A DNA stretch of 64,000 nt, taken from assembly GCA_947627285.1 (NCBI GenBank), contig CANQVL010000002.1:1-64000 (forward strand), given 5' to 3'. Both the position numbers and the translations under genes were made by a program. Source of the stretch: an uncultured Oscillospiraceae bacterium. Its GTDB lineage: Bacteria; Bacillota; Clostridia; Oscillospirales; Oscillospiraceae. Of this stretch, positions 1 to 64,000 are shown one piece after another (the stretch's first letter is position 1; every line of letters begins with the position of its first letter). Under the pieces are notes generated by a model. That model was not told where the DNA came from and did no database searches. It saw only the letters and a list, made by a program, of their open reading frames with translations.

Positions 1-130
1 TTCGGCGGTTACTTTTGCGAATCTCTCCGGTCTGGAACTTACTTTTGCAAAGTGGAAGCTCGCTTTGCGATTGAGCCCTCCAATGTTCTGCGTAATAGAA
101 GTATGTGCTACCTATCAGCATACATTCATG

Positions 131-159
131 TTGACAAATTATATACGTGCTGATATACT
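131..159 (+). promoter_or_regulatory. Promoter of the SLOG/YpsA-like gene
   Basis: TTGACA (131-136) and TATACT (154-159) are separated by 17 bp. This is a near-consensus housekeeping promoter reading into the gene at 206, with no other gene between. Confidence 0.8.
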
Positions 160-162
160 GCA

Positions 163-189
163 TTTATGTATTCTTTGCGAATACATAAA
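163..189 (+). repeat. Perfect 11-bp inverted repeat in the 5' leader
   Basis: TTTATGTATTC (163-173) and GAATACATAAA (179-189) are exact reverse complements around a TTTGC loop. The repeat lies between the -10 box and the GGAGGT ribosome site (193-198), so it could be an operator or an mRNA hairpin. Which one cannot be decided from sequence. Confidence 0.6.
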
Positions 190-205
190 GCTGGAGGTAT
201 AATAT

Positions 206-748
206 ATGAGAGAAAAAACCTGTTGCTTTACGGGACACCGGGACCTTCCGGAGGAGATATGGGATAACATCGAGATAATTCTGTTCGATGAGGTGGGGGA
301 CGCATTGATCAATGGGTACAACTGTTTTATGACAGGGCTTGCCGAGGGTGCGGACCAGATATTTGCCGAGGTCGTGCTGACGGAGCGGAGGCGGCGTCCG
401 GACATCAAGCTGGTGGCGGTCATATCCCACGCGGGACGGCTCAAGGCGAAGGACCCGGAATTCCAGCGGCTTTTGAAGCTCTGCGACGAGGTCAGGGTGC
501 TCTCGGACCGGTACGACAAGGGCGTTTATTACAGGCGCAACAAGTACATGGTGGACAATTCCTCCCTCGTCCTGGCTGCCTACGACGGCCGCCCCAGCGG
601 TGGGACCTGTTATACGGTGAAATACGCCGAAAAACAGGGCGTGTGGGTACGCGAAATCCCGGTTAAGCCCCTGCTTACGGATGATGATGAAGATATTTTA
701 TTTGAAGAAAAGAAAAAAATAGTGGACAGAATAAAGGTCGAGGAATAA
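206..748 (+). CDS. SLOG/DUF1273 family protein (YpsA-like)
   Basis: A 180-residue protein. The N-terminus CCFTGHRDLP and the glycine-rich GLAEGADQIFAE segment fit the Rossmann-like SLOG fold proposed to bind nucleotide-type ligands (YpsA and DprA relatives). The C-terminal half carries SGGTCYTVKYAEKQG, also typical of the family. No catalytic activity can be assigned. The start has a GGAGGT site and a 17-bp-spaced promoter upstream, so it appears to be monocistronic. Its 3' end is followed 16 bp later by a copy of the composite host repeat. The molecular role of this family is poorly defined. Confidence 0.75.
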   Translation: MREKTCCFTGHRDLPEEIWDNIEIILFDEVGDALINGYNCFMTGLAEGADQIFAEVVLTERRRRPDIKLVAVISHAGRLKAKDPEFQRLLKLCDEVRVLSDRYDKGVYYRRNKYMVDNSSLVLAAYDGRPSGGTCYTVKYAEKQGVWVREIPVKPLLTDDDEDILFEEKKKIVDRIKVEE

Positions 749-764
749 AATCCCCAAATCCAAT

Positions 765-937
765 ATTTTTCCGACGGCATGTACGTCGGAAAAATTACAA
801 TTTGTTTTGCGGAGTGTGCGAGCGAAGCGAGTGCGCGAGGCAAAACAGCAGGAAAGCCCTCGTGAAAGGTCCGCAGACCTTTCGCGAGGGCTTTCCGCAC
901 GTGTCCCCTTCAAAAAAGGGCAAAGCCCTTTTTTGAA
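765..937 (+). repeat. Composite intergenic repeat, copy A
   Basis: Order of parts: palindrome ATTTTTCCGACG/CGTCGGAAAAAT (765-795); stem GTTTTGC (804-810) with GCAAAAC (840-846), then AGCAGG; a long inverted repeat from 851 to about 895; the linker CGCACGT..CCCC; and a terminator-like hairpin of TTCAAAAAAGGGC with its complement (909-937). Copies B, C and D share the first palindrome and linker but replace the stem GTTTTGC/GCAAAAC with GTCGCGC/GCGCGAC or GTCACGC/GCGTGAC. Pairing is kept each time. The hairpin end points at the 3' end of rplL. Confidence 0.85.
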
Positions 938-951
938 CGTTCCCATTGGCA

Positions 952-980
952 TTTGAAGCCCCGCAAAGCGGGGCTTCAAA
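952..980. terminator. Rho-independent terminator of rplJL
   Basis: Perfect 12-bp arms (952-963 and 969-980) close a CAAAG loop just after the rplL stop codon. Runs of A and T at the outer ends make it usable in both directions. Confidence 0.8.
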
Positions 981-985
981 GCCAG

Positions 986-1366
986 TTATTTCAGCTCTAC
1001 CTTACCGCCGGCTTCCTCAAGCTTCTTCTTGAGCTCTTCAGCCTCGTCCTTGGAGCAGGCCTCCTTGATGGTCTTGGGAGCGCCCTCGACGGTGGCCTTC
1101 GCCTCGGCGAGGCCCTGGTTTGTGATCTCACGGACGGCCTTGATGACCTTGATCTTGGCGGCGGCGTCAAAGCCGGCGAGAACGACGTCAAACTCGGTCT
1201 TCTCCTCGGCGGCGGGGGCAGCGGCGGCGGCGCCAGCGGCGGGAGCGGCCATGGCGGCGGCGGAAACGCCGAACTCCTCCTCAAGGGCATGTACGAGCTC
1301 GGAGAGCTCGAGAACGGTAAGAGCCTTGACCTCTTCGATCAGGGCAGCGATTTTTTCAGCAGCCAT
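986..1366 (-). CDS. rplL: 50S ribosomal protein L7/L12
   Basis: A 126-residue protein of normal family length. It has the N-terminal dimerisation helix (residues 1-35), an Ala-rich hinge, and the C-terminal factor-binding domain with [12 protein letters not shown] and [15 protein letters not shown]7/L12 forms the ribosomal stalk and recruits translation GTPases. It lies 53 bp downstream of rplJ under the same L10-leader control. Unlike the usual rplKAJL-rpoBC arrangement, rpoB does not follow: a terminator and a repeat element do. Confidence 0.97.
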
Positions 1367-1419
1367 TTTAAATTTTCCTCCTGTAAGTATTTTTTAAGGA
1401 TGTTGTAAATTGCGGTTTA

Positions 1420-1950
1420 TTACTCCGCGGGAGCCGCTTCGGGCTCGGCGGGGGCGCCGTTCTTCTCGGCGATGGCCTTCAGCACGCAGGCAAGGCTTGA
1501 AATGGGGGCCAGCATGGTGCCGAGGACCTGTGCGCGCAGAATAGGCAGCGGGGGGATCTTGGCAAGGGCCTTTATCTCATCGACGGATATGACCTTGCCG
1601 TCCATGAAGCCGCCCTTGATCTCAAAGCAGTTTTGGAGCTTCTCGGCAAACTCGGAGACGACTCTGGCGGGCGCCAGGGCGTCATCGTGGGAGATGGCCA
1701 GGGAAGTCGTGCCGTGGAGCAGGGGGTCAAGCTCGGCGTATCCGGCGTCGTCAATGGCGAAGCGGACCAGGGTGTTCTTGACCACGGCGTAGTCCACCTT
1801 CTCCTCGCGCATCTTGCGGCGGAGGGCGGTGTCGTCAGCCACGGTGATACCGGAGTAGTCAACCAGCACGCCGGCGGCGGCTCCCTTGAGCTTTTCCTTG
1901 AGCTCGGCAACTACTGCCTGCTTCTCGCTCAGGACCTTTGCATTGGGCAT
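1420..1950 (-). CDS. rplJ: 50S ribosomal protein L10
   Basis: A 176-residue protein starting MPNAKVLSEKQ. The ATG at 1950 has a GGAGGT ribosome site; the reading frame stays open upstream into the leader RNA, but that part is not protein-like. L10 anchors L7/L12 dimers at the base of the stalk, and the Ala/Pro-rich C-terminus is the L12-binding tail. L10 represses its own synthesis by binding the leader RNA just upstream. The gene immediately upstream is glpK, so the usual rplK-rplA partners are absent here. Confidence 0.97.
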   Translation of the reverse strand: MPNAKVLSEKQAVVAELKEKLKGAAAGVLVDYSGITVADDTALRRKMREEKVDYAVVKNTLVRFAIDDAGYAELDPLLHGTTSLAISHDDALAPARVVSEFAEKLQNCFEIKGGFMDGKVISVDEIKALAKIPPLPILRAQVLGTMLAPISSLACVLKAIAEKNGAPAEPEAAPAE

Positions 1951-1986
1951 TTTTGTTTTCACCTCCGTGGTTTTTGATGGCGTCCA

Positions 1987-2090
1987 CAGAAAATGCCCCG
2001 ACGCGCAAAGCATCGGGGCATGGAATAGCAATTTTCTTGCTGCCCTCGGCAGGATTTACGGCTCTTCGCCACCTGCTGTCTTTGGAACGC
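1987..2090 (-). ncRNA. Ribosomal protein L10 leader RNA
   Basis: On the minus strand the segment with AAGACAGCAGGTGG and later TCCTGCCGAGG matches the conserved L10-binding core of Firmicutes L10 leaders. It is followed by a hairpin at 1993-2021 (arms ATGCCCCGATGC and GCGTCGGGGCAT) with a TTTTCTG run. That hairpin is placed to act as the attenuator when L10 is in excess. The assignment rests on recalled motif similarity and exact placement between promoter and rplJ. Confidence 0.85.
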
Positions 2091-2096
2091 TATGGC

Positions 2097-2125
2097 ATAA
2101 TAACACAAAAAGTACGGCGTGTCAA
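2097..2125 (-). promoter_or_regulatory. rplJL promoter
   Basis: On the minus strand TTGACA (2125-2120), a 17-bp spacer and TATTAT (2102-2097) lie directly upstream of the L10 leader. Confidence 0.85.
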
Positions 2126-2150
2126 GAAAAAATATTGAAAAAGGGCAATT

Positions 2151-3653
2151 TTATTTTCCGCCGGGGTCGGGGAGGGCCCAGCCCAGGCTCCGACCGACTG
2201 CCCGGTCCCACTCGGAGAGGAGGCGGGACCTCTCGGTATCGGACATGGAGGGCTTGAACTCCGCGTCCACGCGCCATAGGGATTTGAGCTCCTCGGTGCT
2301 GTTCCAAACGCCCACGGCGAGCCCGGCGAGGTACGCCGCGCCCAGGGCGGTGGTCTCGCGAATCACGGGGCGGCGGACGGACTTGTTGATGATGTCCGCC
2401 TGGAACTGCATGAGGAAGCGGTCGCGGCTGGCTCCGCCGTCGGCGCGGAGGGAGTCCAGGGTCATGCCGGTGTCCGCCTCCATGCTGCGGGTGAGCTCCG
2501 CCACCTGGTAGGCGATGGACTCCTGCGCCGCGCGGACGATGTGCTCCCTTGTTGTGGCGCGGGTGAGGCCGACGATGGCGCCGCGGGCGTACATGTCCCA
2601 GCGGGGCGCGCCAAGGCCGGTGAAGGCGGGGACCAGGTACACGCCGCCGTTGTCGGGGACGGACATTGCCATCGTCTCCGCCTCCCGCGCCTCGGTGAGT
2701 ATGCGCAGCTCGTCCCGGAGCCACTGTATCACGGCGCCGCCCACGAATACGCTGCCCTCCAGGGCGTAGGTGACCTTTCCGGGGAGTCCGGCGGCGACGG
2801 TGGTAACAAGCCCGTTGCGGCTGACAAAGGGCTCCGTGCCGGTGTTCATCAGGAGGAAGCAGCCGGTGCCGTAGGTGTTTTTGGCGTCCCCGGCGTCGAA
2901 GCAGCTCTGACCGAAAAGCGCCGCCTGCTGGTCGCCCGCCATTCCCGCGACGGGCACGGACGTGCCGCCGATGTGGGCGTATCCGTATATCTCACTGCTC
3001 AGGCGCACCTCGGGGAGAATGGCGCGGGGGATCTCAAGGGCGCTCAGGAGGGTGTCGTCCCAGCACAGCCTGTGGATGTCGAAGAGCATGGTGCGGGCGG
3101 CGTTGGTGAGGTCCGTGGCGTGGACTTTGCCGCCTGTCAGGTTCCACAAAAGCCAGGTGTCCACCGTGCCGAAAAGGATCTCGCCGCGCTGTGCCCTCTC
3201 ACGCGCGCCGGGGACGTTGTCCAGGATCCATTTTATCTTTGTGCCGGAGAAATAGGCGTCGGGCACAAGGCCGGTGACGGCTTTGATGTGCTCCGTCAGG
3301 CCCTCGCGCTCCAGCTTTTCAACTATGTCCGCCGTTCTGCGGCACTGCCAGACGATGGCGTTGAATACCGGCTTGCCGGTGCTCTTGTCCCAGAGGATGG
3401 TGGTCTCCCGCTGGTTGGTTATGCCTATCGCCAGCACGTCGGCGGGGGAGATCTCGCTCTCACGCAGGACCGTCTCCATCACGGCGCGCTGGGAGTCCCA
3501 TATCTCCATGGGGTCGTGCTCCACCCAGCCGTTTTTGGGAAAATACTGGGTGAACTCACGCTGGGCGACACCGGCGATGTTCTGGTCGGTGTCAAAGAGT
3601 ATGGCGCGGGAGCTGGTCGTTCCCTGGTCCAGGGCGAGAAGGTATTTTTTCAT
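2151..3653 (-). CDS. glpK: Glycerol kinase
   Basis: A 500-residue FGGY-family kinase that phosphorylates glycerol to sn-glycerol 3-phosphate with ATP. Visible motifs: N-terminal phosphate loop [26 protein letters not shown] near the middle, and [16 protein letters not shown] in the C-terminal ATP domain. The start at 3653 is chosen for its GGAGGT site 7 bases upstream; the frame is open further upstream through a hairpin but lacks a ribosome site. No glpF or glpD is beside it. It reads toward rplJ, which has its own promoter. Confidence 0.96.
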
Positions 3654-3675
3654 GCCGGTGACCTCCATATAAAAT

Positions 3676-3702
3676 ATATCTCCGTGAGATCCACGGAGAT
3701 AT
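3676..3702 (-). repeat. Inverted repeat in the glpK leader
   Basis: Arms ATATCTCCGTG and CACGGAGATAT (11 bp each) around AGATC lie between candidate -10 boxes (TATAAT and TACAAT on the minus strand, about 3703-3720) and the glpK ribosome site. It could be an operator or a leader hairpin. Confidence 0.55.
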
Positions 3703-3736
3703 TGTAGCATATTATAGCAAATTAGTAAAGGGAAAA

Positions 3737-5353
3737 TCAGACGGGGGTGCCGATGGAGGGGGAGGCGTTTTCGGGGGGCTCGGGGGGCTGCTGGTCGTCG
3801 GGGGTCTCAGGGGGTTCCTGACCGTTGAAGTCCTCGGGGGGCTGCTGACCGTCGGGCATTTCGGGGGGAGTTTCTCCGCCAAAGCCGCCTCGGTTGCCGC
3901 CGCGAAAGTCTTCGGGGAGGTCCTGGGGGTCGAAGCCCTCGGGCATTTCCGGGCGCTCGCCGCCGCCGGGGCGCATACCGCCTCCGAATCCGCCGAAGCC
4001 GCCTCGGTCCGCGCCTCCGGGGGCGGCGGAGGCTATGAGGGTGGTGCCCTCATAGAGGGCGTAAAGGCCGTCGGAGGTGAGCTTCGGGCCGGATACGATG
4101 AGTATGGAGAAGGAATTTTCCGAGACGGGCACGTCCATGAGCTCCGCGCCCTCGGCGTCCTTCAGGGTGAAGGAGGTCCCGCCCTTGGAGCGGAGGGAGT
4201 TAAAGAGGACATAGCTCTGGGTGCTTGCCCCGTCGATGGCGTCAAGCATATTGCCGGTGGCGACGACCTCGCCGCCGTTTATGATTATGCCCATGTCGGA
4301 GTCGATACCGGCGTCGCCGGAGGTGGAGCAGGCGTAGGCGCGGACCGTGCCGCCGTTGATGACGAGCCAGCCGTTGGAGTCGATGCCGTCGCCCTCGCCG
4401 GTGGAGCCGTTGACGGTGACGGTGAGGAGCCCGCCGTTGACGGTGGTGACGGACACGCCGTCCTCGTTGGTGTTGATGCCGTCGTTGCCGGAGACGATGT
4501 TGATGACGCCGCCGTTTATCGTGAGGTGGAGCTCGGTGTCCAGGCCTTCGTTCTCCGCATTTATGTTGAGGACGCCGTCGTTGCCGGTGACGTTCATGCT
4601 CATTTTGGAGTAGAGCGCGCCGTCGTACTTGTGGAGCTTCTTGCTGTCGACGACTTCGGTCTTGTCCTCGCTCAGCTCAATGGATTTGTAGATGCGCGCC
4701 ACGTAGGAGCCGTTGAGGGTGTTGACCGAGCCGTCGGCGATGTAGACGTTGGCGCCGGCGGAGGAGGTGTCAACCGTGGAGGAGGCGCTGTCCTTGTCGC
4801 CGCACTCGTACACGTTGTAGAATATGATGGCGGGAGCAACGGTGCATGTGATGTCGGCGTTGTCCAGGACCAGGTTCACCACGGCGGAGGGATCGGACTC
4901 GGCGTCCTCGCCCAGGTCGACCGCCACCTGACCGGCGGAGAGCTTTCCGGTGAGGACGTAAGTACCCGGAGAGGCGATGTGTACGACCGTGTGGGAATCC
5001 GCCTCCTCCTGGGAGTGCTCGTCCTCCTCGGTGCCCTCGCCGTAGGTGAAGCCCAGGCCCGCGCGGTAATAGACGATGTCCCTGGCGGTGTAAACGTCGG
5101 TCATGTCCTCAGTGAGCGCGCTTCCGTCCATGGTGACGGCGTCGTCGGAGAGGCTGATAATGTGCCCGGAGGGTATCTCGACGCGGACCTCGGCGGCGGC
5201 GTTGTCCTCGGACTCAGGGGCGCCGGAGGCGTCAGCGCCGTCGGTCGGCGGCTCGTTTATGCTGTCGTTTCCCGCGGGCTCCTCAACCGGGGAGCAGGCG
5301 GCGAGGGAAAGGAGCAGCGCCGCGGCTATGAGCAAAAGCGTAAATTTTTTCAT
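3737..5353 (-). CDS. Carbohydrate-binding lipoprotein (Cthe_2159-like)
   Basis: A 538-residue secreted lipoprotein. Residues 1-20 form a lipoprotein signal with lipobox LAAC, so it should be anchored outside the membrane. An acidic linker follows, then a long repetitive beta-type region (about residues 60-430) with recurrent NGG and DGI steps, resembling the Cthe_2159 parallel beta-helix carbohydrate-binding family. The last 100 residues are Gly/Pro/Glu-rich low complexity (GGFGGG, repeated QPPE), perhaps wall-spanning. GAGGTC precedes the start. No enzyme motif was seen. Substrate unknown; pectin-like glycans are bound by the founding member. Confidence 0.75.
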
Positions 5354-5385
5354 GGGTTTGACCTCATTTCGTGAAGATGGGACAG

Positions 5386-5414
5386 ATTTTATCCTCCGTT
5401 TTTTGCGAAATCAA
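5386..5414 (-). promoter_or_regulatory. Promoter of the lipoprotein gene
   Basis: Minus-strand TTGATT (5414-5409), a 17-bp spacer and TAAAAT (5391-5386). The 317-bp gap at 5354-5670 holds this promoter and the divergent glgB promoter; the AT-rich centre shows nothing else I can name. Confidence 0.65.
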
Positions 5415-5562
5415 GACTTTTAGGTAAATCAAATGTGAACAAATAATGTGAATTTTGTGTACAAAGGGGCGCTTTTGTGCAAGATTTGCAAAAACGGAAT
5501 GAATTTTTTGGACAATCCGTAAAAAATAACTAAAAAGGGCGCCTGAAACTGATGGAAAACGG

Positions 5563-5591
5563 TGGACAAATCCAAAACCGTCTGTTATAAT
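5563..5591 (+). promoter_or_regulatory. glgB promoter (glycogen locus)
   Basis: TGGACA (5563-5568) and TATAAT (5586-5591) with a 17-bp spacer. It is the only clear promoter seen before the glycogen genes. An inverted repeat, GGCATGCC, lies in the leader. Confidence 0.75.
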
Positions 5592-5670
5592 GTGAGCATG
5601 GCGGCGATGTACGCCTGCGCGCGGCATGCCGTTATGGGAGATTTATACCATTATTTACATAGGGGCTGTA

Positions 5671-7575
5671 ATGACGATGGATAAAAAAATACTTACTAAC
5701 GACGAAAGCTGGGAGTTTGCCGAGGGCACGTGGGTGCGCGCTTTTGACGTTTTCGGCGCGCACAGGGTATGCGTTGACGGCGTGTGGGGCTGGAGCTTCA
5801 CCGTATGGGCGCCGGGCGCCAAGTCCGTCAGGCTCACCGGCTCTTGGTGCGACTGGGACCCGCAGCGCCACTTCATGGAGCCCACGAGGGACAACGGGAT
5901 ATTCACCGTATTTATGCCGGGGCTCAACGAGGGGGAGAGCTACAAGTACGTCATCGAGACGAAAAACGGCAGGCTCATTTACAAGGCCGACCCCTACGGC
6001 AACTACTGCGAGCGCCCGCCCGAGACGGCCTCCCGCGTCGCCGACGTCACCTCCTTCAAATGGACGGACGAGAAATGGATGGCTGCCCGCAAAAAGGGGA
6101 GCATGAGGGAAAAGCCCCTCAACATATATGAGGTCCACCTGGGCTCCTGGCGGCGGCACGAGGACGGCACGGTGCTTTCCTACACGGAGCTTGCCGAGAC
6201 GCTGGTGCCCTACGCTGTGGACATGGGCTACACGCACCTGGAGATTATGCCGGTTATGGAGCACCCCTTTGACGGCTCCTGGGGCTACCAGCTCACCGGC
6301 TATTACGCCCCCACCTCCCGCTACGGCTCGCCCCAGGAGTTCCAGCACTTTATAAACGAGGCGCACAGGGCGGGGCTGGGAATAATCCTTGACTGGGCGC
6401 CCGCACACTTCTGCCGTGACGCCCACGGGCTTGGGGAGTTCGTGGGAGAGCCGCTTTACGAGGGCGGCTCCCATCCCCAGTGGGGCACCTACAAATTTGA
6501 CGTGAGGCGCGGCGAGGTGCGCTCCTTCCTCATCTCCAACGCCGTATACTGGCTTGAACGCTTCCACGCCGACGGGATACGCATGGACGGCGTCACAAGT
6601 ATGCTGTACCTGAATTTCGGCATAGACGACGAGCGGCTTAAAAAGCACGCCTCCGACGGCACGGAGCACGACTATGACTCCATAGCCCTCATACGCAAGA
6701 TAAACTCCACCGTCTCCAAAATATACCCGGACGTTATGATGATAGCAGAGGAGTCCACTGCCTGGCCGCTGGTGACCTACCCGCCAGAGGACGGGGGACT
6801 GGGCTTCCACTTCAAGTGGGACATGGGCTGGATGCACGACACGCTCAACTACATGAAGACGGACTTCCCGTACCGTCCCGCCCACCACGGGGCGCTGACC
6901 TTCTCCATGATGTACGCCTTCAACGAAAACTTTATCCTCGCCCTGTCACATGACGAGGTGGTCCACGGCAAGGCGTCGCTCATAGGGCGTATGCCGGGGG
7001 ACTACTGGCGGCAGTTCGCGGGGCTCAGGGTGCTGATGCTCTACCAGATGCTCCACTCCGGCGCAAAGCACAACTTCATGGGCGCGGAAATAGCCCAGTT
7101 TATCGAGTGGCGCTACTATGAGGGGCTTGAGTGGTTCCTGCTGGACTATGACGCCCACCGCAGGCACCAGCAGTACGTGAAGGAGCTCAACCACCTGTTT
7201 TTGAGGGAAAAATCTCTCTGGCAGAAGAATTTCTCCTGGGAGGGCTTCAAGTGGCTGGACGCCGACGACTCCGCCCAGTCCATACTCACCTTCGTCCGCA
7301 GCGGAAAGACGCCCACGGAGGATTTGACGTGCCTTTTGAGCTTCGTCCCGGAGACCTACGACGGGTTCCGCATAGGCGTTCCCAGAAAGGGGACATACGT
7401 AGAGATATTCAACTCCGACGACCAACGCTTCGGCGGCTCCGGCAGGATAAACCCAGAGCCCATGGAGGCGGAGAAGGTACCCGCCCACGGGATGAAATAC
7501 TCCGTGACGGTGCGCACGCCGCCCATCGGGGGGCTAATCCTCAAGAGGCTCCCGCCTAAAAGAGCGGAAAAATGA
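5671..7575 (+). CDS. glgB: 1,4-alpha-glucan branching enzyme
   Basis: A 634-residue GH13 enzyme that makes alpha-1,6 branches in glycogen. An N-terminal CBM48 segment (SFTVWAPGAKSVRL) precedes the barrel. Visible catalytic motifs: DGIRMDGVTSM with nucleophile D306, IAEEST with the acid/base at 360-361, and LSHDEVVHGK with D428. The frame opens at 5626, but AGGGG before the ATG at 5671 and the usual N-terminus favour the later start; ATG at 5677 is also possible. It is the first gene of the plus-strand glycogen locus and is followed 81 bp later by glgP. Confidence 0.96.
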   Translation: MTMDKKILTNDESWEFAEGTWVRAFDVFGAHRVCVDGVWGWSFTVWAPGAKSVRLTGSWCDWDPQRHFMEPTRDNGIFTVFMPGLNEGESYKYVIETKNGRLIYKADPYGNYCERPPETASRVADVTSFKWTDEKWMAARKKGSMREKPLNIYEVHLGSWRRHEDGTVLSYTELAETLVPYAVDMGYTHLEIMPVMEHPFDGSWGYQLTGYYAPTSRYGSPQEFQHFINEAHRAGLGIILDWAPAHFCRDAHGLGEFVGEPLYEGGSHPQWGTYKFDVRRGEVRSFLISNAVYWLERFHADGIRMDGVTSMLYLNFGIDDERLKKHASDGTEHDYDSIALIRKINSTVSKIYPDVMMIAEESTAWPLVTYPPEDGGLGFHFKWDMGWMHDTLNYMKTDFPYRPAHHGALTFSMMYAFNENFILALSHDEVVHGKASLIGRMPGDYWRQFAGLRVLMLYQMLHSGAKHNFMGAEIAQFIEWRYYEGLEWFLLDYDAHRRHQQYVKELNHLFLREKSLWQKNFSWEGFKWLDADDSAQSILTFVRSGKTPTEDLTCLLSFVPETYDGFRIGVPRKGTYVEIFNSDDQRFGGSGRINPEPMEAEKVPAHGMKYSVTVRTPPIGGLILKRLPPKRAEK

Positions 7576-7656
7576 ATTTAACGGCAGCTCCCGCGAAAAT
7601 AAAATAACAGGCGGGGCGCCTTAAAAGCTATCCTATATATTTTTAAGGAGAACCAT

Positions 7657-10074
7657 ATGTTCAAGGACAAAAAAGACTTCACAAGACAGCTGGAAAACGC
7701 GGCGGTAGCCAATTTCGGCAAGCAGTTTGACAAGCTGCCCAACAGGCTCAAGTATCAGGCATTGGCAAAGCTCATCTCCTCCAACGCGCGCAACGTGCGC
7801 GTGGTCAGCGATGAGACGCGCCAAGAGGAGAAGAAGCGCGTCTACTACTTCTCCATGGAGTTCCTTCTGGGCAAGCTTTTGGAAAACTATATAATGAATT
7901 TCGGCATCAAGGACTTGGTGGAGGAGGGACTTGCCGACTACGGCGTCACCATTGAGGAGCTCGCCGCCGAGGAGGAGGACGCCGGCCTTGGCAACGGCGG
8001 TCTCGGACGCCTTGCCGCCTGCTTCATTGACTCCCTCGCCTCCCTGGGCTACATCGGACAGGGCAACGGCATCCGTTACCGCTACGGGCTTTTCCATCAG
8101 AGGATAGTGAACGGCTGTCAGGTGGAGGACCCGGACAACTGGCTTGAGGGCGGCTACCCCTGGGAGATCGAGCGCCCGGAGGAGGCTGTCAAGGTGCGCT
8201 TCGGCGGCACGGTTGTCCACAAATACTCCGGCAATTCCATGAGCTATGAGTGGACGGGCGGGGAGGAGATCCTTGCCGTCCCCTATGACGTTCCCATCGT
8301 GGGCTTCGGCGGGAAGACAGTCAACAACCTGCGCCTGTGGTCCGCGGAGCCGGCAAAGCAGAATTTCGATATGGACGCCTTCAACAGAGGCGACTACGCC
8401 GGCGCCATGAAGTTCCGCTCAGACGTGGAGGCCATAACCAGCGTCCTTTACCCCAACGACAACGCCGACCCCGGCAAGGTCCTGCGCCTGAAGCAGGAGT
8501 ATATGTTCGTGGCGGCGGGGCTCAAGTCCATACTGCGCTATTATAAGCGCGAGTACGGCAAGCACGCATGGAAACGCTTCCCGGAGCTCATCGCCATACA
8601 CACCAACGACACGCACCCCGCCCTTTGCGCTCCGGAGCTTTTGAGGCTCCTCATCGACGAGGAAGGGCTTGACTGGGATACCGCCTGGGAGATCGTCACA
8701 AAGTCTATCTCCTACACCAACCACACCATCCTCCCTGAGGCGCTGGAGAAGTGGCCGATAGATATGTTCCAGCGCCTCCTGCCCAGGGTCTACGACTTTG
8801 TGGCGGAGATCGACCGCCGCTACCGCGAGTCCTTTGCCATGCGCCGCGAGCAGAACCAGGAGCTCCTTATGAACACCGCCATACTCTGGGGCGGGCAGGT
8901 GAGAATGGCGAACCTCTCCGTCATCGCCGGTCACGCCGTCAACGGCGTCGCCGCCCTACACACGGAGATACTCAAGCGCGACGTCCTGCGGGACTTCTAC
9001 TCTCTCACACCGGAGAAATTCAACAATAAGACCAACGGCGTCACCCACAGGAGGTTCCTTGCACAGGCCAACCCCACCTACGCCTCCCTCATCACCGAGG
9101 CGATAGGCGACAAGTGGTACACCGACGCCATGGAGCTTGCCAGGCTCAAGGAATTTGAGAACGACAACGTGTTCCTTGACAAGGCGGCAAAGTCCAAGAG
9201 CAGGAACAAACAGGTCCTTGCCCGCTACATCAAGGACACCACGGGCATAATCGTGGACACCGACTCCATTTTCGACATCCAGGTGAAACGCTTCCACGCC
9301 TACAAGCGGCAGCTTTTGAACCTCTTCAAGATAATGGACATCTACAACCACATTCTTGAGGACCCCAACTACGACGTGAAGCCCACCACCTTCATCTTCG
9401 CCGGCAAGGCCGCCCAGGGCTACGACTTCGCCAAGAACGTAATACGCCTCGTCTGCTCCGTCGCCGACGTGATAAACACCGATTCCCGCGTGCGCGGCAG
9501 GATACGCGTGGTGTTCATACCCAACTTCTCCGTCTCCAACGGACAGCTCATTTACCCCGCGGCGGACATCTCCGAGCAGATCTCCACCGCCGGAATGGAG
9601 GCATCGGGCACCGGGTGCATGAAGTTCATGATGAACGGCGCGCTGACGCTGGGCACGCTTGACGGCGCCAACGTGGAGATAGTGGAGCAGGTGGGATTTG
9701 AAAACGCGGAGATTTTCGGCCTGAAGACCGAGGAGATCGCGGAGTTCAAGCGCAACTACAACTACTTTGCCCAGGGCGAGTACGATTCCAACCCGCGCCT
9801 GCGCCGGGTGGTGGACCAGCTCACCGACGGCACCTTCGCCAAGCTCTCAGGCGGGTTCGATTCCGTTCGGGCGAATCTTATGAATTCCAACGACGAGTTC
9901 TTCGTTTTGAAGGACTTCCAGCCGTATATCGAGGCCTGGGGCCGCCTGGAGGCGCTGCACTCCGACAAGCGCGAGTGGTACAGGAAGTCCGTCCACAACA
10001 CAGCTTGCTCCGGCATATTCTCCTCTGACCGCACCATCAGGGAGTACGCGGAGGATGTATGGATGATAAATTGA
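7657..10074 (+). CDS. glgP: Glycogen/alpha-glucan phosphorylase
   Basis: An 805-residue GT35 phosphorylase that releases glucose 1-phosphate from glycogen using pyridoxal phosphate. The cofactor signature EASGTGCMKFMMNGALTLG contains the Schiff-base lysine K656. The N-terminal EDAGLGNGGLGRLAAC motif is also intact. AAGGAG precedes the ATG. The last codons (Met-Ile-Asn-stop) fall inside the stem of composite repeat copy B, so the repeat supplies the stop codon. Confidence 0.97.
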   Translation: MFKDKKDFTRQLENAAVANFGKQFDKLPNRLKYQALAKLISSNARNVRVVSDETRQEEKKRVYYFSMEFLLGKLLENYIMNFGIKDLVEEGLADYGVTIEELAAEEEDAGLGNGGLGRLAACFIDSLASLGYIGQGNGIRYRYGLFHQRIVNGCQVEDPDNWLEGGYPWEIERPEEAVKVRFGGTVVHKYSGNSMSYEWTGGEEILAVPYDVPIVGFGGKTVNNLRLWSAEPAKQNFDMDAFNRGDYAGAMKFRSDVEAITSVLYPNDNADPGKVLRLKQEYMFVAAGLKSILRYYKREYGKHAWKRFPELIAIHTNDTHPALCAPELLRLLIDEEGLDWDTAWEIVTKSISYTNHTILPEALEKWPIDMFQRLLPRVYDFVAEIDRRYRESFAMRREQNQELLMNTAILWGGQVRMANLSVIAGHAVNGVAALHTEILKRDVLRDFYSLTPEKFNNKTNGVTHRRFLAQANPTYASLITEAIGDKWYTDAMELARLKEFENDNVFLDKAAKSKSRNKQVLARYIKDTTGIIVDTDSIFDIQVKRFHAYKRQLLNLFKIMDIYNHILEDPNYDVKPTTFIFAGKAAQGYDFAKNVIRLVCSVADVINTDSRVRGRIRVVFIPNFSVSNGQLIYPAADISEQISTAGMEASGTGCMKFMMNGALTLGTLDGANVEIVEQVGFENAEIFGLKTEEIAEFKRNYNYFAQGEYDSNPRLRRVVDQLTDGTFAKLSGGFDSVRANLMNSNDEFFVLKDFQPYIEAWGRLEALHSDKREWYRKSVHNTACSGIFSSDRTIREYAEDVWMIN

Positions 10075-10237
10075 AAAGGGCTTTGCCCTTTTCAATTTAG
10101 GGGGACGTGCGGAGAGAATTTTTGAATTCTGCGGAATTCAAAAATTTTCTCCTGCTGTCGCGCGGCGCGCGCCGCCGGAGGCGGCACACTTGCGCGACAA
10201 AAGGTGATTTTTCCGACGTACATGCCGTCGGAAAAAT
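10068..10237 (-). repeat. Composite intergenic repeat, copy B (inverted orientation)
   Basis: Read on the minus strand it has the palindrome (10237-10207), stem GTCGCGC/GCGCGAC (10198-10192 and 10163-10157), AGCAGG, an inverted repeat around GAATTCCGCAGAATTC, the CGCACGT..CCCC linker, and a terminator-like hairpin (10098-10068). That hairpin contains the glgP stop codon at 10072-10074. The rest of the glgP-glgC gap (10238-10303) shows only TGAGCTAAGCTCA and the glgC ribosome site. Confidence 0.85.
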
Positions 10238-10303
10238 ACTTAAATTGTGAGCTAAGCTCAATGGCTGTCAATATTTAAATTTCTTATAAAGGGAGGTCAT
10301 CTT

Positions 10304-11443
10304 GTGGTTAACAAAAAACCGTTCATAGCCATGCTGCTCGCGGGAGGGCAGGGCAGCAGGCTGGGTGCTCTCACAAAGCACATCGCGAAACCCGCTGTCT
10401 CCTTTGGCGGAAAGTACCGTATCATCGATTTCGCCCTCTCCAACTGTGCCAATTCCAACATCGACACGGTGGGCGTCCTGACCCAGTACAGGCCGTATCT
10501 GCTGAACACATACATCGGCACCGGCTCCTCCTGGGACCTTGACTCCCACGACGGCGGCGTCGCGATCCTTCCCCCCTACGCCACCGAGACCGGCGGGCAG
10601 TGGTACGCCGGCACAGCCGACGCAATCTATCAAAATCTGGATTACATCAACCTCTACGACCCGGATTACGTCATCATCCTATCCGGCGACCACATCTACC
10701 GCATGGACTACCGGAAGATGCTCCGCACACACATCGAGAACAACGCGGACCTGACCATCGCCGTGATGACCGTTCCCTGGGAGGAGGCGCCGCGCCTTGG
10801 TATTCTTGCCGCCGACGAGACCGGCAAGATCTACGACTTTGAGGAGAAGCCGGCAAAGCCCAAGTCCAATCTGGCGTCCATGGGCATCTACATATTCTCC
10901 AAGAAGGTGCTGGAGGATTCGCTCATCGCCGACTCCCGTGACGCCGACTCCGAGCACGACTTCGGCAAGAACATAATACCCACGCTTCTTGCCCAGGGCA
11001 AGCGCCTTTTTGTACACCGCTTCGAGGGCTTCTGGAAGGACGTGGGGACCATACCCACCTTCCACGAGACGAGCATGGACCTTCTGGAGGCAGAGCCCCA
11101 GTTCGACCTGATGAGCAAGGACTTCCCCGTGCTCACCCAGGACGACTCGCTGCCGCCCCATTATGTGGGACCCAAGGGCTCCGTGGACAGGGCGTTCGTG
11201 GCGAACGGCTCCATTATCCTCGGCAAGGTGGAGCACTCCATCATCTCCAAGGGCAGCACCGTCGAGGAGGGCGCCGAGGTGGTGGACTCCATACTTCTCC
11301 CCAACGTCACCGTTGAGAAGGGCGCCAAGGTCACCCGCGCCATCGTTGGCGAGGGCGCCGTCATAAAGGCAAAGGCCGTGTTCGGCAGCGCCGATAAGGA
11401 TGTTGCCATCGCCGTCGTCGGCGACAACGCGGTAGTTGAATAA
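10304..11443 (+). CDS. glgC: Glucose-1-phosphate adenylyltransferase
   Basis: A 379-residue ADP-glucose pyrophosphorylase, the committed step of bacterial glycogen synthesis. It has the nucleotide loop [30 protein letters not shown], and the sugar-phosphate part [12 protein letters not shown]-terminal left-handed beta-helix region ([21 protein letters not shown]) is present. The start is GTG with GGGAGGT upstream. It is followed after 14 bp by glgD, giving the two-subunit GlgC-GlgD arrangement known from Firmicutes. Confidence 0.95.
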
Positions 11444-11457
11444 GGAGGGTGTGAATA

Positions 11458-12540
11458 ATGGATAGAGTTATCGGACTTATCGCCGCCAACTTTGAGACAA
11501 AGGACATGGGCGAGCTCACGGAGGACCGCACCATCGGTTCGCTCCCTTACGGCGGCAACTACAGGGTCGTGGATTTCCCCCTTTCCAACATGGTAAACTC
11601 CGGGATCAACACCATCGGCCTCATCACCCCCTACAAATACCGCTCCATCATTGACCATGTGGGCGCGGGCAAGGCATGGGACTTAGACCGCAAGAACGGC
11701 GGACTTTTCGTCCTGCCGGGCTCAGTTTTCGGCGTACACAGCGAGAACAGCCACTTCCTCCTGCGCGACATCCGCCGCAACACCATCTACCTTGAGCGCA
11801 GCCCGGCGCCCTACATACTTGTTACCGCGGCCAATGTCATCAGCCACATGGACTACCGCCCCCTCATAATGGAGCACATAAAGTCCGGCGCGGACATCAC
11901 CATGGTCTACAACACCGCCGACCGTGACGAGACCCACCGTTTGGGCGTGACCGTGGAAAACGGCAGGGTGGTGGGCTTTAAGCCTAACCCCAAAAAGTAC
12001 GAGGACGCGGTGCTGGACACCTTTGTCATCTCCCGCGACCTCCTCATGAAGATACTTGAGTGGTACGCCGCCATAGATTACCTCGATTTCTTCGAGGCGA
12101 TAGAGGGCGACCTGGACAAGATGGACATCCGCGCATATAAGTACGAGGGCTACGCCCGCCAGATGTTCACCAGCCGCGACTACTTTGAGTATTCCATGGA
12201 GGTTCTGAACCTGGACGTGGCGAAGGAGCTCTTCAGCCGTGAGCGCCCCCTGGCGACAAAGGCCTCTGAGGCGTCACCCGCCAAGTATCTGGAGGGCGCG
12301 AAGGTCCGCAACTCCATGGTGTCCGACGGCTCCCTCATCCAGGGCGAGGTGGACCACTCCATCCTCTTCCGGGAGGTCAAGGTGGGCAAGGGCGCGAAGG
12401 TGAAAAACTCCATCATCATGCAGCGCTGCGTCATCGAGGACGGCGCCGTGGTGGAGAACGTGATCCTGGACAAATCCCAGACCGTCAAGGCGGGTACCGT
12501 GATCAAGGGCACCGGAGACACCACCTTCATCAAGAGCTGA
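11458..12540 (+). CDS. glgD: GlgD subunit of ADP-glucose pyrophosphorylase
   Basis: A 360-residue paralogue of GlgC. The N-terminal GXGXXG nucleotide loop of GlgC is replaced by LIAANFETKDMGELTE, as expected for the modulatory GlgD subunit. The fold markers YGGNYRVVDFPLSNM and the C-terminal beta-helix remain. GlgD is known to raise GlgC activity in Firmicutes heteromers. GGAGGG lies before the ATG. Confidence 0.93.
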   Translation: MDRVIGLIAANFETKDMGELTEDRTIGSLPYGGNYRVVDFPLSNMVNSGINTIGLITPYKYRSIIDHVGAGKAWDLDRKNGGLFVLPGSVFGVHSENSHFLLRDIRRNTIYLERSPAPYILVTAANVISHMDYRPLIMEHIKSGADITMVYNTADRDETHRLGVTVENGRVVGFKPNPKKYEDAVLDTFVISRDLLMKILEWYAAIDYLDFFEAIEGDLDKMDIRAYKYEGYARQMFTSRDYFEYSMEVLNLDVAKELFSRERPLATKASEASPAKYLEGAKVRNSMVSDGSLIQGEVDHSILFREVKVGKGAKVKNSIIMQRCVIEDGAVVENVILDKSQTVKAGTVIKGTGDTTFIKS

Positions 12541-12551
12541 CAACAAAATGA

Positions 12552-12602
12552 CCGCCTCCGTCCCTCCCCGCCAATGGGGGAGGGACGGGGCGGGACAGGC
12601 GG
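12552..12602. repeat. GC-rich intergenic inverted repeat between glgD and glgA
   Basis: Inner 12-bp arms CCGTCCCTCCCC (12558-12569) and GGGGAGGGACGG (12577-12588), flanked by CCGCCT and AGGCGG. It resembles short GC-rich palindromic repeats common between clostridial genes; a related pattern occurs near 14185-14232. Confidence 0.55.
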
Positions 12603-12636
12603 CAAAGCCGCGTCTATTTTGCAAAAGGAGGAAAAA

Positions 12637-14142
12637 ATGAGGAGAAAATTGCGTGTTCTTTTCGCCGCCTTTGAGGCCGTTCCCTTTATGAAGACCGGCG
12701 GCCTCGGCGACGTGGGCGGTTCGCTCCCCCAGGCCCTCAAGGAGGCGGGGTGCGAGTGCCGCGTCATAATCCCCAAGTTCATGACCATACCAGAGGAATA
12801 CAAGTCCAAAATGACCCACGTGACGGACTTTTACGTGTCCCTGGGCTGGCGCAACGTCTACTGCGGCATTGAGAAGCTCACCCACAAGGGCGTTGTGTAC
12901 TATTTCGTTGACAACGAGTATTACTTCAACCGTGAGCGCGCCTACGGCTACTTTGACGACGGCGAGAGGATAGCGTATTTCTCCAAGGCCATCGTCGAGT
13001 GCCTCCAGTACCTGCCCGATTTCAAGTGCGACGTTCTCCACTGCAACGACTGGCACACCGCCCTTGCCCCCGTGTTCCTTCGGGAGTTCTATCAGGGCCT
13101 GCCGCTCTATGAGAACGTGAAGACGGTGTTCTCCGTCCACAATCTGAAGTTCCAGGGGCAGATGAGCGACATGGTCCTGGGCGACGTCCTGGGGCTCTGG
13201 GGGATCCCGGCGGCGGCCTCACAGCTCCGCTCCGACGAGCGCAGTATAAATTACATGAAGGGCGCGCTGCTTTACTCCGACATCCTCAGCACCGTCTCCA
13301 AGACCTACGCCGAGGAGATCAAGACGCCCTTCTTCGGCGAGAAGATGGACGGCATATTCCGCGACCGCGCCAGTATCCTCTACGGCATAATGAACGGCAT
13401 CGACGTGGTGGACTGGAACCCTGCCACAGACCCCATGATACCCTTCAATTACGACGCCAAGGACCGCTCCGGCAAGGCAAAGTGCAAGGCGGAGCTTCAA
13501 AAGGAGCTGGGGCTCGAGGTCGATCCCGACCGCCCGCTTGTGGTTATGATAGGGCGCCTCACCGAGCAGAAGGGCATGGACCTTGTCCAGCGCGTCATCG
13601 GCGAGATGCTTGACCGCTCCGTACAGATCGCCGTCCTGGGCACAGGGGACAAGCAGTATGAGGACATGCTCAGCTACTACGCCTGGGAGCGCGGCGGAAG
13701 CTGTGCCGCCTGCATACGCTTTGACGAGGCGCTGAGCCACAGGATGTACGCCGGCGCGGACATCCTGCTCATGCCCAGCCTCTTTGAGCCCTGCGGACTT
13801 TCCCAGATGATAGCCATGCGCTACGGCACCCTTCCCGTGGTCCGTGAGACAGGGGGCCTTAAGGACTCCGTGACGCCCTACAACCAGTTCACCGGCGAGG
13901 GCACCGGCTTCTCCTTCGCCAACTACAACGCCCACGAGATGCTTTTCACCATCTTCAACGCCTGCGAGGTCTTCTGGACCGACAAGGAGGCGTGGAGCAA
14001 GCTCCAGGATAACGCCATGGCAGCCGATTTCAGCTGGAACCGCGCCGCCCAGGAGTATCTGGAGATGTACCAGCGCACCCATCCGGAGATAGAGCCCTGG
14101 GTAAAGAAAAAGGGCGAGCCGGACGAGGCGGAGGAGGAGTAA
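12637..14142 (+). CDS. glgA: Glycogen synthase (ADP-glucose)
   Basis: A 501-residue GT5 glycosyltransferase that adds glucose from ADP-glucose to the glycogen chain. The N-terminal acceptor/ADP-glucose motif is MKTGGLGDVGGSLP. Further motifs are LHCNDWHTAL, GRLTEQKGMDLV and, in the C-terminal domain, PSLFEPCGLSQMIAMRYG. The start at 12637 follows AAGGAGG; the open frame upstream runs through the GC-rich inverted repeat and is not protein-like. Confidence 0.96.
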   Translation: MRRKLRVLFAAFEAVPFMKTGGLGDVGGSLPQALKEAGCECRVIIPKFMTIPEEYKSKMTHVTDFYVSLGWRNVYCGIEKLTHKGVVYYFVDNEYYFNRERAYGYFDDGERIAYFSKAIVECLQYLPDFKCDVLHCNDWHTALAPVFLREFYQGLPLYENVKTVFSVHNLKFQGQMSDMVLGDVLGLWGIPAAASQLRSDERSINYMKGALLYSDILSTVSKTYAEEIKTPFFGEKMDGIFRDRASILYGIMNGIDVVDWNPATDPMIPFNYDAKDRSGKAKCKAELQKELGLEVDPDRPLVVMIGRLTEQKGMDLVQRVIGEMLDRSVQIAVLGTGDKQYEDMLSYYAWERGGSCAACIRFDEALSHRMYAGADILLMPSLFEPCGLSQMIAMRYGTLPVVRETGGLKDSVTPYNQFTGEGTGFSFANYNAHEMLFTIFNACEVFWTDKEAWSKLQDNAMAADFSWNRAAQEYLEMYQRTHPEIEPWVKKKGEPDEAEEE

Positions 14143-14184
14143 AACTCCGACAAAATCAAATGAATGGGGCGGCACACCGCCGCC

Positions 14185-14232
14185 CCGTTTTCCCCTGAGG
14201 GGGAGACGCCGGGAAACCGGCAGGGGGAGAGA
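14185..14232. repeat. GC-rich intergenic repeat between glgA and the GH13-GH77 gene
   Basis: The segment holds TCCCCTGAGGGGGA and the hairpin GCCGGGAAACCGGC followed by AGGGGGAGAG. Such C/G-rich blocks recur in clostridial intergenic DNA. No promoter was recognised beside it. Confidence 0.45.
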
Positions 14233-14269
14233 TCCCCGGCATTCCATTCATTAAAGGACAACCGACCGT

Positions 14270-17200
14270 ATGAGAGCTTACCACGACTCCCGAGAGCTTA
14301 AATTCCGTTACCCCTTTGGCGCTGTCGCCCTCGGCGGCGCTGTTTCCATTTCCATCGACACCTGGGACGGCGAGCCCGAATGGGCTGAGCTGAAGGTGCG
14401 TGTGGACAAAAAAGAGGACAGATATTACACCATGGACCGTGACGGCGGGCACTTTTACGTCACCGTCACACCGGAGACAGCGGACATCCACTGGTACTCC
14501 TTTATCCTCCACTACCCCGGCGGCGCCGTGCGCTGGTACGGACCGCGCCAGGGAAGTGTGGGAGGCATAGGGCAAATGTACGACGGTCAGTGCCCCGAGT
14601 ACCAGATAACCGCCTACGTGCCGCGCGCCGTCCCCGACTGGTACAAGAACGCCATATGCTATCAGATATTCCCCGACCGCTTTTTCCGGGGCGAGGACTG
14701 GCGGGAGAACGCCATGAAGGCGCTCTCCAAGCCCAGGAACGGGACGCCGAAGGCGCTGGTGGAGGATTGGAACACCCCCGTGAGCTACAAGCGTATGCGC
14801 GACGGGCGCATAAGCGTCTGGGAGTTTTACGGCGGCACCCTCTCCGGCATCGAGGAGAAGCTGGACTATCTGAAGGGGCTGGGGATCACCGCCATATACT
14901 TAAACCCCATCTTCGAGGCCGTCAGCAACCACCGCTACGACACCGGCGACTACCGCAAGGTGGACCCCATGCTGGGGGACGAGGAGAAGTTTGTCAGCCT
15001 GTGCCGCGCGGCGGAGGAGCGGGGAATCTCCCTGATCCTTGACGGCGTTTTCAACCACACCGGCTGTGACAGCAAATATTTCAACAAATTCGGAAACTAC
15101 CCGGACCCCGGCGCCTGCCAGGGACCGGCTTCGAGATATTATAGCTGGTTCCGCTTTTACGATTTCCCCAACCGCTACGAGTGCTGGTGGGGCAACGACG
15201 AGCTCCCGGACGTGGAGGAGCACGACCCGGATTTCAAGAGTTACATCGCCGGCGACACCGACAGCGTGGTGCGCCACTGGCTCCGCCTGGGCGCAAAGGG
15301 CTGGAGGCTGGACGTGGCGGACGAGCTCCCCGACGACTTCATTGAGGACATAAAGACAGCCGTCGTCGCCGAAAAGGGCGGCGAGGGGCTCCTCATGGGC
15401 GAGGTATGGGAGGACGCCTCCAACAAGGTCGCCTACGGCGAGCTGAGGCGGTACTTCCTGGGTACGGAGCTTGACTGCGTGATGAACTACCCCGTGCGCT
15501 ACGCCGTACTTTACTACCTTCTGGGCGACGTCCCCGCCTGGGCGCTGAACGAGACGATGTGGAGCCTCAAGGAGAACTACCCGCCGGAAAATTTCAATGC
15601 CTCCTTCAACCTCATGGGCAGTCACGACAGGGCGAGGGTACTCACCGCCCTGGGAGGCGCGCCGAGACCGGAACAGCTCAGCGAGGAGCAGAAGAAGAGC
15701 TACCGCCTCTCCGACTCCCAGCGCGGGCTTGCCAAGGGGAAGCTGTGGCTTATGGCGCTGCTGCAAATGACGCTCCCCGGCGTGCCCTGCGTCTATTACG
15801 GCGACGAGGCGGGCATGGAGGGCTACGCCGACCCCTTCAACCGGGGGACCTACCCCTGGGGCAGGGAGGACAGGGACTGCTATACCATCTACCGCAACGC
15901 CATAAACCTCCGCCGCGCCTTTCCCGAACTTGCCGGCGCGGACTTTTCCCCGTTCTGCTTCGGAGACGACGTGTTCGGCTTCTACCGCGACTGGGAGGGC
16001 GAGGGCATCGCCGTTCTTGTGAACCGGGGGAGCCGCTCCCGGGAGGTGACCATCGACTCCCACGGAGAGGACGTCACCGACATATTGGGCGGCACAAAAT
16101 TCGAGCTTCGCGACGGGAAGGTCCGCGTGGTCCTGTGGTCGCTGGGCTCCGCCATACTCCACTTCCACAAAAGGGTCCGCCTGGGGCTCCCCATGGAGCG
16201 CGGGGCGGGGATTTTGGCGCATATCACCAGCGTCGCCCGCAGCGCCGACAAGGTGGAGCTCCGGTCCGACGGCGAGGAATTTGTCAACTTCCTTTACAAA
16301 ACCGGTCAGAAATACTGGCAGCTCCTGCCGCTGAACCCCACAGACGAGCACGGGTCACCCTACGCCGGGCCGTCGGCATTTGCAGGGAACCTGGATTTCT
16401 GCCGCTTCAAGGGCAGTACACTGCGCCATATGTTTGACGAGTTCGTTCCCGACGAGGCATATGAGCGGTTCAAAACGGAAAACGCCCACTGGCTGGAGGC
16501 CTGGTGCTCCTACGCCGCCCTTAAAAAGCGCTTCGGCGGCAAGCCCTTTACCCAGTGGCCCCGGGAGTACAGGCGCTTTAAAAGCGGGATATGCGACGGA
16601 GACTCCGAGCTTGCGGCGGAGCGGGACTTCCAGGAGTTCTGCCAGTTCCAGTTCGACACCGAGTGGCACGAGCTTCGCGCATACGCCAACTCCAGGGGGA
16701 TAAAGATAATAGGCGACATACCCATGTACGTCTCCGCCGACTCCGCCGACGTGTGGGCAAATCCCGAGCAATTCACCGTGGACGGGGACGGGAACGCCGT
16801 TTTCATCGCCGGTGTGCCCCCCGCGTGGAACGACGAGGGACAGGTCTGGGGCAACCCGCTGTACAACTGGGACGTTATGGAGAAGGACGGCTACGCCTGG
16901 TGGCTGCGCCGCTTCAAGCGGATGCTGGACCTTTACGACTACGTGCGCCTTGACCACTTCATGGGCTTCGAGTCCTGCTGGGCGATACCGGCTGGGAAGG
17001 GCCCCGCCGACGGGCAGTGGCGCTTCGGACCGGGCATAAAGCTCTTCAAGGCGGCATACGACAAATTCGGGCCTCTGCCCTTCCTGGCGGAGGACCTGGG
17101 CGCCATAACCCCAGCTATCCGGGCGCTTCTCTCCCGCTGCGGATTCCCCGGGACGGATATAATGCAGTACCAGTTCGACCCGGTGTACGGCTATTGGCCC

Positions 17201-17545
17201 CAGAAGGACAAGGTGGCGTACTCCGGCACCCATGACAATGAGACGCTGGTAGGCTACGCCGCCAACAGGTATCCAAATGAAAAGCCCGTGCTGGCGGCAA
17301 GGAGGATGCGCAAAAATCTGTTCGCCTCCTCAGCCGACGTGGTGATACTCCAGCTCCAGGACGTGTGCGGACTGGGGAACGAGGCGCGGATGAACACCCC
17401 CGGCACCACCGGCGGCAACTGGCGCTGGCGCGTAAAGCCGGCGGATTTCCGGGAGGAGCGCTTCTCGGACTACAAGAGCGCCGCTGACAGGCTTCTGGCT
17501 GACACAAAGGAAAGCCGGCGGCTGGATATATACGAAGGTCTGTAA
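14270..17545 (+). CDS. Bifunctional GH13 alpha-glucosidase/debranching enzyme and GH77 4-alpha-glucanotransferase
   Basis: A 1091-residue fusion. Residues 1-120 resemble a neopullulanase N-domain. Residues about 123-620 form a GH13 barrel with GWRLDVADE (nucleophile D348), LLMGEVWED (E378) and NLMGSHDRAR (D453). Residues about 635-1091 are a MalQ-type GH77 domain: RGAGILAHITS start, RLDHFMGFE (D895), FLAEDLG (E941) and SGTHDNETL (D989). All six expected catalytic carboxylates are present, so both halves look active. The fusion likely opens limit dextrins or maltodextrins left by GlgP and rearranges them into longer chains. It lies between glgA and pgi. Confidence 0.9.
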   Translation: MRAYHDSRELKFRYPFGAVALGGAVSISIDTWDGEPEWAELKVRVDKKEDRYYTMDRDGGHFYVTVTPETADIHWYSFILHYPGGAVRWYGPRQGSVGGIGQMYDGQCPEYQITAYVPRAVPDWYKNAICYQIFPDRFFRGEDWRENAMKALSKPRNGTPKALVEDWNTPVSYKRMRDGRISVWEFYGGTLSGIEEKLDYLKGLGITAIYLNPIFEAVSNHRYDTGDYRKVDPMLGDEEKFVSLCRAAEERGISLILDGVFNHTGCDSKYFNKFGNYPDPGACQGPASRYYSWFRFYDFPNRYECWWGNDELPDVEEHDPDFKSYIAGDTDSVVRHWLRLGAKGWRLDVADELPDDFIEDIKTAVVAEKGGEGLLMGEVWEDASNKVAYGELRRYFLGTELDCVMNYPVRYAVLYYLLGDVPAWALNETMWSLKENYPPENFNASFNLMGSHDRARVLTALGGAPRPEQLSEEQKKSYRLSDSQRGLAKGKLWLMALLQMTLPGVPCVYYGDEAGMEGYADPFNRGTYPWGREDRDCYTIYRNAINLRRAFPELAGADFSPFCFGDDVFGFYRDWEGEGIAVLVNRGSRSREVTIDSHGEDVTDILGGTKFELRDGKVRVVLWSLGSAILHFHKRVRLGLPMERGAGILAHITSVARSADKVELRSDGEEFVNFLYKTGQKYWQLLPLNPTDEHGSPYAGPSAFAGNLDFCRFKGSTLRHMFDEFVPDEAYERFKTENAHWLEAWCSYAALKKRFGGKPFTQWPREYRRFKSGICDGDSELAAERDFQEFCQFQFDTEWHELRAYANSRGIKIIGDIPMYVSADSADVWANPEQFTVDGDGNAVFIAGVPPAWNDEGQVWGNPLYNWDVMEKDGYAWWLRRFKRMLDLYDYVRLDHFMGFESCWAIPAGKGPADGQWRFGPGIKLFKAAYDKFGPLPFLAEDLGAITPAIRALLSRCGFPGTDIMQYQFDPVYGYWPQKDKVAYSGTHDNETLVGYAANRYPNEKPVLAARRMRKNLFASSADVVILQLQDVCGLGNEARMNTPGTTGGNWRWRVKPADFREERFSDYKSAADRLLADTKESRRLDIYEGL

Positions 17546-17578
17546 CCTTTTACAATTTTTATAAGGAGCTGATTTAAT

Positions 17579-19150
17579 ATGGACGATTGGACAATGTACA
17601 GCAACACCGTTCTCTATTCCCCCAAGACAAAGCTCATGATGGAGTGGGGCGGCATGGGCATGGACCCGGAGTACATCTTCTCCATGGAGAAGAAGATGAA
17701 CACCGCCATGCGCGCCATGCACGAGTTGGAGGGCGGCGCGATAGCCAACCCCGACGAGGAGCGCATGGTGGGCCACTACTGGCTGCGCGCCCCGAAGCTC
17801 GCCCCCACAAAGGAGCTGACTAAGGAGATAACCGACACACTTGCCCACATCAAGGCGTTCGTGGCGGACGTCCACTCCGGTAAGGTCTGCGGCGAGAAGG
17901 GCGGCGTCATGAGGAACGTGATGGTGGGCGGCATCGGCGGCTCGTCTTTGGGGCCCCTGTTCGTCAGCAAGGCGCTGGGGACACCCGAGGACAAGATGAA
18001 GCTCTACTTTTTGGACAACACCGACCCCGCCGGAATGGACGCGGTGTTCCGCGCCGTGGAGCCGGAGCTGGACGAGACGCTTACCGTCATAATCTCCAAG
18101 TCCGGCGGCACAATCGAGACGAGGAACTGCATGGTGGAGGCAAAGGCGTTCTATGAGAGCCACGGGCTGAGCTTCGCAAAGCACACCGTCACAGTCACCG
18201 GCGTGGACTCCAAGCTTGACAAGGTGGCGGTATCCGAGGGCTGGCTCGACAGGTTCCCCATGTGGGACTGGGTGGGCGGACGCACCTCCGTCATGTCCGC
18301 CGTGGGGCTTTTGCCCCTTGCCCTCCAGGGCATAGACATCGACTCCTTCCTCCGGGGCGCCGCGGACTGCGACGAGCTGGGCAGAGAGCCCAACATTCTG
18401 GAAAACCCCTCCGCCATAATGGCGCTTGCCTGGTACCGTATGTCCGGCGGCAAGGGCGGCGTCACCCAGGTGGTACTGCCCTATAAGGACAGCCTGGACC
18501 TGCTGGCAAAGTACCTCCAGCAGCTGGTGATGGAGTCTCTGGGCAAGGAGCTGGATTTGGACGGCAACAAGGTCAACCAGGGCCTTGCCGTAATGGGCAA
18601 CAAGGGCACCTCCGACCAGCACTCCTACGTCCAGCAGCTCGTGGGCGGTCCTGCCAACATCTTTGTGATATTCGTCCAGGTCCTGAAGGACAGGGCTGGG
18701 GAGTCAGTGTGCGTGGGTGAGGACTCCACCTCCGGCGACTACCTGAACGCCTTCATGCTGGGCACCAAGAAGAATCTGGAGGACCACGGGAAGAAGACGA
18801 TGACCGTCACCGTCCCCTGCGTCTCCGCCTACAACGTGGGCCAGCTCATCGCCATCTGGGAGCGCGCCGTGGGCATTTACGCCGCCCTCATCAATATCAA
18901 CGCCTACCATCAGCCCGCCGTGGAGTACGGCAAGAAGTGCGCCGGCGTCCTCATAGAGGTGAAGAACCGCGCCCGCGAGCTGCTTTTGAAGACCGGCAGG
19001 GCGATGACCGCCCCGGAGATCGCCGAGCTCCTGAACGCCGACCCCCAGGACGTCTTCCGCCTCATGCTCCACCTGTGCTCCAACGACCCCGCCCTCACCG
19101 TCACCTACGACGATGACGACGTGACCCTGAGCAAATTCAGCAAAAAATAA
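17579..19150 (+). CDS. pgi: Glucose-6-phosphate isomerase
   Basis: A 523-residue enzyme interconverting glucose 6-phosphate and fructose 6-phosphate. It has a phosphosugar-binding SIS-type core: GGIGGSSLGPLFVSKAL, ISKSGGTIETRN and GNKGTSDQHSYVQQL. AAGGAG lies upstream of the ATG. The position at the end of the glycogen locus connects glucose phosphates to glycolysis. A perfect terminator follows. Confidence 0.95.
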   Translation: MDDWTMYSNTVLYSPKTKLMMEWGGMGMDPEYIFSMEKKMNTAMRAMHELEGGAIANPDEERMVGHYWLRAPKLAPTKELTKEITDTLAHIKAFVADVHSGKVCGEKGGVMRNVMVGGIGGSSLGPLFVSKALGTPEDKMKLYFLDNTDPAGMDAVFRAVEPELDETLTVIISKSGGTIETRNCMVEAKAFYESHGLSFAKHTVTVTGVDSKLDKVAVSEGWLDRFPMWDWVGGRTSVMSAVGLLPLALQGIDIDSFLRGAADCDELGREPNILENPSAIMALAWYRMSGGKGGVTQVVLPYKDSLDLLAKYLQQLVMESLGKELDLDGNKVNQGLAVMGNKGTSDQHSYVQQLVGGPANIFVIFVQVLKDRAGESVCVGEDSTSGDYLNAFMLGTKKNLEDHGKKTMTVTVPCVSAYNVGQLIAIWERAVGIYAALININAYHQPAVEYGKKCAGVLIEVKNRARELLLKTGRAMTAPEIAELLNADPQDVFRLMLHLCSNDPALTVTYDDDDVTLSKFSKK

Positions 19151-19154
19151 CCCC

Positions 19155-19181
19155 AAAGCGGGCGCCTCCGGCGCCCGCTTT
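19155..19181. terminator. Terminator of pgi
   Basis: Arms AAAGCGGGCGCC (19155-19166) and GGCGCCCGCTTT (19170-19181) around TCC, just after the pgi stop codon, with an AT-rich tail. Confidence 0.85.
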
Positions 19182-19198
19182 AATCTTAAAAATTCAAT

Positions 19199-19473
19199 AT
19201 TTTTCCGGCGGCATGTACGTCGGAAAAATCTCCTTATGTCGCGCAAGTGTGTGACATATGGGGTCCCCACGCAATCATGATTGCGTGGGGAGAGGAGGAG
19301 CGAAGCCTGCGCCTGAGCCCTGCTGCTTGCGGCGGGGCGAGGTTAAGCGGCTTCAGCGACGACGGCGGCGCGCGCCGCGCGACAGCAGGAAACGTCCTCT
19401 CGAATTCCGCAGAATTCGAGAGGACGTTTCCGCACGTTCCCCTTTGCAAAAAAAGGCTTCGCCTTTTTTTGCA
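19199..19473 (+). repeat. Composite intergenic repeat, copy C (with internal insertion)
   Basis: It has the palindrome (19199-19229), stem GTCGCGC (19238-19244) with GCGCGAC (19377-19383), AGCAGG, 20-bp inverted-repeat arms around CGC (19388-19430), the linker, and a terminator-like hairpin TGCAAAAAAAGGC (19445-19473) abutting the hisIE stop codon. Between the two stem arms there are about 110 extra bases, including the perfect 28-bp palindrome 19264-19291. The other copies have only 20-30 bases there. Confidence 0.85.
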
Positions 19474-19475
19474 GG

Positions 19476-20123
19476 CTATGTCATCTTTTCCTGCTTCACC
19501 TTTTTGTCGATGACGTGGCGGGAGGCGAGCTCCGCTTTTAGCTCCTCGGGGGTTATGCCCATCTCCACCATGAGGACCGTGGCGTGGTAGGCAAGGTCCG
19601 CAAGCTCGTAGACGGTCTCCCGCTTGTCCCCGGCTTTTCCGGCGATTATCACCTCGGTGGACTCCTCGCCCACCTTCTTTAATATTTTGTCAATTCCCTT
19701 GTCAAAAAGGTAGCTGGTGTAGCTGCCCTCCTTTGGGGAGGCCTTGCGGCCCTGAAGGAGCTCATAGAGCCCCCGATAGGTGAACTCCTCCGGAGCGCCG
19801 CTGTCATAGACCGGCGCGGTGAAGCAGGAGTCCGTACCCAGGTGGCAGGCGGGACCGTCCTTGCGGACCTCCACCACCAGCGCGTCCCTGTCGCAGTCAG
19901 CGGTGATGGAGACGATGTGCTGATAATTGCCGGAGGTCTCCCCCTTGAGCCAGAGCGTCCTGCGGGAGCGGGACCAGAAGCAGGTCAGCCCCTTTTCCAT
20001 GGAGATACCCAGGCTCTCCCTGTTCATGTACGCCAGTGTCAGCACCTTTTTGGACTCAGTATCCACAACTATGGCGGGTATCAGCCCGTTTTCATCAAAT
20101 TTCAGCTCGTCAATGTTCACCAT
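19476..20123 (-). CDS. hisIE: Phosphoribosyl-AMP cyclohydrolase / phosphoribosyl-ATP pyrophosphatase
   Basis: A bifunctional histidine enzyme (steps 2 and 3). The HisI part (about residues 1-110) has WSRSRRTLWLKGETSGN and DCDRDALVV; the HisE part (about 115-215) has KKVGEESTEVIIAGK. The start is taken as ATG 20123 because GAGGTT is about nine bases upstream; ATG 20132 lies almost on top of that site. It is the last his gene and is cut off from hisF by composite repeat copy D. It may depend on read-through or on its own promoter, which I cannot identify. Confidence 0.93.
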   Translation of the reverse strand: MVNIDELKFDENGLIPAIVVDTESKKVLTLAYMNRESLGISMEKGLTCFWSRSRRTLWLKGETSGNYQHIVSITADCDRDALVVEVRKDGPACHLGTDSCFTAPVYDSGAPEEFTYRGLYELLQGRKASPKEGSYTSYLFDKGIDKILKKVGEESTEVIIAGKAGDKRETVYELADLAYHATVLMVEMGITPEELKAELASRHVIDKKVKQEKMT

Positions 20124-20170
20124 AGGTATCATAACCTCACTTCAGTCTGTCAAATAACTCAAAATCAAAT

Positions 20171-20343
20171 ATTTTTCCGGCGGCATGTACGTCGGAAAAA
20201 TTTCCTTTTGTCACGCAAGTGTGCCGCCTACGGCGGCGCGCGCAGCGTGACGGCAGGGAAAAATTTATGAATTTCGCAAAATTCATAAATTTTTCCCGCA
20301 CGTTTCCCCTTTATCCAAAAAGGGCGCAGCCCTTTTTGGATAA
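20171..20343 (+). repeat. Composite intergenic repeat, copy D (inside the his operon)
   Basis: It has the palindrome (20171-20201), stem GTCACGC (20210-20216) with GCGTGAC (20245-20251), GGCAGG, an inverted repeat GGGAAAAATTTATGAATTT with its complement, the CGCACGT..CCCC linker, and a hairpin TTATCCAAAAAGGGC (20311-20343). The hisF reading frame continues into it and stops at 20283, inside the inverted repeat. Confidence 0.85.
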
Positions 20344-21101
20344 GATAACCTCACTGTAATACCCTCGTCCCGGAGGGCTTTTTTTATGTCGGCGACTGTG
20401 GTGTCGCCGAAGTGGAGTATGGAGGCGGCAAGGCCGGCGTCCACGCGGGGGAGGGTCTTGAAAAGCGTAACAAAGTCCTGCACGCTCCCGGCGCCGCCGG
20501 AGGCTATCACCGGGACGCTCACGGCGTCGGAGACGGCGCGGAGCATTTCAATGTCGAAGCCTCTCCGCACGCCGTCGGTGTCGATGGAGTTGAGGACGAC
20601 CTCGCCCGCGCCCTCGCCGGTACAGCGGCGCAGCCACTCAATGGCCTCAAGCCCCGTGTTGTCCCTGCCGCCGCGGGCGAAGACGGTAAAGACGCCGTTT
20701 ACGCGCTTGACGTCGGCGGATATGACCACGCACTGGTCGCCGTAGCGCCTTGCCGCGCGCCCGATGAGCGAGGGGTCGCGTATGGCGCCGGAGTTCACCG
20801 ACACCTTGTCGGCGCCGCATTTGAGGACCCTGTCGAAGTCCTCCAGCGTGTTTATGCCTCCGCCCACGGTGAGGGGAATGAAAATTTGGGAGGCGACGCT
20901 GGTCAGTATGTCGGTAAAGAGCCCGCGCCCCTCGGCGGAGGCGGTTATGTCGTAGAAGACCAGCTCGTCCGCGCCGGAATCGGAGTAGTATTTCGCCAGC
21001 TCCACCGGGGAGCTCACGTCGCGTATGCCCCCGAAATTCACGCCCTTGACGACCCTGCCGTCCCGCACGTCCAGGCAGGGAATGATACGTTTTGTTATCA
21101 T
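20283..21101 (-). CDS. hisF: Imidazole glycerol phosphate synthase, cyclase subunit
   Basis: A 272-residue (beta-alpha)8 barrel. It starts MITKRIIPCLDVRDGRVVKG with the catalytic Asp in CLDVRDG; a second phosphate site is LASGGAGS-like (VIASGGAGS). HisF with HisH makes IGP and AICAR. HisF normally ends at a VRL-like motif and is about 252 residues. Here the last 20 residues (SYPKRAAPF...) are encoded by repeat copy D. The tail follows the complete barrel, so the enzyme probably still works. It overlaps hisA by 4 bp. Confidence 0.95.
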   Translation of the reverse strand: MITKRIIPCLDVRDGRVVKGVNFGGIRDVSSPVELAKYYSDSGADELVFYDITASAEGRGLFTDILTSVASQIFIPLTVGGGINTLEDFDRVLKCGADKVSVNSGAIRDPSLIGRAARRYGDQCVVISADVKRVNGVFTVFARGGRDNTGLEAIEWLRRCTGEGAGEVVLNSIDTDGVRRGFDIEMLRAVSDAVSVPVIASGGAGSVQDFVTLFKTLPRVDAGLAASILHFGDTTVADIKKALRDEGITVRLSYPKRAAPFLDKGETCGKNL

Positions 21102-21811
21102 TCCGCCACCTCAATGGCACGGGAGAGGTCGATGGTCCCGTCGTACAGAGCCCTGCCGATTATCGCGCCGCGTACGCCGGTTTTACGAAGGGCTTTGACG
21201 TCCTCAAGGGTGGTGACCCCGCCGGAGGCGATTATGTCCATGCGGGAGCTTTCGGCGAGCCTTTTGAAAAGTCCCGTGTTGGTGCCGGACATAGCGCCGT
21301 CGGTGGAAATGTCGGTACATATGGCGGTCTTGATGCCCACTGTTTCAAGCCGGGAGATAAAGTCGAAGATCTCCACGCCGCTTGACTCGAGCCAGCCGCG
21401 TACAGCCACGACCCCGTCCCGGGCGTCCGCGCCGACGGCTATCGAATCACCGTATTTTTCTGTCATTTTGATGAGAAAATCAAAGCTTTCAATGGCGGAG
21501 GTGCCGAGTATCACCCGGAAAAATCCCGCGTCCAGGGCGCGCTTTATCGCGTCCTCGTCGCGTATCCCGCCGCCCAGCTCCGCCTTGATGCCGGGAAGCC
21601 GGGCGATGGCGGCGGCAGCGGAAAAATTGCGGCTCACCCCGTCCCGCGCGCCCTCCAGGTCCACCAGGTGCAGGTATTCCGCGCCCTTGTCCCGAAACTC
21701 CGCCGCCTTCTCCGCCGGGTCATCGGAGTATACGGTCATCTTGTCATATTCGCCTCGCCGGAGGCGCACTGCCTTGCCGTCGTAGAGGTCAACGGCGGGA
21801 AATATCTTCAT
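21098..21811 (-). CDS. hisA: ProFAR isomerase
   Basis: A 237-residue barrel isomerising ProFAR to PRFAR. N-terminus KIFPAVDLYDGKAVRL carries the catalytic Asp; ICTDISTDGAMSGTN carries the second. It lies between hisH and hisF, overlapping hisF by 4 bp. Confidence 0.96.
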   Translation of the reverse strand: MKIFPAVDLYDGKAVRLRRGEYDKMTVYSDDPAEKAAEFRDKGAEYLHLVDLEGARDGVSRNFSAAAAIARLPGIKAELGGGIRDEDAIKRALDAGFFRVILGTSAIESFDFLIKMTEKYGDSIAVGADARDGVVAVRGWLESSGVEIFDFISRLETVGIKTAICTDISTDGAMSGTNTGLFKRLAESSRMDIIASGGVTTLEDVKALRKTGVRGAIIGRALYDGTIDLSRAIEVAE

Positions 21812-21820
21812 GGGTACACC

Positions 21821-22429
21821 TCACATTTTCGTGAAATTCCTGAGTATAGCAAGCCCCACGGGACCGCTTTTCTCCGGGTGGAACTGGCACCCCACCACGT
21901 TTTCCCGCTGGACCGACGCCGTCAGCGTGCCGCCGTACTCCGTTACGGCGGTGATGAAGCCGTCGCACCCCGAGGCGTGGTAGGAGTGGACGAAATAGAC
22001 GTGGGAGCCCTCGGGTACGCCGGAATATATTGGTGAGCCGTGCCGGAAGCTCAGGGCGTTCCAGCCGATGTGGGGTATCTTGAGATCAGGGGCTATATAT
22101 TCCGCGATGGGGACGACCGTGCCGGGTATGAGCCCCAGCCCCGCGTGCTCGCCGTACTCAAGGCTTTTTTCAAAGAGGAGCTGCATTCCAAGGCATATGC
22201 CCATCAGCGGCTTTCCGGCGCGCGCCTCCTCAATGACCAGGTCAAAAAGCCCCGTGTCCCTGAGCTTTTTCGCCGCGTCCTCAAAGGCGCCAACGCCCGG
22301 GAGTATGAGCCTGTCGGCACTACGTATCTCCCTCGCGTCGCCTGAGACGACGCACTCCTCCCCGATGGCGGCGAGGGAGCTGCGCAGGGAAAAGAGGTTC
22401 CCGACGCCGTAGTCGATGATCCCCGTCAT
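21821..22429 (-). CDS. hisH: Imidazole glycerol phosphate synthase, glutaminase subunit
   Basis: A 202-residue class I glutamine amidotransferase that delivers ammonia to HisF. The triad is visible: the Cys in GICLGMQLLFE and the His/Glu pair in QFHPEKS. The start overlaps the hisB stop by 4 bp. Confidence 0.96.
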   Translation of the reverse strand: MTGIIDYGVGNLFSLRSSLAAIGEECVVSGDAREIRSADRLILPGVGAFEDAAKKLRDTGLFDLVIEEARAGKPLMGICLGMQLLFEKSLEYGEHAGLGLIPGTVVPIAEYIAPDLKIPHIGWNALSFRHGSPIYSGVPEGSHVYFVHSYHASGCDGFITAVTEYGGTLTASVQRENVVGCQFHPEKSGPVGLAILRNFTKM

Positions 22430-23013
22430 AGCACGCCCTTCGAGGACGGGACGGCGCCGGAGAGCTCCGGGTCGATCCTGACAGCCGCCCTCATGGCGCG
22501 GGCGAATGCCTTGAACGCGCCCTCAACAATGTGGTGCGAGTTGCGTCCGGCGAGGTATTTTATGTGGAGGGTGACGCCCGATTCCCTGACAAATGCGGCG
22601 AAAAATTCCTCCACGAGCTCGGTGTCAAAGGTCCCAATCTTCTGGGCGGGAATGGGCAGATCGAAGCCGAGGAAGCCCCTGCCGGATATGTCCACGGCGC
22701 ACAGCACCAGCGCCTCGTCCATGGGCACCGTGGCGTCGGCGTACCGGCAGATACCCGCCCTGTCGCCCAGAGCCTCCCTGAACGCCCGCCCCAGGCATAT
22801 TCCGATGTCCTCAACGCTGTGGTGGTCGTCCACCTGCGTGTCGCCGGAGCACTCCACCGTCAGGTCAAAGCGCCCGTGTACCGCCAGCAGCGCCAGCATG
22901 TGGTCGAGGAACCCCACGCCGGTGCGGATGTCGTATTTTCCCGAGCCGTCCGGCTCAAGGCACAGTGAGATACGCGTCTCGCCGGTGGTCCTTTCGATTT
23001 CAGCCCTTCTCAT
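22426..23013 (-). CDS. hisB: Imidazoleglycerol-phosphate dehydratase
   Basis: A 195-residue monofunctional IGPD. It has the paired metal-binding motifs FLDHMLALLAVHG and DDHHSVEDIG, repeated as HIKYLAGRNSHHIVE near the C-terminus. Its start overlaps the hisC end by 14 bp, consistent with coupled translation. Confidence 0.96.
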   Translation of the reverse strand: MRRAEIERTTGETRISLCLEPDGSGKYDIRTGVGFLDHMLALLAVHGRFDLTVECSGDTQVDDHHSVEDIGICLGRAFREALGDRAGICRYADATVPMDEALVLCAVDISGRGFLGFDLPIPAQKIGTFDTELVEEFFAAFVRESGVTLHIKYLAGRNSHHIVEGAFKAFARAMRAAVRIDPELSGAVPSSKGVL

Positions 23014-24064
23014 GAAGTACCTCCTTTACAGCGCTTATGAACGCCTCCATCTCTTCTGGAGATCCGACGGTCACCCTGTTGTAGTCCTCGATGGACGGCT
23101 TTGAAAAATGCCGCACAAGTATGCCCTTCTCCCGCAGACGCGCGTACAGCTCCCTGCCGGAGACGGCGGGATGGCGGAGGAAAAGGAAGTTTGCCTTGGA
23201 GTCCGTGAGCTCAAAGCCAAGAGCGCGAAGCTCCAACGCGGTTTTGTCGCGCGTCTCCGCCACGGCGCGGCAGTTTGACATATATATCCCGTTGTCCTCA
23301 AAGGCCGCGACCCCCGCCGCCTGGGTCATGGCGTTTACGTTGTAGGGGTTGGTGCAGTCCTTTATGGCGGTGAGGTCCGCTATAAGCTCGGGACAGGCGA
23401 CGCCGAACCCAAGCCTGGCTCCCGCGAGGGAGTGGGACTTGGAGAAGGTGCGGGTCACCAGCAGGTTTCCATAGCGCTTTGTGAGCGGTATGGTGCTCTC
23501 CGCGCCGAAATCCACATACGCCTCGTCGATGACCACCACGTTGTCCGGGTTGGAGCGCAGGATTTTTTCAATATCCCCAAGCCCCAGCGCCAGCCCCGTG
23601 GGGGCGTTGGGGTTGGCGATAACGATTGTACAGCCCAGCCCCAGATAGTCGCGGCAGTCGATGGAAAAGTCCTTTTTCAGCGGTATTTCCCGCTTTTTAA
23701 TGCCGTGGAGCCCCGCGAGGACGGGGTAGAAGCCGTAGCTTGTCTCTGGGTATGCCACGGCGGTACTGCTGTCGCAAAACGCCATAAAGGCAAAATCAAG
23801 TATCTCGTCAGAGCCGTTTACCGGCAGTACGCACTCCGGCTCCACGCCGAACACCTCCGCCGCCGCCGCGCGCAGTCTCCGCGCCGTGGGGTCGCAGTAG
23901 AGGTTGAGGCTCCCCGCCGCGCCGCCGGCGGCGCTGAGGACGGCGGGGGAGGGGGGATAGGGGGATTCGTTGGTGTTGAGCTTGATGTATTTTTTGTCCC
24001 GTGGCTGTTCGCCCGGAACGTAGACCTCGATGCCGCCGAACCTGGAGGAGCGGAAGCGGCTCAT
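23000..24064 (-). CDS. hisC: Histidinol-phosphate aminotransferase
   Basis: A 354-residue fold-type I PLP enzyme. The lysine motif is RTFSKSHSLAGARLGFG, and substrate-binding NTNESPYPPSP is near the N-terminus. The ATG at 24064 overlaps the hisD stop (ATGA) and follows GAGAGGTGGGG; an in-frame GTG at 24073 is less likely. Confidence 0.95.
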   Translation of the reverse strand: MSRFRSSRFGGIEVYVPGEQPRDKKYIKLNTNESPYPPSPAVLSAAGGAAGSLNLYCDPTARRLRAAAAEVFGVEPECVLPVNGSDEILDFAFMAFCDSSTAVAYPETSYGFYPVLAGLHGIKKREIPLKKDFSIDCRDYLGLGCTIVIANPNAPTGLALGLGDIEKILRSNPDNVVVIDEAYVDFGAESTIPLTKRYGNLLVTRTFSKSHSLAGARLGFGVACPELIADLTAIKDCTNPYNVNAMTQAAGVAAFEDNGIYMSNCRAVAETRDKTALELRALGFELTDSKANFLFLRHPAVSGRELYARLREKGILVRHFSKPSIEDYNRVTVGSPEEMEAFISAVKEVLHEKG

Positions 24065-25344
24065 TTGCCCCACCTCTCAAGCCTTCTCTCCACGCTCCCG
24101 GCGTGTCCGTCCAGACCCTCCCTGTGGGCAAAATACGCTATGTCGGCGCCCTCCCGCAGAAGGGCGGAGGGCTCGTAGAAGAGGTACTGGGATTTTTTCA
24201 CGAAATCGTCCACGCTCAGGGGCGAGGAGAAGCGGGCGGTGCCGCCGGTGGGCAGGGTGTGGTTACAGCCGGCGTAATAGTCCCCAACTGGTTCCGGCGT
24301 CGCGCCGCCCACGAACACTGACCCGGCGTTGGTGACCTTCTCCAGGTACGCCATGGGGTTTTCCGTGTAAATCTCCATGTGCTCCGGCGCTATGCGGTTC
24401 GCCACGTCTATTGCCTTTCCCAGGTCGTCGGTGACGATTATCCTTCCGTTGCGGTCAACGGACGCCCTGGCGATCTCCCGGCGGGGGAGCAGGGGTATCT
24501 GGCGCTCCAGCTCGTCACGAACGGCGCTTGCCAGCTCGACGCAGTCCGTGACCAGCACGGCGGAGGCGTTTTTGTCGTGCTCCGCCTGGCTCAGCAGGTC
24601 CGCCGCCACAAATTCCGGGTCCGCCGTTTTGTCGGCGAGGATGAGTATCTCGCTGGGGCCCGCTATCATGTCGATGGCGACCTTCCCGAAAACCTGACGC
24701 TTTGCCTCGGCGACGTAGGCGTTGCCGGGACCAAGTATCTTGTCCACACGCGGGACGCTCTCGGTTCCGTATGCCAGCGCCGCCACCGCCTGGGCGCCGC
24801 CTATCTTGAATACGCGGTCCGCGCCGCCGATTTTCGCCGCCGCCAGTATCTCCGGCGCCACAGCTCCGCCCTTGGCGGGGGTGACGACGGCGATCTCGCG
24901 GCACCCAGCGATCTTCGCGGGGACCACGCCCATGAGCACGCTGGAAAAGAGCGGCGCGGTGCCTCCGGGGACATATATGCCCACCTTCTCGATGGGGTGT
25001 ACCCTCTGCCCCAGCGTCACACCGGGGCGGGGATTCGTTGTGTAGCCCCGGCGGAGCTGCTTTTCGTGGAAATCCGCGATGTTTGCCGCGGCGCTGCGCA
25101 TCACGCGGATAAATTCAGGGTCAAGGGACGCCACCGCCCCGTCGATCTCCTCGGCTGCCGCCTCCAGGGACTCCGGCGCGCCGCCGTCAAATTTGTCGCA
25201 GTATTCCCGCAGAGCGGCGTCGCCGCGCTCCCGCACGTTTTTAAGTATCTCCGCCACCGGCGCGGAAACGTCCCAGGTCTCCTGGGCCCTTGCGAATATC
25301 TCGCTGTCGGGGACCTGCCCCAATGTCATGAGCTTTATCATCAT
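24061..25344 (-). CDS. hisD: Histidinol dehydrogenase
   Basis: A 427-residue NAD- and zinc-dependent enzyme for the last two steps to histidine. Motifs: GIYVPGGTAPLFSSVLM, DKILGPGNAYVAEAKRQV, MIAGPSEILILAD and SQAEHDKNASAVLVT with zinc ligands. It overlaps hisG by 4 bp. Confidence 0.97.
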   Translation of the reverse strand: MMIKLMTLGQVPDSEIFARAQETWDVSAPVAEILKNVRERGDAALREYCDKFDGGAPESLEAAAEEIDGAVASLDPEFIRVMRSAAANIADFHEKQLRRGYTTNPRPGVTLGQRVHPIEKVGIYVPGGTAPLFSSVLMGVVPAKIAGCREIAVVTPAKGGAVAPEILAAAKIGGADRVFKIGGAQAVAALAYGTESVPRVDKILGPGNAYVAEAKRQVFGKVAIDMIAGPSEILILADKTADPEFVAADLLSQAEHDKNASAVLVTDCVELASAVRDELERQIPLLPRREIARASVDRNGRIIVTDDLGKAIDVANRIAPEHMEIYTENPMAYLEKVTNAGSVFVGGATPEPVGDYYAGCNHTLPTGGTARFSSPLSVDDFVKKSQYLFYEPSALLREGADIAYFAHREGLDGHAGSVERRLERWGK

Positions 25345-25976
25345 TTCACCTCTGTCACCTGGGAAAGCCGCCTCGTAAGCTGGGTGACGGCCTCGTATTT
25401 GAATTTACTGCTGACCCGGTTGGCGATGAGCCGCGCCGAGATGTCGCACACCTGTGAGAGCACGGCAAGACCGTTTTCCCGAAGCGTGGCGCCTGTTTCA
25501 ACTATGTCCACTATCACGTCGGAAAGCCCCAGAATGGGGGCGAGCTCTATCGAGCCGTTTAAGTGTATCATGTCGATTTGCCTGCCAAGCCCCGCGTAGT
25601 AGTCCCGGGCGATCTTTGTGAATTTTGTGGCGACTCGAAGCGTCCTTGCCGGGGCGTCGCGGAAGTCGGGCCGTCCGCACACGCACATTTTGCATTTTCC
25701 TATGCCGAAATCCAGCAGCTCGTAAACCTGCGGCGTGTACTCAAGAAGTATGTCCTTGCCGGCGACGCCCACGTCGGCGGCGCCCCGCTCCACGTATATG
25801 GCAACGTCCGAGGGCTTCACGAAGAAGTACCGGACACCGTTTTCCGCGGATTCGAATATCAGCTTCCTGCCGGGCTCCAGAAGCTCCGGACAGCCGTACC
25901 CCGCCCGCTCAAAGAGGGCGTATACCTTGTCGCCGAGCCTCCCCTTGGGGAGGGCGACGTTGAGTATGTCACTCAC
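25341..25976 (-). CDS. hisG: ATP phosphoribosyltransferase, short form
   Basis: A 211-residue catalytic subunit lacking the C-terminal regulatory domain, which matches the presence of hisZ. Motifs: NVALPKGRLGDKVYALF, GVAGKDILLEY and LRVATKFTKIARDYY. The start is taken as GTG 25976 because AAGGAGG sits eight bases upstream; ATG 25994 is in frame but overlaps that site. It overlaps the hisZ stop by 8 bp. Confidence 0.93.
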   Translation of the reverse strand: MSDILNVALPKGRLGDKVYALFERAGYGCPELLEPGRKLIFESAENGVRYFFVKPSDVAIYVERGAADVGVAGKDILLEYTPQVYELLDFGIGKCKMCVCGRPDFRDAPARTLRVATKFTKIARDYYAGLGRQIDMIHLNGSIELAPILGLSDVIVDIVETGATLRENGLAVLSQVCDISARLIANRVSSKFKYEAVTQLTRRLSQVTEVK

Positions 25977-27063
25977 GGAGTTCACCTCCTTCATAGCGCA
26001 GGAGCCTTTCGAAGCGGAATCCCTCCGGCGCCGCCGTGTCGGTCCTGACGCGCTTCCCATCGGCGGTGAGAGCGCGCACGGCGCGCAAAAGACCCTCCGG
26101 GTCCGAGCCGTCGTGGAGGATGAGGATATCCGCGTCCGTGCCGTCGGGCTCGGGGACAAGGCGCTCCAGGAGGTTTAAATATACGGCAAAGCCCATGGCG
26201 CCGGCGTCCCGGTGGAGCCTTTTCGTGAGCCCGTCGTACCTGCCGCCGGAGAGCACGGGGGAGGGCACGTCGGGGATATAGCCCCGCATGACAATGCCGT
26301 TGTAGTACCGCCCATCACAGCGCAGGGAGAGGTCCAGGTATATGCCCTCCACGCCCCTGAGCGCCACGGCGACTCTGGCAAGCTCCGAAAGCGCCTCCGC
26401 CGCCATCTCGCCCAGGGGCAGTGAGGACAGCCGCCGAACCGCGTCCTCCAGGGGCGCGCGAAGATGTATCATGGTGTTGAAGGCGTCCATGACATACAGC
26501 GGGACGCCGTTTTTTTCCGCCAGCGCCAGGGCCTCGTGGGAGTTTTTCTCCTCCGCCAGCCGAAGAAGCTCCGGGCGGATATGGGCGGGGACGCCGTTGT
26601 CCTCCAAAAAGCCGTCCAGGAGCCCCAGATGGGAGAGGTCCAGCATATACCTTTCGGAGAGCGCGGAAAGACTGCCTGCCGCCAGCTCGATGACCTCGCA
26701 CACGTCAAAAAGTGTGAGGCTCCCGATGCACTCAAGCCCCGCCTGCTGTATTTCGGAAAAGCCGGAGGAGGGGTCGGCGGCGCGGTAGACGCTCTCGCAG
26801 TAGTATACCTTTCTGAGCCCCCGGGAAGGGGCGGTATTTTTGATGACCGAGAGCGTCACGTCGGGCTTCAGCGCCATGAGCCGCCCGTCGGTGTCGGTGA
26901 AGGTGAGTATGGAGCTTCCCGTGATGAAGGAACGGTTTTTGGCGTAAAGGTCGTACTCCTCGAACCTGCCCACACGGTAGCGCGTGTAGCCCCTGGAGGT
27001 GTAGATCTCCCGGAGCTTTGTGAAGATCCCGTCAAGGGCGGAGGAAAAACGGGCGTCGGACAT
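25969..27063 (-). CDS. hisZ: ATP phosphoribosyltransferase regulatory subunit
   Basis: A 364-residue class II aminoacyl-tRNA-synthetase-like protein without synthetase activity. It partners short HisG and carries histidine feedback. Motifs: YTRYRVGRFEEYDLYAK, MALKPDVTLSVIKNTA (motif 2-like) and SGGRYDGLTKRL (histidine-binding region). It is the first gene of the his operon. Confidence 0.93.
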   Translation of the reverse strand: MSDARFSSALDGIFTKLREIYTSRGYTRYRVGRFEEYDLYAKNRSFITGSSILTFTDTDGRLMALKPDVTLSVIKNTAPSRGLRKVYYCESVYRAADPSSGFSEIQQAGLECIGSLTLFDVCEVIELAAGSLSALSERYMLDLSHLGLLDGFLEDNGVPAHIRPELLRLAEEKNSHEALALAEKNGVPLYVMDAFNTMIHLRAPLEDAVRRLSSLPLGEMAAEALSELARVAVALRGVEGIYLDLSLRCDGRYYNGIVMRGYIPDVPSPVLSGGRYDGLTKRLHRDAGAMGFAVYLNLLERLVPEPDGTDADILILHDGSDPEGLLRAVRALTADGKRVRTDTAAPEGFRFERLLRYEGGELRE

Positions 27064-27146
27064 GAAGATACCTCATTTGCTGTGATTTGCCTGCCGCCGC
27101 GCGGCGGCACGAAATGTCCCAAAATTCCGCATTTTGGAGTAACAAC

Positions 27147-27175
27147 ATTATATTATGTGTTAGCATGTTAGTCAA
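27147..27175 (-). promoter_or_regulatory. his operon promoter
   Basis: Minus-strand TTGACT (27175-27170), 17-bp spacer and TATAAT (27152-27147). A small inverted repeat, CCAAAAT/ATTTTGG, lies just downstream in the leader (27119-27137). No T-box or histidine-rich leader peptide was seen. Confidence 0.8.
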
Positions 27176-27221
27176 GTGAAGAAATGGCACAAAAAATACG
27201 TAAAATGTTTTGCAAATTCGA

Positions 27222-27250
27222 TTGACAAAGCTAAAGGAATGTGTTAATAT
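27222..27250 (+). promoter_or_regulatory. Promoter of the tRNA-Ser genes
   Basis: TTGACA (27222-27227), 17-bp spacer and TAATAT (27245-27250), ending 16 bp before the first tRNA. Confidence 0.75.
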
Positions 27251-27266
27251 ATCATGGCACTGAATT

Positions 27267-27355
27267 GGAGAGATACCGAAGTGGTTATAACGGAGCGGTC
27301 TTGAAAACCGTCGGCGGGCAACCGCCCGTGGGTTCGAATCCCACTCTCTCCGCCA
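27267..27355 (+). tRNA. tRNA-Ser(UGA)
   Basis: Acceptor GGAGAGA pairs with TCTCTCC, followed by an encoded GCCA-type end. The anticodon loop CTTGAAA gives TGA at 27302-27304. A long variable arm (CGGCGGGCAACCGCCCG) and GGTTCGAATCC T-arm confirm a class II serine tRNA. Confidence 0.95.
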
Positions 27356-27411
27356 CAGGCTCCCGTGGCACGGAGGTCTGTGGGGGAGAGAGTGGCAAAA
27401 ACCAAATAAAT

Positions 27412-27500
27412 GCGGAAGTACCCAAGTGGCCGAAGGGGCTCCCCTGCTAAGGGAGTAGACGTCTAAACCGCGTGCGAGGGTTCAAATCCCTCCTTCCGCG
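27412..27500 (+). tRNA. tRNA-Ser(GCU)
   Basis: Acceptor GCGGAAG (27412-27418) pairs with CTTCCGC (27493-27499). Anticodon loop CTGCTAA gives GCT. A long variable arm and GGGTTCAAATCCC T-arm are present; CCA is not encoded. Its 3' end is 152 bp from the integrase stop codon and is the likely prophage attachment target. Confidence 0.95.
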
Positions 27501-27502
27501 TA

Positions 27503-27549
27503 AAAAAGAGCCTGAAATTGCGAAAAATCGCAGGTTTCGGGCTCTTTTT
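27503..27549. terminator. Terminator after the tRNA-Ser genes
   Basis: AAAAAGAGCC (27503-27512) pairs with GGCTCTTTTT (27540-27549), with further pairing inside (TTGCG/CGCA). The T-run on either strand makes it usable for both the tRNA and the converging integrase transcripts. Confidence 0.75.
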
Positions 27550-27635
27550 GTTATGAAATCGCTCAGCGGGGGATACTTTGCGCGCGGGTTTAAAATGATT
27601 CGTTATGGTTTATTCTGTTACCCCAAAATCAGCTC

Positions 27636-27659
27636 TATAGTTAACATTATAGTTAACAA
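27636..27659. repeat. Tandem 12-bp direct repeat, candidate integrase arm sites
   Basis: TATAGTTAACAT and TATAGTTAACAA lie head to tail between the tRNA and the integrase, overlapping the integrase stop codon. Short direct repeats at this position are typical arm-type sites of tyrosine integrases. The attL core itself is presumably in the tRNA 3' end or just after it. Confidence 0.5.
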
Positions 27660-28807
27660 TCTCCGCCGCGGTTCTGCCGTACTTCGGCAGAGCTTTCGTT
27701 TGCTTTTGAGGTCATTCCCAGTAAATCCACAGCGGCGTGGACGGATTCGTTTGTCGGGTGGATGTATCTCTGGGTGGTGGCAAATTTGGAGTGGCGCATA
27801 ACCTCCTGGATGACGCTGGGCTGACTGTTGAACATAGCCAGGGCCGTGGCGGTAGTATGCCGGCAGGAGTAGGGGGCGCGGTCCGGCACGCCGGTGCGGG
27901 TCAGTGCCTCATGGAAGCGGTCGTAAAAGCTGTCCCGGTTCATGCACAGGACGTACTCCATCCGGGATTTGCTGGACTCGGTCAGGTCACGCAGGACGGG
28001 CTCGATCATGGCGGGGAATACTATGGGGGTTTCCCGACGCTTTTTTGTTTTCAGTCCGCAGCCGCGAATCTCGTGGGCACCCCAGTTGATCATGTCCTTC
28101 TTGAGCCTGAAAAGCTCGCCCGGCATCATGCCGGAGTAGATCATCAGCAGGATATACCCAACGAAGGTGTCGCCGGCGCTGTACGCCGTCCAGAGCGCGC
28201 GTATCTCGTCTTCGGTAAAGGGGTGTATTTCCTTCTCCTCCAAGGAGGGCAGGCGGATATACTCAGCCAGATTTGTCCGCGCGGTCCCCTCTGCCACCGC
28301 GCGGGTAAAGAGGTGGGACAGTACCGTTTTCATATCCCGCGCCGGGTAGTAGGTGCTGACGGCGTCGTTGATGCGGCGCTGGAGCATGTCGATAGTCAGC
28401 TCATCCATGCGGTACGCCGCCAACGGCTCCAACCGGTTCCAGGCGATCCGGTAGGCAGTCTGCTTCGACGCTGACAGGTCCAGATAGTCCGACGCCTTCC
28501 AGCCTGTCCAGTAAGCCCGAAGGGTGGGGGATTGAGGCTTATCGGTTTTTGGGGCTGCAGCATACGCCAGAGCCGCAGTCTTGGTTTTAAAGCCGCCCTT
28601 GGTGCCGCGCTTTTGGTGAAACTTGCCCTCCTCATCCAGATAGTTCTCCTCGGTCCATACGGCGGTCCAGGTGTTCCCGCGCTTGATGGCGGTGCCCTGC
28701 TTGCTTCCACGGTTCTTTGTAGAGGGCTTCACCGTCTGTACCGCGCCGCAGTACATGCAGAACTTGCTCCCCTCCGGTATCTCCCGCTTACATTTTCGGC
28801 ACTCCAC
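27653..28807 (-). CDS. int: Tyrosine recombinase/integrase with N-terminal zinc ribbon
   Basis: A 384-residue site-specific integrase. Residues 2-18 form a zinc ribbon (CRKC...CMYC), then an arm-binding and core-binding region, then the catalytic domain with APYSCRHTTATA (His-x-x-Arg) and ATTQRYIHP (tyrosine). At the first catalytic position, usually an Arg in a G-x-R-x-G-E motif, this protein reads SGMMPGEL. GTG 28807 follows AGGAGGTG; the open frame upstream runs through the terminator and the 17-bp palindrome. The gene converges on tRNA-Ser(GCU). Confidence 0.9.
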   Translation of the reverse strand: MECRKCKREIPEGSKFCMYCGAVQTVKPSTKNRGSKQGTAIKRGNTWTAVWTEENYLDEEGKFHQKRGTKGGFKTKTAALAYAAAPKTDKPQSPTLRAYWTGWKASDYLDLSASKQTAYRIAWNRLEPLAAYRMDELTIDMLQRRINDAVSTYYPARDMKTVLSHLFTRAVAEGTARTNLAEYIRLPSLEEKEIHPFTEDEIRALWTAYSAGDTFVGYILLMIYSGMMPGELFRLKKDMINWGAHEIRGCGLKTKKRRETPIVFPAMIEPVLRDLTESSKSRMEYVLCMNRDSFYDRFHEALTRTGVPDRAPYSCRHTTATALAMFNSQPSVIQEVMRHSKFATTQRYIHPTNESVHAAVDLLGMTSKANESSAEVRQNRGGDC

Positions 28808-28911
28808 AGCGTCACCTCCTGCCGGTGTCCGAATAGGACACAAAAAGCGGACAGCCGAAGCTGTCCGCTTTGCAAGTAACGGAAATAGGTGGGGCGACAC
28901 TCCCACATCTC
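28729..28911 (-). CDS. Possible leader ORF of the integrase
   Basis: A 60-codon frame starting MWECRPTYFRYLQSGQ runs through the attenuator hairpin (28844-28871), through the 17-bp palindrome and past the integrase start in another frame. If translated, ribosomes would melt the terminator and couple to integrase. The ribosome site (GGAG directly before ATG) is poorly spaced, so translation is uncertain. Confidence 0.3.
   Translation of the reverse strand, partial: EMWECRPTYFRYLQSGQLRLSAFCVLFGHRQEVTLWSAENVSGRYRRGASSACTAARYRR
28825..28841. promoter_or_regulatory. 17-bp palindrome, site 1
   Basis: GTGTCCGAATAGGACAC, one mismatch to the consensus GTGTCCGAATCGGACAC. It lies between the leader terminator and the integrase ribosome site. 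Confidence 0.75.
28844..28871 (-). terminator. Attenuator in the integrase leader
   Basis: 12-bp arms AAAGCGGACAGC and GCTGTCCGCTTT around CGAA, followed on the minus strand by a T-run. It lies between the int promoter and the int start, so most transcripts should stop here unless relieved. Confidence 0.75.
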
Positions 28912-28980
28912 CAACGAGGGCGACGGCTGCCCGTTCCGTCCTCTATTCCCGCTTACTCCATAGTATGTTCTCTCAGCTTC

Positions 28981-29008
28981 ATTATACACGCTTTTTGATT
29001 TGTGTCAA
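28981..29008 (-). promoter_or_regulatory. Integrase promoter
   Basis: Minus-strand TTGACA (29008-29003), 16-bp spacer and TATAAT (28986-28981). The leader is about 170 nt. Confidence 0.75.
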
Positions 29009-29021
29009 TGCTTGTTGTTAC

Positions 29022-29038
29022 GTGTCCGAATCGGGCAC
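29022..29038. promoter_or_regulatory. 17-bp palindrome, site 2
   Basis: GTGTCCGAATCGGGCAC, one mismatch. It lies between predicted small RNA 1 and the integrase promoter. Confidence 0.75.
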
Positions 29039-29047
29039 ATAATTCTC

Positions 29048-29211
29048 CGAAAAAGAACGCACCCCCTGCCGGATGGCAGAGGGTGCAAGTTCATCCATTG
29101 AGCGTTCTTTTGATTTAGCTCCTTGCGCTCTACAAGGAGAATCATCCATTGAGCCGTTTTATTTTATAGGCTGCCCTGCTCTCAGGCAGCATTCATTGCG
29201 GGTTCCCCCGC
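29048..29211 (-). ncRNA. Predicted small RNA 1 (about 165 nt)
   Basis: It lies between a strong minus-strand promoter (29246-29218) and a terminator whose outer stem AAAAGAACGC (29051-29060) pairs with 29102-29111 and ends in a T-run. Internal hairpins: GCGGG/CCCGC, GCTGCC/GGCAGC, CTCCTTG/CAAGGAG and GCACCC/GGGTGC. The 12-nt motif GCTCAATGGATG (minus strand) occurs twice, each time beside a hairpin. No protein-like frame. Not matched to a named family. Confidence 0.6.
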
Positions 29212-29217
29212 ACCCTT

Positions 29218-29246
29218 AGTATATTCAATTTTCGGATATTTGTCAA
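29218..29246 (-). promoter_or_regulatory. Promoter of predicted small RNA 1
   Basis: Minus-strand TTGACA (29246-29241), 17-bp spacer and TATACT (29223-29218), immediately after the terminator of small RNA 2. Confidence 0.75.
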
Positions 29247-29249
29247 TTC

Positions 29250-29415
29250 AAAAAAAGCAGAGTAGGCTGTAAAGCCTACCCTGCTTTTTTAGTCCCTACT
29301 TACGGCAAGGGATTTCCGCTTTTTCCGGTCCCGACTTTACGGCACGGGCTTTCCGCTTGAGTGTGACGGCAGGGCACAGCAAACGCTGTTTCCCTGTCGG
29401 CGGAATCTCGCCCGC
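29250..29415 (-). ncRNA. Predicted small RNA 2 (about 165 nt) with tandem covarying hairpins
   Basis: Transcribed from -10 TATAAT (29427-29422) to the strong terminator at 29251-29290. It contains two units with a period of about 36 nt (29327-29358 and 29291-29321). Each has GCGGAAA, a small hairpin and the loop TGCCGTAA; the hairpin stems differ but keep pairing (CCCG/CGGG versus TCCCT/AGGGA). An upstream hairpin CAGGG...CCCTG is also present. No coding potential seen. Confidence 0.6.
29251..29290. terminator. Bidirectional terminator of small RNA 2
   Basis: AAAAAAGCAG, GTAGGCT, loop GTAA, AGCCTAC, CTGCTTTTTT: a near-perfect long stem with A and T tracts on the outer sides. Confidence 0.85.
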
Positions 29416-29421
29416 ATAACT

Positions 29422-29451
29422 ATTATACCGCGGATGGATCGGAAAATGCAA
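29422..29451 (-). promoter_or_regulatory. Promoter of predicted small RNA 2
   Basis: Minus-strand TATAAT (29427-29422) with TTGCAT (29451-29446) 18 bp upstream. Confidence 0.55.
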
Positions 29452-29510
29452 GTACAAGATGTAGGCTAATATTAAATTAAATTATTGCAACAAGCCCTTG
29501 CGTCGATTTT

Positions 29511-29527
29511 GTGTCCGAATCGGGCAC
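29511..29527. promoter_or_regulatory. 17-bp palindrome, site 3
   Basis: GTGTCCGAATCGGGCAC, one mismatch. It ends 1 bp from the NYN gene stop codon and separates that gene from the small RNA cassette. Confidence 0.75.
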
Positions 29528-29528
29528 A

Positions 29529-30242
29529 TTAGATTTCGGTGCTGCGTGGGATTACGCAGAGAGGATCATCAAGATTATGCGGAGGCTTCTGGACGCAGCT
29601 ATGTAGACCATCGATGTGCTCATTCAGACTCGGTTTGATGGTATGCCACATCGGGTCAAGAATAAAATCAATGCCCTCACGCCGCGCGTGCTTTGCCGCT
29701 GGTACAAAATCACTGTCTCCCGCAATAAGGACAATCTGGTCGACAAGTCGCTTATACGCAAGCGAAGCTATATCAAGACCAATCCTCATGTCGACGCCTT
29801 TTTGCTGGATATCGAGATGAAAATCAGACTCTTTCAGATCGGGCACTTGCATTTCTCCGCGGCATAACCGCTTGACAGCATCAGCATTCATTACATAGCC
29901 TGCCGTGCTTTCCAGCAGTTCACCCATCCTCAGTGCAACCTTTCTCTTGTGAGTCAGAGCCTCATGGAAAGAATTTGTCCAAGTGTAAAGGTCGGTCCGC
30001 TTGAGCCATACACTTTGCTGGGTAAGCGGGTGCATGATTGTCTTATCAGATGGCGGACAGTCATATACGAAAATACGGTAAAGATATTTCTGCTCCCATG
30101 TCTCGTTCCCAAAGTCCGAAAGGTGGCGCATGCAATACTCGCAAAGCTCACTTGCACGCTCCTGCCCCGTTTTTTGACCAAACAGAATGTTGGCCCGCTT
30201 TTGATAAAATGCGCTGTCAACCAAAATAGCTGTGCGAATCAT
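29529..30242 (-). CDS. NYN-domain (LabA/DUF88-like) putative RNase
   Basis: A 237-residue PIN-like NYN protein. Acidic active-site positions are recognisable in ILVDSAFY at the N-terminus and in QIVLIAGDSDFVPAAKHA toward the C-terminus; RIGLDIASLA is the usual preceding helix. Members are metal-dependent RNases or RNA binders. It has its own promoter and a structured leader, is more AT-rich than neighbouring phage genes and is flanked by two copies of the 17-bp palindrome, so it looks like a lysogenic cargo gene. A defence or RNA-processing role is possible but not shown. Confidence 0.8.
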   Translation of the reverse strand: MIRTAILVDSAFYQKRANILFGQKTGQERASELCEYCMRHLSDFGNETWEQKYLYRIFVYDCPPSDKTIMHPLTQQSVWLKRTDLYTWTNSFHEALTHKRKVALRMGELLESTAGYVMNADAVKRLCRGEMQVPDLKESDFHLDIQQKGVDMRIGLDIASLAYKRLVDQIVLIAGDSDFVPAAKHARREGIDFILDPMWHTIKPSLNEHIDGLHSCVQKPPHNLDDPLCVIPRSTEI

Positions 30243-30265
30243 AAATAATCCTCCAAACGAAAAAA

Positions 30266-30313
30266 CCCTTGGTTTCGACGATTCCCGGATGGTGGGAGGT
30301 CTACTTCCAAGGG
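30266..30313 (-). terminator. Terminator-like leader hairpin of the NYN gene
   Basis: On the minus strand CCCTTGG (30313-30307) pairs with CCAAGGG (30272-30266), followed by a run of six T. It lies between the promoter and the GGAGG ribosome site, so it may attenuate NYN expression. Confidence 0.55.
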
Positions 30314-30349
30314 CTATTTAAACAATGCGTAGCGTTAAGCTACACGCTT

Positions 30350-30378
30350 ATAATATGCCCTTGGATCCGATTTGTCAA
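30350..30378 (-). promoter_or_regulatory. NYN gene promoter
   Basis: Minus-strand TTGACA (30378-30373), 17-bp spacer and TATTAT (30355-30350). The 302-bp gap 30243-30544 holds this promoter, the leader hairpin and palindrome site 4. Confidence 0.8.
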
Positions 30379-30467
30379 TAGGTAAAAATGGCTAAAAACG
30401 TTTTAAGGTGTTTTAAGACGTTTTATAGTGGCTGAAACTGCTTGAGTCCGTAGACGCGACTTCGTGC

Positions 30468-30484
30468 GTGTCCGAATCGGACAT
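30468..30484. promoter_or_regulatory. 17-bp palindrome, site 4
   Basis: GTGTCCGAATCGGACAT, last base mismatched. It lies between the NYN promoter and the 3' end of the DUF4352-like gene. Confidence 0.75.
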
Positions 30485-30544
30485 ATTGTCTTAATTCACG
30501 TATGGTTCTCTTTAGCCTTCTTTTTCGGTTGTTTGTATAAGAAT

Positions 30545-31198
30545 TTATTTTGAATATTCAAACAGGTATTCTTTATTTGACCAGACGTTCGATTTAAATC
30601 TAATCTCGATAGTTTTCCAGTCAGAAGCCGCTTCGTAGCCAACGATGCCGTTCATCTTCTTGCCGGGAGCTATGGCTCCGTCAAGCTGAGACTTATCTGA
30701 GCTTGTCAAGGCGGAAAGGCTGATATTTGTAGAATAATCGTCTATGTATGCCTCGAAGGACATCAACGAACTAACCGCAAGATCATTTTTCGAGTTGTTC
30801 TGGATTTCAAACTCGCATACTACAAAAACATTCCCGTCTGCCGGAGTTACATAATTTGCGCCATTGTTCTCAGTAACATTGACCAATGTAACGATGACAT
30901 CATTAAGCTCCGCACTTTCGCCTATTCCAAAAACCGTTGGCTCTTTGCTTCCTGATTGCTCATTTTCGTTACTTTCGGGCTGATTGCTGTTAATTCCGTC
31001 CTTTTCGGTGCCATTTTCAACTTTCTTCGGCTGTTCGTCTCCTCCGCTGAAAGCGGCAACAATGAGAATAAGCCCTATAAAGAGGAGGACAATTCCAAGA
31101 ACTACATGTTTTTTTCTTTTTGCCCCACAATATGGACATACTTTCGCTGATTTGGCGATTTCTTTTCCGCATGCCTTGCAATTTACCATTTTTGCCAT
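30545..31198 (-). CDS. Membrane-anchored zinc-ribbon, DUF4352-like protein
   Basis: A 217-residue protein. Residues 5-22 form a zinc ribbon (CKACGKEI...CPYCGAKR), a single membrane helix follows (about 28-48), then an acidic/Ser-Asn linker and an immunoglobulin-like extracytoplasmic domain resembling DUF4352 (VIVTLVNVTENNG, VVCEFEIQNNSKND). ATG 31198 follows AAGGAG; the open frame upstream crosses two 17-bp palindromes. It is AT-rich and typical of lysogenic-conversion genes. Function unknown. Confidence 0.7.
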   Translation of the reverse strand: MAKMVNCKACGKEIAKSAKVCPYCGAKRKKHVVLGIVLLFIGLILIVAAFSGGDEQPKKVENGTEKDGINSNQPESNENEQSGSKEPTVFGIGESAELNDVIVTLVNVTENNGANYVTPADGNVFVVCEFEIQNNSKNDLAVSSLMSFEAYIDDYSTNISLSALTSSDKSQLDGAIAPGKKMNGIVGYEAASDWKTIEIRFKSNVWSNKEYLFEYSK

Positions 31199-31216
31199 AA
31201 ATCTGTCTCCTTTTTC

Positions 31217-31233
31217 GTGTCCGAATCGGACAC
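31217..31233. promoter_or_regulatory. 17-bp palindrome, site 5
   Basis: GTGTCCGAATCGGACAC, exact consensus. It lies directly upstream of the DUF4352-like gene; its start is 31 bp (about three helical turns) from the start of site 6. Confidence 0.8.
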
Positions 31234-31247
31234 TTGTTTTATTTCTT

Positions 31248-31264
31248 GTGTCCGATTCGGACAC
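31248..31264. promoter_or_regulatory. 17-bp palindrome, site 6
   Basis: GTGTCCGATTCGGACAC, exact with a T centre, hence the reverse orientation of the consensus. Confidence 0.8.
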
Positions 31265-31379
31265 TTTTCGATTTATATAGATTTTGAATGATTCTGTGGT
31301 ATAATGTCCCCGGCGCTAATACGAGGCGGAACGTTTTGCCGGAAAGGGAAATACATGGACATAGAAAGGCTCCAACAGG

Positions 31380-31757
31380 CTATTTCTGCCCTTCGGCGGG
31401 CGGAAAAGGCTTTCCTCCTCGCGCTGCTAATATCCCTTGGACGAAAAAATCGACCTTCTCAAGGTCCTCGGGACTCAAAGACTTCAGGTGAGCCATAATC
31501 TCAGCATCAAGGGTCTCCTCGCTGATCTCAGCGAGGGGACCTTCTTTTTCGTCTGTGAGCCCCAGAAGGTAGTCTACGGAGACGTGTAAAAAGGACGCCA
31601 GACGAACCAGCGTCTCATACGTTGGTTCACGACTTCCCGCCTCCCAACCGCCCACGGTGGACTGCGCCACGCCAAAGGCGTTGGCAAAAGACTGCTGGGA
31701 TTTGTATCCCCGCAGTTCCCTTGCCGCTTTCATTCTGACTCGAAATTCAGTATACAT
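31380..31757 (-). CDS. CI-like repressor (XRE helix-turn-helix)
   Basis: A 125-residue protein. An N-terminal HTH (residues 6-60) has SQQSFANAFGVAQSTVGGWE and the family tail VDYLLGLTD; the acidic C-terminus is probably for dimerisation. There is no peptidase domain, so induction by RecA-type self-cleavage is not expected. It is divergent from the early operon and faces the AGCGAT-type operators, so it is the likely lysogeny repressor. Confidence 0.85.
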   Translation of the reverse strand: MYTEFRVRMKAARELRGYKSQQSFANAFGVAQSTVGGWEAGSREPTYETLVRLASFLHVSVDYLLGLTDEKEGPLAEISEETLDAEIMAHLKSLSPEDLEKVDFFVQGILAARGGKPFPPAEGQK

Positions 31758-31807
31758 TCAATCGCCCCACGCGATATTTTTACATCAAATTCATCGTTAT
31801 TGCAAGT

Positions 31808-31890
31808 AGCGATAAAAAATTTTCAAAAATAATCGCTTTTAGAGTTGACAAACGCAAATTGAAATGCTATATTAACGCTGTTAGCGATAA
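31808..31890. promoter_or_regulatory. Operator region with AGCGAT motifs
   Basis: The inverted pair AGCGAT...ATCGCT (31808-31837) and the near-palindrome TTAACGCTGTTAGCGATAA (31872-31890) overlap the divergent promoters. They are the best candidate binding sites for the CI-like repressor or for a Cro-like partner. Confidence 0.6.
31845..31873 (+). promoter_or_regulatory. Early rightward promoter
   Basis: TTGACA (31845-31850), 17-bp spacer and TATATT (31868-31873). The -10 box overlaps a palindromic operator. Confidence 0.8.
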
Positions 31891-31907
31891 CGAGGGAGGT
31901 GAAGGAT

Positions 31908-32111
31908 GTGAGACGTGCTTACGGTTCGGAACCACCCAGCGTGGCGGCTAAGGCGCTGGCAGAGAAGATCACCGCGCTGATCATTGACAGCGCAGTGACC
32001 TTCAAGGACGCCGTTGACGCGCTGGACGTGTCAGAGGAGCTGCTGGAGAAAAGGACGCGGCCCGTCAGGGTTGATTCCGATAAGGGGACCCATCAGGATT
32101 GGGAGTTCTGA
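31908..32111 (+). CDS. Small early phage protein, unknown
   Basis: 67 residues starting from GTG 31908, seven bases after GGGAGGT. Helical (VAAKALAEKITALII, KDAVDALDVSEELLEK). It is the first rightward gene after the repressor, the usual Cro or antirepressor position, but no HTH can be named with confidence. Confidence 0.55.
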   Translation: MRRAYGSEPPSVAAKALAEKITALIIDSAVTFKDAVDALDVSEELLEKRTRPVRVDSDKGTHQDWEF

Positions 32112-32281
32112 ACAGCGCCAGCAGAATCCGGCAATTCAAGCTTTTCCAAGGCAACTTTATACGCGGCTAAGTATTCATCGACGATATGTTTGCCCTCAGT
32201 GAGTTGCGGTAGTTTGCCGTTCAATGCGTTGTGTACCCATATCAATGCAAGATCGTGGGCAATCTGTTCGTTGCTGAGCAT
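32093..32281 (-). CDS. Small phage protein on the opposite strand
   Basis: 62 residues: MLSNEQIAHDLALIW... with EYLAAYKVALEKL. The NEQIAHDL start resembles small proteins common in Gram-positive phages. AAGGGGGG precedes the ATG at good distance. It converges on and overlaps the preceding gene by 19 bp. Confidence 0.55.
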   Translation of the reverse strand: MLSNEQIAHDLALIWVHNALNGKLPQLTEGKHIVDEYLAAYKVALEKLELPDSAGAVQNSQS

Positions 32282-32374
32282 ATTTGCACCCCCCTTTCTC
32301 GGTTATTCCGGTGGCAGCCGGTGAGACCATTATAGGGGAAAGGGGGAGATATGGCAAGAAGGGAGGTGAAAACC

Positions 32375-32605
32375 ATGAAAAATGAGTGGCTAAGGGACAT
32401 TCGGGTGGGTCAGGGAAAGACCCAGCAGGAGGTCGCCGACAGCGCGGATATGTCTCAGTCAGGGTATGCCGGCATAGAGACGGGGGCAAAGCAGCCTACC
32501 GTTTCGACTGCGAAAAAGATCGCCGCGGTGCTGGGGTTTGACTGGACGCAGTTTTTTGAGGACGCGGACCAGTGCGGCGATGAGGAGTCGGCGGACAGCG
32601 CGTGA
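32375..32605 (+). CDS. XRE-family transcriptional regulator
   Basis: 76 residues with a full HTH: RVGQGKTQQEVADSADMSQ then GYAGIETGAKQPTVSTAKKIA. ATG 32375 follows GGGAGGTG. It is the second regulator of the early region and could be Cro-like. Confidence 0.8.
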   Translation: MKNEWLRDIRVGQGKTQQEVADSADMSQSGYAGIETGAKQPTVSTAKKIAAVLGFDWTQFFEDADQCGDEESADSA

Positions 32606-32616
32606 AAGGAGGACAA

Positions 32617-33108
32617 ATGAAACGGGCAATCATTCTCGGTCCATACGGAGCGGGAAAAAGCACATTCGCGAGGCGGCTGTGCGACAAGACGGGGCTGCCG
32701 CTTTACTATCTCGACAACATATGGTTCCTGCCGGACAGGACGAGCATTGACCAATTTGTTTTTGAAGCGCGGGTTTTCGAGCTCGCGGGACAGGACAGGT
32801 GGATTATTGAAGGGAACTATCTCAACTGCTCCGTTGAAAACAGGCTCATAAGGAGCGACGCAATATTCCTGTTGGACTTCCCTCCGGATGTCTGCATTGA
32901 CGGAATAAGGGAGCGAGCGGGCAAGAGGACAGAGAGCAGACCGTTTGTTGAGAGAGTGGGAAACGGAGACCTTATCGCAAAAACAAGGGCTTTCAGGGAA
33001 AACTCAATGTCGAGGATATACGAGCTGATCAGACGTTACGGCAGGGGACGGGAAGTCTGGGTTTTCCATTCGCGCAGAGAGGCAGACGAATTTTTGGAGA
33101 CTCTCTGA
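32617..33108 (+). CDS. P-loop NTPase, adenylate-kinase-like (FlaR/topology-modulation type)
   Basis: 163 residues. Walker A GPYGAGKSTFARRL at residues 8-21, then YYLDNIWFLP and WIIEGNYLNC, the pattern of small nucleoside/adenylate-kinase-like proteins often annotated as topology modulation protein. AAGGAGG precedes ATG 32617. The substrate is not known. It is slightly AT-richer than its neighbours and may be cargo. Confidence 0.7.
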   Translation: MKRAIILGPYGAGKSTFARRLCDKTGLPLYYLDNIWFLPDRTSIDQFVFEARVFELAGQDRWIIEGNYLNCSVENRLIRSDAIFLLDFPPDVCIDGIRERAGKRTESRPFVERVGNGDLIAKTRAFRENSMSRIYELIRRYGRGREVWVFHSRREADEFLETL

Positions 33109-33143
33109 CGAGTTCATTATACCCCAAGGAGGGGAATGACACC

Positions 33144-33596
33144 ATGGACAGAAAAGCGGGAAACGCCATCCAAAGGGCGCGGATCGGTAGCGGTTTGACG
33201 CAGGAAGCACTGGCGGAGCGGACAGGGTACTCTCCCGACTCGGTAAGGGCGTGGGAGAGCGGGGCAAGGACGTGCCCTCTGGACGCGCTGGACATGCTCA
33301 GCACCGCGCTGTCGGCACCGTGGCTCACAGGGGTGTACCTGCGGGAGCACTCCTCGGCGCTGGATGAGCTCATTCCGGACATCAGGATAGGCCGGCCGCT
33401 GTCTGAGGCCGCGGCGGAGTACATATCGAGGGTGCTGGATCTGGTCGACGGCAGATTTGACCGGAAGCTCCTGCGGCTTGTCGCCGACGGCAAGATAGAC
33501 GGTGAGGAGTCGGAGATCTTCAAGGAGATCCTGGACATGGGGTCGAAGACAATCAAGGCTTATTTTGAGATGCGGTTCGCCGCGAGAAAGGAGTAG
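33144..33596 (+). CDS. XRE-family helix-turn-helix protein
   Basis: 150 residues. HTH at residues 5-60 (SGLTQEALAERTGYSPDSVRA), then a helical region with KLLRLVADGKIDGEE. AAGGAGG upstream. It is the third HTH protein of the early region, probably a phage regulator. Confidence 0.75.
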   Translation: MDRKAGNAIQRARIGSGLTQEALAERTGYSPDSVRAWESGARTCPLDALDMLSTALSAPWLTGVYLREHSSALDELIPDIRIGRPLSEAAAEYISRVLDLVDGRFDRKLLRLVADGKIDGEESEIFKEILDMGSKTIKAYFEMRFAARKE

Positions 33597-33600
33597 AAGC

Positions 33601-33807
33601 ATGACATTGGAGGAGCTGGAGCAAATGGACGACACGGTCATTACGCCGGTAGTCGCCGCGCAGTTTTTGCAGTGCAACCCTCACTGGATACGCCTGGCGG
33701 CCAGAGAGCGGCCGGAGCTGCTGGGCTTCCCTGTGGCGGTGGTGGGACACCGTACAAAAATACCACGACTGCCGTTCATCGACTTCATCAAGGGGCGCGC
33801 GGTATAG
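33601..33807 (+). CDS. Small phage DNA-binding-like protein
   Basis: 68 residues from ATG 33601 with GGAG upstream. The pattern TPVVAAQFLQCNPHWIRLAA...LGFPVAVVG...IPRLPFIDFIKG resembles excisionase/HTH_17-type proteins. Excisionase is possible but unproven. Confidence 0.55.
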   Translation: MTLEELEQMDDTVITPVVAAQFLQCNPHWIRLAARERPELLGFPVAVVGHRTKIPRLPFIDFIKGRAV

Positions 33808-33814
33808 CCCACGA

Positions 33815-33860
33815 GGACAGAAAAAGCCCCCTGCCGGCGGGGTACGCCGACAAGGGGCGC
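33815..33860 (+). repeat. 46-bp hairpin repeat, copy 1
   Basis: GGACAGAAAAAGCCCCCTGC... ending AAGGGGCGC. A GCCCC/GGGGC stem encloses CCGGCG/CGCCG. Nearly identical to 34512-34558. It sits in a gene gap just before a ribosome site. Confidence 0.75.
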
Positions 33861-33877
33861 ACGAGGGAGGTGAGAGC

Positions 33878-34159
33878 ATGGACTATAAAATGACCGCCCC
33901 AGAGGTGAAAGCTCTGGGGCGGAGGAAAAAGCACAAAAAGTGGCCGAAGGACAAGTATGTGTGGGGCTTTGAGATCCGCAGTCCTTATTGCGGAAGGGAC
34001 AGTATGGGAGTATTTCACTGCGCCTGTGGGAAGTGCAGACCGTTACGGTTCGATGTAAGCGAGGATTGCGAAGACCGCAGCTATAATAGCCGCGAGAGTA
34101 GAGCAGATGGAAAAGACCAGAGAAATCAAAAATCTGTTTTTCTCCGTGCGTGCCTTTGA
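33878..34159 (+). CDS. Small phage protein, unknown (doubtful 3' half)
   Basis: 93 codons from ATG 33878 after GGGAGGTG. The first 60 residues (TAPEVKALGRRKKHKKWPKD, then Cys pair CACGKC) look protein-like. The 3' half overlaps the minus-strand membrane protein gene by about 110 bp, and one of the two frames there may not be used. Confidence 0.4.
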   Translation: MDYKMTAPEVKALGRRKKHKKWPKDKYVWGFEIRSPYCGRDSMGVFHCACGKCRPLRFDVSEDCEDRSYNSRESRADGKDQRNQKSVFLRACL

Positions 34160-34252
34160 CGCCTCTGTTTCAACGAGGATATTGAGCCCATCTTCTGTTT
34201 TGCGTAATTCGTAGCGTTTGTTCCGGTTGAGAAACTTTTGGAATTTATTCAC
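34043..34252 (-). CDS. Small single-pass membrane protein
   Basis: 69 residues from GTG 34252 with AAGGGGG eight bases upstream. A basic N-terminus (KFLNRNKRYELRK), acidic middle and a C-terminal membrane helix (FLISLVFSICSTLAAIIAAV). Minus-strand gene inside the plus-strand early operon. Function unknown. Confidence 0.55.
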   Translation of the reverse strand: MNKFQKFLNRNKRYELRKTEDGLNILVETEASKARTEKNRFLISLVFSICSTLAAIIAAVFAILAYIEP

Positions 34253-34317
34253 CGTATTCACCCCCTTTCGCCGCAATTATACCACGAATCGGGGCGAATG
34301 CAAGGGGAGGTGAGAGC

Positions 34318-34503
34318 ATGCAGGACTTTACAGTAACATCTGACCGGCGGGTATATGTTGACGGAGTTGAAATCAAAAAGGTCACCGCCTTTGCTGTCGT
34401 TGTAGACGCCGGTGATGACCCTGAGGTGGTTCTCCGTGTCCGTGCGGACAGGGTAAGTATTGACGGGTTCACCGCCTTTGGGACTGAGATTAAAAAGGAT
34501 TAG
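34318..34503 (+). CDS. Small phage protein, unknown
   Basis: 61 residues from ATG 34318 after GGGGAGGTG. Beta-rich (FTVTSDRRVYVDGVEIKKV, VVLRVRADRVSIDG). Function unknown; such short beta proteins are common in clostridial phages. Confidence 0.55.
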   Translation: MQDFTVTSDRRVYVDGVEIKKVTAFAVVVDAGDDPEVVLRVRADRVSIDGFTAFGTEIKKD

Positions 34504-34511
34504 ATCCAGCG

Positions 34512-34558
34512 GGACAGAAAAAAGCCCCCTGCCGGCGGGGTACGCCGACAAGGGGCGC
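34512..34558 (+). repeat. 46-bp hairpin repeat, copy 2
   Basis: Differs from 33815-33860 only by one extra A in the A-tract. It is followed by GTGGTATAAACCAC, another small inverted repeat. Confidence 0.75.
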
Positions 34559-34624
34559 GTGGTATAAACCACGAGGACAAGTGTATTATACCACGGTGGA
34601 TTTTATTTTGCAAGGGGGGAAACT

Positions 34625-34813
34625 GTGAAAAATTCAAATGACAAAGTACAGACCGGTCTCCGCATTCCTGCGGAAAGATACGAGGAGCTCCTCGCCCTTG
34701 CGGACACCGTGGGGGTATCGATCAACTCCCTTATGCTGATGTTGATAGACCTGGGGCTCAGTGCCAGGAACAATGCTGCGCTTATTCCTCCGGAACGGAA
34801 ATCGGGCCGTTGA
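34625..34813 (+). CDS. Ribbon-helix-helix protein (Arc/CopG-like)
   Basis: 62 residues starting at GTG with AAGGGGG upstream. KVQTGLRIPAERYEELLALAD and SINSLMLMLIDLGL form a beta strand plus two helices of an RHH DNA-binding fold. It converges with, and overlaps by 32 bp, a second RHH gene. Confidence 0.65.
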   Translation: MKNSNDKVQTGLRIPAERYEELLALADTVGVSINSLMLMLIDLGLSARNNAALIPPERKSGR

Positions 34814-34958
34814 CCGCCTCGTACTCCTGAATATATTTCTGCAAAGCGTACTCGACAAGATTGTTCAGAGACCGATGCTCCTGATTTGCCAGAACGCGTG
34901 ACTTCTCATAGGTAATTTCGTCGAGACGAAGACCGGTTTGAATTTTGCTCGTTGCCAT
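34782..34958 (-). CDS. Ribbon-helix-helix protein (Arc/CopG-like)
   Basis: 58 residues from ATG 34958 with AAGGAGT eight bases upstream. KIQTGLRLDEITYEKSRVLA and SLNNLVEYALQKYIQEYEA form an RHH fold that shares the TGLR start of its convergent neighbour. TGCTAA operator pairs lie just upstream (34973-35035), suggesting that it represses itself and the divergent rightward genes. Confidence 0.7.
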   Translation of the reverse strand: MATSKIQTGLRLDEITYEKSRVLANQEHRSLNNLVEYALQKYIQEYEAVNGPISVPEE

Positions 34959-34972
34959 ATGCAATCACTCCT

Positions 34973-35035
34973 TTAGCATTATGTTAGCATTTTTTCTCTT
35001 GACTTTCTACAAACATGGTGCTAACATAGTGCTAA
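34973..35035. promoter_or_regulatory. Paired TGCTAA operators flanking a divergent promoter
   Basis: TTAGCATTATGTTAGCA (34973-34989) and TGCTAACATAGTGCTAA (35019-35035) are inverted copies with one mismatch, each with two half-sites 11 bp apart, as RHH proteins prefer. A rightward promoter TTGACT (34999-35004) / TAACAT (35022-35027) is embedded. Confidence 0.7.
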
Positions 35036-35064
35036 CAGCAAAAATGAAAGAGGAGATTGCAATT

Positions 35065-35307
35065 ATGGACAAATCGAACCTCATTGACGTGGCGGAGCTT
35101 ATTCAGGGCGAGATCAGCGACGTGCTTCTTGCCGGGGTGATGGTGGGCGACTGCCTGGAGGACGAGCTGCGCTTTGGGCGAACGGAGTACAGGGATTACA
35201 CGAGGTACGCTCTGGCGGGGCTGCGCGTCCTTCACAACGAGCTTGAGCGTATCCACGGGGAGCTCACGGCGGGGATCGACGCCGAATTTGAAAAACGAAA
35301 GGGGTAA
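35065..35307 (+). CDS. Small phage protein, unknown
   Basis: 80 residues, helical and acidic (LIDVAELIQGEISDVLLAG, RVLHNELERIHGEL). ATG 35065 follows AGAGGAG. First gene of the operon leading to replication. Confidence 0.6.
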   Translation: MDKSNLIDVAELIQGEISDVLLAGVMVGDCLEDELRFGRTEYRDYTRYALAGLRVLHNELERIHGELTAGIDAEFEKRKG

Positions 35308-35311
35308 AGCC

Positions 35312-35665
35312 ATGAGGACAGTGATAAACGTTCAATTTGGGCTTGCGCGAAAGGTCGGCCTTGACGCAGCTGTTTTCACAACTTTCATCAAGGAAACAGC
35401 GGAAGAACGGCTACGGGTTAAAAAGCGGGCTTCTCCAGGGGCAGCCGTGGAGGTCGTGGTCGTGAGCGGAATGGTTTACATTCCGTTCACTGCCGAAGAC
35501 CTTTCAAAGGAACTGCCATTTTGGACAAAAAAACAGATTCGCAGAGTAGTGCAGGAGGCGCTGAACGCCAATCTGATCAAAACTGATAATTTTAACATTG
35601 ACCCGAGAAATCGCCGTTTGTGGTATGCCGTGGTCCCGGACGTACTTGGGGATGGAGAGTGCTGA
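35312..35665 (+). CDS. Winged-helix-like phage protein
   Basis: 117 residues from ATG 35312 after AAAGGGG. The middle and C-terminal part (IPFTAEDLSKELPFWTKKQI then RRVVQEALNANLIK) resembles the winged helix of phage replication initiators. It precedes the DnaD-like gene and may be a partner or regulator. Confidence 0.5.
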   Translation: MRTVINVQFGLARKVGLDAAVFTTFIKETAEERLRVKKRASPGAAVEVVVVSGMVYIPFTAEDLSKELPFWTKKQIRRVVQEALNANLIKTDNFNIDPRNRRLWYAVVPDVLGDGEC

Positions 35666-35666
35666 C

Positions 35667-36509
35667 ATGGAATATAGGGGTTCATTCTTCGCGTCTACTC
35701 CTGCTACCGTTCGTCATGATAAAACTCTTCCGGGGGATGCCAAGCAGCTTTATACGGAAATTTCATCGCTTTGGAATGCGGAAGGGTATTGCTGGGCTAC
35801 AAATTCATATTTTGCCGAGATTTTTGGAGTTTCAGAGCGGACAATAAGCCGATGGGTAGCGGCTCTTGAAAAAAGGGGGTATATCCGAACTGAGCAAGCC
35901 CCTTCCGGACGTGGCTCAGAGCGGCGCATCTTTATAGGCGTCTTATTCCCTGAATCTGAAGAGGTAGACAAAAATGTCGAGGTCGACAAAAGTGGCGAGG
36001 AGGAGGTAGACAAAAATGTCTATCTCCCGAAAGGTAATATATTAAATCTTAATAATAATAAACAAGAAATAGAAGAAAAAGAAATAAAAAAGAAAAAGAA
36101 AACCGCGCCGAAGGAGCTGGACGAGGAAACCAAGGAGCTGCTCCGCGGGTATGTGGGCGACGACGGGGAGCTTCGGTTAAAGCTGGCGGACATGATAATT
36201 GCCCGAAATGAACGCGGCGCCGTCAACTCCCACAGAGCTGTCAAGGCACTGCTCAACCTGTTGGACAAGTATTCCGAGGGCAACAGGGTCCTCAAGCTGG
36301 AGCTGCTGGAAAGGGCGATCGCCAGCGGGTGGCAGACGGTATATCCCCTGAAGCCGTGGGAGGCAGCGGCGATCCTGTCGGACCTTGAAGCCGCGCCCGC
36401 AGGGTCAGACCGATTCCAATCCGCGCAGGACAGCGGGGAGAGGATAATACGACCGGAGGATTCGCCGTGGTACCGGTACAAGAAGGAGCAGGAAAATGGC
36501 AAAGTCTGA
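35667..36509 (+). CDS. DnaD-like replication initiator
   Basis: 280 residues. An N-terminal winged helix (ATNSYFAEIFGVSERTISRW with AALEKRGYIRTEQ), a Lys/Glu-rich linker encoded by an A-rich stretch (about 36030-36110), and a helical C-terminal region. It directly precedes and overlaps the DnaB-like helicase by 14 bp, the usual initiator-helicase arrangement. Confidence 0.65.
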   Translation: MEYRGSFFASTPATVRHDKTLPGDAKQLYTEISSLWNAEGYCWATNSYFAEIFGVSERTISRWVAALEKRGYIRTEQAPSGRGSERRIFIGVLFPESEEVDKNVEVDKSGEEEVDKNVYLPKGNILNLNNNKQEIEEKEIKKKKKTAPKELDEETKELLRGYVGDDGELRLKLADMIIARNERGAVNSHRAVKALLNLLDKYSEGNRVLKLELLERAIASGWQTVYPLKPWEAAAILSDLEAAPAGSDRFQSAQDSGERIIRPEDSPWYRYKKEQENGKV

Positions 36510-37878
36510 ATTCGGCGCGTCGGATATAGAGGCGGGGATCCTGGGCGGGATCCTGGTGTGGCCGGAGCACGCGGGCGAGGCGGTGTCGATGCTGAGCCCC
36601 GAAGATTTCGGCGACAGCGTCCACCGGCAGATATACGGCGTTATACTCTCCATGTACCTCAGCGATGAGCCCATAAACACCGTGACGGTCATGGAAAAGC
36701 TGGGACCTAAGGACCGGTGGGAGGACCGCCTGTTCGCCATCGTGGACAAGGGCAACGCCCAGGTAGGATATTACTGCCGGCTCCTTTTGGAGCGGAACAA
36801 GCTGACGAAGGTTCAAACCCTGGCGCTTCACATCGCCCAGGCCGCCACGCTGGAGGAGGCGCAGCCGCTCATCAGCGAGCTCATCGGCATTGAGTGCAGC
36901 GTGCGGGGCTCCGAGCCCTCCACACTGCTGGAGCTGGTGCATGAGTACGTGGAGGACCGGCAAAAGGGCGTTCCGCCGCCGGAATATCTGGATCTGGGCA
37001 TGGAGTTTCTGAACAAGACGCTGATGGTGGAGAGCGGAGACATGGTCCTCATCGGCGCACAGCCCTCGGTGGGCAAGACGGCGCTGGCTCTTCGGCTGGC
37101 TATGACGGTCTCGGAGACGAAGCGCGTGGGTTTTTTCAGCCTGGAGACCGGGAAGAAAAAGCTCACCCACCGGTCAATCTCCACTTACACCGGCATCTCC
37201 CTTAAGGACATCAAACTGTGCAGGACGAGCGATTCGGACCTGTCGAAGATCGTCGGCATGGGCATGGAGCTGGGCAATTTGGAGAGGAAGGGATCCCTGT
37301 CCATCCACCGTATGCGCGGCGCCACGGTCAAGGACATCCAGGCGCTTACGCTGAGATACCGGTACGAGGTCATCTTTGTGGATTACATACAGCTGATACG
37401 CTCCTACGGTCGGAGCCGGTACGAGGAGGTCACCAACATCTCCATGGATCTCCGAAACATCTCACCCAACGAGGGGCACGGAGTTACCATTTTCGCGTTG
37501 GCTCAGACGCACCGCGCCGAGAAGCTGGGCGGGAAGCCCATCCCTCCGGACCTGGATTCCTTGAAGGAGAGCGGACAGCTGGAGGCGGACGCCGACGTGG
37601 TCATGCTCCTTTACCGGGCAAACGAGTTGGACAAATACTCGCCCAGGGTGTTGAAGGTCGCCAAGAACAAGGAGGGCGAGCTGGGGGAGTGTATGCTGGA
37701 CTTCGACGGCGCCTGCCAGAGGTTCACGGAGATGTCGCCGCAGCGTGTGGCGGCATGGAGGGAGATCAACGCCAAGTATGAGGCGAAAAAGAGAGCCGAG
37801 AAGAAGGCGGCAAAGGCCGGCGGCGATCAGATGGGAATGGTCGAGATAGTCGAGCCGGATCCCGATTTGCCGTTTTGA
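36496..37878 (+). CDS. dnaB: Replicative DNA helicase, DnaB-like
   Basis: 460 residues. N-terminal helical domain, then a RecA-type core with Walker A GAQPSVGKTALA (residues 187-198), Walker B VIFVDYIQLI, and the sensor region ESGQLEADADVVMLLYR. The C-terminus is a Lys/Ala-rich tail. It unwinds the phage fork after loading by the upstream initiator. Confidence 0.93.
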   Translation: MAKSEFGASDIEAGILGGILVWPEHAGEAVSMLSPEDFGDSVHRQIYGVILSMYLSDEPINTVTVMEKLGPKDRWEDRLFAIVDKGNAQVGYYCRLLLERNKLTKVQTLALHIAQAATLEEAQPLISELIGIECSVRGSEPSTLLELVHEYVEDRQKGVPPPEYLDLGMEFLNKTLMVESGDMVLIGAQPSVGKTALALRLAMTVSETKRVGFFSLETGKKKLTHRSISTYTGISLKDIKLCRTSDSDLSKIVGMGMELGNLERKGSLSIHRMRGATVKDIQALTLRYRYEVIFVDYIQLIRSYGRSRYEEVTNISMDLRNISPNEGHGVTIFALAQTHRAEKLGGKPIPPDLDSLKESGQLEADADVVMLLYRANELDKYSPRVLKVAKNKEGELGECMLDFDGACQRFTEMSPQRVAAWREINAKYEAKKRAEKKAAKAGGDQMGMVEIVEPDPDLPF

Positions 37879-37891
37879 GGAGGTGCCGGAC

Positions 37892-38101
37892 ATGCTGACA
37901 AAAACACGCTGTCTCGACCTTTTGCGGGGCGAGATACGCAGATATGAAGCGATGGCGCGGCTGGCGCCTACTGAGTGGCAGCGCAACGACTACATCGAGC
38001 TCGCCCAGGCTCTCACCGAGGCCGCGGCAGCTCTGAGAGGAAGGAGGGGAAGCTTTTGGTCAAGGTTGGCGACAAAGTACGCTTTGTTCCGGGAGGACTG
38101 A
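37892..38101 (+). CDS. Small phage protein, unknown
   Basis: 69 residues, helical and basic (RCLDLLRGEIRRYEAMARLA). ATG 37892 follows GGAGGTG. No recognisable domain. Confidence 0.55.
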   Translation: MLTKTRCLDLLRGEIRRYEAMARLAPTEWQRNDYIELAQALTEAAAALRGRRGSFWSRLATKYALFRED

Positions 38102-38238
38102 CAGACAGCGGGCACGAGGTCAGCCGCCGGGCGGTGACCGGCACGGTGAGTTGGGTCAACGAGGCACACCGCACCTACGGCGTGGAAGCCGAGCTGGGCA
38201 GCCGCGGGTACAGATACCGCGAGACGTTCAAATTTTAA
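38056..38238 (+). CDS. Small beta-rich phage protein (SH3-like)
   Basis: 60 residues from TTG 38056 with GGAGGGG upstream; overlaps the preceding gene by 46 bp. KVGDKVRFVPGG and TGTVSWVNEAHRTYGVE suggest a small barrel. Function unknown. Confidence 0.5.
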   Translation: MVKVGDKVRFVPGGLTDSGHEVSRRAVTGTVSWVNEAHRTYGVEAELGSRGYRYRETFKF

Positions 38239-38257
38239 GACATCGAGGAGGTAAACC

Positions 38258-39034
38258 ATGAGGACAATAGCGATCATGAATCTCAAGGGCGGGGTGGCAA
38301 AGACCACCACCACGGTGAACGTGGCGGCGATCCTCGCCCGGGACCACAAAAAGCGGGTGCTGGTGGTGGACGCCGACAGCCAGTGCAACACGACGGAATT
38401 TTTCGGCGCGGACCCAGAGAGCGGGAACCTGGCGCGGGCGCTTAAAATCTCCTGGGGCGGGGAGCTCTTCGCGGTACAGCAGATACAGCGGACGGACCGG
38501 GACGGGGTGGACATCCTGCCGGGGAGCGAGGAGCTCATGGATCTGGGCCTTTCGGGTGTGGAGGACAAGGCGGTGGACGCGGAGATCCTGCGGAAGCTGG
38601 TGCGCGAGCTGGAGGTCGTGGACAGATACGACTTCTGCCTCATCGACTGCCCGCCGGCGTTCAACGCCGCCAGCGCCGCGGCGCTGCTGGCGGCAGGAGA
38701 GGTGCTCATACCAATAAAACTGGACGCCTTCTCCCTTCGCGGCATGACCAACCTCATGCGGCAGATCTACAACATGCAGGAGATAAACCCCGCGCTGGAG
38801 CTTCTGGGCTTTTTGCCCACCATGTGGTACCCGTGCCGCTATACGCACGATGCCGAAAAAACGCTCCGGGACGGCGGGTATACGGTACTCCCTCACATCC
38901 GGCGGACGGACAAGGCGGACGCCATGACCTTTGATCAGCGGCCGCTTATTGAGACGAGCCCCCGCTGTGCCGCGGCGGTGGATTACCGCCGGCTTGTGCG
39001 GGAGCTTTTGAAGGGAGGCGGCGGGAATGGCTGA
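38258..39034 (+). CDS. parA: ParA-type partition ATPase
   Basis: 258 residues with deviant Walker A KGGVAKTTT (residues 10-18), VLVVDADSQCNTT and the DCPPAF switch. GGAGG before ATG. Its stop overlaps the parB start by 8 bp. With ParB and the dispersed 17-bp palindromes this suggests an active partition system in the prophage, perhaps for a plasmid-like state. Confidence 0.9.
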   Translation: MRTIAIMNLKGGVAKTTTTVNVAAILARDHKKRVLVVDADSQCNTTEFFGADPESGNLARALKISWGGELFAVQQIQRTDRDGVDILPGSEELMDLGLSGVEDKAVDAEILRKLVRELEVVDRYDFCLIDCPPAFNAASAAALLAAGEVLIPIKLDAFSLRGMTNLMRQIYNMQEINPALELLGFLPTMWYPCRYTHDAEKTLRDGGYTVLPHIRRTDKADAMTFDQRPLIETSPRCAAAVDYRRLVRELLKGGGGNG

Positions 39035-40661
39035 GGCGAAGGGCTTTAACCTTGCAAAGGCTCTGGGCAGTGTGTCCAAATCGGACACCGAGCGGATCGA
39101 GCGCATAGACATTGACCGGCTGGGCGACGACCCGAAAAATTTCTACTCCCTCTCGGACCTGGACTCCCTCGCGGAGAATATCGAGCTGGTGGGGCTCCAG
39201 CAGCCGTTACGGGTCCGCCCCGACAGGGAGGCGCACGGGTATTACATAATCGTCTCAGGTCACCGGCGCCGGGCGGCGATCCGGAAGCTTGTGGACGACG
39301 GCAGGGAGGACCTGCGGCAGATCCCCTGCATTGTGGAGCAGCCGGCAGAGTCCGAGGCTATGCAGGAGCTTCGGCTCATCTTCGCCAATTCCGGCACCCG
39401 TAAGCTCACGGACCCGGAGATCGCCGCCCAAGCGGACAGGGTGCAGGAGCTCCTATACAGGCTCAAGGAGGAGGGCTACGATTTCCCCGGTCGTATGCGT
39501 GACCATGTGGCGGAGGCGTGCCAGGTGAGCCGGTCAAAGCTTGCGCGGCTGAAGGTTATCGAAATGGGCCTCCGCGGTGAGGTGAACCAGCTGTGGCATG
39601 AGGGCAAGATCAACGAGTCCGCCGCCTACGCTTTGGCGCGGATGTCGGAGAATATTCAACACCGTATCCTCACTGTCTGCCGCGGCAAGTACCCGGACGG
39701 CAACACGCTGGAGCGCGTGGTCAAAGCCTATAAGGACGGCATACGGTGGGGAACCGATGGCGGGCTTACATGCCCTGACGGGAAAGACTGCACCTACGCC
39801 AACGGCTTCCTCCGGACTTTCATTGATTCCCCCTGGCGAGAGTGTGACGGGTCCCGGTGCTGTATCACCTGCCGCTATGGACCGCGCGGAGATTACAACT
39901 CCTGCGACCGGATGTGCTCAAAAGCAAAGGTTGTACGAAAAGACATGATAGAAAAGGAAAGGTCCAAAGAGAAGCGTGCGCAGGAAAAACGGACAACTGC
40001 GGCGCAGCGGGGCACGGTCCCCAACGCCCGCAGGGTCCTGAGAGCCATAGACGCGGCGGGGCTCGCGGATGATGTACGGATACCGTGGGTGTATAGCAAT
40101 CAGTTTCCGGTGTCGGTCATTCGCAAGTGGGCGGACGGCGACTTTTCCGAGGGCTGGTACGATCATTACATATCTCCTCTTCTCGGCGTGGAATCCCTTA
40201 GCTGTGCGCTTGATGCGGCAAAGCTCCTAAAGTGCTCCGCCGACTATCTGCTGGGGCTCACCGATGAGCTCCATCCGACGGCTGCGCCGGCGGGGTATAT
40301 CACGGACCGGGACCCGGACGGACCGACTGAGGCGATGGTGCTGATGGATTACGGGCTCAACAAGCCTTTCCGCACCACGGCGGAGTGGGACGGGCAGGCG
40401 TGGCGGTCCGGCGGACAAGTCCTGCCGGACAAGGTGCTGGGCTGGTACCCGATCCCAAAGACACCGGATATACCGAAGTCGCCGGCAAGCAGCGTGAATC
40501 CGGAAATCGTCGAACGTTCTCTATGCTGCACGGGGTACTCCCCATCCGGCTACTGCGGCGCCGCGGCAGCCTGCGGCGAGATTTATAGCTGCTGTTCCCA
40601 GTGTGACGAGGACTGCAATTCCAGATGCGGGTGGATCCCCGAGGAGGAAAAACATGAGTAA
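39027..40661 (+). CDS. parB: ParB-like DNA-binding protein with long Cys-rich C-terminus
   Basis: 544 residues. The ParB/Srx domain (about 25-130) has PLRVRPDREAHGYYIIVSGHR and a KorB-like HTH region follows (RDHVAEACQVSRSKLARLKV). The C-terminal half is unusual: a DYLLGLTDE motif typical of phage HTH proteins and clustered cysteines (CDGSRCCITCRYG; CCSQCDEDCNSRCG). One 17-bp palindrome lies inside the gene at codons 16-21. The C-terminus may bind zinc; its role is unknown. Confidence 0.8.
   Translation: MAEAKGFNLAKALGSVSKSDTERIERIDIDRLGDDPKNFYSLSDLDSLAENIELVGLQQPLRVRPDREAHGYYIIVSGHRRRAAIRKLVDDGREDLRQIPCIVEQPAESEAMQELRLIFANSGTRKLTDPEIAAQADRVQELLYRLKEEGYDFPGRMRDHVAEACQVSRSKLARLKVIEMGLRGEVNQLWHEGKINESAAYALARMSENIQHRILTVCRGKYPDGNTLERVVKAYKDGIRWGTDGGLTCPDGKDCTYANGFLRTFIDSPWRECDGSRCCITCRYGPRGDYNSCDRMCSKAKVVRKDMIEKERSKEKRAQEKRTTAAQRGTVPNARRVLRAIDAAGLADDVRIPWVYSNQFPVSVIRKWADGDFSEGWYDHYISPLLGVESLSCALDAAKLLKCSADYLLGLTDELHPTAAPAGYITDRDPDGPTEAMVLMDYGLNKPFRTTAEWDGQAWRSGGQVLPDKVLGWYPIPKTPDIPKSPASSVNPEIVERSLCCTGYSPSGYCGAAAACGEIYSCCSQCDEDCNSRCGWIPEEEKHE
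39072..39088. promoter_or_regulatory. 17-bp palindrome, site 7 (inside parB)
   Basis: GTGTCCAAATCGGACAC, one mismatch, within the coding sequence for SVSKSDTE near the ParB N-terminus. Confidence 0.75.
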
Positions 40662-40875
40662 TGGCATCCCTGAAAATGAGCGCGCATTTATGTCCGTGGA
40701 GCTCGGCAAGCTGCTGCGGGAACAGGAGATTATCGTCTCGGTGACCCTGCCCGACGGCTCCCTTGAGCCGGTAATAATGACGAATATGTTCGACAGTGAC
40801 ATCCGGACGCTCCTTTTGCCGGTTGTCATGTCCATTGGCTTGAAGACAGCGTTCGTCGAATGTTCCCGCTTTTAG
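40654..40875 (+). CDS. Small phage protein, unknown
   Basis: 73 residues from ATG 40654 after GGAGG, overlapping the parB end by 8 bp. MSVELGKLLREQEIIVSVTL and LLLPVVMSIGLKTAF. No domain recognised. Confidence 0.55.
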   Translation: MSNGIPENERAFMSVELGKLLREQEIIVSVTLPDGSLEPVIMTNMFDSDIRTLLLPVVMSIGLKTAFVECSRF

Positions 40876-41003
40876 CGCCCGAATCGATACACGGAAGTAT
40901 TGATGAATACACGGAAATCATCCGCCAGGATTTGCATAACGCAAGTGACAGGTATCTCGCCGAGGCGGGGAAGAAGGAGGCGGACGATGGAAAGACTGAC
41001 TGA
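40860..41003 (+). CDS. Possible very small phage protein
   Basis: 47 codons (MFPLLAPESIHGSIDEY...) bridging the 111-bp gap between two better-supported genes and overlapping both. Composition is protein-like (EIIRQDLHNASDRYLAEAG), but no good ribosome site precedes it. Confidence 0.35.
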   Translation: MFPLLAPESIHGSIDEYTEIIRQDLHNASDRYLAEAGKKEADDGKTD

Positions 41004-41199
41004 ACGGAGCTGGAGGGAGATGTCGCCGGATGAGTGCGGGGCGCGCCTTTGCAGGTGCCGGCCGGCGGACGGCTGCGCCGGGTGCCGTGTGCCCAGGCTG
41101 TACGCCAGGCTCGCGGTCTATGAGGACTCAGGTCTGGATCCCGACGCCCTGCGCGTCCTCCGTCCGGTGAAGGTGAAACGGAGGAGGGCACGGAGATGA
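40987..41199 (+). CDS. Small cysteine-containing phage protein
   Basis: 70 residues starting MERLTERSWREMSPDE, a beginning frequent in clostridial phage proteins. Five Cys (CGARLCRCRPADGCAGC) suggest a metal site. GGAGG before ATG 40987. Confidence 0.6.
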   Translation: MERLTERSWREMSPDECGARLCRCRPADGCAGCRVPRLYARLAVYEDSGLDPDALRVLRPVKVKRRRARR

Positions 41200-41453
41200 A
41201 GATCGAGATAACCGGCGGCAGAGCCGGCTGTTCAGTGCGCGGGAGCGCTGATTCGGATGAACTGCTTTACGCAATCGAGCTTTTGGTCCGTGTCTTTGCC
41301 ACGTCCGCCCGTCAGATAGGAGCACAGGAGGATGCTATCTTTGACGCCTGTTTCTCCGCGGCTGCGAACGGATTCGCCGAAAACCCAACCGCAACCGGCT
41401 CGTTTGTGCTCACCGACCTGAGCAAGATGGGAGGGACAGGGAATGAAAAATGA
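41196..41453 (+). CDS. Small phage protein, unknown
   Basis: 85 residues overlapping the preceding gene by 4 bp. KIEITGGRAGCSVRG strand region then a helical part; no named domain. Confidence 0.55.
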   Translation: MKIEITGGRAGCSVRGSADSDELLYAIELLVRVFATSARQIGAQEDAIFDACFSAAANGFAENPTATGSFVLTDLSKMGGTGNEK

Positions 41454-41622
41454 AGAGGCTTTGAGGGTCATCGAGACAAAGCTGGCGTGCTTGAGCCGGG
41501 ACCCTGAGCTCTGCTCCCTGGACACCTGCATATTCTGCGATTATTTCGTCGGTCGTGAGCTTAAAGATGCCCTCCAAGTTGCCGCGAAGGTTTTGCGGGA
41601 GGTTGTGGAGGCGGAGGAGTGA
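41443..41622 (+). CDS. Small Cys-rich phage protein
   Basis: 59 residues from ATG 41443 after GGGAGGG. MKNEEALRVIETKLACLSRD, then the motif CSLDTCIFCDYF. The CxxxxCxxC pattern recurs in at least four neighbouring proteins up to 43.3 kb. Stop TGA at 41620-41622. Confidence 0.55.
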   Translation: MKNEEALRVIETKLACLSRDPELCSLDTCIFCDYFVGRELKDALQVAAKVLREVVEAEE

Positions 41623-41627
41623 GCGGG

Positions 41628-41963
41628 ATGAATGATGAAGAAGCTGTGGACGTGCTTCGGCGGTACGTGCGCTGCCTTACGGGGATGCCTACCTTTTGCC
41701 GGACCTCGGATTGCCAGAAGTGCGAGCTGTTTTCCGACAGGCACGCCACGGTTCAGGCTTTAATGCTGGGTGCCCAGGCGTTGGAAGATCGGATACGTGA
41801 ACCACCGGAGGTTGTGTACTGCCGGGACTGCGACCTGGAGGGAACGATATACTGCAAGCTTACCAAAATTGAGAATGCGAGGCTCGAATTCCTCGACCAT
41901 CCGCTTGACTGGTTCTGTGCGGATGGGGTTAAAAGGGAGAAGCCGGAGGCAGATCGGGAATGA
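41628..41963 (+). CDS. Small Cys-rich phage protein
   Basis: 111 residues. CRTSDCQKCELFSDRHATVQ near residue 25 and a second cluster YCRDCDLEGTIYC and WFC toward the end, probably zinc-binding. ATG 41628 sits about ten bases after GGAGG. Confidence 0.6.
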   Translation: MNDEEAVDVLRRYVRCLTGMPTFCRTSDCQKCELFSDRHATVQALMLGAQALEDRIREPPEVVYCRDCDLEGTIYCKLTKIENARLEFLDHPLDWFCADGVKREKPEADRE

Positions 41964-41985
41964 AGATGAAGAAGCTGATGAGCGT

Positions 41986-42276
41986 ATGTACATAATGATT
42001 GAAGGCGAAACGCAGATAATTAACTCCGAATTTGTCGAGCGGTTCTGCCTGGTTGAGAAGCCGGACGCGGCACTTGTGGTTGCAAGTTATCGGGATGATC
42101 GACCGCCTGTGACGATGGCGCGGTATTCCCGTAAGGATGAGGCTCAAGACGCCCTTTGCGAGCTCTTTAAGGCATTGGCAGGGGGACAGGCATACTTCTA
42201 TATGCCACTCAGCCGCCTGACTAATCCGGATAGAAAAGTCCATGATGCTCGCACAAAAAGAAAAGGAGGAAGCTAA
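41986..42276 (+). CDS. Phage protein, unknown
   Basis: 96 residues (MYIMIEGETQIINSEFVERF). Ordered alpha/beta pattern with SYRDDRPPVTMARYSRKDEA. The ribosome site is weak and ATG 41995 is an alternative. Function unknown. Confidence 0.5.
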   Translation: MYIMIEGETQIINSEFVERFCLVEKPDAALVVASYRDDRPPVTMARYSRKDEAQDALCELFKALAGGQAYFYMPLSRLTNPDRKVHDARTKRKGGS

Positions 42277-42279
42277 ATC

Positions 42280-42363
42280 ATGTCGAGACAGCTCACGGAG
42301 GCAATCGCCTATATGGAGGCGTCGCGGGAGGACAAGCCGGAGCTTTTGGAGGTGAAAACGTGA
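42280..42363 (+). CDS. Tiny phage ORF
   Basis: 27 codons (MSRQLTEAIAYMEASREDKP...) with a strong AAAGGAGG site. It ends overlapping the next gene by 4 bp, which supports translation, perhaps as a coupling peptide. Confidence 0.4.
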   Translation: MSRQLTEAIAYMEASREDKPELLEVKT

Positions 42364-42614
42364 AATACATCAAATACGTGCTCATAGCGGCTCTTGCGAT
42401 TGCCATTTTGTTGACATTGGCGGGCTGCAATATGGGGCTCGTTGATACGAAGCTTAAATTTGACAGGGCTGTCATATCAATGCCCGACGGTACGGTGGTA
42501 AGCGGGGAGGTCGATACCTGGTGGGATTACGAAAACAGCGACATGGTCCAGGTGAAGATCGACGGCACGGTTTACCTCACGCACTCCTGTAACGTTGTGC
42601 TGATAAAGGAGTGA
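42360..42614 (+). CDS. Small phage lipoprotein
   Basis: 84 residues from GTG 42360 after GGAGGTG. Lipoprotein signal with lipobox LAGC at residues 20-23, then a beta-rich domain (VVSGEVDTWWDYENSDMVQV). It would be exported and membrane-anchored. A superinfection-exclusion role is conceivable by analogy only. Confidence 0.6.
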   Translation: MKYIKYVLIAALAIAILLTLAGCNMGLVDTKLKFDRAVISMPDGTVVSGEVDTWWDYENSDMVQVKIDGTVYLTHSCNVVLIKE

Positions 42615-42619
42615 GCGGG

Positions 42620-42835
42620 ATGAGGATAAGAGACCCGAAGACGGGGGAAGTGTTTGAGGATATGGAGCGGGCGAGGAGGCATTTTTGCTACAGCTCCGAC
42701 GTCGGCTGTCGGCAGGGATGTCCGCTGTATTCCCGAAAAGAGACCTGTAAAGATTTTGCCGCCCGTTACCCAAATGCCGCCTCGCAACTGATGGGGTATG
42801 CTTTAGATGCCGAGAAAGGAGATTTACATGGATAA
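42620..42835 (+). CDS. Small Cys-rich phage protein
   Basis: 71 residues with CYSSDVGCRQGCPLYSRKETC, part of the run of Cys-patterned proteins. ATG 42620 follows GGAG. Confidence 0.55.
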   Translation: MRIRDPKTGEVFEDMERARRHFCYSSDVGCRQGCPLYSRKETCKDFAARYPNAASQLMGYALDAEKGDLHG

Positions 42836-43238
42836 ACAGAACAAGCCACTGAGCGAGTGGACGCTGGGAGAGGTTCAGGCACTTTGCGAAAAGCGAAACG
42901 GAGACGGCTGTTGCGATGAATGTCCGTTTGCTAACGTCATTGGGAATTGCACCCTCAGGGTTCTGCCTGAGGAATGGGACCTGAAAGAAGCCCCGCGACT
43001 TACCGAGCAGGAAATCGCCATCATGTGGGCGGTGGGGGCGAAGTGGGTGAGTCGGGACGGGTGCGCCAATTGTGTGAGGCTTTGGTCGAGGAAACCAAAG
43101 TCCATTCTGAAATCTTTTATGTTAGACAGCGGCGAGGACGGATTTGTTGGGGATCTGATGGCGTTTACTTTCCCCTCTGTCCATCCCGGCGAGAGTATAG
43201 AGCTGGAGGAATGTATGGGGGCGGGGGATGGACAGTGA
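42828..43238 (+). CDS. Cys-rich phage protein
   Basis: 136 residues. CCDECPFANVIGNC near residue 30, CANCVRLW later, and an acidic C-terminus. AAAGGAG precedes ATG 42828. Same Cys pattern as neighbours; function unknown. Confidence 0.55.
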   Translation: MDKQNKPLSEWTLGEVQALCEKRNGDGCCDECPFANVIGNCTLRVLPEEWDLKEAPRLTEQEIAIMWAVGAKWVSRDGCANCVRLWSRKPKSILKSFMLDSGEDGFVGDLMAFTFPSVHPGESIELEECMGAGDGQ

Positions 43239-43665
43239 ATTTTGCGGCGGGTGCGTTTACAAGCGAGGGTTCGGGGCGGACGCGTCCTGCGACTACATAG
43301 GGGTCACCGGAAGACCGCGTCCGTGTCCGGGCGGGCGTGGGTGTACGGTGAAGACTTTGGAAGGAGATGAAGCGAAAATGCCGAGGCAGATGACATTTGA
43401 CGAGGAGAGGGCGCTGACATTGCACGGCGAGGGCAAGTCCGACGGTGAGATCGCCGACGCCGTGGGCGCCTCCCGCACCGCCATATCATCGTGGCGGAAC
43501 AGGAGGGGTCTCGCGCGGAACATGCCGCCGCTGAAATCGGGCACGCGCCCGGAGGTGACGGTGGAGATACCTCCGGGACTGCGAAGCGCCGCCCGGAGGG
43601 AGCCGCCATCCGGTTCCGGCGGGAAGGACGAGGCGAATACAGATAATTCCAGCGGGGGGGGGTAG
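43228..43665 (+). CDS. Phage protein with Cys cluster and homeodomain-like HTH
   Basis: 145 residues. N-terminal CGGCVYKRGFGADASC, then a clear HTH at residues 53-90 (MTFDEERALTLHGEGKSDG, IADAVGASRTAISSWRNRRG) and a low-complexity tail. Possibly a late-gene regulator; it lies before the morphogenesis genes. Confidence 0.6.
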   Translation: MDSEFCGGCVYKRGFGADASCDYIGVTGRPRPCPGGRGCTVKTLEGDEAKMPRQMTFDEERALTLHGEGKSDGEIADAVGASRTAISSWRNRRGLARNMPPLKSGTRPEVTVEIPPGLRSAARREPPSGSGGKDEANTDNSSGGG

Positions 43666-43670
43666 GCGAG

Positions 43671-43967
43671 ATGACAGCGCCGCATAGTCTTACAAGCTCC
43701 GGCTCCTTGCCGCCTCCGCCGGCTCCTGAGCATACCGCGCCGGCTCCGAAGCCAAAGAAGACGCCGGCGGAGAGAGGCCCGGAGGGGAGCCTTGAGGCGC
43801 TTCGGCGGTTGTGTGAGGCTGCCGGGGCGGTGACGCTGGAGCTCAACGTCGGGAGCTGCAGCGTCCGTGTCCATGCGGAGAGCCTGGAGCAGCTGGGAGC
43901 CGTCGCCGGATTCCTGGGCGCCATCACCGGCGTGTCCGATTCGGACACGGGAGGCGGCGGGGGATGA
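43671..43967 (+). CDS. Small phage protein, unknown
   Basis: 98 residues. A Pro-rich N-terminus, then a short alpha/beta domain (AGAVTLELNVGSCSVRVHAE). Codons near its end are formed by palindrome site 8, giving GVSDSDTG. Confidence 0.5.
   Translation: MTAPHSLTSSGSLPPPPAPEHTAPAPKPKKTPAERGPEGSLEALRRLCEAAGAVTLELNVGSCSVRVHAESLEQLGAVAGFLGAITGVSDSDTGGGGG
43932..43948. promoter_or_regulatory. 17-bp palindrome, site 8
   Basis: GTGTCCGATTCGGACAC, exact with T centre, 19 bp from the end of the preceding coding sequence. Confidence 0.8.
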
Positions 43968-44149
43968 AGACCGCGGCATCCGGTCACGGGCGGCTCATTG
44001 ACGCGGGGGCGCTGGCGGAGAGGATCCGGGCGCTTGAATATCTCAGCCGGCGGGACAAGGAGCTTTTTATCTCCGAGGTGCTGGCGGAGCCGACGGTGGA
44101 GACACGGGGACCCGCGCCGGGGAAGACGGGAAAAAAGAAAAAATCGTGA
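43964..44149 (+). CDS. Small phage protein, unknown
   Basis: 61 residues overlapping the preceding gene by 4 bp. GRLIDAGALAERIRALEYLS is a recurrent phage motif (RLIDADALxxxI). The Lys-rich C-terminus ends at structured element a. Confidence 0.55.
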   Translation: MKTAASGHGRLIDAGALAERIRALEYLSRRDKELFISEVLAEPTVETRGPAPGKTGKKKKS

Positions 44150-44205
44150 GAGGCGAGAGACCTGAAGTCCACAGCCCGATTTCCGAAGGGAGAATTGGGC
44201 TGTGG
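44149..44205 (+). ncRNA. Structured element a (short covarying hairpin plus long hairpin)
   Basis: AGAGGCGAGA, then GAC-CTGAA-GTC (44159-44169), then a long hairpin CACAGCCC/GGGCTGTG (44170-44204). Elements b and c have the same order with GGC-TTGAA-GCC and GTC-TTGAA-GAC. The GTG start of the HUH gene (44202) lies in the 3' arm, so folding would hide it. No T-run here, unlike b and c. Whether it acts as RNA or as DNA hairpin is not known. Confidence 0.65.
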
Positions 44206-44948
44206 CAAAATTCAGAAAAATAGTTGAGGCGGGACCGCTGGTGGTGGAGACCATATATCCGGCGCCGAATCCCAGGGACACGCCGGAGGTCAGGGCCGGG
44301 AAGAAGCGTCTCAGCTCCCAGGCGCAGCAACGTATGAATCAGATCTACGCCTGGCAGAAGCTTGAGCTCCTCATCGCCGCCAACTTCCGCCAACGGGACC
44401 TGTGGGTGACGCTCACCTATGACGACGGGCACCTTCCGGGGAGCCGCGGGGAGGCGGTGCGGCGGTTCAACGCTTTTATCCGGCGGCTGCGAAAGGCGCG
44501 CGGGCGGCGTGGGCAGGTGCTCAGGTACATATACTGCACCGAGGGCAGGCACGGCGACGGGCGGTTCCACCACCACCTGCTCATCAACGCCACAGGCGAC
44601 GACTTCCGGCAGCTCGCCGGGCTCTGGGGCAACGGGCAGGTGGACATCAGGCGGTTCCGCGTCGACAAGGAGAAGAACTACGAGACGCTTGCCAAGTACA
44701 TGTGCAAGGAGCAGCGGGACAAGCCGGGGCAGCGGCTCTGGTCGGGGTCGAAGAACCTGGCGCGTCCGCGGGCTGAGTGCTTCAGGGTGCCGGACGACAC
44801 TCCGCTGGATATGCCCAGGGGCGCCACGCCGTTGACTGAGGCCAGCGAGCGGAACAGCTACGGGGTATTCAAATATATAAAATACCTCATGCCCGGATGG
44901 GAGCAGGCTGCCGCCGCGCCCAGGTCCAGGCGGAGGCGGAAAAAATAA
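44202..44948 (+). CDS. HUH endonuclease / Rep-like protein (ORF2-G2P type)
   Basis: 248 residues. Motif I LWVTLTYDD (67-75), HUH-type motif RFHHHLLIN (121-129), and candidate nucleophile tyrosines in NYETLAKYMCKE (Y160, Y166). These are the three motifs of rolling-circle replication initiators of the ORF2/G2P type. The basic C-terminus ends in SRRRRKK. Such genes are known in clostridial prophages but have no proven role in tailed phages. Structured elements lie immediately upstream (a) and 227 bp downstream (b). Confidence 0.75.
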   Translation: MAKFRKIVEAGPLVVETIYPAPNPRDTPEVRAGKKRLSSQAQQRMNQIYAWQKLELLIAANFRQRDLWVTLTYDDGHLPGSRGEAVRRFNAFIRRLRKARGRRGQVLRYIYCTEGRHGDGRFHHHLLINATGDDFRQLAGLWGNGQVDIRRFRVDKEKNYETLAKYMCKEQRDKPGQRLWSGSKNLARPRAECFRVPDDTPLDMPRGATPLTEASERNSYGVFKYIKYLMPGWEQAAAAPRSRRRRKK

Positions 44949-45015
44949 AAGACGGCTTTTTATTTTTTTCTGACTTGGGGGGTATATTAACTTTTGGGAA
45001 AGACGGTGAAAAGGG

Positions 45016-45207
45016 TTGCAAACTACGGAAAAACGTGATACACTACGGATAGAGAACGGTTGGCTCGTTTGCGAGTGCGGCGCCAGGCTCCTCAGGGTGG
45101 ACCCGGACACATCGGCGGCAAACCTTGAGGTCTACTGCCGAAGGTGCAAGCGCAAGCGAAAGGTGAATATCTCCAGAGGCGAGAGGCTTGAAGCCCACAG
45201 CCCATGA
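45016..45207 (+). CDS. Zinc-ribbon phage protein (Com/KTR-like)
   Basis: 63 residues from TTG 45016. VCECGARLLRVDPD and EVYCRRCKRKRKV give a CxC...CxxC ribbon resembling Mu Com-type translational regulators. The start codon is uncertain. Its last codons lie in structured element b. Confidence 0.55.
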   Translation: MQTTEKRDTLRIENGWLVCECGARLLRVDPDTSAANLEVYCRRCKRKRKVNISRGERLEAHSP

Positions 45208-45245
45208 CTGCGCAGGACGCGTAATCATCGGCTGTGGGCTTTTTT
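45175..45245 (+). ncRNA. Structured element b with terminator
   Basis: AGAGGCGAGA, GGC-TTGAA-GCC (45185-45195), then a long hairpin GCCCACAGCC/GGCTGTGGGC (45193-45239) followed by TTTTTT. It overlaps the end of the zinc-ribbon gene and precedes HNH. It works at least as an intrinsic terminator. Confidence 0.7.
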
Positions 45246-45262
45246 GTTTGCGGGGTGAGACT

Positions 45263-45634
45263 ATGGCTATGAAGCCGCCGAGACCGTGCAGGCATCCGGG
45301 ATGCCCGGAGCTGACGCGGGACGGCTGGTGCGACAGGCACCGACCCAGGTACCGGCGCGGGGAGAGCGAGGAGTGGCATGGGCTGTACTCACTGCCGGTC
45401 TGGACGGAGAGGCTGCGCCCGGCGCAGCTCCTTCGGGAGCCCTGGTGCCGTGAGTGCGCCAAGGCGGGGCGGCGGGTGCGCGCCACGGTGGTGGACCATA
45501 TCGTGCCGCATCGCGGGGACATGCGGCTGTTCACGGACCCTGGGAACCTGCAGAGCTTGTGCAAGTCGTGCCACGACAGGAAGACGATGCTTGAACGCGG
45601 GGAAGAACGGCGAAGAAAAACGCGGAGATATTGA
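45263..45634 (+). CDS. HNH endonuclease
   Basis: 123 residues. Zinc Cys pairs (CRHPGC, CREC), VVDHIVPHRGD with the HNH histidines, and NLQSLCKSCHDRKT. The position just before terminase matches packaging-associated HNH proteins of cos phages. ATG 45263 after GGGGTGAG; ATG 45269 also possible. Confidence 0.85.
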   Translation: MAMKPPRPCRHPGCPELTRDGWCDRHRPRYRRGESEEWHGLYSLPVWTERLRPAQLLREPWCRECAKAGRRVRATVVDHIVPHRGDMRLFTDPGNLQSLCKSCHDRKTMLERGEERRRKTRRY

Positions 45635-45811
45635 GCTTTTTGGGTCGACGCTTGGGCGCGGCGCGCGGCGGGTGCGCGCCCGCAGGGGATTATCTTCCTT
45701 GCGGGTCCCCCCCAGGGGTAAAAAGTTTTGCCGGAAACGCCAAACGACCCAGCGGCCTCATAGGTGAGAGATTTTTGCCCCATGGGAAATGGGGGAACGG
45801 AGGGGAACGGA

Positions 45812-47470
45812 ATGGCGAGGAAAAGAAAGAGCGAGATGGTGACGGCTCCGGAGGCGGAGCGGGTCGGCGGTGCTCCGGAGGCGGAACGGGTCGGTGGTGC
45901 GCCGGAGGCGGAACGGGTCGGTGGTGCGCCGGAGGCGGAGATGAGCGTTGGCGGGCAGGAGGTTGAGATGCCGGAGGGCGGCTCGGATCGCTTTGGGCGC
46001 GAGGAGGCCGCGGGCATGGCGAGAGTACACCATGACGGTACTGCCGGCGGGGACGACGCGAGATTGAACGTGCCGGAGGAGGTTGTTATCGGGAAGCTGG
46101 ATGAGCTTATCAGTATCAGCGGGGCGAGGATGGAGATGAGGGAGATCGACGAGGTCATCCCTTACGCCAGGAACGCCCGGCGCCATGACTCGGGGCAGAT
46201 CGCAAAGCTGCGCGGGTCCCTGCGCCAGTTCGGATTCGTAAAGCCCATCGCCATCGACGAGCGGGGGAACCTTCTGGCGGGGCACGGCATCCTGGAGGCT
46301 GCCCGGGCGGAGGGCATGAAGAAGGTACCCTGCGTGGTGGTCACGGGGCTCTCCGAGGTGGACCGGCAGACGTATATTATCGCCGATAACACACTTAGCG
46401 ATTTGTCCGCGTGGGATCCCAAGATGCGGGAGCTGGAGGTCAAGCGGCTCAGCAGCCTCGGCGCCAACACGAGGCTTTTGGGGTTGAATACCGACAAGCT
46501 GGGCACGGTGGACGTTGACGGCTATACGAGATCAGCGCCCGGACAGGGCGGCAGCGCCGAAGATGGCGACTTGTTCAGGGACCGTGAGCGGGACGAAAAG
46601 AGACAGGATGGCAACGACGAGTACAACGCCTTCGTAGAGAAATTCGAGCAAAAGAAGACCACGGACGACTGCTACACCCCAGATATCGTGTATGACGCCG
46701 TGGCGGATTGGACGGCGGCGGAGTACGGTCTGGACAGATCCGATTTTGTCCGCCCTTTTTTCCCAGGCGGCGACTACAGGTCCAGGGATTACGGACCGGC
46801 GGAAGTGGTGGTGGACAACCCGCCCTTCTCCATCCTCTCGGAGATCATCCGCTTTTTCGGTGATAAAGGCATTCGCTATTTCCTTTTCGCGCCGGCGCTG
46901 TCGCTTTTTAGCCGGGCGGCGATGGATTGCGGGTGCTGTATCGCCGCTTATGCCGACATCGTTTACGAGAACGGGGCGAGTGTATGCACGTCCTTCGTCA
47001 CCAACCTGGAGCCTGCGGACGTGAAGGCGCGGACTGCTCCAACGCTCACTTCGGCGGTGGAGGCGGCAGTAGACGCCTACCTGAGGGGGTCACGGAAAGC
47101 TCTTCCAAAGTACGAATTCCCCGATCACGTTTTGACCGCGGCGACCATGGGACGGTGGAGCGCCCTGGGGGTTGAATTCGCCGTAAAGAAATCGGACTTT
47201 GTGCGGATCTCCACGCTGGACGCGATGAAGTCGCGGGACAAGAACAGCGGGATCTACGGCGGTGCGCTTCTCCTTTCTGAGAAGGCTGCCGCGGAGAAGG
47301 CTGCCGCGGAGAAGGCTGCCGCGGAGAAGGCTGCCGCGGAGAAGGCTGCCGCGGAGAAGGCTGATGTGACGTATTGGCAGCTCTCCCAGCGGGAGTTGGG
47401 TATAGTGCGAAGACTGGGCGGGGATGATGAACGGGGGGATAAAGATGCCGGGACCGAGGCTGCCGATTGA
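45812..47470 (+). CDS. ParB-domain / adenine DNA methyltransferase fusion
   Basis: 552 residues. Residues about 1-50 are tandem APEAERVGG repeats. A ParB/Srx-type domain follows (about 105-215: NARRHDSGQIAKLRGSLRQF, AIDERGNLLAGHGILEAAR). Then comes a methyltransferase region with KTTDDCYTPDIVYDAVADW and the catalytic NPPF motif VVVDNPPFSILSEIIRFF, resembling EcoRI-type methylases. Near the C-terminus are five EKAAA repeats. Probably modifies phage DNA. ATG 45812 has GGAGGGG upstream. Confidence 0.85.
   Translation: MARKRKSEMVTAPEAERVGGAPEAERVGGAPEAERVGGAPEAEMSVGGQEVEMPEGGSDRFGREEAAGMARVHHDGTAGGDDARLNVPEEVVIGKLDELISISGARMEMREIDEVIPYARNARRHDSGQIAKLRGSLRQFGFVKPIAIDERGNLLAGHGILEAARAEGMKKVPCVVVTGLSEVDRQTYIIADNTLSDLSAWDPKMRELEVKRLSSLGANTRLLGLNTDKLGTVDVDGYTRSAPGQGGSAEDGDLFRDRERDEKRQDGNDEYNAFVEKFEQKKTTDDCYTPDIVYDAVADWTAAEYGLDRSDFVRPFFPGGDYRSRDYGPAEVVVDNPPFSILSEIIRFFGDKGIRYFLFAPALSLFSRAAMDCGCCIAAYADIVYENGASVCTSFVTNLEPADVKARTAPTLTSAVEAAVDAYLRGSRKALPKYEFPDHVLTAATMGRWSALGVEFAVKKSDFVRISTLDAMKSRDKNSGIYGGALLLSEKAAAEKAAAEKAAAEKAAAEKAAAEKADVTYWQLSQRELGIVRRLGGDDERGDKDAGTEAAD
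45845..45940 (+). repeat. Tandem 27-bp repeat in the methyltransferase gene
   Basis: Three full units and one partial unit encoding APEAERVGG; unit 1 differs from units 2 and 3 at a few bases. In frame, so length changes would keep the gene open. Confidence 0.85.
47279..47353 (+). repeat. Tandem 15-bp repeat (EKAAA) in the methyltransferase gene
   Basis: Five identical GAGAAGGCTGCCGCG units plus a partial sixth. Identity at the DNA level suggests recent slippage; each unit adds five residues. Confidence 0.9.
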
Positions 47471-47930
47471 GGTGCTGGAGGCGCGGGGGCGGAAACACAT
47501 GGGTAAAGCTGAGCGGCAGGAGCGGGAGGACTCCCAGGTGAGACCCTCCAAGGCTGTCAAGCGGCTCACCGCCCCGAAATGGCTGCCGGACAACCTGAAG
47601 GAGGAGTTCAACAGGATCGCCGGGGCGCTCGTGGATCTGATGCCGCGGCTTGTGATCCGGCCGGACGCGGACACAGTGGCCAACTACTGCGTGGTGTACG
47701 CCTCCTGGAAGACCGCCACGAACCTGGCAAACGACGCCCTGAACCGGGGGGAGCTGGATGACGCCCAGGCGTGGAGCCTGGTGCAGGACAGGTACTTCAA
47801 GCAGGCTCGATCGTGTGCCGCGGATCTGGGGCTCACCATCACCTCCCGGTGCCGCCTGGTGGTGCCGGAGAAGGAGGACCGGGGTGAGGACAACCCCTTT
47901 ATCAGACTGATGGAGGCAAAACGTGCCTGA
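47445..47930 (+). CDS. terS: Terminase small subunit, P27-like
   Basis: 161 residues beginning MPGPRLPIEVLEARG, with PSKAVKRLTAPKWLPDNLKE and VANYCVVYASWKTA, the P27-family pattern. ATG 47445 follows a GGGGGG run. It recognises the packaging site and feeds DNA to TerL. Confidence 0.85.
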   Translation: MPGPRLPIEVLEARGRKHMGKAERQEREDSQVRPSKAVKRLTAPKWLPDNLKEEFNRIAGALVDLMPRLVIRPDADTVANYCVVYASWKTATNLANDALNRGELDDAQAWSLVQDRYFKQARSCAADLGLTITSRCRLVVPEKEDRGEDNPFIRLMEAKRA

Positions 47931-49671
47931 GCTTTTGACGCTGGCGCCGGGGATAACGGTGCCCGTACCGGAGGACGGGGATGAGCTGCGCTACAGTGAG
48001 GACAGCGCAGGGCTCGTCCGGAGGTTCTTCTCCCTTCTGGTCTACGGTCAAAACGAATGGGCGGGACAGCCCTTCCGACTGGAGCCGTGGGAGATCGAGG
48101 CAATCGACAGCTTCTACGGTATCCAGGTCCGGGACGACGACGGGAGCTGGGTCCGGTACCGGCGGTACCTCTACGAGGAGCTGCCGAAAAAGAACGGCAA
48201 GAGCGAATTCGCCGCGGGGCTGGGGCTCTATCACCTCATCGCGGACGGGGAGACGCGTCCGAATGTGGGTCTCTTCGCCACGGATAAGGTAAACGCGGAC
48301 ATCATCTACCAGTGCGCCAAGTACATGGTGGAGCACACCGCCCTGGGACAGCCGGCGGGCAATCCGCTGGTCTGGTGCCGGGACAGCGTCAGGGAGATCC
48401 GTACACGGTACGGCGGGGTGCTGAAGGTGTACTCCTCCGACGTGGAAAACAAGCACGGCTTTTCCTTCTCCGCCATCATTATCGACGAGCTGCACACCTG
48501 GGCAAAGCGGGAGCTGTGGGACGTGCTTACTGCGGGCTCGGACGCCGCCAGGCGCCAGCAGGCGGTGATCGTGCTGACCACCGCGGGGGACGACCCCGAC
48601 CGCAAGTCCGTGGGCTGGGAGAAGCACGAAAAGTGCCGGCGGATACTTGCCTGGCGTGAGGGACACCCCGAGAGGGAGCTGGACAGGGACGACCCCCAAT
48701 GGCTGCCCATCATGTACGGGATCTCGGTGCTCACGGGAGACGACCCCGACAGGATAGCGGAGCTGGACATATACGACGAGGAGCTGTGGAAGCGGTGCAA
48801 TCCCTCCTACGGCATAACCATAAAGCCCAGGCAGTTCCGAGCCGAGGCCCGCGCCGCGCGGCAGTCGGAGGCGGAGGAGCGGAATTTCCGGTGGCTCAGG
48901 CTCAACCAGTGGATCGCCACCGGCGTGGTCGGATGGGTGCCCGTGACTATCTACGACAAGACCCAATTCAACATGCCGGAGTGGGACGGCCTCAACGCTA
49001 TGGAGCGCCGGCGAGCCGTGAGGGAGTACCTGAGGGGTAAAAAGTGTTACGGAGGGCTGGACCTTTCCACAACCACGGACCTTGCGTCCCTTGTGCTTTG
49101 CTTCCCGCCTCAGCCGGGGCTGACCACCTGGGTGGCGCTGTTCTGGGCGTGGCGTCCGCTGGATGGCGTCGCTGAGGCTGAGCAGCGCGACCACGTGCCC
49201 TACCGGGACTGGGCAAGAGCGGGGTTTTTGGAGCTGTGCGAGGGCGACATGAACGACTTTACCCAAATCGAGGACACGGTGAAGTGGTGCGCGGCGTCCT
49301 TCAAGCTCCTGAAACTGGGCGTTGACCCGTACCTGAGCCGGACGCTGACGCAGCGGCTTGCGGCGGCGGGCGTGGAGCTTATGGAGATACCGCAGACGCT
49401 TCTCTCCATGAGCCCCGCCACAAAGGAGCTGGAGCGGCTCATCCGCGCCCACGAGATGCTCCACGAGCACAACACCTGCGCCCGCTGGTGCTTCGGCAAC
49501 GTCCGGTGCATTACGGACAGCAACGAGAACCAGCGCCCCACGAAGAAAAAGAGCATAGGGCGCATTGACATCACCGTCGCCTGGATCATCTGTATGGCGG
49601 CGGCAATGGTGGACATGGCGAAGCCTCCGGATCTGAAGACCGCAATCGCCTCCGGAGGATGGTCAATGTGA
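47923..49671 (+). CDS. terL: Terminase large subunit
   Basis: 582 residues starting at GTG 47923, overlapping terS by 8 bp. ATPase motif ELPKKNGKSEFAAGLGLYHL (Walker A-like), FSAIIIDELHTW (Walker B) and a C-terminal nuclease region (GGLDLSTTTDLASLVL). It drives packaging and cuts the concatemer. Confidence 0.95.
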   Translation: MPELLTLAPGITVPVPEDGDELRYSEDSAGLVRRFFSLLVYGQNEWAGQPFRLEPWEIEAIDSFYGIQVRDDDGSWVRYRRYLYEELPKKNGKSEFAAGLGLYHLIADGETRPNVGLFATDKVNADIIYQCAKYMVEHTALGQPAGNPLVWCRDSVREIRTRYGGVLKVYSSDVENKHGFSFSAIIIDELHTWAKRELWDVLTAGSDAARRQQAVIVLTTAGDDPDRKSVGWEKHEKCRRILAWREGHPERELDRDDPQWLPIMYGISVLTGDDPDRIAELDIYDEELWKRCNPSYGITIKPRQFRAEARAARQSEAEERNFRWLRLNQWIATGVVGWVPVTIYDKTQFNMPEWDGLNAMERRRAVREYLRGKKCYGGLDLSTTTDLASLVLCFPPQPGLTTWVALFWAWRPLDGVAEAEQRDHVPYRDWARAGFLELCEGDMNDFTQIEDTVKWCAASFKLLKLGVDPYLSRTLTQRLAAAGVELMEIPQTLLSMSPATKELERLIRAHEMLHEHNTCARWCFGNVRCITDSNENQRPTKKKSIGRIDITVAWIICMAAAMVDMAKPPDLKTAIASGGWSM

Positions 49672-49694
49672 TGGCTCCGCCCTTTGGGGCGGCG

Positions 49695-49711
49695 GTGTCC
49701 GAATCGGACAC
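49695..49711. promoter_or_regulatory. 17-bp palindrome, site 9
   Basis: GTGTCCGAATCGGACAC, exact consensus, 24 bp after the terL stop codon and 10 bp before structured element c. Confidence 0.8.
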
Positions 49712-49721
49712 AAAGAAAAGC

Positions 49722-49792
49722 AGAGTCGAGAGTCTTGAAGACCACAGACCGAATACCGGACGAAGGGTCCGGCTTTCGGTCTGTGTTTTTTT
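49722..49792 (+). ncRNA. Structured element c with terminator
   Basis: AGAGTCGAGA, GTC-TTGAA-GAC (49732-49742), then hairpin CACAGACC/GGTCTGTG (49743-49785) with an inner CCGGAC/GTCCGG stem and a run of seven T. It sits between terL and the portal operon. Confidence 0.7.
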
Positions 49793-49804
49793 GGAGGTGG
49801 TTTT

Positions 49805-50029
49805 TTGAAGACAAAAAAGGCGAGGGACAAGCCTTCGGCCTTGCGGCGGGGAATTGAGCGGGCGGCGCGGCGTTGGGGCGCCGATCTGCTGCTGGTCGCC
49901 GGCGCCGTCATGGTCTCCGTGGGCGCCGCGCTGATCTACGCCCCCGCGGGGTGGCTCGCCGGCGGCGCGCTGACTATTGTCGGCGGCGTCCTGGCGGCAC
50001 GGGGAGAGTCCGGAGGTGACAGCGGATGA
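49805..50029 (+). CDS. Small membrane protein
   Basis: 74 residues from TTG 49805 after GGAGGTGG. A basic N-terminus, then one or two membrane helices (LLLVAGAVMVSVGAALIY, WLAGGALTIVGGVLAA). It lies between terminase and portal; holin-like features are weak and I do not call it a holin. Confidence 0.6.
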   Translation: MKTKKARDKPSALRRGIERAARRWGADLLLVAGAVMVSVGAALIYAPAGWLAGGALTIVGGVLAARGESGGDSG

Positions 50030-51330
50030 TATTTGACAAAGGCTTGCGCAAAAAGGGCGCTATCGGTCTGGCGGCGAGGACGCTGACACTGGAGAGCGCC
50101 GACGGGTGGGACCTGGACAGGGTGTCCATGAGCACGGACAAAGCACTGAAGGTGTCCACGGTGTACCGGTGCGTGGATCTGATCTCCTCCTCCATGGCGC
50201 TCCTGCCCCTGTATATCATGCGGGAGACGGACAAGCGGCGCTTCCCCGATCACCACCTGGGGCAGGTCCTTTGGGGGCGCGCTAACGAGGCCATGACAAC
50301 CTTTGACTACGCCCGCCTCATGGAGCGGACGGTGCTCCTGAGGGGAAATGCCTTCGCCTACATAGACAGGGACCCCGCCACCGGCTGGCCCAGGGAGCTC
50401 ATTCCCATGGATCCGGGTCTGGTGTCCACATTCCAGGAGAGAGACGGGGCCATCTGGTACAGCTACGCCAACCCGCGCACGGGGGACGTCACCCGCCTGT
50501 GGCCCGAGGACGTTCTCCACTACAAGGGACCCAGCGCCGACGGGATTTCCGGAGCCTCGGTGCTCACCAGCGCCGCTATGACCGTGAGCACGGCGCTGGC
50601 GGCACAGCAGCAGCAAACGGACCTCTACACCAACGGCGGACAGCCCTCCGGCGTCCTGACGGTGGATACGGATCTGGGAGGCACGGCGGAGGTGCCCGGG
50701 CCAGATGGGACCGTCACAAAGATCCCCATCAAGGACCACATTCGGAACGAATGGTACAAAAACCACGGACCTGGGAAGGGTTTCCGGATATGCGTTTTGG
50801 ACAACGGGCTCAAATATCAGCCCATCGGTCTTTCCAACGCCGACGCGCAGTTTGTGGAGTCGGAGGAGCTGAGAGTAGCGGATATGTGCCGGTTTTTCGG
50901 GGTGCCGCTCCATATGGCATACGCGGGAAAGCAGGCATATTCCTCCAACGAGCAGTCGAGCCTTGAGTACGTCAAGTACACCCTTCAGCCGAAAATCACG
51001 GACAGGGAGCAGGAGGACACCTACAAGCTGCTCCTGCCCTCGGAACGGGAAAAGGGGCTGCGGATCCGCCGGGAGGTCAAGGCGTTCCTCCGCGGCGACA
51101 CGGCGGCTCAGTCGGCGTGGTACAGGACCCTCCGGGACATCTCGGTATACTCGCCCGACGACATCCGCGCGCTGGAGGATCTGCCGAACGTGCCGGGCGG
51201 AGATACCAGGTACGCCAATCTCAATAATATCCCGCTGGAGATGTTCCGGGAGCTCTCGGTCATGAGAGCCCGCGGGCAGAACGGCGGAGAAGCGGAAAAC
51301 GAAGGAAGCGGAGGTGAAGAAAATGCCTAA
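50026..51330 (+). CDS. Portal protein, HK97 family
   Basis: 434 residues. VSTVYRCVDLISSSMALLPL, RTVLLRGNAFAYIDRDP and FFGVPLHMAYAGKQAYSSNE are typical of HK97-like portals, the dodecamer at the capsid vertex through which DNA enters and leaves. It overlaps the preceding gene by 4 bp. Confidence 0.93.
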   Translation: MIFDKGLRKKGAIGLAARTLTLESADGWDLDRVSMSTDKALKVSTVYRCVDLISSSMALLPLYIMRETDKRRFPDHHLGQVLWGRANEAMTTFDYARLMERTVLLRGNAFAYIDRDPATGWPRELIPMDPGLVSTFQERDGAIWYSYANPRTGDVTRLWPEDVLHYKGPSADGISGASVLTSAAMTVSTALAAQQQQTDLYTNGGQPSGVLTVDTDLGGTAEVPGPDGTVTKIPIKDHIRNEWYKNHGPGKGFRICVLDNGLKYQPIGLSNADAQFVESEELRVADMCRFFGVPLHMAYAGKQAYSSNEQSSLEYVKYTLQPKITDREQEDTYKLLLPSEREKGLRIRREVKAFLRGDTAAQSAWYRTLRDISVYSPDDIRALEDLPNVPGGDTRYANLNNIPLEMFRELSVMRARGQNGGEAENEGSGGEENA

Positions 51331-52027
51331 GGAGAACATGGGAGCGGTGCTGAAGGGCGCGGAGGTGTTGAAGGCGGGGGAGCTCACCGACGGCGATCTT
51401 GCGCTCATAAACCGGCAGACATTGCGGACGCTCTCCACCGAGGAGGTTTATACCTTCCGGCTGGCTGCCTGCGGCAACAGGGTAGACAGGGACATAGAGC
51501 GGTTCACCGATCGATCCCTGGACGACATGGCGGTGCTGTTTGTGGGGAAAACGGTGATCTCGGACCACCGGTGGAGCTCCGGCGAACAGATCGCCAGGGT
51601 GTACGCCGCGGCGGTGGAGGCTGGCGCGGGCGGAGACAAGCGGCTGGTGCTCAGCTGCTACCTGCCGCGCAACGAGTCAACCAAGACGCTCATCGACGCC
51701 ATCGACGCCGGTATCCTGCGGGAGGTCAGCGTGGCGGTGCGGGTGAAGCGGTACACCTGTTCCATCTGCGGCAAGGACTATCTGGGATCGGATTGCCCGC
51801 ATGTCCGGGGGCTGGAATACGCTGGAAAGACCTGTCACGTGGAGCTGGATGGGGTCTCGGACGTCTATGAGGTCTCGTTTGTGGCGGTGCCGGCACAGCC
51901 GGAGGCGGGCGTCATCAAGAGGTACGAGGTCAAGGAGAACGCCCCGGAGAAGAAACCCGAGGCGAAAGAGAAACCAATGCTCAGGATGGCAAGAGCTTTC
52001 CTTGAGCTTGAAAAAATGAGATTTTGA
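51323..52027 (+). CDS. Prohead protease-like protein with zinc finger
   Basis: 234 residues from ATG 51323 after GGAGGTG. It has a protease-type core (GKTVISDHRWSSGEQ, VSVAVRVKRYTC, YEVSFVAVPAQPEAGV) interrupted by a Cys cluster (CSICGKDYLGSDCPHVRG). It lies between portal and capsid, the normal place of the maturation protease. Confidence 0.75.
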   Translation: MPKENMGAVLKGAEVLKAGELTDGDLALINRQTLRTLSTEEVYTFRLAACGNRVDRDIERFTDRSLDDMAVLFVGKTVISDHRWSSGEQIARVYAAAVEAGAGGDKRLVLSCYLPRNESTKTLIDAIDAGILREVSVAVRVKRYTCSICGKDYLGSDCPHVRGLEYAGKTCHVELDGVSDVYEVSFVAVPAQPEAGVIKRYEVKENAPEKKPEAKEKPMLRMARAFLELEKMRF

Positions 52028-52043
52028 AAGGAGTCAGTTAAAA

Positions 52044-53222
52044 ATGAGCATCAAAAGCAAACTGTTGGAGCTGAAGAACACCCGCGCCGGTCTTCTCAAG
52101 GAGGCCGAGACCGCCCTGGAGAGCGGCGACATGGAGACCCACAAGGCAAAGATGGACGCCGCGAAGGGGTACAATGACCGAATCCAGGCCGCCGAGGACC
52201 TGATGGCGGAGCAGGAGAGGTACGGACTGCCCACCCCCGAAGAGAAGGCCGGTAATCCCCAACTCGGAGACGGTCAGGGCGACAGCTGGAAGATGGCGGT
52301 GAAATCCTTTGCCGCGGCTGCCAGAGCCGGGTTTAAGGTCAGCAAGGCCCAGGGGGATGCCCTCCAGGAAGGCCAGGACGTGGACGGCGGCTACACCGTG
52401 CCGGATGACATCGTGGGTGCAGTCGAGAAATTCCGTGACGCTGAGGAGAGCCTGCTGAGCCTCGTGACCATCAAGAGGGTCAAGAAGCTTAAGGGCGCCA
52501 GAACGTTCAAAAAGCGCAAACAGCATAAGGGCTTCTCTACGGTTGCCGAGATGGGGAAGATCCCCAAGGTCGAAGGTCCTGAGTTCACCCGGATCGAGTA
52601 CAATATCGAGAAACGCGCCGGCTTCCTTCCCGTGACCGACGAGCTGCTGGAGGACTCTGACGCGGATATCGCTCAGGAGGCCGTGGAATGGCTCGGCGGC
52701 GAAGCGCGGGTCACGGCTAACACCGAGATCGTGAATGTGGTCAAGGCCAAAGGCGGCACGGACTTGAAGACCATCGACGACATCCTCAACGCCTGGATCA
52801 AACTGGGTACGCCCTTCCGCAGAACCAGCTCCGTTATCACCAACGATTCCGGGCTCATGTGGCTGGTGACCCAGAAGGACAAAAACGATCGTCCGCTCCT
52901 TCAGCCGAATCCCGCCCACCCGGAAAAGCTTCAGCTGTGTGTCGGTCCCTTCACCATCCCCGTGGTTTCCTTCGATGACGATACCATCCCCAACGAGGAC
53001 ACCAAGGTGCCCTTCATCATCGGCGATCTGAAGGAGGGCGTTATCTATTGGGATCGCAGAAAGCTGACGTTGACTATGTCCAAGGTTGCCGTAGCCGGCG
53101 ACTTCAACGCTTTCGAGCAGGATATGACCCTGTGGAAGGGCACCATGCGCGACGACTGCGTGGAGCGCGACGGCGATGCCTACGTATACGGGCAGGTTGA
53201 CACCGCCGGCGTCGGCGGTTGA
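52044..53222 (+). CDS. Major capsid protein, HK97 fold
   Basis: 392 residues. An N-terminal coiled-coil scaffold-like region (about 1-90), then the HK97 core (DGGYTVPDDIVGAVEKFRDA, RAGFLPVTDELLEDSDADIA, VAGDFNAFEQDM). AAAGGAG before ATG. Confidence 0.93.
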   Translation: MSIKSKLLELKNTRAGLLKEAETALESGDMETHKAKMDAAKGYNDRIQAAEDLMAEQERYGLPTPEEKAGNPQLGDGQGDSWKMAVKSFAAAARAGFKVSKAQGDALQEGQDVDGGYTVPDDIVGAVEKFRDAEESLLSLVTIKRVKKLKGARTFKKRKQHKGFSTVAEMGKIPKVEGPEFTRIEYNIEKRAGFLPVTDELLEDSDADIAQEAVEWLGGEARVTANTEIVNVVKAKGGTDLKTIDDILNAWIKLGTPFRRTSSVITNDSGLMWLVTQKDKNDRPLLQPNPAHPEKLQLCVGPFTIPVVSFDDDTIPNEDTKVPFIIGDLKEGVIYWDRRKLTLTMSKVAVAGDFNAFEQDMTLWKGTMRDDCVERDGDAYVYGQVDTAGVGG

Positions 53223-53232
53223 GGTGGACGGT

Positions 53233-53673
53233 ATGGCGAGGAAGACTGAAAGCCCCGCTGAGGCGGCTGTGGCGGCCTCTGAGGGCGATTTGAAGGTTGA
53301 GACGCATACCAACCTGCCCGACGCGGCAGAAGCGGCGTCAGCGGCGCCTGCGGCTCCTCAGGGCGTGCCGGGACCTGACCCGACTGTCGAGCCCGACGGC
53401 GTGGACGAGGCGGCGGCGGAGGAGTACGGCAAGGTCGAGGACAAGCTCCTGCGTGTTTCGTATCCCAAGGGCGTCGGTGTCAACCTGCGCATCGGACCGG
53501 GACTCAGATTTGCCGTGAAGCAGGTCCTTCCCAACGGCGTGACGGTGCGGGAGCTGGCGCTGCCGGACTACGCCGCGGTGCCCGGCTGGGTGTGCGTGGA
53601 GGCGGAGACGGTACCCGGAGCCGCGGTATTCGGCTGGGTCGACGCCGGCTTGGTCGAAGAGGTCGATATTTGA
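53233..53673 (+). CDS. SH3-like virion-associated protein
   Basis: 146 residues. An Ala/Pro/Glu-rich N-terminus and a C-terminal SH3-type domain (KGVGVNLRIGPGLRFAVKQV, VPGWVCVEAE). It could be a head decoration or wall-contacting protein. ATG 53233 after GAGGTG. Confidence 0.6.
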   Translation: MARKTESPAEAAVAASEGDLKVETHTNLPDAAEAASAAPAAPQGVPGPDPTVEPDGVDEAAAEEYGKVEDKLLRVSYPKGVGVNLRIGPGLRFAVKQVLPNGVTVRELALPDYAAVPGWVCVEAETVPGAAVFGWVDAGLVEEVDI

Positions 53674-53675
53674 GC

Positions 53676-53692
53676 GTGTCCGAATCGGACAC
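53676..53692. promoter_or_regulatory. 17-bp palindrome, site 10
   Basis: GTGTCCGAATCGGACAC, exact consensus, starting 3 bp after the preceding stop codon and ending before the ribosome site of the connector gene. Confidence 0.8.
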
Positions 53693-53710
53693 GCGGAAGG
53701 GGGGAGAGGA

Positions 53711-54034
53711 TTGGCTCATGATCTGGACGCCATTAAAGGCTATATGCGGTTTGACGACCTGGCGGAGGGGCTGAGCGAGGATGAGGTCAGCGCCCAGGAG
53801 TCCATCATAATCGCTCTTGCCGCCGGCGCGGTGGAATATTTGCGCAACGCCGGAATCCCGGAGCCGGAGGAGACCTCGGAGCTTTACGACCTGGCGGTGA
53901 AATCGCTGGTCCTCCACTGGTACGACCACCGTGACGACGTGGGAAGCGAGTCCTCCGTCCCCAACGGGATACGCCCCGTCATCACGCAGCTCAAGCTCGT
54001 CGCCGCGGCGAAAAGAGCCGGAGGCGTCACATGA
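53711..54034 (+). CDS. Head-tail connector protein (Gp6-like)
   Basis: 107 residues from TTG 53711 after GGGGGAGAG. LDAIKGYMRFD and EDEVSAQESIIIALAAGAVE fit small head-tail connectors forming the ring below the portal. Confidence 0.8.
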   Translation: MAHDLDAIKGYMRFDDLAEGLSEDEVSAQESIIIALAAGAVEYLRNAGIPEPEETSELYDLAVKSLVLHWYDHRDDVGSESSVPNGIRPVITQLKLVAAAKRAGGVT

Positions 54035-54759
54035 AGTACGACATCGGGACATTTACCTCCAGGGCGCGGGTGCTGAGGTTCAACGACGCCGGCGGCGAGT
54101 TCGGCGCATGGGACGGCGCCGGATCCTTCTGGTGCCACAGGGAGCGGGCGCGGATCTCGGGATACATCTCCATGCCGGGGCTTGCCGCCGAGGGCTGGCG
54201 GCTCACGCTGAGGGAGCGTCCGCTCTCCTCTCAAAACTGCCTCCTCATCAACGGGCGGCGTCACTGGATACTGGACGTGGATCCTCCGGAGAACGGGTAC
54301 ATGACGGTCACCGCGGTTACGGTGCCAACGGTGACGGTGACGCTGTACAACGTGAGGACCGACGTGGACACCTCCACCTACAGGGACACGGTGGTCAACA
54401 ACATCACCGTGCTCCGGGAGGCGCTCATCTACGAGGCCCAGGGCGCCGGAGAGAGCGCCAGAGGCGCCGGCGACAGGGATAGCGCGAAGCTGTATATCCC
54501 CTTCGGCTCCGTTGCCGAGGACGGCGTCACAGGGGCTCACAAGCGGTACGTGCCGCCGGAGGTCTACGGCGCCATGGAGGACACCTCGGAGGTGTGGACG
54601 CTGAAGCCCGGAAAGGGCTGCTTCTTCCTCCGGGGGGAGGTCACGGAACGGAACGCGCGGCTGCAGGAGCTCACACAGGCGCACAGGGTCTTCGTGACCG
54701 AGCGCGCCGCCGTCAAGGACTTCTACAGCCTGCGGCATTTTGAGGTCGAGGGGGTGTGA
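54031..54759 (+). CDS. Head closure/head-tail adaptor, enlarged
   Basis: 242 residues. The N-terminal 100 residues look like a head-tail adaptor (INGRRHWILDVDPPENGYMT). The C-terminal half (ALIYEAQGAGESARGAGDRD, GKGCFFLRGEV) is additional and not typical of the usual 100-residue adaptor, suggesting a two-domain form. Overlaps the preceding gene by 4 bp. Confidence 0.65.
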   Translation: MKYDIGTFTSRARVLRFNDAGGEFGAWDGAGSFWCHRERARISGYISMPGLAAEGWRLTLRERPLSSQNCLLINGRRHWILDVDPPENGYMTVTAVTVPTVTVTLYNVRTDVDTSTYRDTVVNNITVLREALIYEAQGAGESARGAGDRDSAKLYIPFGSVAEDGVTGAHKRYVPPEVYGAMEDTSEVWTLKPGKGCFFLRGEVTERNARLQELTQAHRVFVTERAAVKDFYSLRHFEVEGV

Positions 54760-54762
54760 GGG

Positions 54763-55167
54763 GTGAAGGTGAAGGTCAGCATTGAGAGATGGGGGCTTTC
54801 CACGCACCTGAGACAGAACGCCGACCGCGCGGAGCGGGCTTTGGCAGCCAGAATGAAGGCTGACATGGAGCCCTTTGTCCCCTCACGTTCCGGCAGGATC
54901 CGCGCCGGGGCGAGGGTGGACGGAAACAGGATAACCTATCCGGGACCCTACTCCGGCGCGATGTATCGGGGCAGGGTGCAGGTGGACCCCAAGACACAAA
55001 GTCCGTTTGCCCGCCCCGGCGTCAGGAAGGTGGCAAGCGACAGGCGTATACGCTACTCAACGCCGGGGACCTCGGCGTACTGGCTCACGCCCGCAAAGCG
55101 TGCCCACCTGTCGGAATGGCAGAAGCTCGTGGCAAAGGAGATAACCCATGGACTCGACAAAAAATGA
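54763..55167 (+). CDS. Minor capsid / head-tail joining protein
   Basis: 134 residues from GTG 54763. FVPSRSGRIRAGARVDGNRI and SGAMYRGRVQVDP are typical of phage minor capsid proteins at the head-tail joint. Confidence 0.75.
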   Translation: MKVKVSIERWGLSTHLRQNADRAERALAARMKADMEPFVPSRSGRIRAGARVDGNRITYPGPYSGAMYRGRVQVDPKTQSPFARPGVRKVASDRRIRYSTPGTSAYWLTPAKRAHLSEWQKLVAKEITHGLDKK

Positions 55168-55606
55168 AAAGCCACGGGTGCTTGTGAGCGCCGAGGAGGA
55201 GCGGACCGTGGAGCGGCAGGTCATGGTGTGGCTCAGCTCCCTGCCGGAGCTGCAGGGGGAGAAGCTCGCCTTTGAGTCGCTGGATGAGGGCGTGCCCGGC
55301 ATCGCCGTATTTTCCGGCGAGGGTGCCTACATCACGGAGCCGGACATACTCGGCGGGCACAAGGCGATTTACCCGTTTTCGGTGGTGAGGCGGATAATCC
55401 CCGGCGACAGTCCGGACATGAGGCTTGACGCGGTGGCGTTCCTCAACGGCCTCGGCGACCGTGTCATGCGGTCGGCTCCGGAGCTGGGGGAGCGGATCAG
55501 CAGCGTCAGGGTGAAGCCCACCACCAGAGGACATTACGCTGGTACCGACGGCGGCGCCGGCGAGGACTACGAAATAAAATTCGATCTTACATACGAGGTG
55601 GATTAA
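55148..55606 (+). CDS. Tail terminator / minor capsid protein
   Basis: 152 residues, overlapping the preceding gene by 20 bp. DAVAFLNGLGDRVMRSAPEL and YEIKFDLTYEVD at the end fit tail-terminator (tail completion) proteins preceding the tail tube gene. Confidence 0.65.
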   Translation: MDSTKNEKPRVLVSAEEERTVERQVMVWLSSLPELQGEKLAFESLDEGVPGIAVFSGEGAYITEPDILGGHKAIYPFSVVRRIIPGDSPDMRLDAVAFLNGLGDRVMRSAPELGERISSVRVKPTTRGHYAGTDGGAGEDYEIKFDLTYEVD

Positions 55607-55607
55607 A

Positions 55608-56165
55608 ATGCCAAGAAAAAAGTTTCATATCGTTACCCCTGAGGGCGAGAATCCAGAGCGCCACACCTATGTCGTTTTGGGAAACGCCGCGACGTATGAG
55701 GCACCCGAGTGGCACCCCATGGGCAAGAAGGTGACGGACTCCTCGGCTGAGAACGACTTCAGCTCCGAGGACATCCGTGACATCCTGGGCGGAGTCTACG
55801 GGGAGCCCAAGAACCCCATCATCAAGCAGAGCTTTGACGGCTGCCGCATCGACTCCGGAGACAAGTACCAGGCGAAGCTGGTGGATCTCCACATCGTCGA
55901 CAACAACTACCGCGCCCTGGCGAACCAGGACCTCCTGCGCCTGCACACGTACCTGGAGGACGACGAGGGCAACTGCTTTGCCGAGCGGTACCCCTCAAGC
56001 CAGGTGCTCCCCAAGTCCCTGGGCGGCGAGGGCGGCGGACCTCTCACCATGCCCACGGAGGTCACCTTCGGCGGCATAAGGGAGCCGGGGACCTGCAAGG
56101 TCACCGTAGACGAGAGCGGCAAAAAGAGCTATGCGTTCACCCCCGGCATCGAGGAGGCAGAATAA
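55608..56165 (+). CDS. Major tail (tube) protein
   Basis: 185 residues between tail terminator and chaperones. Beta-rich with KKSYAFTPGIEEAE at the end. Forms the tail tube. Assigned by order and fold-like composition. Confidence 0.75.
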   Translation: MPRKKFHIVTPEGENPERHTYVVLGNAATYEAPEWHPMGKKVTDSSAENDFSSEDIRDILGGVYGEPKNPIIKQSFDGCRIDSGDKYQAKLVDLHIVDNNYRALANQDLLRLHTYLEDDEGNCFAERYPSSQVLPKSLGGEGGGPLTMPTEVTFGGIREPGTCKVTVDESGKKSYAFTPGIEEAE

Positions 56166-56167
56166 CC

Positions 56168-56623
56168 GTGGATGAGCTGAATTTTGCTCTGGGCGTGAGG
56201 GATTTCAAGGTGAACGGCGGCAGGTCCATATCCTTCAACCCCTCGGACGAGGGCTTTTTGGATCTCCTCTACGGGCTCCTCGCCAAGCTGGACGACCTGG
56301 TAAAGGAGCGGGACGAGAAGGCGAAAAAGGCCGGCGAAAACTGGTCAAAGCGATTTGAATACTCAAGGTCCTGCGACGAGAGGATGCGCCGTGCCGTGGA
56401 CGAGGTCTTCGGGGAGGGCTTTTCCGCCCAGGTCTTCGGCGCCGTGCGGCTCACCGCGGCGGCAGACGGGCTCTCGGTCGTGGAAAACCTCATCTGGGCC
56501 GTGGTGGAGCAGATGGACGAGGACCTGAAGGCGAACCTTGCCCGCCGCAGCGAGAGGGTGAGGTACTACACCGAGAAGTACAGATCCCGCATCGCCGCCG
56601 CCGGAGGATCTCCGGCGCCATGA
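56168..56623 (+). CDS. Tail assembly chaperone
   Basis: 151 residues from GTG 56168. SISFNPSDEGFLDLLYGLLA and a coiled middle. Position between tube and Gp15 fits the first chaperone. It overlaps the next gene by an ATGA junction, so no frameshift is needed. Confidence 0.7.
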   Translation: MDELNFALGVRDFKVNGGRSISFNPSDEGFLDLLYGLLAKLDDLVKERDEKAKKAGENWSKRFEYSRSCDERMRRAVDEVFGEGFSAQVFGAVRLTAAADGLSVVENLIWAVVEQMDEDLKANLARRSERVRYYTEKYRSRIAAAGGSPAP

Positions 56624-57162
56624 ATTACGACCTGCCGGAGTCGGTGCGCGTGGGCCGCCGTGATTACGCCGTCTTCAGCGACTTCCGGGCGGCGCTGGAT
56701 ATTGAGACAGCCCTGGCGGATCCGGTGCTGGACGACAGGGACAGGGCCTACATGGTCCTGCTCCTGTTTTACAGGGACCTGGACGCAATGCCGCCGGAGG
56801 ATTACCCAGAGGCGCTGGAGCGGGTCAAGTGGTTTTTGCGCGGCGGGGAGGACGAGACCGCCCCACAGCCGCGCGTCATGGACTGGGATCAGGACTTCCC
56901 TCTCATCGTCTCCGCCCTTTACCCCATTCTGGGCGCCGACATACGGGGAATGGCGCATCTGCACTGGTGGACGCTGCTCTCGGCGCTTTCGGACGCCAAG
57001 GACTGCGTCTTTACCCAGGTGGTCGCCATCCGCGACAAGCAGCTGAGGGGCAAGGAGCTGGACAAATTCGAGCGCGAGTTTTTGCGGCGCAATGCCTCCA
57101 TCGTAGAGCTCAAGACAAAATACACGCAGGCGGACGAGCGGATATTCTCCAAGTATATCTGA
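56620..57162 (+). CDS. Bacteriophage Gp15 family protein (second tail chaperone)
   Basis: 180 residues. DWDQDFPLIVSALYPILGAD, LHWWTLLSALSD and FTQVVAIRDKQLRGKELDKF are the hallmark motifs of the Gp15 family in Gram-positive siphophages. Confidence 0.9.
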   Translation: MNYDLPESVRVGRRDYAVFSDFRAALDIETALADPVLDDRDRAYMVLLLFYRDLDAMPPEDYPEALERVKWFLRGGEDETAPQPRVMDWDQDFPLIVSALYPILGADIRGMAHLHWWTLLSALSDAKDCVFTQVVAIRDKQLRGKELDKFEREFLRRNASIVELKTKYTQADERIFSKYI

Positions 57163-57185
57163 CGGCGTAAATGGGCGGTGATTTT

Positions 57186-59432
57186 ATGGCTGCCGACGGC
57201 AGTGTGGTCATTGAGGCCAATATGAATACAGCCAAGGCCGAAAAGGACCTGGCGGAGCTGAAGGCGAAAATTGAGAAGCTGGAGAGCTCCATAAATTCCG
57301 ACAGGGAGACAAAATCGGGGCTTGAGGAGCGCGCCAGGCAGATGGCCGTCACTCTTGACGCCGCCAAAGCGAAGCTTCAGGAAATGAAGACCGCGGCGAA
57401 GGGTACGTTTTCCAAGGATGAGATCTCGGAACAGACCGAATACGTCAAGGCGCTCCAAAAGGAGTGGGACGGCGTTATGGACGCTGCCGACCGCTACGGC
57501 CGGAACATCTCCGCCTCCACCGTACAGCTGGAGGGCATGAAGGCGCAGGCGGGAGAGATGGAGGCGGAGCTGGACCGCGCCAACTCCCCGGCGGGGCGGC
57601 TCAACCGCTCCTTCCGAGACTCGGAGCGGGGCGCCTCGCGGCTGTTGGGAAGGATCAAGCAGCTTGCCATGAGCGCGCTGGTGTTTTCCGTGATGACACG
57701 GGGTCTTAACGCCTTGCGCGACTGGATCGGGCAGGTGTTGGAGACAAACGAGGACGCCCAGGCGTCCTTTGCGCGGCTCAGGGGCGCGCTGCTGACGCTG
57801 GCACAGCCCATCGTGGAGCTGGTGGTGCCGGCGCTCACGGCGCTGGCGAACATCCTGACGGTGATCGTGACAAATGCCGCGGCGCTGCTCTCGGCGCTTT
57901 TCGGCTCCACGCTGGACCAGTCCAGGGCGGCTGCCGAGGGGCTTTATGAGGAGACCGAGGCCATCGAGGGCGTGGGCACCGCGGCAAAGAAGGCAGGGAA
58001 GAGTCTGGCGAGTTTCGACGAAATAGACCGGCTGGGAGGCGGCGCCAATTCCGGCGGCGCGGGAGAGAACGCGCAGCAGAAGGCTCCGGATTTCTCCCTG
58101 GACGCCGGTATTTCCGACAGGCTCAAGGACATAGCGGACCTGGTAATGCTCATAGGCGCGGGGCTGGCGCTGTGGAAAATCAGCGGTATGCTCCCGGGTA
58201 TGCTGGGGCAGGTCTCCACCATACTCGCCGGAATATTTTTGACGGTGGGCGGGCTGCTTCTCGCCTGGCACGGGCTCTCGGACGCCTGGGAGAACGGCGT
58301 CAACTGGGGCAACCTAATCGAATCCATAGCCGGCGTCGCCGCTGCCGCCGCGGGGCTGTATCTGCTTTTCGGCAATATCGGAGCGGGTATAGGGATCATT
58401 GTGGGCGGGATCGCGCTGCTGGTGACGGCTTTCCACGACGCCATGGAGAACGGTTGGAACCTTCAAAACACGCTTATGGCTATTGCCGGCATAATGGCGA
58501 CCGGACTGGGAATCGGTCTCATCACCGGCTCCATGATCCCACTGCTCATCGCGGGGATAGCCGCGCTTTTACTGGCGCTGACAGTCGCCACCGGACACGG
58601 CGGGGAGCTCATCGAGGGGATCCGGCAGATCCTTCAGGGGTTCCGCGACTTCTTCGTGGGCATTTTCACCGGCGATGTGACGCTTGCCATCCAGGGCATG
58701 GAGCAGATAATCGACGGGCTGAGAACGGCGATATTCGCCGTTATAGGAGGCATACAGGACGCCTTCAACTCGTTTTTGGACTGGCTGGACGAAAAAACCG
58801 GCGGAAAGCTTCACGGGATAATCGAATTTGTGCGGGACCTTTTCAACAACGTGCTCTTTGAGTCCGTACGGGTGAATCTGAGCAATCTCATAGACGCGCT
58901 GAAGCAGATCCTCAACGGCTTTATTGAGTTTATCACAGGGGTGTTCACCGGCGACTGGGATCTCGCCTGGCAGGGCGTCAAGGACATCTTCAAGGGCATT
59001 TTCAACGGTATCATTTCCCTGTTTGAAAGCTCGATAAATTTCATTGTCCGCGGGCTCAACTGGCTCATTGCGCAGGCCAACAAAATAAGCATCGACGTGC
59101 CCGACTGGGTGCCCTTGATAGGCGGAAGCTCCTGGGGTGTCAACATCCCGTCCGTGTCTTACGCGAGCCTGCCCAGGCTTGCCCAGGGCGCGGTGCTGCC
59201 GCCAAACAAGCCGTTCGCGGCGATAGTGGGAGAGCAGCACCGCGGGACCAACGTGGAGGCGCCGCTGGAGACCATAAAGCGGGCCCTGGCGGAGGTCATG
59301 CGCGACGACCGGTCGGGTGGAGGCGGCACGACGTTCATCCTCCAGCTCGATGGGACGGAGGTCAGACGGTGGGTGTTCGACGCCTACAACGAGGAAAAGG
59401 CGAGGCGCGGTCCGAATCTGTCGGAGGGATAA
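57186..59432 (+). CDS. Tape measure protein
   Basis: 748 residues. An N-terminal coiled coil (about 10-135), a hydrophobic centre with several membrane-type helices (about 310-460), and repeated helices near GIEFV-type segments. It sets tail length and is injected with the DNA. ATG 57186 follows GGCGGTG; ATG 57171 is also in frame. Confidence 0.9.
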   Translation: MAADGSVVIEANMNTAKAEKDLAELKAKIEKLESSINSDRETKSGLEERARQMAVTLDAAKAKLQEMKTAAKGTFSKDEISEQTEYVKALQKEWDGVMDAADRYGRNISASTVQLEGMKAQAGEMEAELDRANSPAGRLNRSFRDSERGASRLLGRIKQLAMSALVFSVMTRGLNALRDWIGQVLETNEDAQASFARLRGALLTLAQPIVELVVPALTALANILTVIVTNAAALLSALFGSTLDQSRAAAEGLYEETEAIEGVGTAAKKAGKSLASFDEIDRLGGGANSGGAGENAQQKAPDFSLDAGISDRLKDIADLVMLIGAGLALWKISGMLPGMLGQVSTILAGIFLTVGGLLLAWHGLSDAWENGVNWGNLIESIAGVAAAAAGLYLLFGNIGAGIGIIVGGIALLVTAFHDAMENGWNLQNTLMAIAGIMATGLGIGLITGSMIPLLIAGIAALLLALTVATGHGGELIEGIRQILQGFRDFFVGIFTGDVTLAIQGMEQIIDGLRTAIFAVIGGIQDAFNSFLDWLDEKTGGKLHGIIEFVRDLFNNVLFESVRVNLSNLIDALKQILNGFIEFITGVFTGDWDLAWQGVKDIFKGIFNGIISLFESSINFIVRGLNWLIAQANKISIDVPDWVPLIGGSSWGVNIPSVSYASLPRLAQGAVLPPNKPFAAIVGEQHRGTNVEAPLETIKRALAEVMRDDRSGGGGTTFILQLDGTEVRRWVFDAYNEEKARRGPNLSEG

Positions 59433-59433
59433 G

Positions 59434-59832
59434 ATGGATTATATAAAGCTCAACGGTATCTCCTTTGACACGGAGGTCGCCATATCCGCGTACAAACGGA
59501 CGCTGAACGCGGTACACGGGGACAACGCCGGGCGGGTGATGTCGGGGAAGATGATCCTGGACCCCATCGCCGCCTACTACGGCAGGAACGTCACGGTATT
59601 CCGGCGCGGGAACAACTACAAGGGGCTCGACGACTTCTGGGATTTCCTCGCCGCCCACATCCTGGACGACCGGGGCGTGCTTCTTGAGGCGGCGGACGGT
59701 CAGACCACCGTGTCAATGCGGTGCTACTACTCCTCCGCGGAGCAGGACCTTGAGTCCGTGGACGGGGGTATCAATTACTGGGGACCCATCTCCGTCAACT
59801 TCATCCCCATCGATCCGCAGGTGACGCCATGA
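59434..59832 (+). CDS. Small tail protein, unknown
   Basis: 132 residues from ATG 59434 after GGAGGG. LNGISFDTEVAISAYKRTLN and a beta-rich core. Its place between tape measure and baseplate suggests a distal-tail or adaptor role. Confidence 0.6.
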   Translation: MDYIKLNGISFDTEVAISAYKRTLNAVHGDNAGRVMSGKMILDPIAAYYGRNVTVFRRGNNYKGLDDFWDFLAAHILDDRGVLLEAADGQTTVSMRCYYSSAEQDLESVDGGINYWGPISVNFIPIDPQVTP

Positions 59833-61283
59833 GTAAGACGTCGGTTTTTTACAAGGACATAGCGCCGGGGGCGGCGGAGAACGCGGAGTTTTTGCCCTCG
59901 GGGGAGTCGGAATTTTCGGACACGGGGCTTTTGAGGCGGGAGACCGCGGCGCGGGCGATGGCGACGGGGGAGTGGAACGAGTGGATCCTGGACGGGTCCG
60001 TCTCGCCCTTCACCGGGGAGGACATACCCTTCTGGTCGACGGAGCTTTCCGGCGAGGACTGCCTTTTTGAGCATCCCCCCTCCCTGGATATACGCTTTAC
60101 GAAGCAGTTCGCCTCTCTGGGGATAACCCTTGTGTTCAACGACGCCACGTTTACCTGGGCGTCGCGGGTGGGCATCAGGTGGTACCAGGGGGAGCAGCTG
60201 AGGGCGGACAGGGAATACGAGCCCACGGGACAGAGCTTTTTCTGTCAGGAGAAGGTGGAGGCGTTCGACAGGATAGTCATCACCTTCCTGAGGACGAGCC
60301 TGCCATGCAAGTATCTGAAGCTCCAGCAGGTCATATTCGGGATATACCGGACCTTCGGCATGGGGGAGATCCGCAGCGCGAGGGTGACGAATCAGATGAA
60401 CCGCGCGTCCCTGGAGCTGCCCGTGAGCACGCTGTCGTGGACAATAGACAGCGACGACGAGCTGGGCTTTATGTTCCAGTTCAAACAGCCCATGGAGGTG
60501 CGCAACGACGGGTTCCTCATCGGCGTCTATTACATAACCGACAGCAAGCGGCGGCACAGGAGGGTCTACGACCTCACCTGTCAGGATGCGCTGGGGGTTT
60601 TGGACGGGGACACCTTCGCCGGAGGGTATTACAGCCGCGTCTCCGCCATGGCGCTCCTGCGGGAGATCCTGGGCGGGGACTTTGACGTGGATTTCACGGA
60701 CGTGGAGGACACGGCGCTCACGGGGATAATCAAGCCCATGACGAAGCGCGCCGCCATACAGCAGGTCGCCTTCGCCTGGGGCGTTTGCGTCGCCACGGAC
60801 GGCGGAGAGGTCATACGCGTGTTCAATTTGGACACAACGCCGGAGGCAGTGGGCAGAGACCGGACCTACACCGGCGTGACGGTGACCACCGCCGCCATGG
60901 TGACAGCCGTGAGGGTGACGGCGCACAGCTACACCCCCGCGGAGAACGGGAGCGTGGAGGTGGGCGGCGTGAAGTACGCCGACGCCACTCAGGTCTTTGA
61001 GGTGCGCAACCCCGACGTCACCGCCAACACGCGACAGAACGTGAAGGAGGTCAAGGAGGCGACGCTTGTCTCTCCGGACATCGGCGCCGCCGCCGCGAGG
61101 AGGGTGTACGGCTACTACTCCCTCAGAGACACCGCCAAGGCGCGGATCGTGTGGCGCGGGGAGCTGCTGGGGGACTGCGTGACGCTTCCCTCAAGCTGGG
61201 ACGCCGAGCCCACGGGGAACATCGAGCGCATGGACTATGTGCTCTCCAACACCGTGGCGGCGGAGGTGGAGGTATTGGCTTAG
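59829..61283 (+). CDS. Tail/baseplate hub-like protein
   Basis: 484 residues overlapping the previous gene by 4 bp. N-terminal beta-sandwich region, centre with [20 protein letters not shown] and [18 protein letters not shown]. The C-terminal part resembles phage hub or tail-associated proteins ([20 protein letters not shown]). Likely the hub to which the fibre attaches. Confidence 0.65.
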
Positions 61284-61306
61284 TATACCCCCCCACCACT
61301 TTTTTC

Positions 61307-61323
61307 GTGTCCGAATCGGACAC
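61307..61323. promoter_or_regulatory. 17-bp palindrome, site 11
   Basis: GTGTCCGAATCGGACAC, exact consensus, between the hub-like gene and the tail fibre gene. Confidence 0.8.
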
Positions 61324-61369
61324 AAAAATAACGCCCATGCCTTTCGGCTGGGGAAAACGGAGTGAGGAC

Positions 61370-63295
61370 ATGGCAACCGTACCGTATACATCGGAGGAAT
61401 TTATCGAGATAATGCTCGCCGCCTATGCCAGGTGGAACGCCACGGTGGAGGCGGCGAGCGCCACGGAGGGCAACAGGACCGCCGCCGAGAACGCCCAGAG
61501 GCTCGCGGAATCGGCGCGGGACGACTCCAGGACAGCGGCTTCCGCCGCAGAGGGGTTTGCCCGCGACGCGGGTGAGTCTTCACGCTCCGCCGGCAGCAGC
61601 GCGACCGCCGCGGGCGAATCGGCAGGGGCGGCAGCGGACAGTGCCGGCGCCGCGGCGGGGTCCGCGGAGTCGGCGGAGAACGCTGCCAACAGAGCCGAGA
61701 CCGCCATGGACGGCGCCGAGACCGCGTTGAAGGACTCAAAGGCCGCCCTGTCTGAAGCCCAGGGCGCGGCGCGGCAGGCGGGATCCTCCGCCCAATCCGC
61801 GGCAGGCAGCGCGACAGCCGCCGGGGAGTCGGCGGAGGCGGCGGGCACTGCGGCATCCAACGCCCAGTCCAGCGCGGGGGTGGCGCAGGAGCTCTCCAAC
61901 GCCGCGGGCGAGAGCGCGGCAAACGCCCAGGCGTCGGCTTCAAGCTCCGCAGATAGCGCGGCTGCCGCTGAAGGATCCGCAAGATCCGCGGGCACCAGCG
62001 CGACGGCGGCGGGTCAGTCCGCCAAGGCAGCGGCGGACAGTGCCGGCGCCGCGGCGACGTCGGAGAAAAACGCCGGGGAGAGCGCCACGGCAGCGGCGGG
62101 GAGCGCGACGGCGGCGGAGACCGCCAGAACCGGGGCTGAGACGGCGCAGAAGGGCGCTGAGACGGCTAAGGGCGCGGCGGAGAACGCCAGCGCCACTGCC
62201 ACTCAGAAAGCCGCAGACGCCGAAAAAAGCGCGGATACGGCGAAGAAGTATTCGGGCAACCCGCCGGTGATCGATGAGACTACGGGGAACTGGAAGACCT
62301 GGAACGCGGAAACGGGGGCGTATGCCGACACCGGCAAGCCTGCGCGGGGCGAGAAGGGTGAGACGGGAGAGCAGGGCGAGCCGGGTCCGGAGGGACCTGA
62401 GGGAAAACAGGGTCTACAGGGGGCGAAAGGTGACGCCTTCACCTATGACGACTTCACCCCCGAACAGCTGGAGGCGCTGAAGGGTCCGAAGGGCGACAAG
62501 GGCGACGACGGAGCGCCGGGACCGGCGGGCGCGGACGGGGCTCCGGGGGCGCCGGGGAAGGACGGAGCGGCAGGTCCGCAAGGTCCGGCGGGGCCGAATA
62601 CGGTATCCGGTGACACGTCGACGAGCTTCACGGGGCTTTTGAAGGGCAACGGGGAGAGCGTGGCGCGGGCGGTGGACGGGGAGGACTATCTGTCGCCGGG
62701 GACGGCGGATGAGAAGTATGTAAGGTTTGGAAAAAATCCGTCGGACAAAAGTATTCAACTTCCGTCAGATACCTCCGGGGAAGGGCTAATAATGCCGTAT
62801 GGTTTTTTTAACGACACGTTTCTCTGTGTTGGTTCCGCAACGGACTTCGCCAATGCGAAGGGCTTTCTTTTTGCACAGCCAGTGTCTTATGACTATTTAT
62901 CCCTTATGCTTGGAAAGCCCATTGATACCCCCATCACAGCTTCCGCTGACATGAGTATGTTGGGCTTTAAAATCAAGAGCCTCGCCGACCCGGAGGCGGA
63001 CGGGGACGCGGCGAATAAGGGGTATGTGGACGCAAAAGCCCCCTCCAAGCCCGTGGCGTACACGCTGGCGGCGTCGAAGTGGGCGGACAGCGGGCAGACG
63101 GTCGATGTCGCTGGCATCGTGGCTGACGAGACGGCGCAGATTGTGGACGTTGAGCCGAAGACCAGTGACTTCAAGGCGTACATGGACGCGGGAATATACG
63201 TCTCGGCGGTGGCGGCGGGGAAGCTCACGTTCACCTGCGGGACGGTACCGGCGGCGGATTTGACGGTGTACGTCAGTATTCAGAATGTGGGGTGA
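61370..63295 (+). CDS. Tail fibre with Ala-rich coiled coil and collagen-like repeats
   Basis: 641 residues from ATG 61370 (GGAG upstream). Residues about 20-290 are Ala/Ser/Glu-rich heptad-like repeats. Residues about 320-430 are Gly-X-Y collagen-like repeats ([32 protein letters not shown]). The distal part carries [16 protein letters not shown]-type fibre sequence. About 62750-62990 is clearly more AT-rich than the flanks. It should be the host-recognition fibre. Confidence 0.85.
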
Positions 63296-63301
63296 TGCGG
63301 G

Positions 63302-64000
63302 ATGGTCAAGCAGCCGAGGCTGAGAGCGAAGCCGCTCCCACCTCCGGGGAGGACGCTGGACGAGTACGCATGGGCGGAGATCCGGCAGATCGCCGACGCG
63401 GGATTGGCGCCTCGGTATTTTAAGGTCGGTGACATAAAGTCGATATATCTTCAGGGCACAGTGGGGACCAGACAGTTAGATTTTATTAGTTCCGTGCGCA
63501 TTCTCGGCTTTAACCATCGCGGAGTGGCAAACACAATTGATTTTGGATGTTTTAGCGAGGCGGATGACAATGGTGCTTTGCTTGATTTTGCTATGGCTGA
63601 TATGGCTTATAATACAAATTCAATACTCGGGGACAAGTGTTTCAATATGAACCACTGGGGAGAAGGTAAACCGTGTAACTACGGCGGGTGGAAGGGTTGC
63701 GACCTGCGCTATGACATCCTTGGAAGTGTCGACAGAGCGCCGTCGGGCTACGGAAAGCCGCTGAGTACGTCGAGGGTGGGATTTAACGCCACCGCGTCCA
63801 CGGCGACAAATCCGGTCTCCAACACCCTGATGGCGGCGCTTCCCGCTGATTTGCGCGCGGTGATGAAGCCGATGACGATTTATACGGATAACTACGGCAA
63901 CATATCGAACGTAAGCGCACACGTAACCGCGTCGGTCGACTACCTGCCGCTCTTAGCTGAGTACGAGGTGCTTGGGAAAAGGACAGGGGCAAATCAGTAT
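63302..64000 (+). CDS. Tail-tip/receptor-binding-like protein, partial (DUF6273-like)
   Basis: 233 codons, open to the window end. The N-terminus (TLDEYAWAEIRQIADAG) links to a domain with CFNMNHWGEGKPCNYGGWKG and NTLMAALPADLRAVMKPMT, which I recall from DUF6273-type phage tail proteins. It follows the fibre gene directly and may form its tip. About 63470-63660 is AT-rich like the patch in the fibre gene. Confidence 0.65.
   Translation, partial: MVKQPRLRAKPLPPPGRTLDEYAWAEIRQIADAGLAPRYFKVGDIKSIYLQGTVGTRQLDFISSVRILGFNHRGVANTIDFGCFSEADDNGALLDFAMADMAYNTNSILGDKCFNMNHWGEGKPCNYGGWKGCDLRYDILGSVDRAPSGYGKPLSTSRVGFNATASTATNPVSNTLMAALPADLRAVMKPMTIYTDNYGNISNVSAHVTASVDYLPLLAEYEVLGKRTGANQY

Follow-up and report, generated by a model that had tools for sequence, protein, structure and literature searches.

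Which protein reads a 17-bp palindrome that is scattered in many copies along an integrated prophage, and what are so many copies used for? Eleven copies of the palindrome GTGTCCGAWTCGGACAC were located in the window (the whole 64,000-nucleotide stretch of DNA analysed) and 13 in the whole assembly at ≤2 mismatches. The prophage also encodes a ParA and a ParB, and the original prediction had taken the palindromes for dispersed parS sites of a phage ParABS system. Our comparisons support this, as the palindrome was absent from the rest of the host assembly and tracked with the ParB, and judging from sequence we consider it likely, with a probability of about 0.88, that the palindromes are parS, the DNA targets of the ParB of the same prophage.

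Palindrome sites in the prophage

The prophage ends in a 63-nt exact repeat (27441-27503, attL on the + strand, and C2:71112-71174) that overlaps tRNA-Ser(GCT), with a tyrosine integrase (27653-28807, - strand; Pfam PF00589) encoded just inside. In a scan of the 2.81-Mb assembly (95 contigs, 98.7% complete), all 13 copies of the palindrome fell within C2:28825-67890 and none was found elsewhere, so that the confinement to the prophage proposed earlier holds for the assembly. The reversed-pattern control gave no matches in the whole 2.81-Mb assembly at ≤2 mismatches. Within the window, a scan at ≤3 mismatches returned 12 matches compared to a mean of 0.19 in shuffles; one of these (60819), a candidate twelfth site with 3 mismatches inside a tail gene, was not counted. 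The scan recovered all 11 predicted site coordinates. It also returned the predicted two exact copies with centre T, but four rather than five exact copies with centre A, the fifth lying past the window end at C2:67117.

Four copies with one mismatch each were located at the left end of the prophage: 28825-28841, just upstream of the ribosome-binding site of the integrase gene; 29022-29038, 14 nt upstream of a leftward promoter-like site with 12/12 consensus (29008-28981); 29511-29527, adjoining the end of an NYN-domain gene; and 30468-30484, which precedes a leftward promoter-like site (30378-30350) by approximately 90 nt. An exact copy (31217-31233), located 16 nt before a zinc-ribbon/DUF4352 gene begins, was paired with a second exact copy with centre T (31248-31264). 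The copy at 39072-39088 (one mismatch) lies in the 5' end of parB, where it encodes VSKSDT, and occupies the same region as the site of relatives. The remaining copies in the window were exact and were found at the 3' end of a small ORF (43932-43948, centre T), 24 nt past the terminase stop codon (49695-49711), in a 37-nt gap 5' of the head-tail adaptor gene (53676-53692) and between genes in the tail region (61307-61323). Two further copies, C2:67117 (exact, centre A) and C2:67874, lie past the window end.

According to the gene calls of this analysis, 11 of the 13 copies were wholly non-coding compared to 24% of 17-mers (p = 6e-6), in agreement with the expectation that most sites lie in gene gaps, and for the right arm alone this was the case for five of seven sites (p = 0.005). 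The central base gives nine of the 11 window copies the same orientation, as had been counted before, but this bias was not significant (p ~0.07) and both centres occur in relatives; it was therefore given no weight. Spacing between 31217 and 67117, taking one site per cluster, was more even than random (CV 0.23, P 0.001), with the cluster collapsed post hoc, and all 13 sites together showed no evenness (P 0.55). Even spacing was clear in one of seven other phages tested (G020, P 0.011). Given the post hoc collapse and the result for all 13 sites, we do not claim even spacing as a property of the sites.

A C-rich word, ATACCCCCMCCC (≤1 mismatch), was observed on the + strand near the tail genes (C2:61285, 67138, 67852, 67895 and 69325), with three or four copies close to a palindrome site; it had six matches in L014, both strands included, compared to 0.3 expected. 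The late region of the prophage also encodes a radical SAM protein (PF04055; C2:65773-67095, equivalent to L014:5773-7095), which is preceded by a 121-aa protein without a Pfam match.

The ParA-ParB pair

The prophage carries a parA (38258-39034, + strand) coding for a 258-aa ParA-type ATPase (Pfam AAA_31, E 6e-39; phrog_164) and, directly downstream with an 8-nt overlap, a parB (39027-40661, + strand) coding for 544 aa. Both genes follow a DnaB-like helicase (36496-37878, + strand) in the rightward module. The ParB consists of a ParB_N/CTPase-type domain, a ParB DNA-binding domain, a Cys cluster, an HTH-like region and a C-terminal part. PF02195 matched just over its cut-off, with a GHRR motif in the ParB_N domain, and TIGR00180 matched below its cut-off; for the HTH-like region itself, Pfam gave no HTH match. 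An AlphaFold2 model of the protein (mean pLDDT 72, with all ten-residue blocks from 21 to 220 above 80) matched the structures of Caulobacter ParB, Noc, Spo0J and RK2 KorB (Foldseek probability 1.00), the matches including 6t1f, 7nfu and 1vz0 and, for KorB, 8qa9 and 8qa8. Domain matches and gene positions confirm that the ParA, the ParB and the palindrome inside parB are all real, and the locus shares with type I ParABS systems a ParA-type Walker ATPase, a ParB directly downstream of it with a ParB_N fold and an HTH DNA-binding domain, and a conserved palindrome at the par locus that tracks with the ParB. A second ParB_N-like protein (45812-47470), assigned to phrog_620 (ParB-like) with PF02195 below its cut-off, is encoded just before the terminase genes.

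The pair resembles chromosomal ParABS (Spo0J/Noc, parS TGTTTCACGTGAAACA) in its small ParA, in a ParB with N-terminal CTPase-type and HTH domains and in a palindromic site near parAB. It differs in that the word is unrelated and of odd length (17 bp), is carried by a phage and occurs in 13 copies in 44 kb, and also in the Cys cluster and long C-terminal part of its ParB. The palindrome was rejected as a chromosomal parS of the host, since its word differs from the canonical one and the ParB of the host (C6:42855) has its own parS, two exact canonical copies (C6:44043 and 44081) located about 1 kb away.

Association of palindrome and ParB across phages

The exact palindrome was found in at least 120 viral stretches (IMG/VR scan). 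Among the matches listed, ParA (36) and ParB (32) were the most frequent tblastn matches of the window proteins compared, which were those of the gene-caller set, without the CI-like repressor, the NYN gene and the DUF4352 gene. An iterated profile search of the listed motif stretches detected ParA at 35 loci and ParB at 33. The ParB family was encoded, again among the matches listed, in 30 of 41 long motif records (E ≤ 7e-41), defined as listed motif contigs of ≥25 kb; the L084 contig (25.9 kb), which encodes the ParB, was overlooked. Of the 11 ParB-less motif records among these matches, three (G045, G052, G064) look like fragments with mainly late genes and six others have one exact site each, with neither ParA nor ParB seen. 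In the last two (G039 and G042) a DUF3102 protein follows ParA, ParB was not detectable and the palindrome is present in four and six copies. Phages that keep the motif and lack both this ParB and the CI-like repressor had been named beforehand as evidence against the parS reading; such cases do exist, but as a minority only, represented by G039 and G042.

The association was also observed when starting from the protein. ParB-seeded scans returned 58 viral and 32 genome loci, and the palindrome was present at ≤1 mismatch at 40 and 23 of these, respectively. As the ParB profile (A2) had been built from the ParBs of motif-bearing contigs, the 15 loci whose contigs the motif scan had already returned were left out, after which 25 of 43 viral loci had a site at ≤1 mismatch. 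With 200 permuted palindromes the average was about 0 ParB loci and the maximum 1. A strong palindrome around the ParB match start was detected at 77 of 94 loci (near-duplicates included; region scored, -250 to +150) compared to about 2% of random windows, a background that was drawn from these loci and itself contains genuine dispersed sites. Together with the 30 of 41 motif records, this largely bears out the expectation that palindrome and ParB track with each other across phages. The palindromes at the 77 loci were positioned 28-126 nt upstream or 30-45 nt downstream of the ParB match start; the other 17 had no high-scoring site near parB, and several of them have one farther off. Many ParB loci displayed a single site only, adjoining parB, and in some relatives the palindrome also lies inside the parB coding sequence. 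ParA was encoded within 2 kb upstream of ParB at 59 of 60 loci, the exception (L151) being one where a different ORF had been taken as ParB. The ParBs of relatives are 17-42% identical to that of the window, at loci with a G+C content from 25% to 66%, and the palindrome is still recognisable. Among 300 genomes of the bacterial family, 14 (own genome included) had the palindrome at ≤1 mismatch, and as the reversed control had single sites in 13, single-site matches are near chance; two or more sites were found in seven genomes compared to none for the reversed control.

The palindrome varies symmetrically. Paired changes in the two arms keep the symmetry (GTGACC..GGTCAC, GTGTAC..GTACAC, GTGTTCA..TGAACAC, GTATCC..GGATAC, GTGCCC..GGGCAC), and where the strict word was absent, fully symmetric variants occupied the place at the parB start, namely GTGTTCAATTTGAACAC in Sporomusa prophages and GTGTCCAAGTTGGACAC in L149. 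Paired changes of this kind characterize sites that a protein dimer recognises. Dispersed copies were also closer to the parB-proximal copy of their own phage than to those of others (mean distance 0.97 compared to 1.56), which was reached in 0 of 5000 permutations across 25 phages, a figure inflated by related Lachnospiraceae phages.

Two groups of phages were used as controls. Relatives of the terminase had a site at ≤1 mismatch of the strict motif in one of 16 cases, and in 10 of 16 when two-arm variants were allowed, so this control was not clean; a site was present in four of four with a ParB in the stretch examined and in six of 12 without (Fisher p = 0.23). Three of these six were fragments of <8 kb and L139 has a ParA-DUF3102 arrangement. 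DUF3102 phages are the cleaner negative control. The motif was present without ParB at four of 20 DUF3102 loci, and under the relaxed rule no palindrome was found in the other 16, including all 13 without a ParA found. DUF3102 directly 3' of ParA, in the place of ParB and with the palindrome kept, was observed at L244:2288-3274, L296:8166-9263, L285:8436-9419 and L287:4342-5430, and the N-terminal part of the ParA-adjacent DUF3102 proteins has a structural likeness, without sequence support, to the ParB DNA-binding domain. No paper using the term DUF3102 was found in the literature searched.

The 13 copies in the prophage of the window were the maximum, with 0-6 counted in other phage records. 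A site was positioned 282-315 nt after the inferred start of the head-tail adaptor in nine of 10 motif loci with an adaptor homologue (34-47% identity in the nine, the loci having been chosen for the motif), and just before the gene in the window. The Flavonifractor phage Cormatin (ON453905), described as one of 13 induced prophages of a gut consortium (PMC10197239), has DnaB, ParA and ParB in the same order as the window and an exact palindrome in the parB 5' end plus three copies of GTGTCCAAGTTGGACAC, thus four sites rather than 13, and its ParB is annotated as a hypothetical protein. Several ParB loci are located far from the ends of contigs that measure hundreds of kilobases to >1 megabase (e.g., L211, L215, L216), so that integration is probably not peculiar to this prophage. 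ParB-CTPase-DUF3850 fusions encoded beside parA in phages are described in PMC12704722, where an RNA-related role is suggested. DUF3850 was carried by two of the 31 ParBs aligned, both with an adjacent ParA, and the ParB of the window is without it. In both fusions (L071:6239-7909 and L024:6390-7742, - strand) the palindrome was found at the parB 5' end, with one mismatch in L024.

Proposed use of the sites

One alternative, which we regard as possible if rather doubtful, accepts the sites as parS and makes gene control of the kind exerted by KorB their main use, with partition secondary. ParB would slide from the dispersed sites to promoters or block them, keeping the integrase and the leftward accessory genes off or tuning the late genes. 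In RK2, KorB, a relative of ParB, silences genes from proximal and distal operators, its OB sites lying both near and far from the target promoters, as described in PMC11790492. However, RK2 is a plasmid in which KorB works with KorA, whereas the window holds an integrated prophage where such silencing is putative. The leftward integrase/accessory region holds six of the 13 sites, including the one before the integrase ribosome-binding site, the one 14 nt from the consensus promoter-like site and the two beside the DUF4352 gene start. Also consistent with gene control is an HTH_3/HTH_19 match after the ParB domains in the ParBs of two related phages, over the cut-off in G043 (E ~1e-7) and just under it in G048; the ParB of the window aligns through this region, ending with KLLKCSADYLLGLTDE, but has diverged there. 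By contrast, none of the four right-arm sites between 36000 and 54000 falls on a promoter- or terminator-like site, and the single parB-adjoining site of many ParB loci also argues against gene control as the main use. A C-terminal repressor-type HTH_3/HTH_19 match was observed in the ParBs at L305:126-1850 (- strand; over the cut-off) and L304:323-1753 (- strand; just under), both with a Cys cluster between this match and the ParB domains.

It is very unlikely that the sites are operators or stoperators of the CI-like HTH_3 repressor (31380-31757, - strand), as in mycobacteriophage L5, which the original prediction had offered as the alternative. Their location in gene gaps, with several near promoter-like sites, would suit such a role. 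However, the repressor, which was compared with the motif records separately, gave weak, generic HTH matches in 21 of the 41 listed motif records (best E 3e-14), a few of them falling on the C-terminal part of ParB itself, and so does not track the palindrome as ParB does; the recurring place of the site is moreover the parB 5' end. The L5 stoperator sites are asymmetric and directional, unlike the palindromes of the window. The repressor was therefore rejected as the reader of the motif.

Still less likely is that the phage replication initiator (REP_ORF2-G2P; 44241-44948) uses the palindromes as its origin or binding sites. It ranked third in the listed motif stretches (21 of at least 120), but this reading was rejected because the initiator is also encoded at many phage loci that lack the motif (e.g., L298-L303). 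Least likely of all, RNA hairpins or intrinsic terminators were rejected, since although the word can fold into a stem of 7 bp with a 3-nt loop and T-rich DNA follows four left-arm copies on the + strand, none of the four sites in 36000-54000 scored as a terminator, some copies lie inside the parB coding sequence and frequent one-arm changes (e.g., GTGACC..GGACAC) break a stem pair.

The palindromes are therefore best read as putative parS sites that belong to an uncharacterised ParABS family of Firmicute phages; in this prophage they are unusually many, and most of them are intergenic. We infer binding by ParB from its family membership and from the association of the motif with ParB. A ParB dimer would use its central helix-turn-helix domain to read the two 8-bp arms, load at the palindrome as a nucleotide-dependent clamp and then spread along the DNA, and the nearby ParA would move or position the ParB-coated DNA. 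Clamp loading and sliding are established for relatives. For an integrated prophage the need for ordinary partition is not evident. From the position of parAB in the rightward module, next to the DnaB helicase, the main target of the system is most likely the excised phage DNA, while it replicates or during a transient plasmid-like phase, rather than the integrated copy. What the sequences show directly are the sites, their confinement to the prophage, the ParA-ParB operon and the association and symmetric variation across phages; the clamp action, its timing and any reason for the 13 copies are proposals.

ParABS systems, multiple phage centromeres and dispersed operators of the ParB family, as in KorB, are already known kinds. 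The centromere sites of phage N15, four in number, are scattered over its genome. Its SopAB is a phage ParABS system with four inverted-repeat centromere sites, as described in PMC7205306. The earlier comparison with N15 fits in the layout of the sites but not in the state of the prophage, as N15, with its four sites, is a linear plasmid prophage and the prophage of the window is integrated at tRNA-Ser between its 63-nt att repeats, with 13 sites mostly between genes. Mycobacteriophage RedRock is similar in having parABS in a temperate phage and is described in PMC7157519 as being without an integrase and as having parS loci made up of clusters of 8-bp direct repeats.

What is new is the palindrome word, its spread over diverse Firmicute phages and the number and intergenic placement of the sites in an integrated prophage; none of the three forms of the palindrome was found printed in the literature searched. 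Also new is the link to the phage ParB fusions lately described, for which the part of PMC12704722 consulted gives no DNA target. The palindrome would provide a concrete DNA target, testable at once, for a large uncharacterised group of Firmicute-phage ParA/ParB pairs, and this target covers the ParB-DUF3850 fusions that were recently suggested to be RNA-related. It also sharpens a question, as integrating phages are inherited with the chromosome: why do they keep a partition system, and here one with 13 centromere-like copies?
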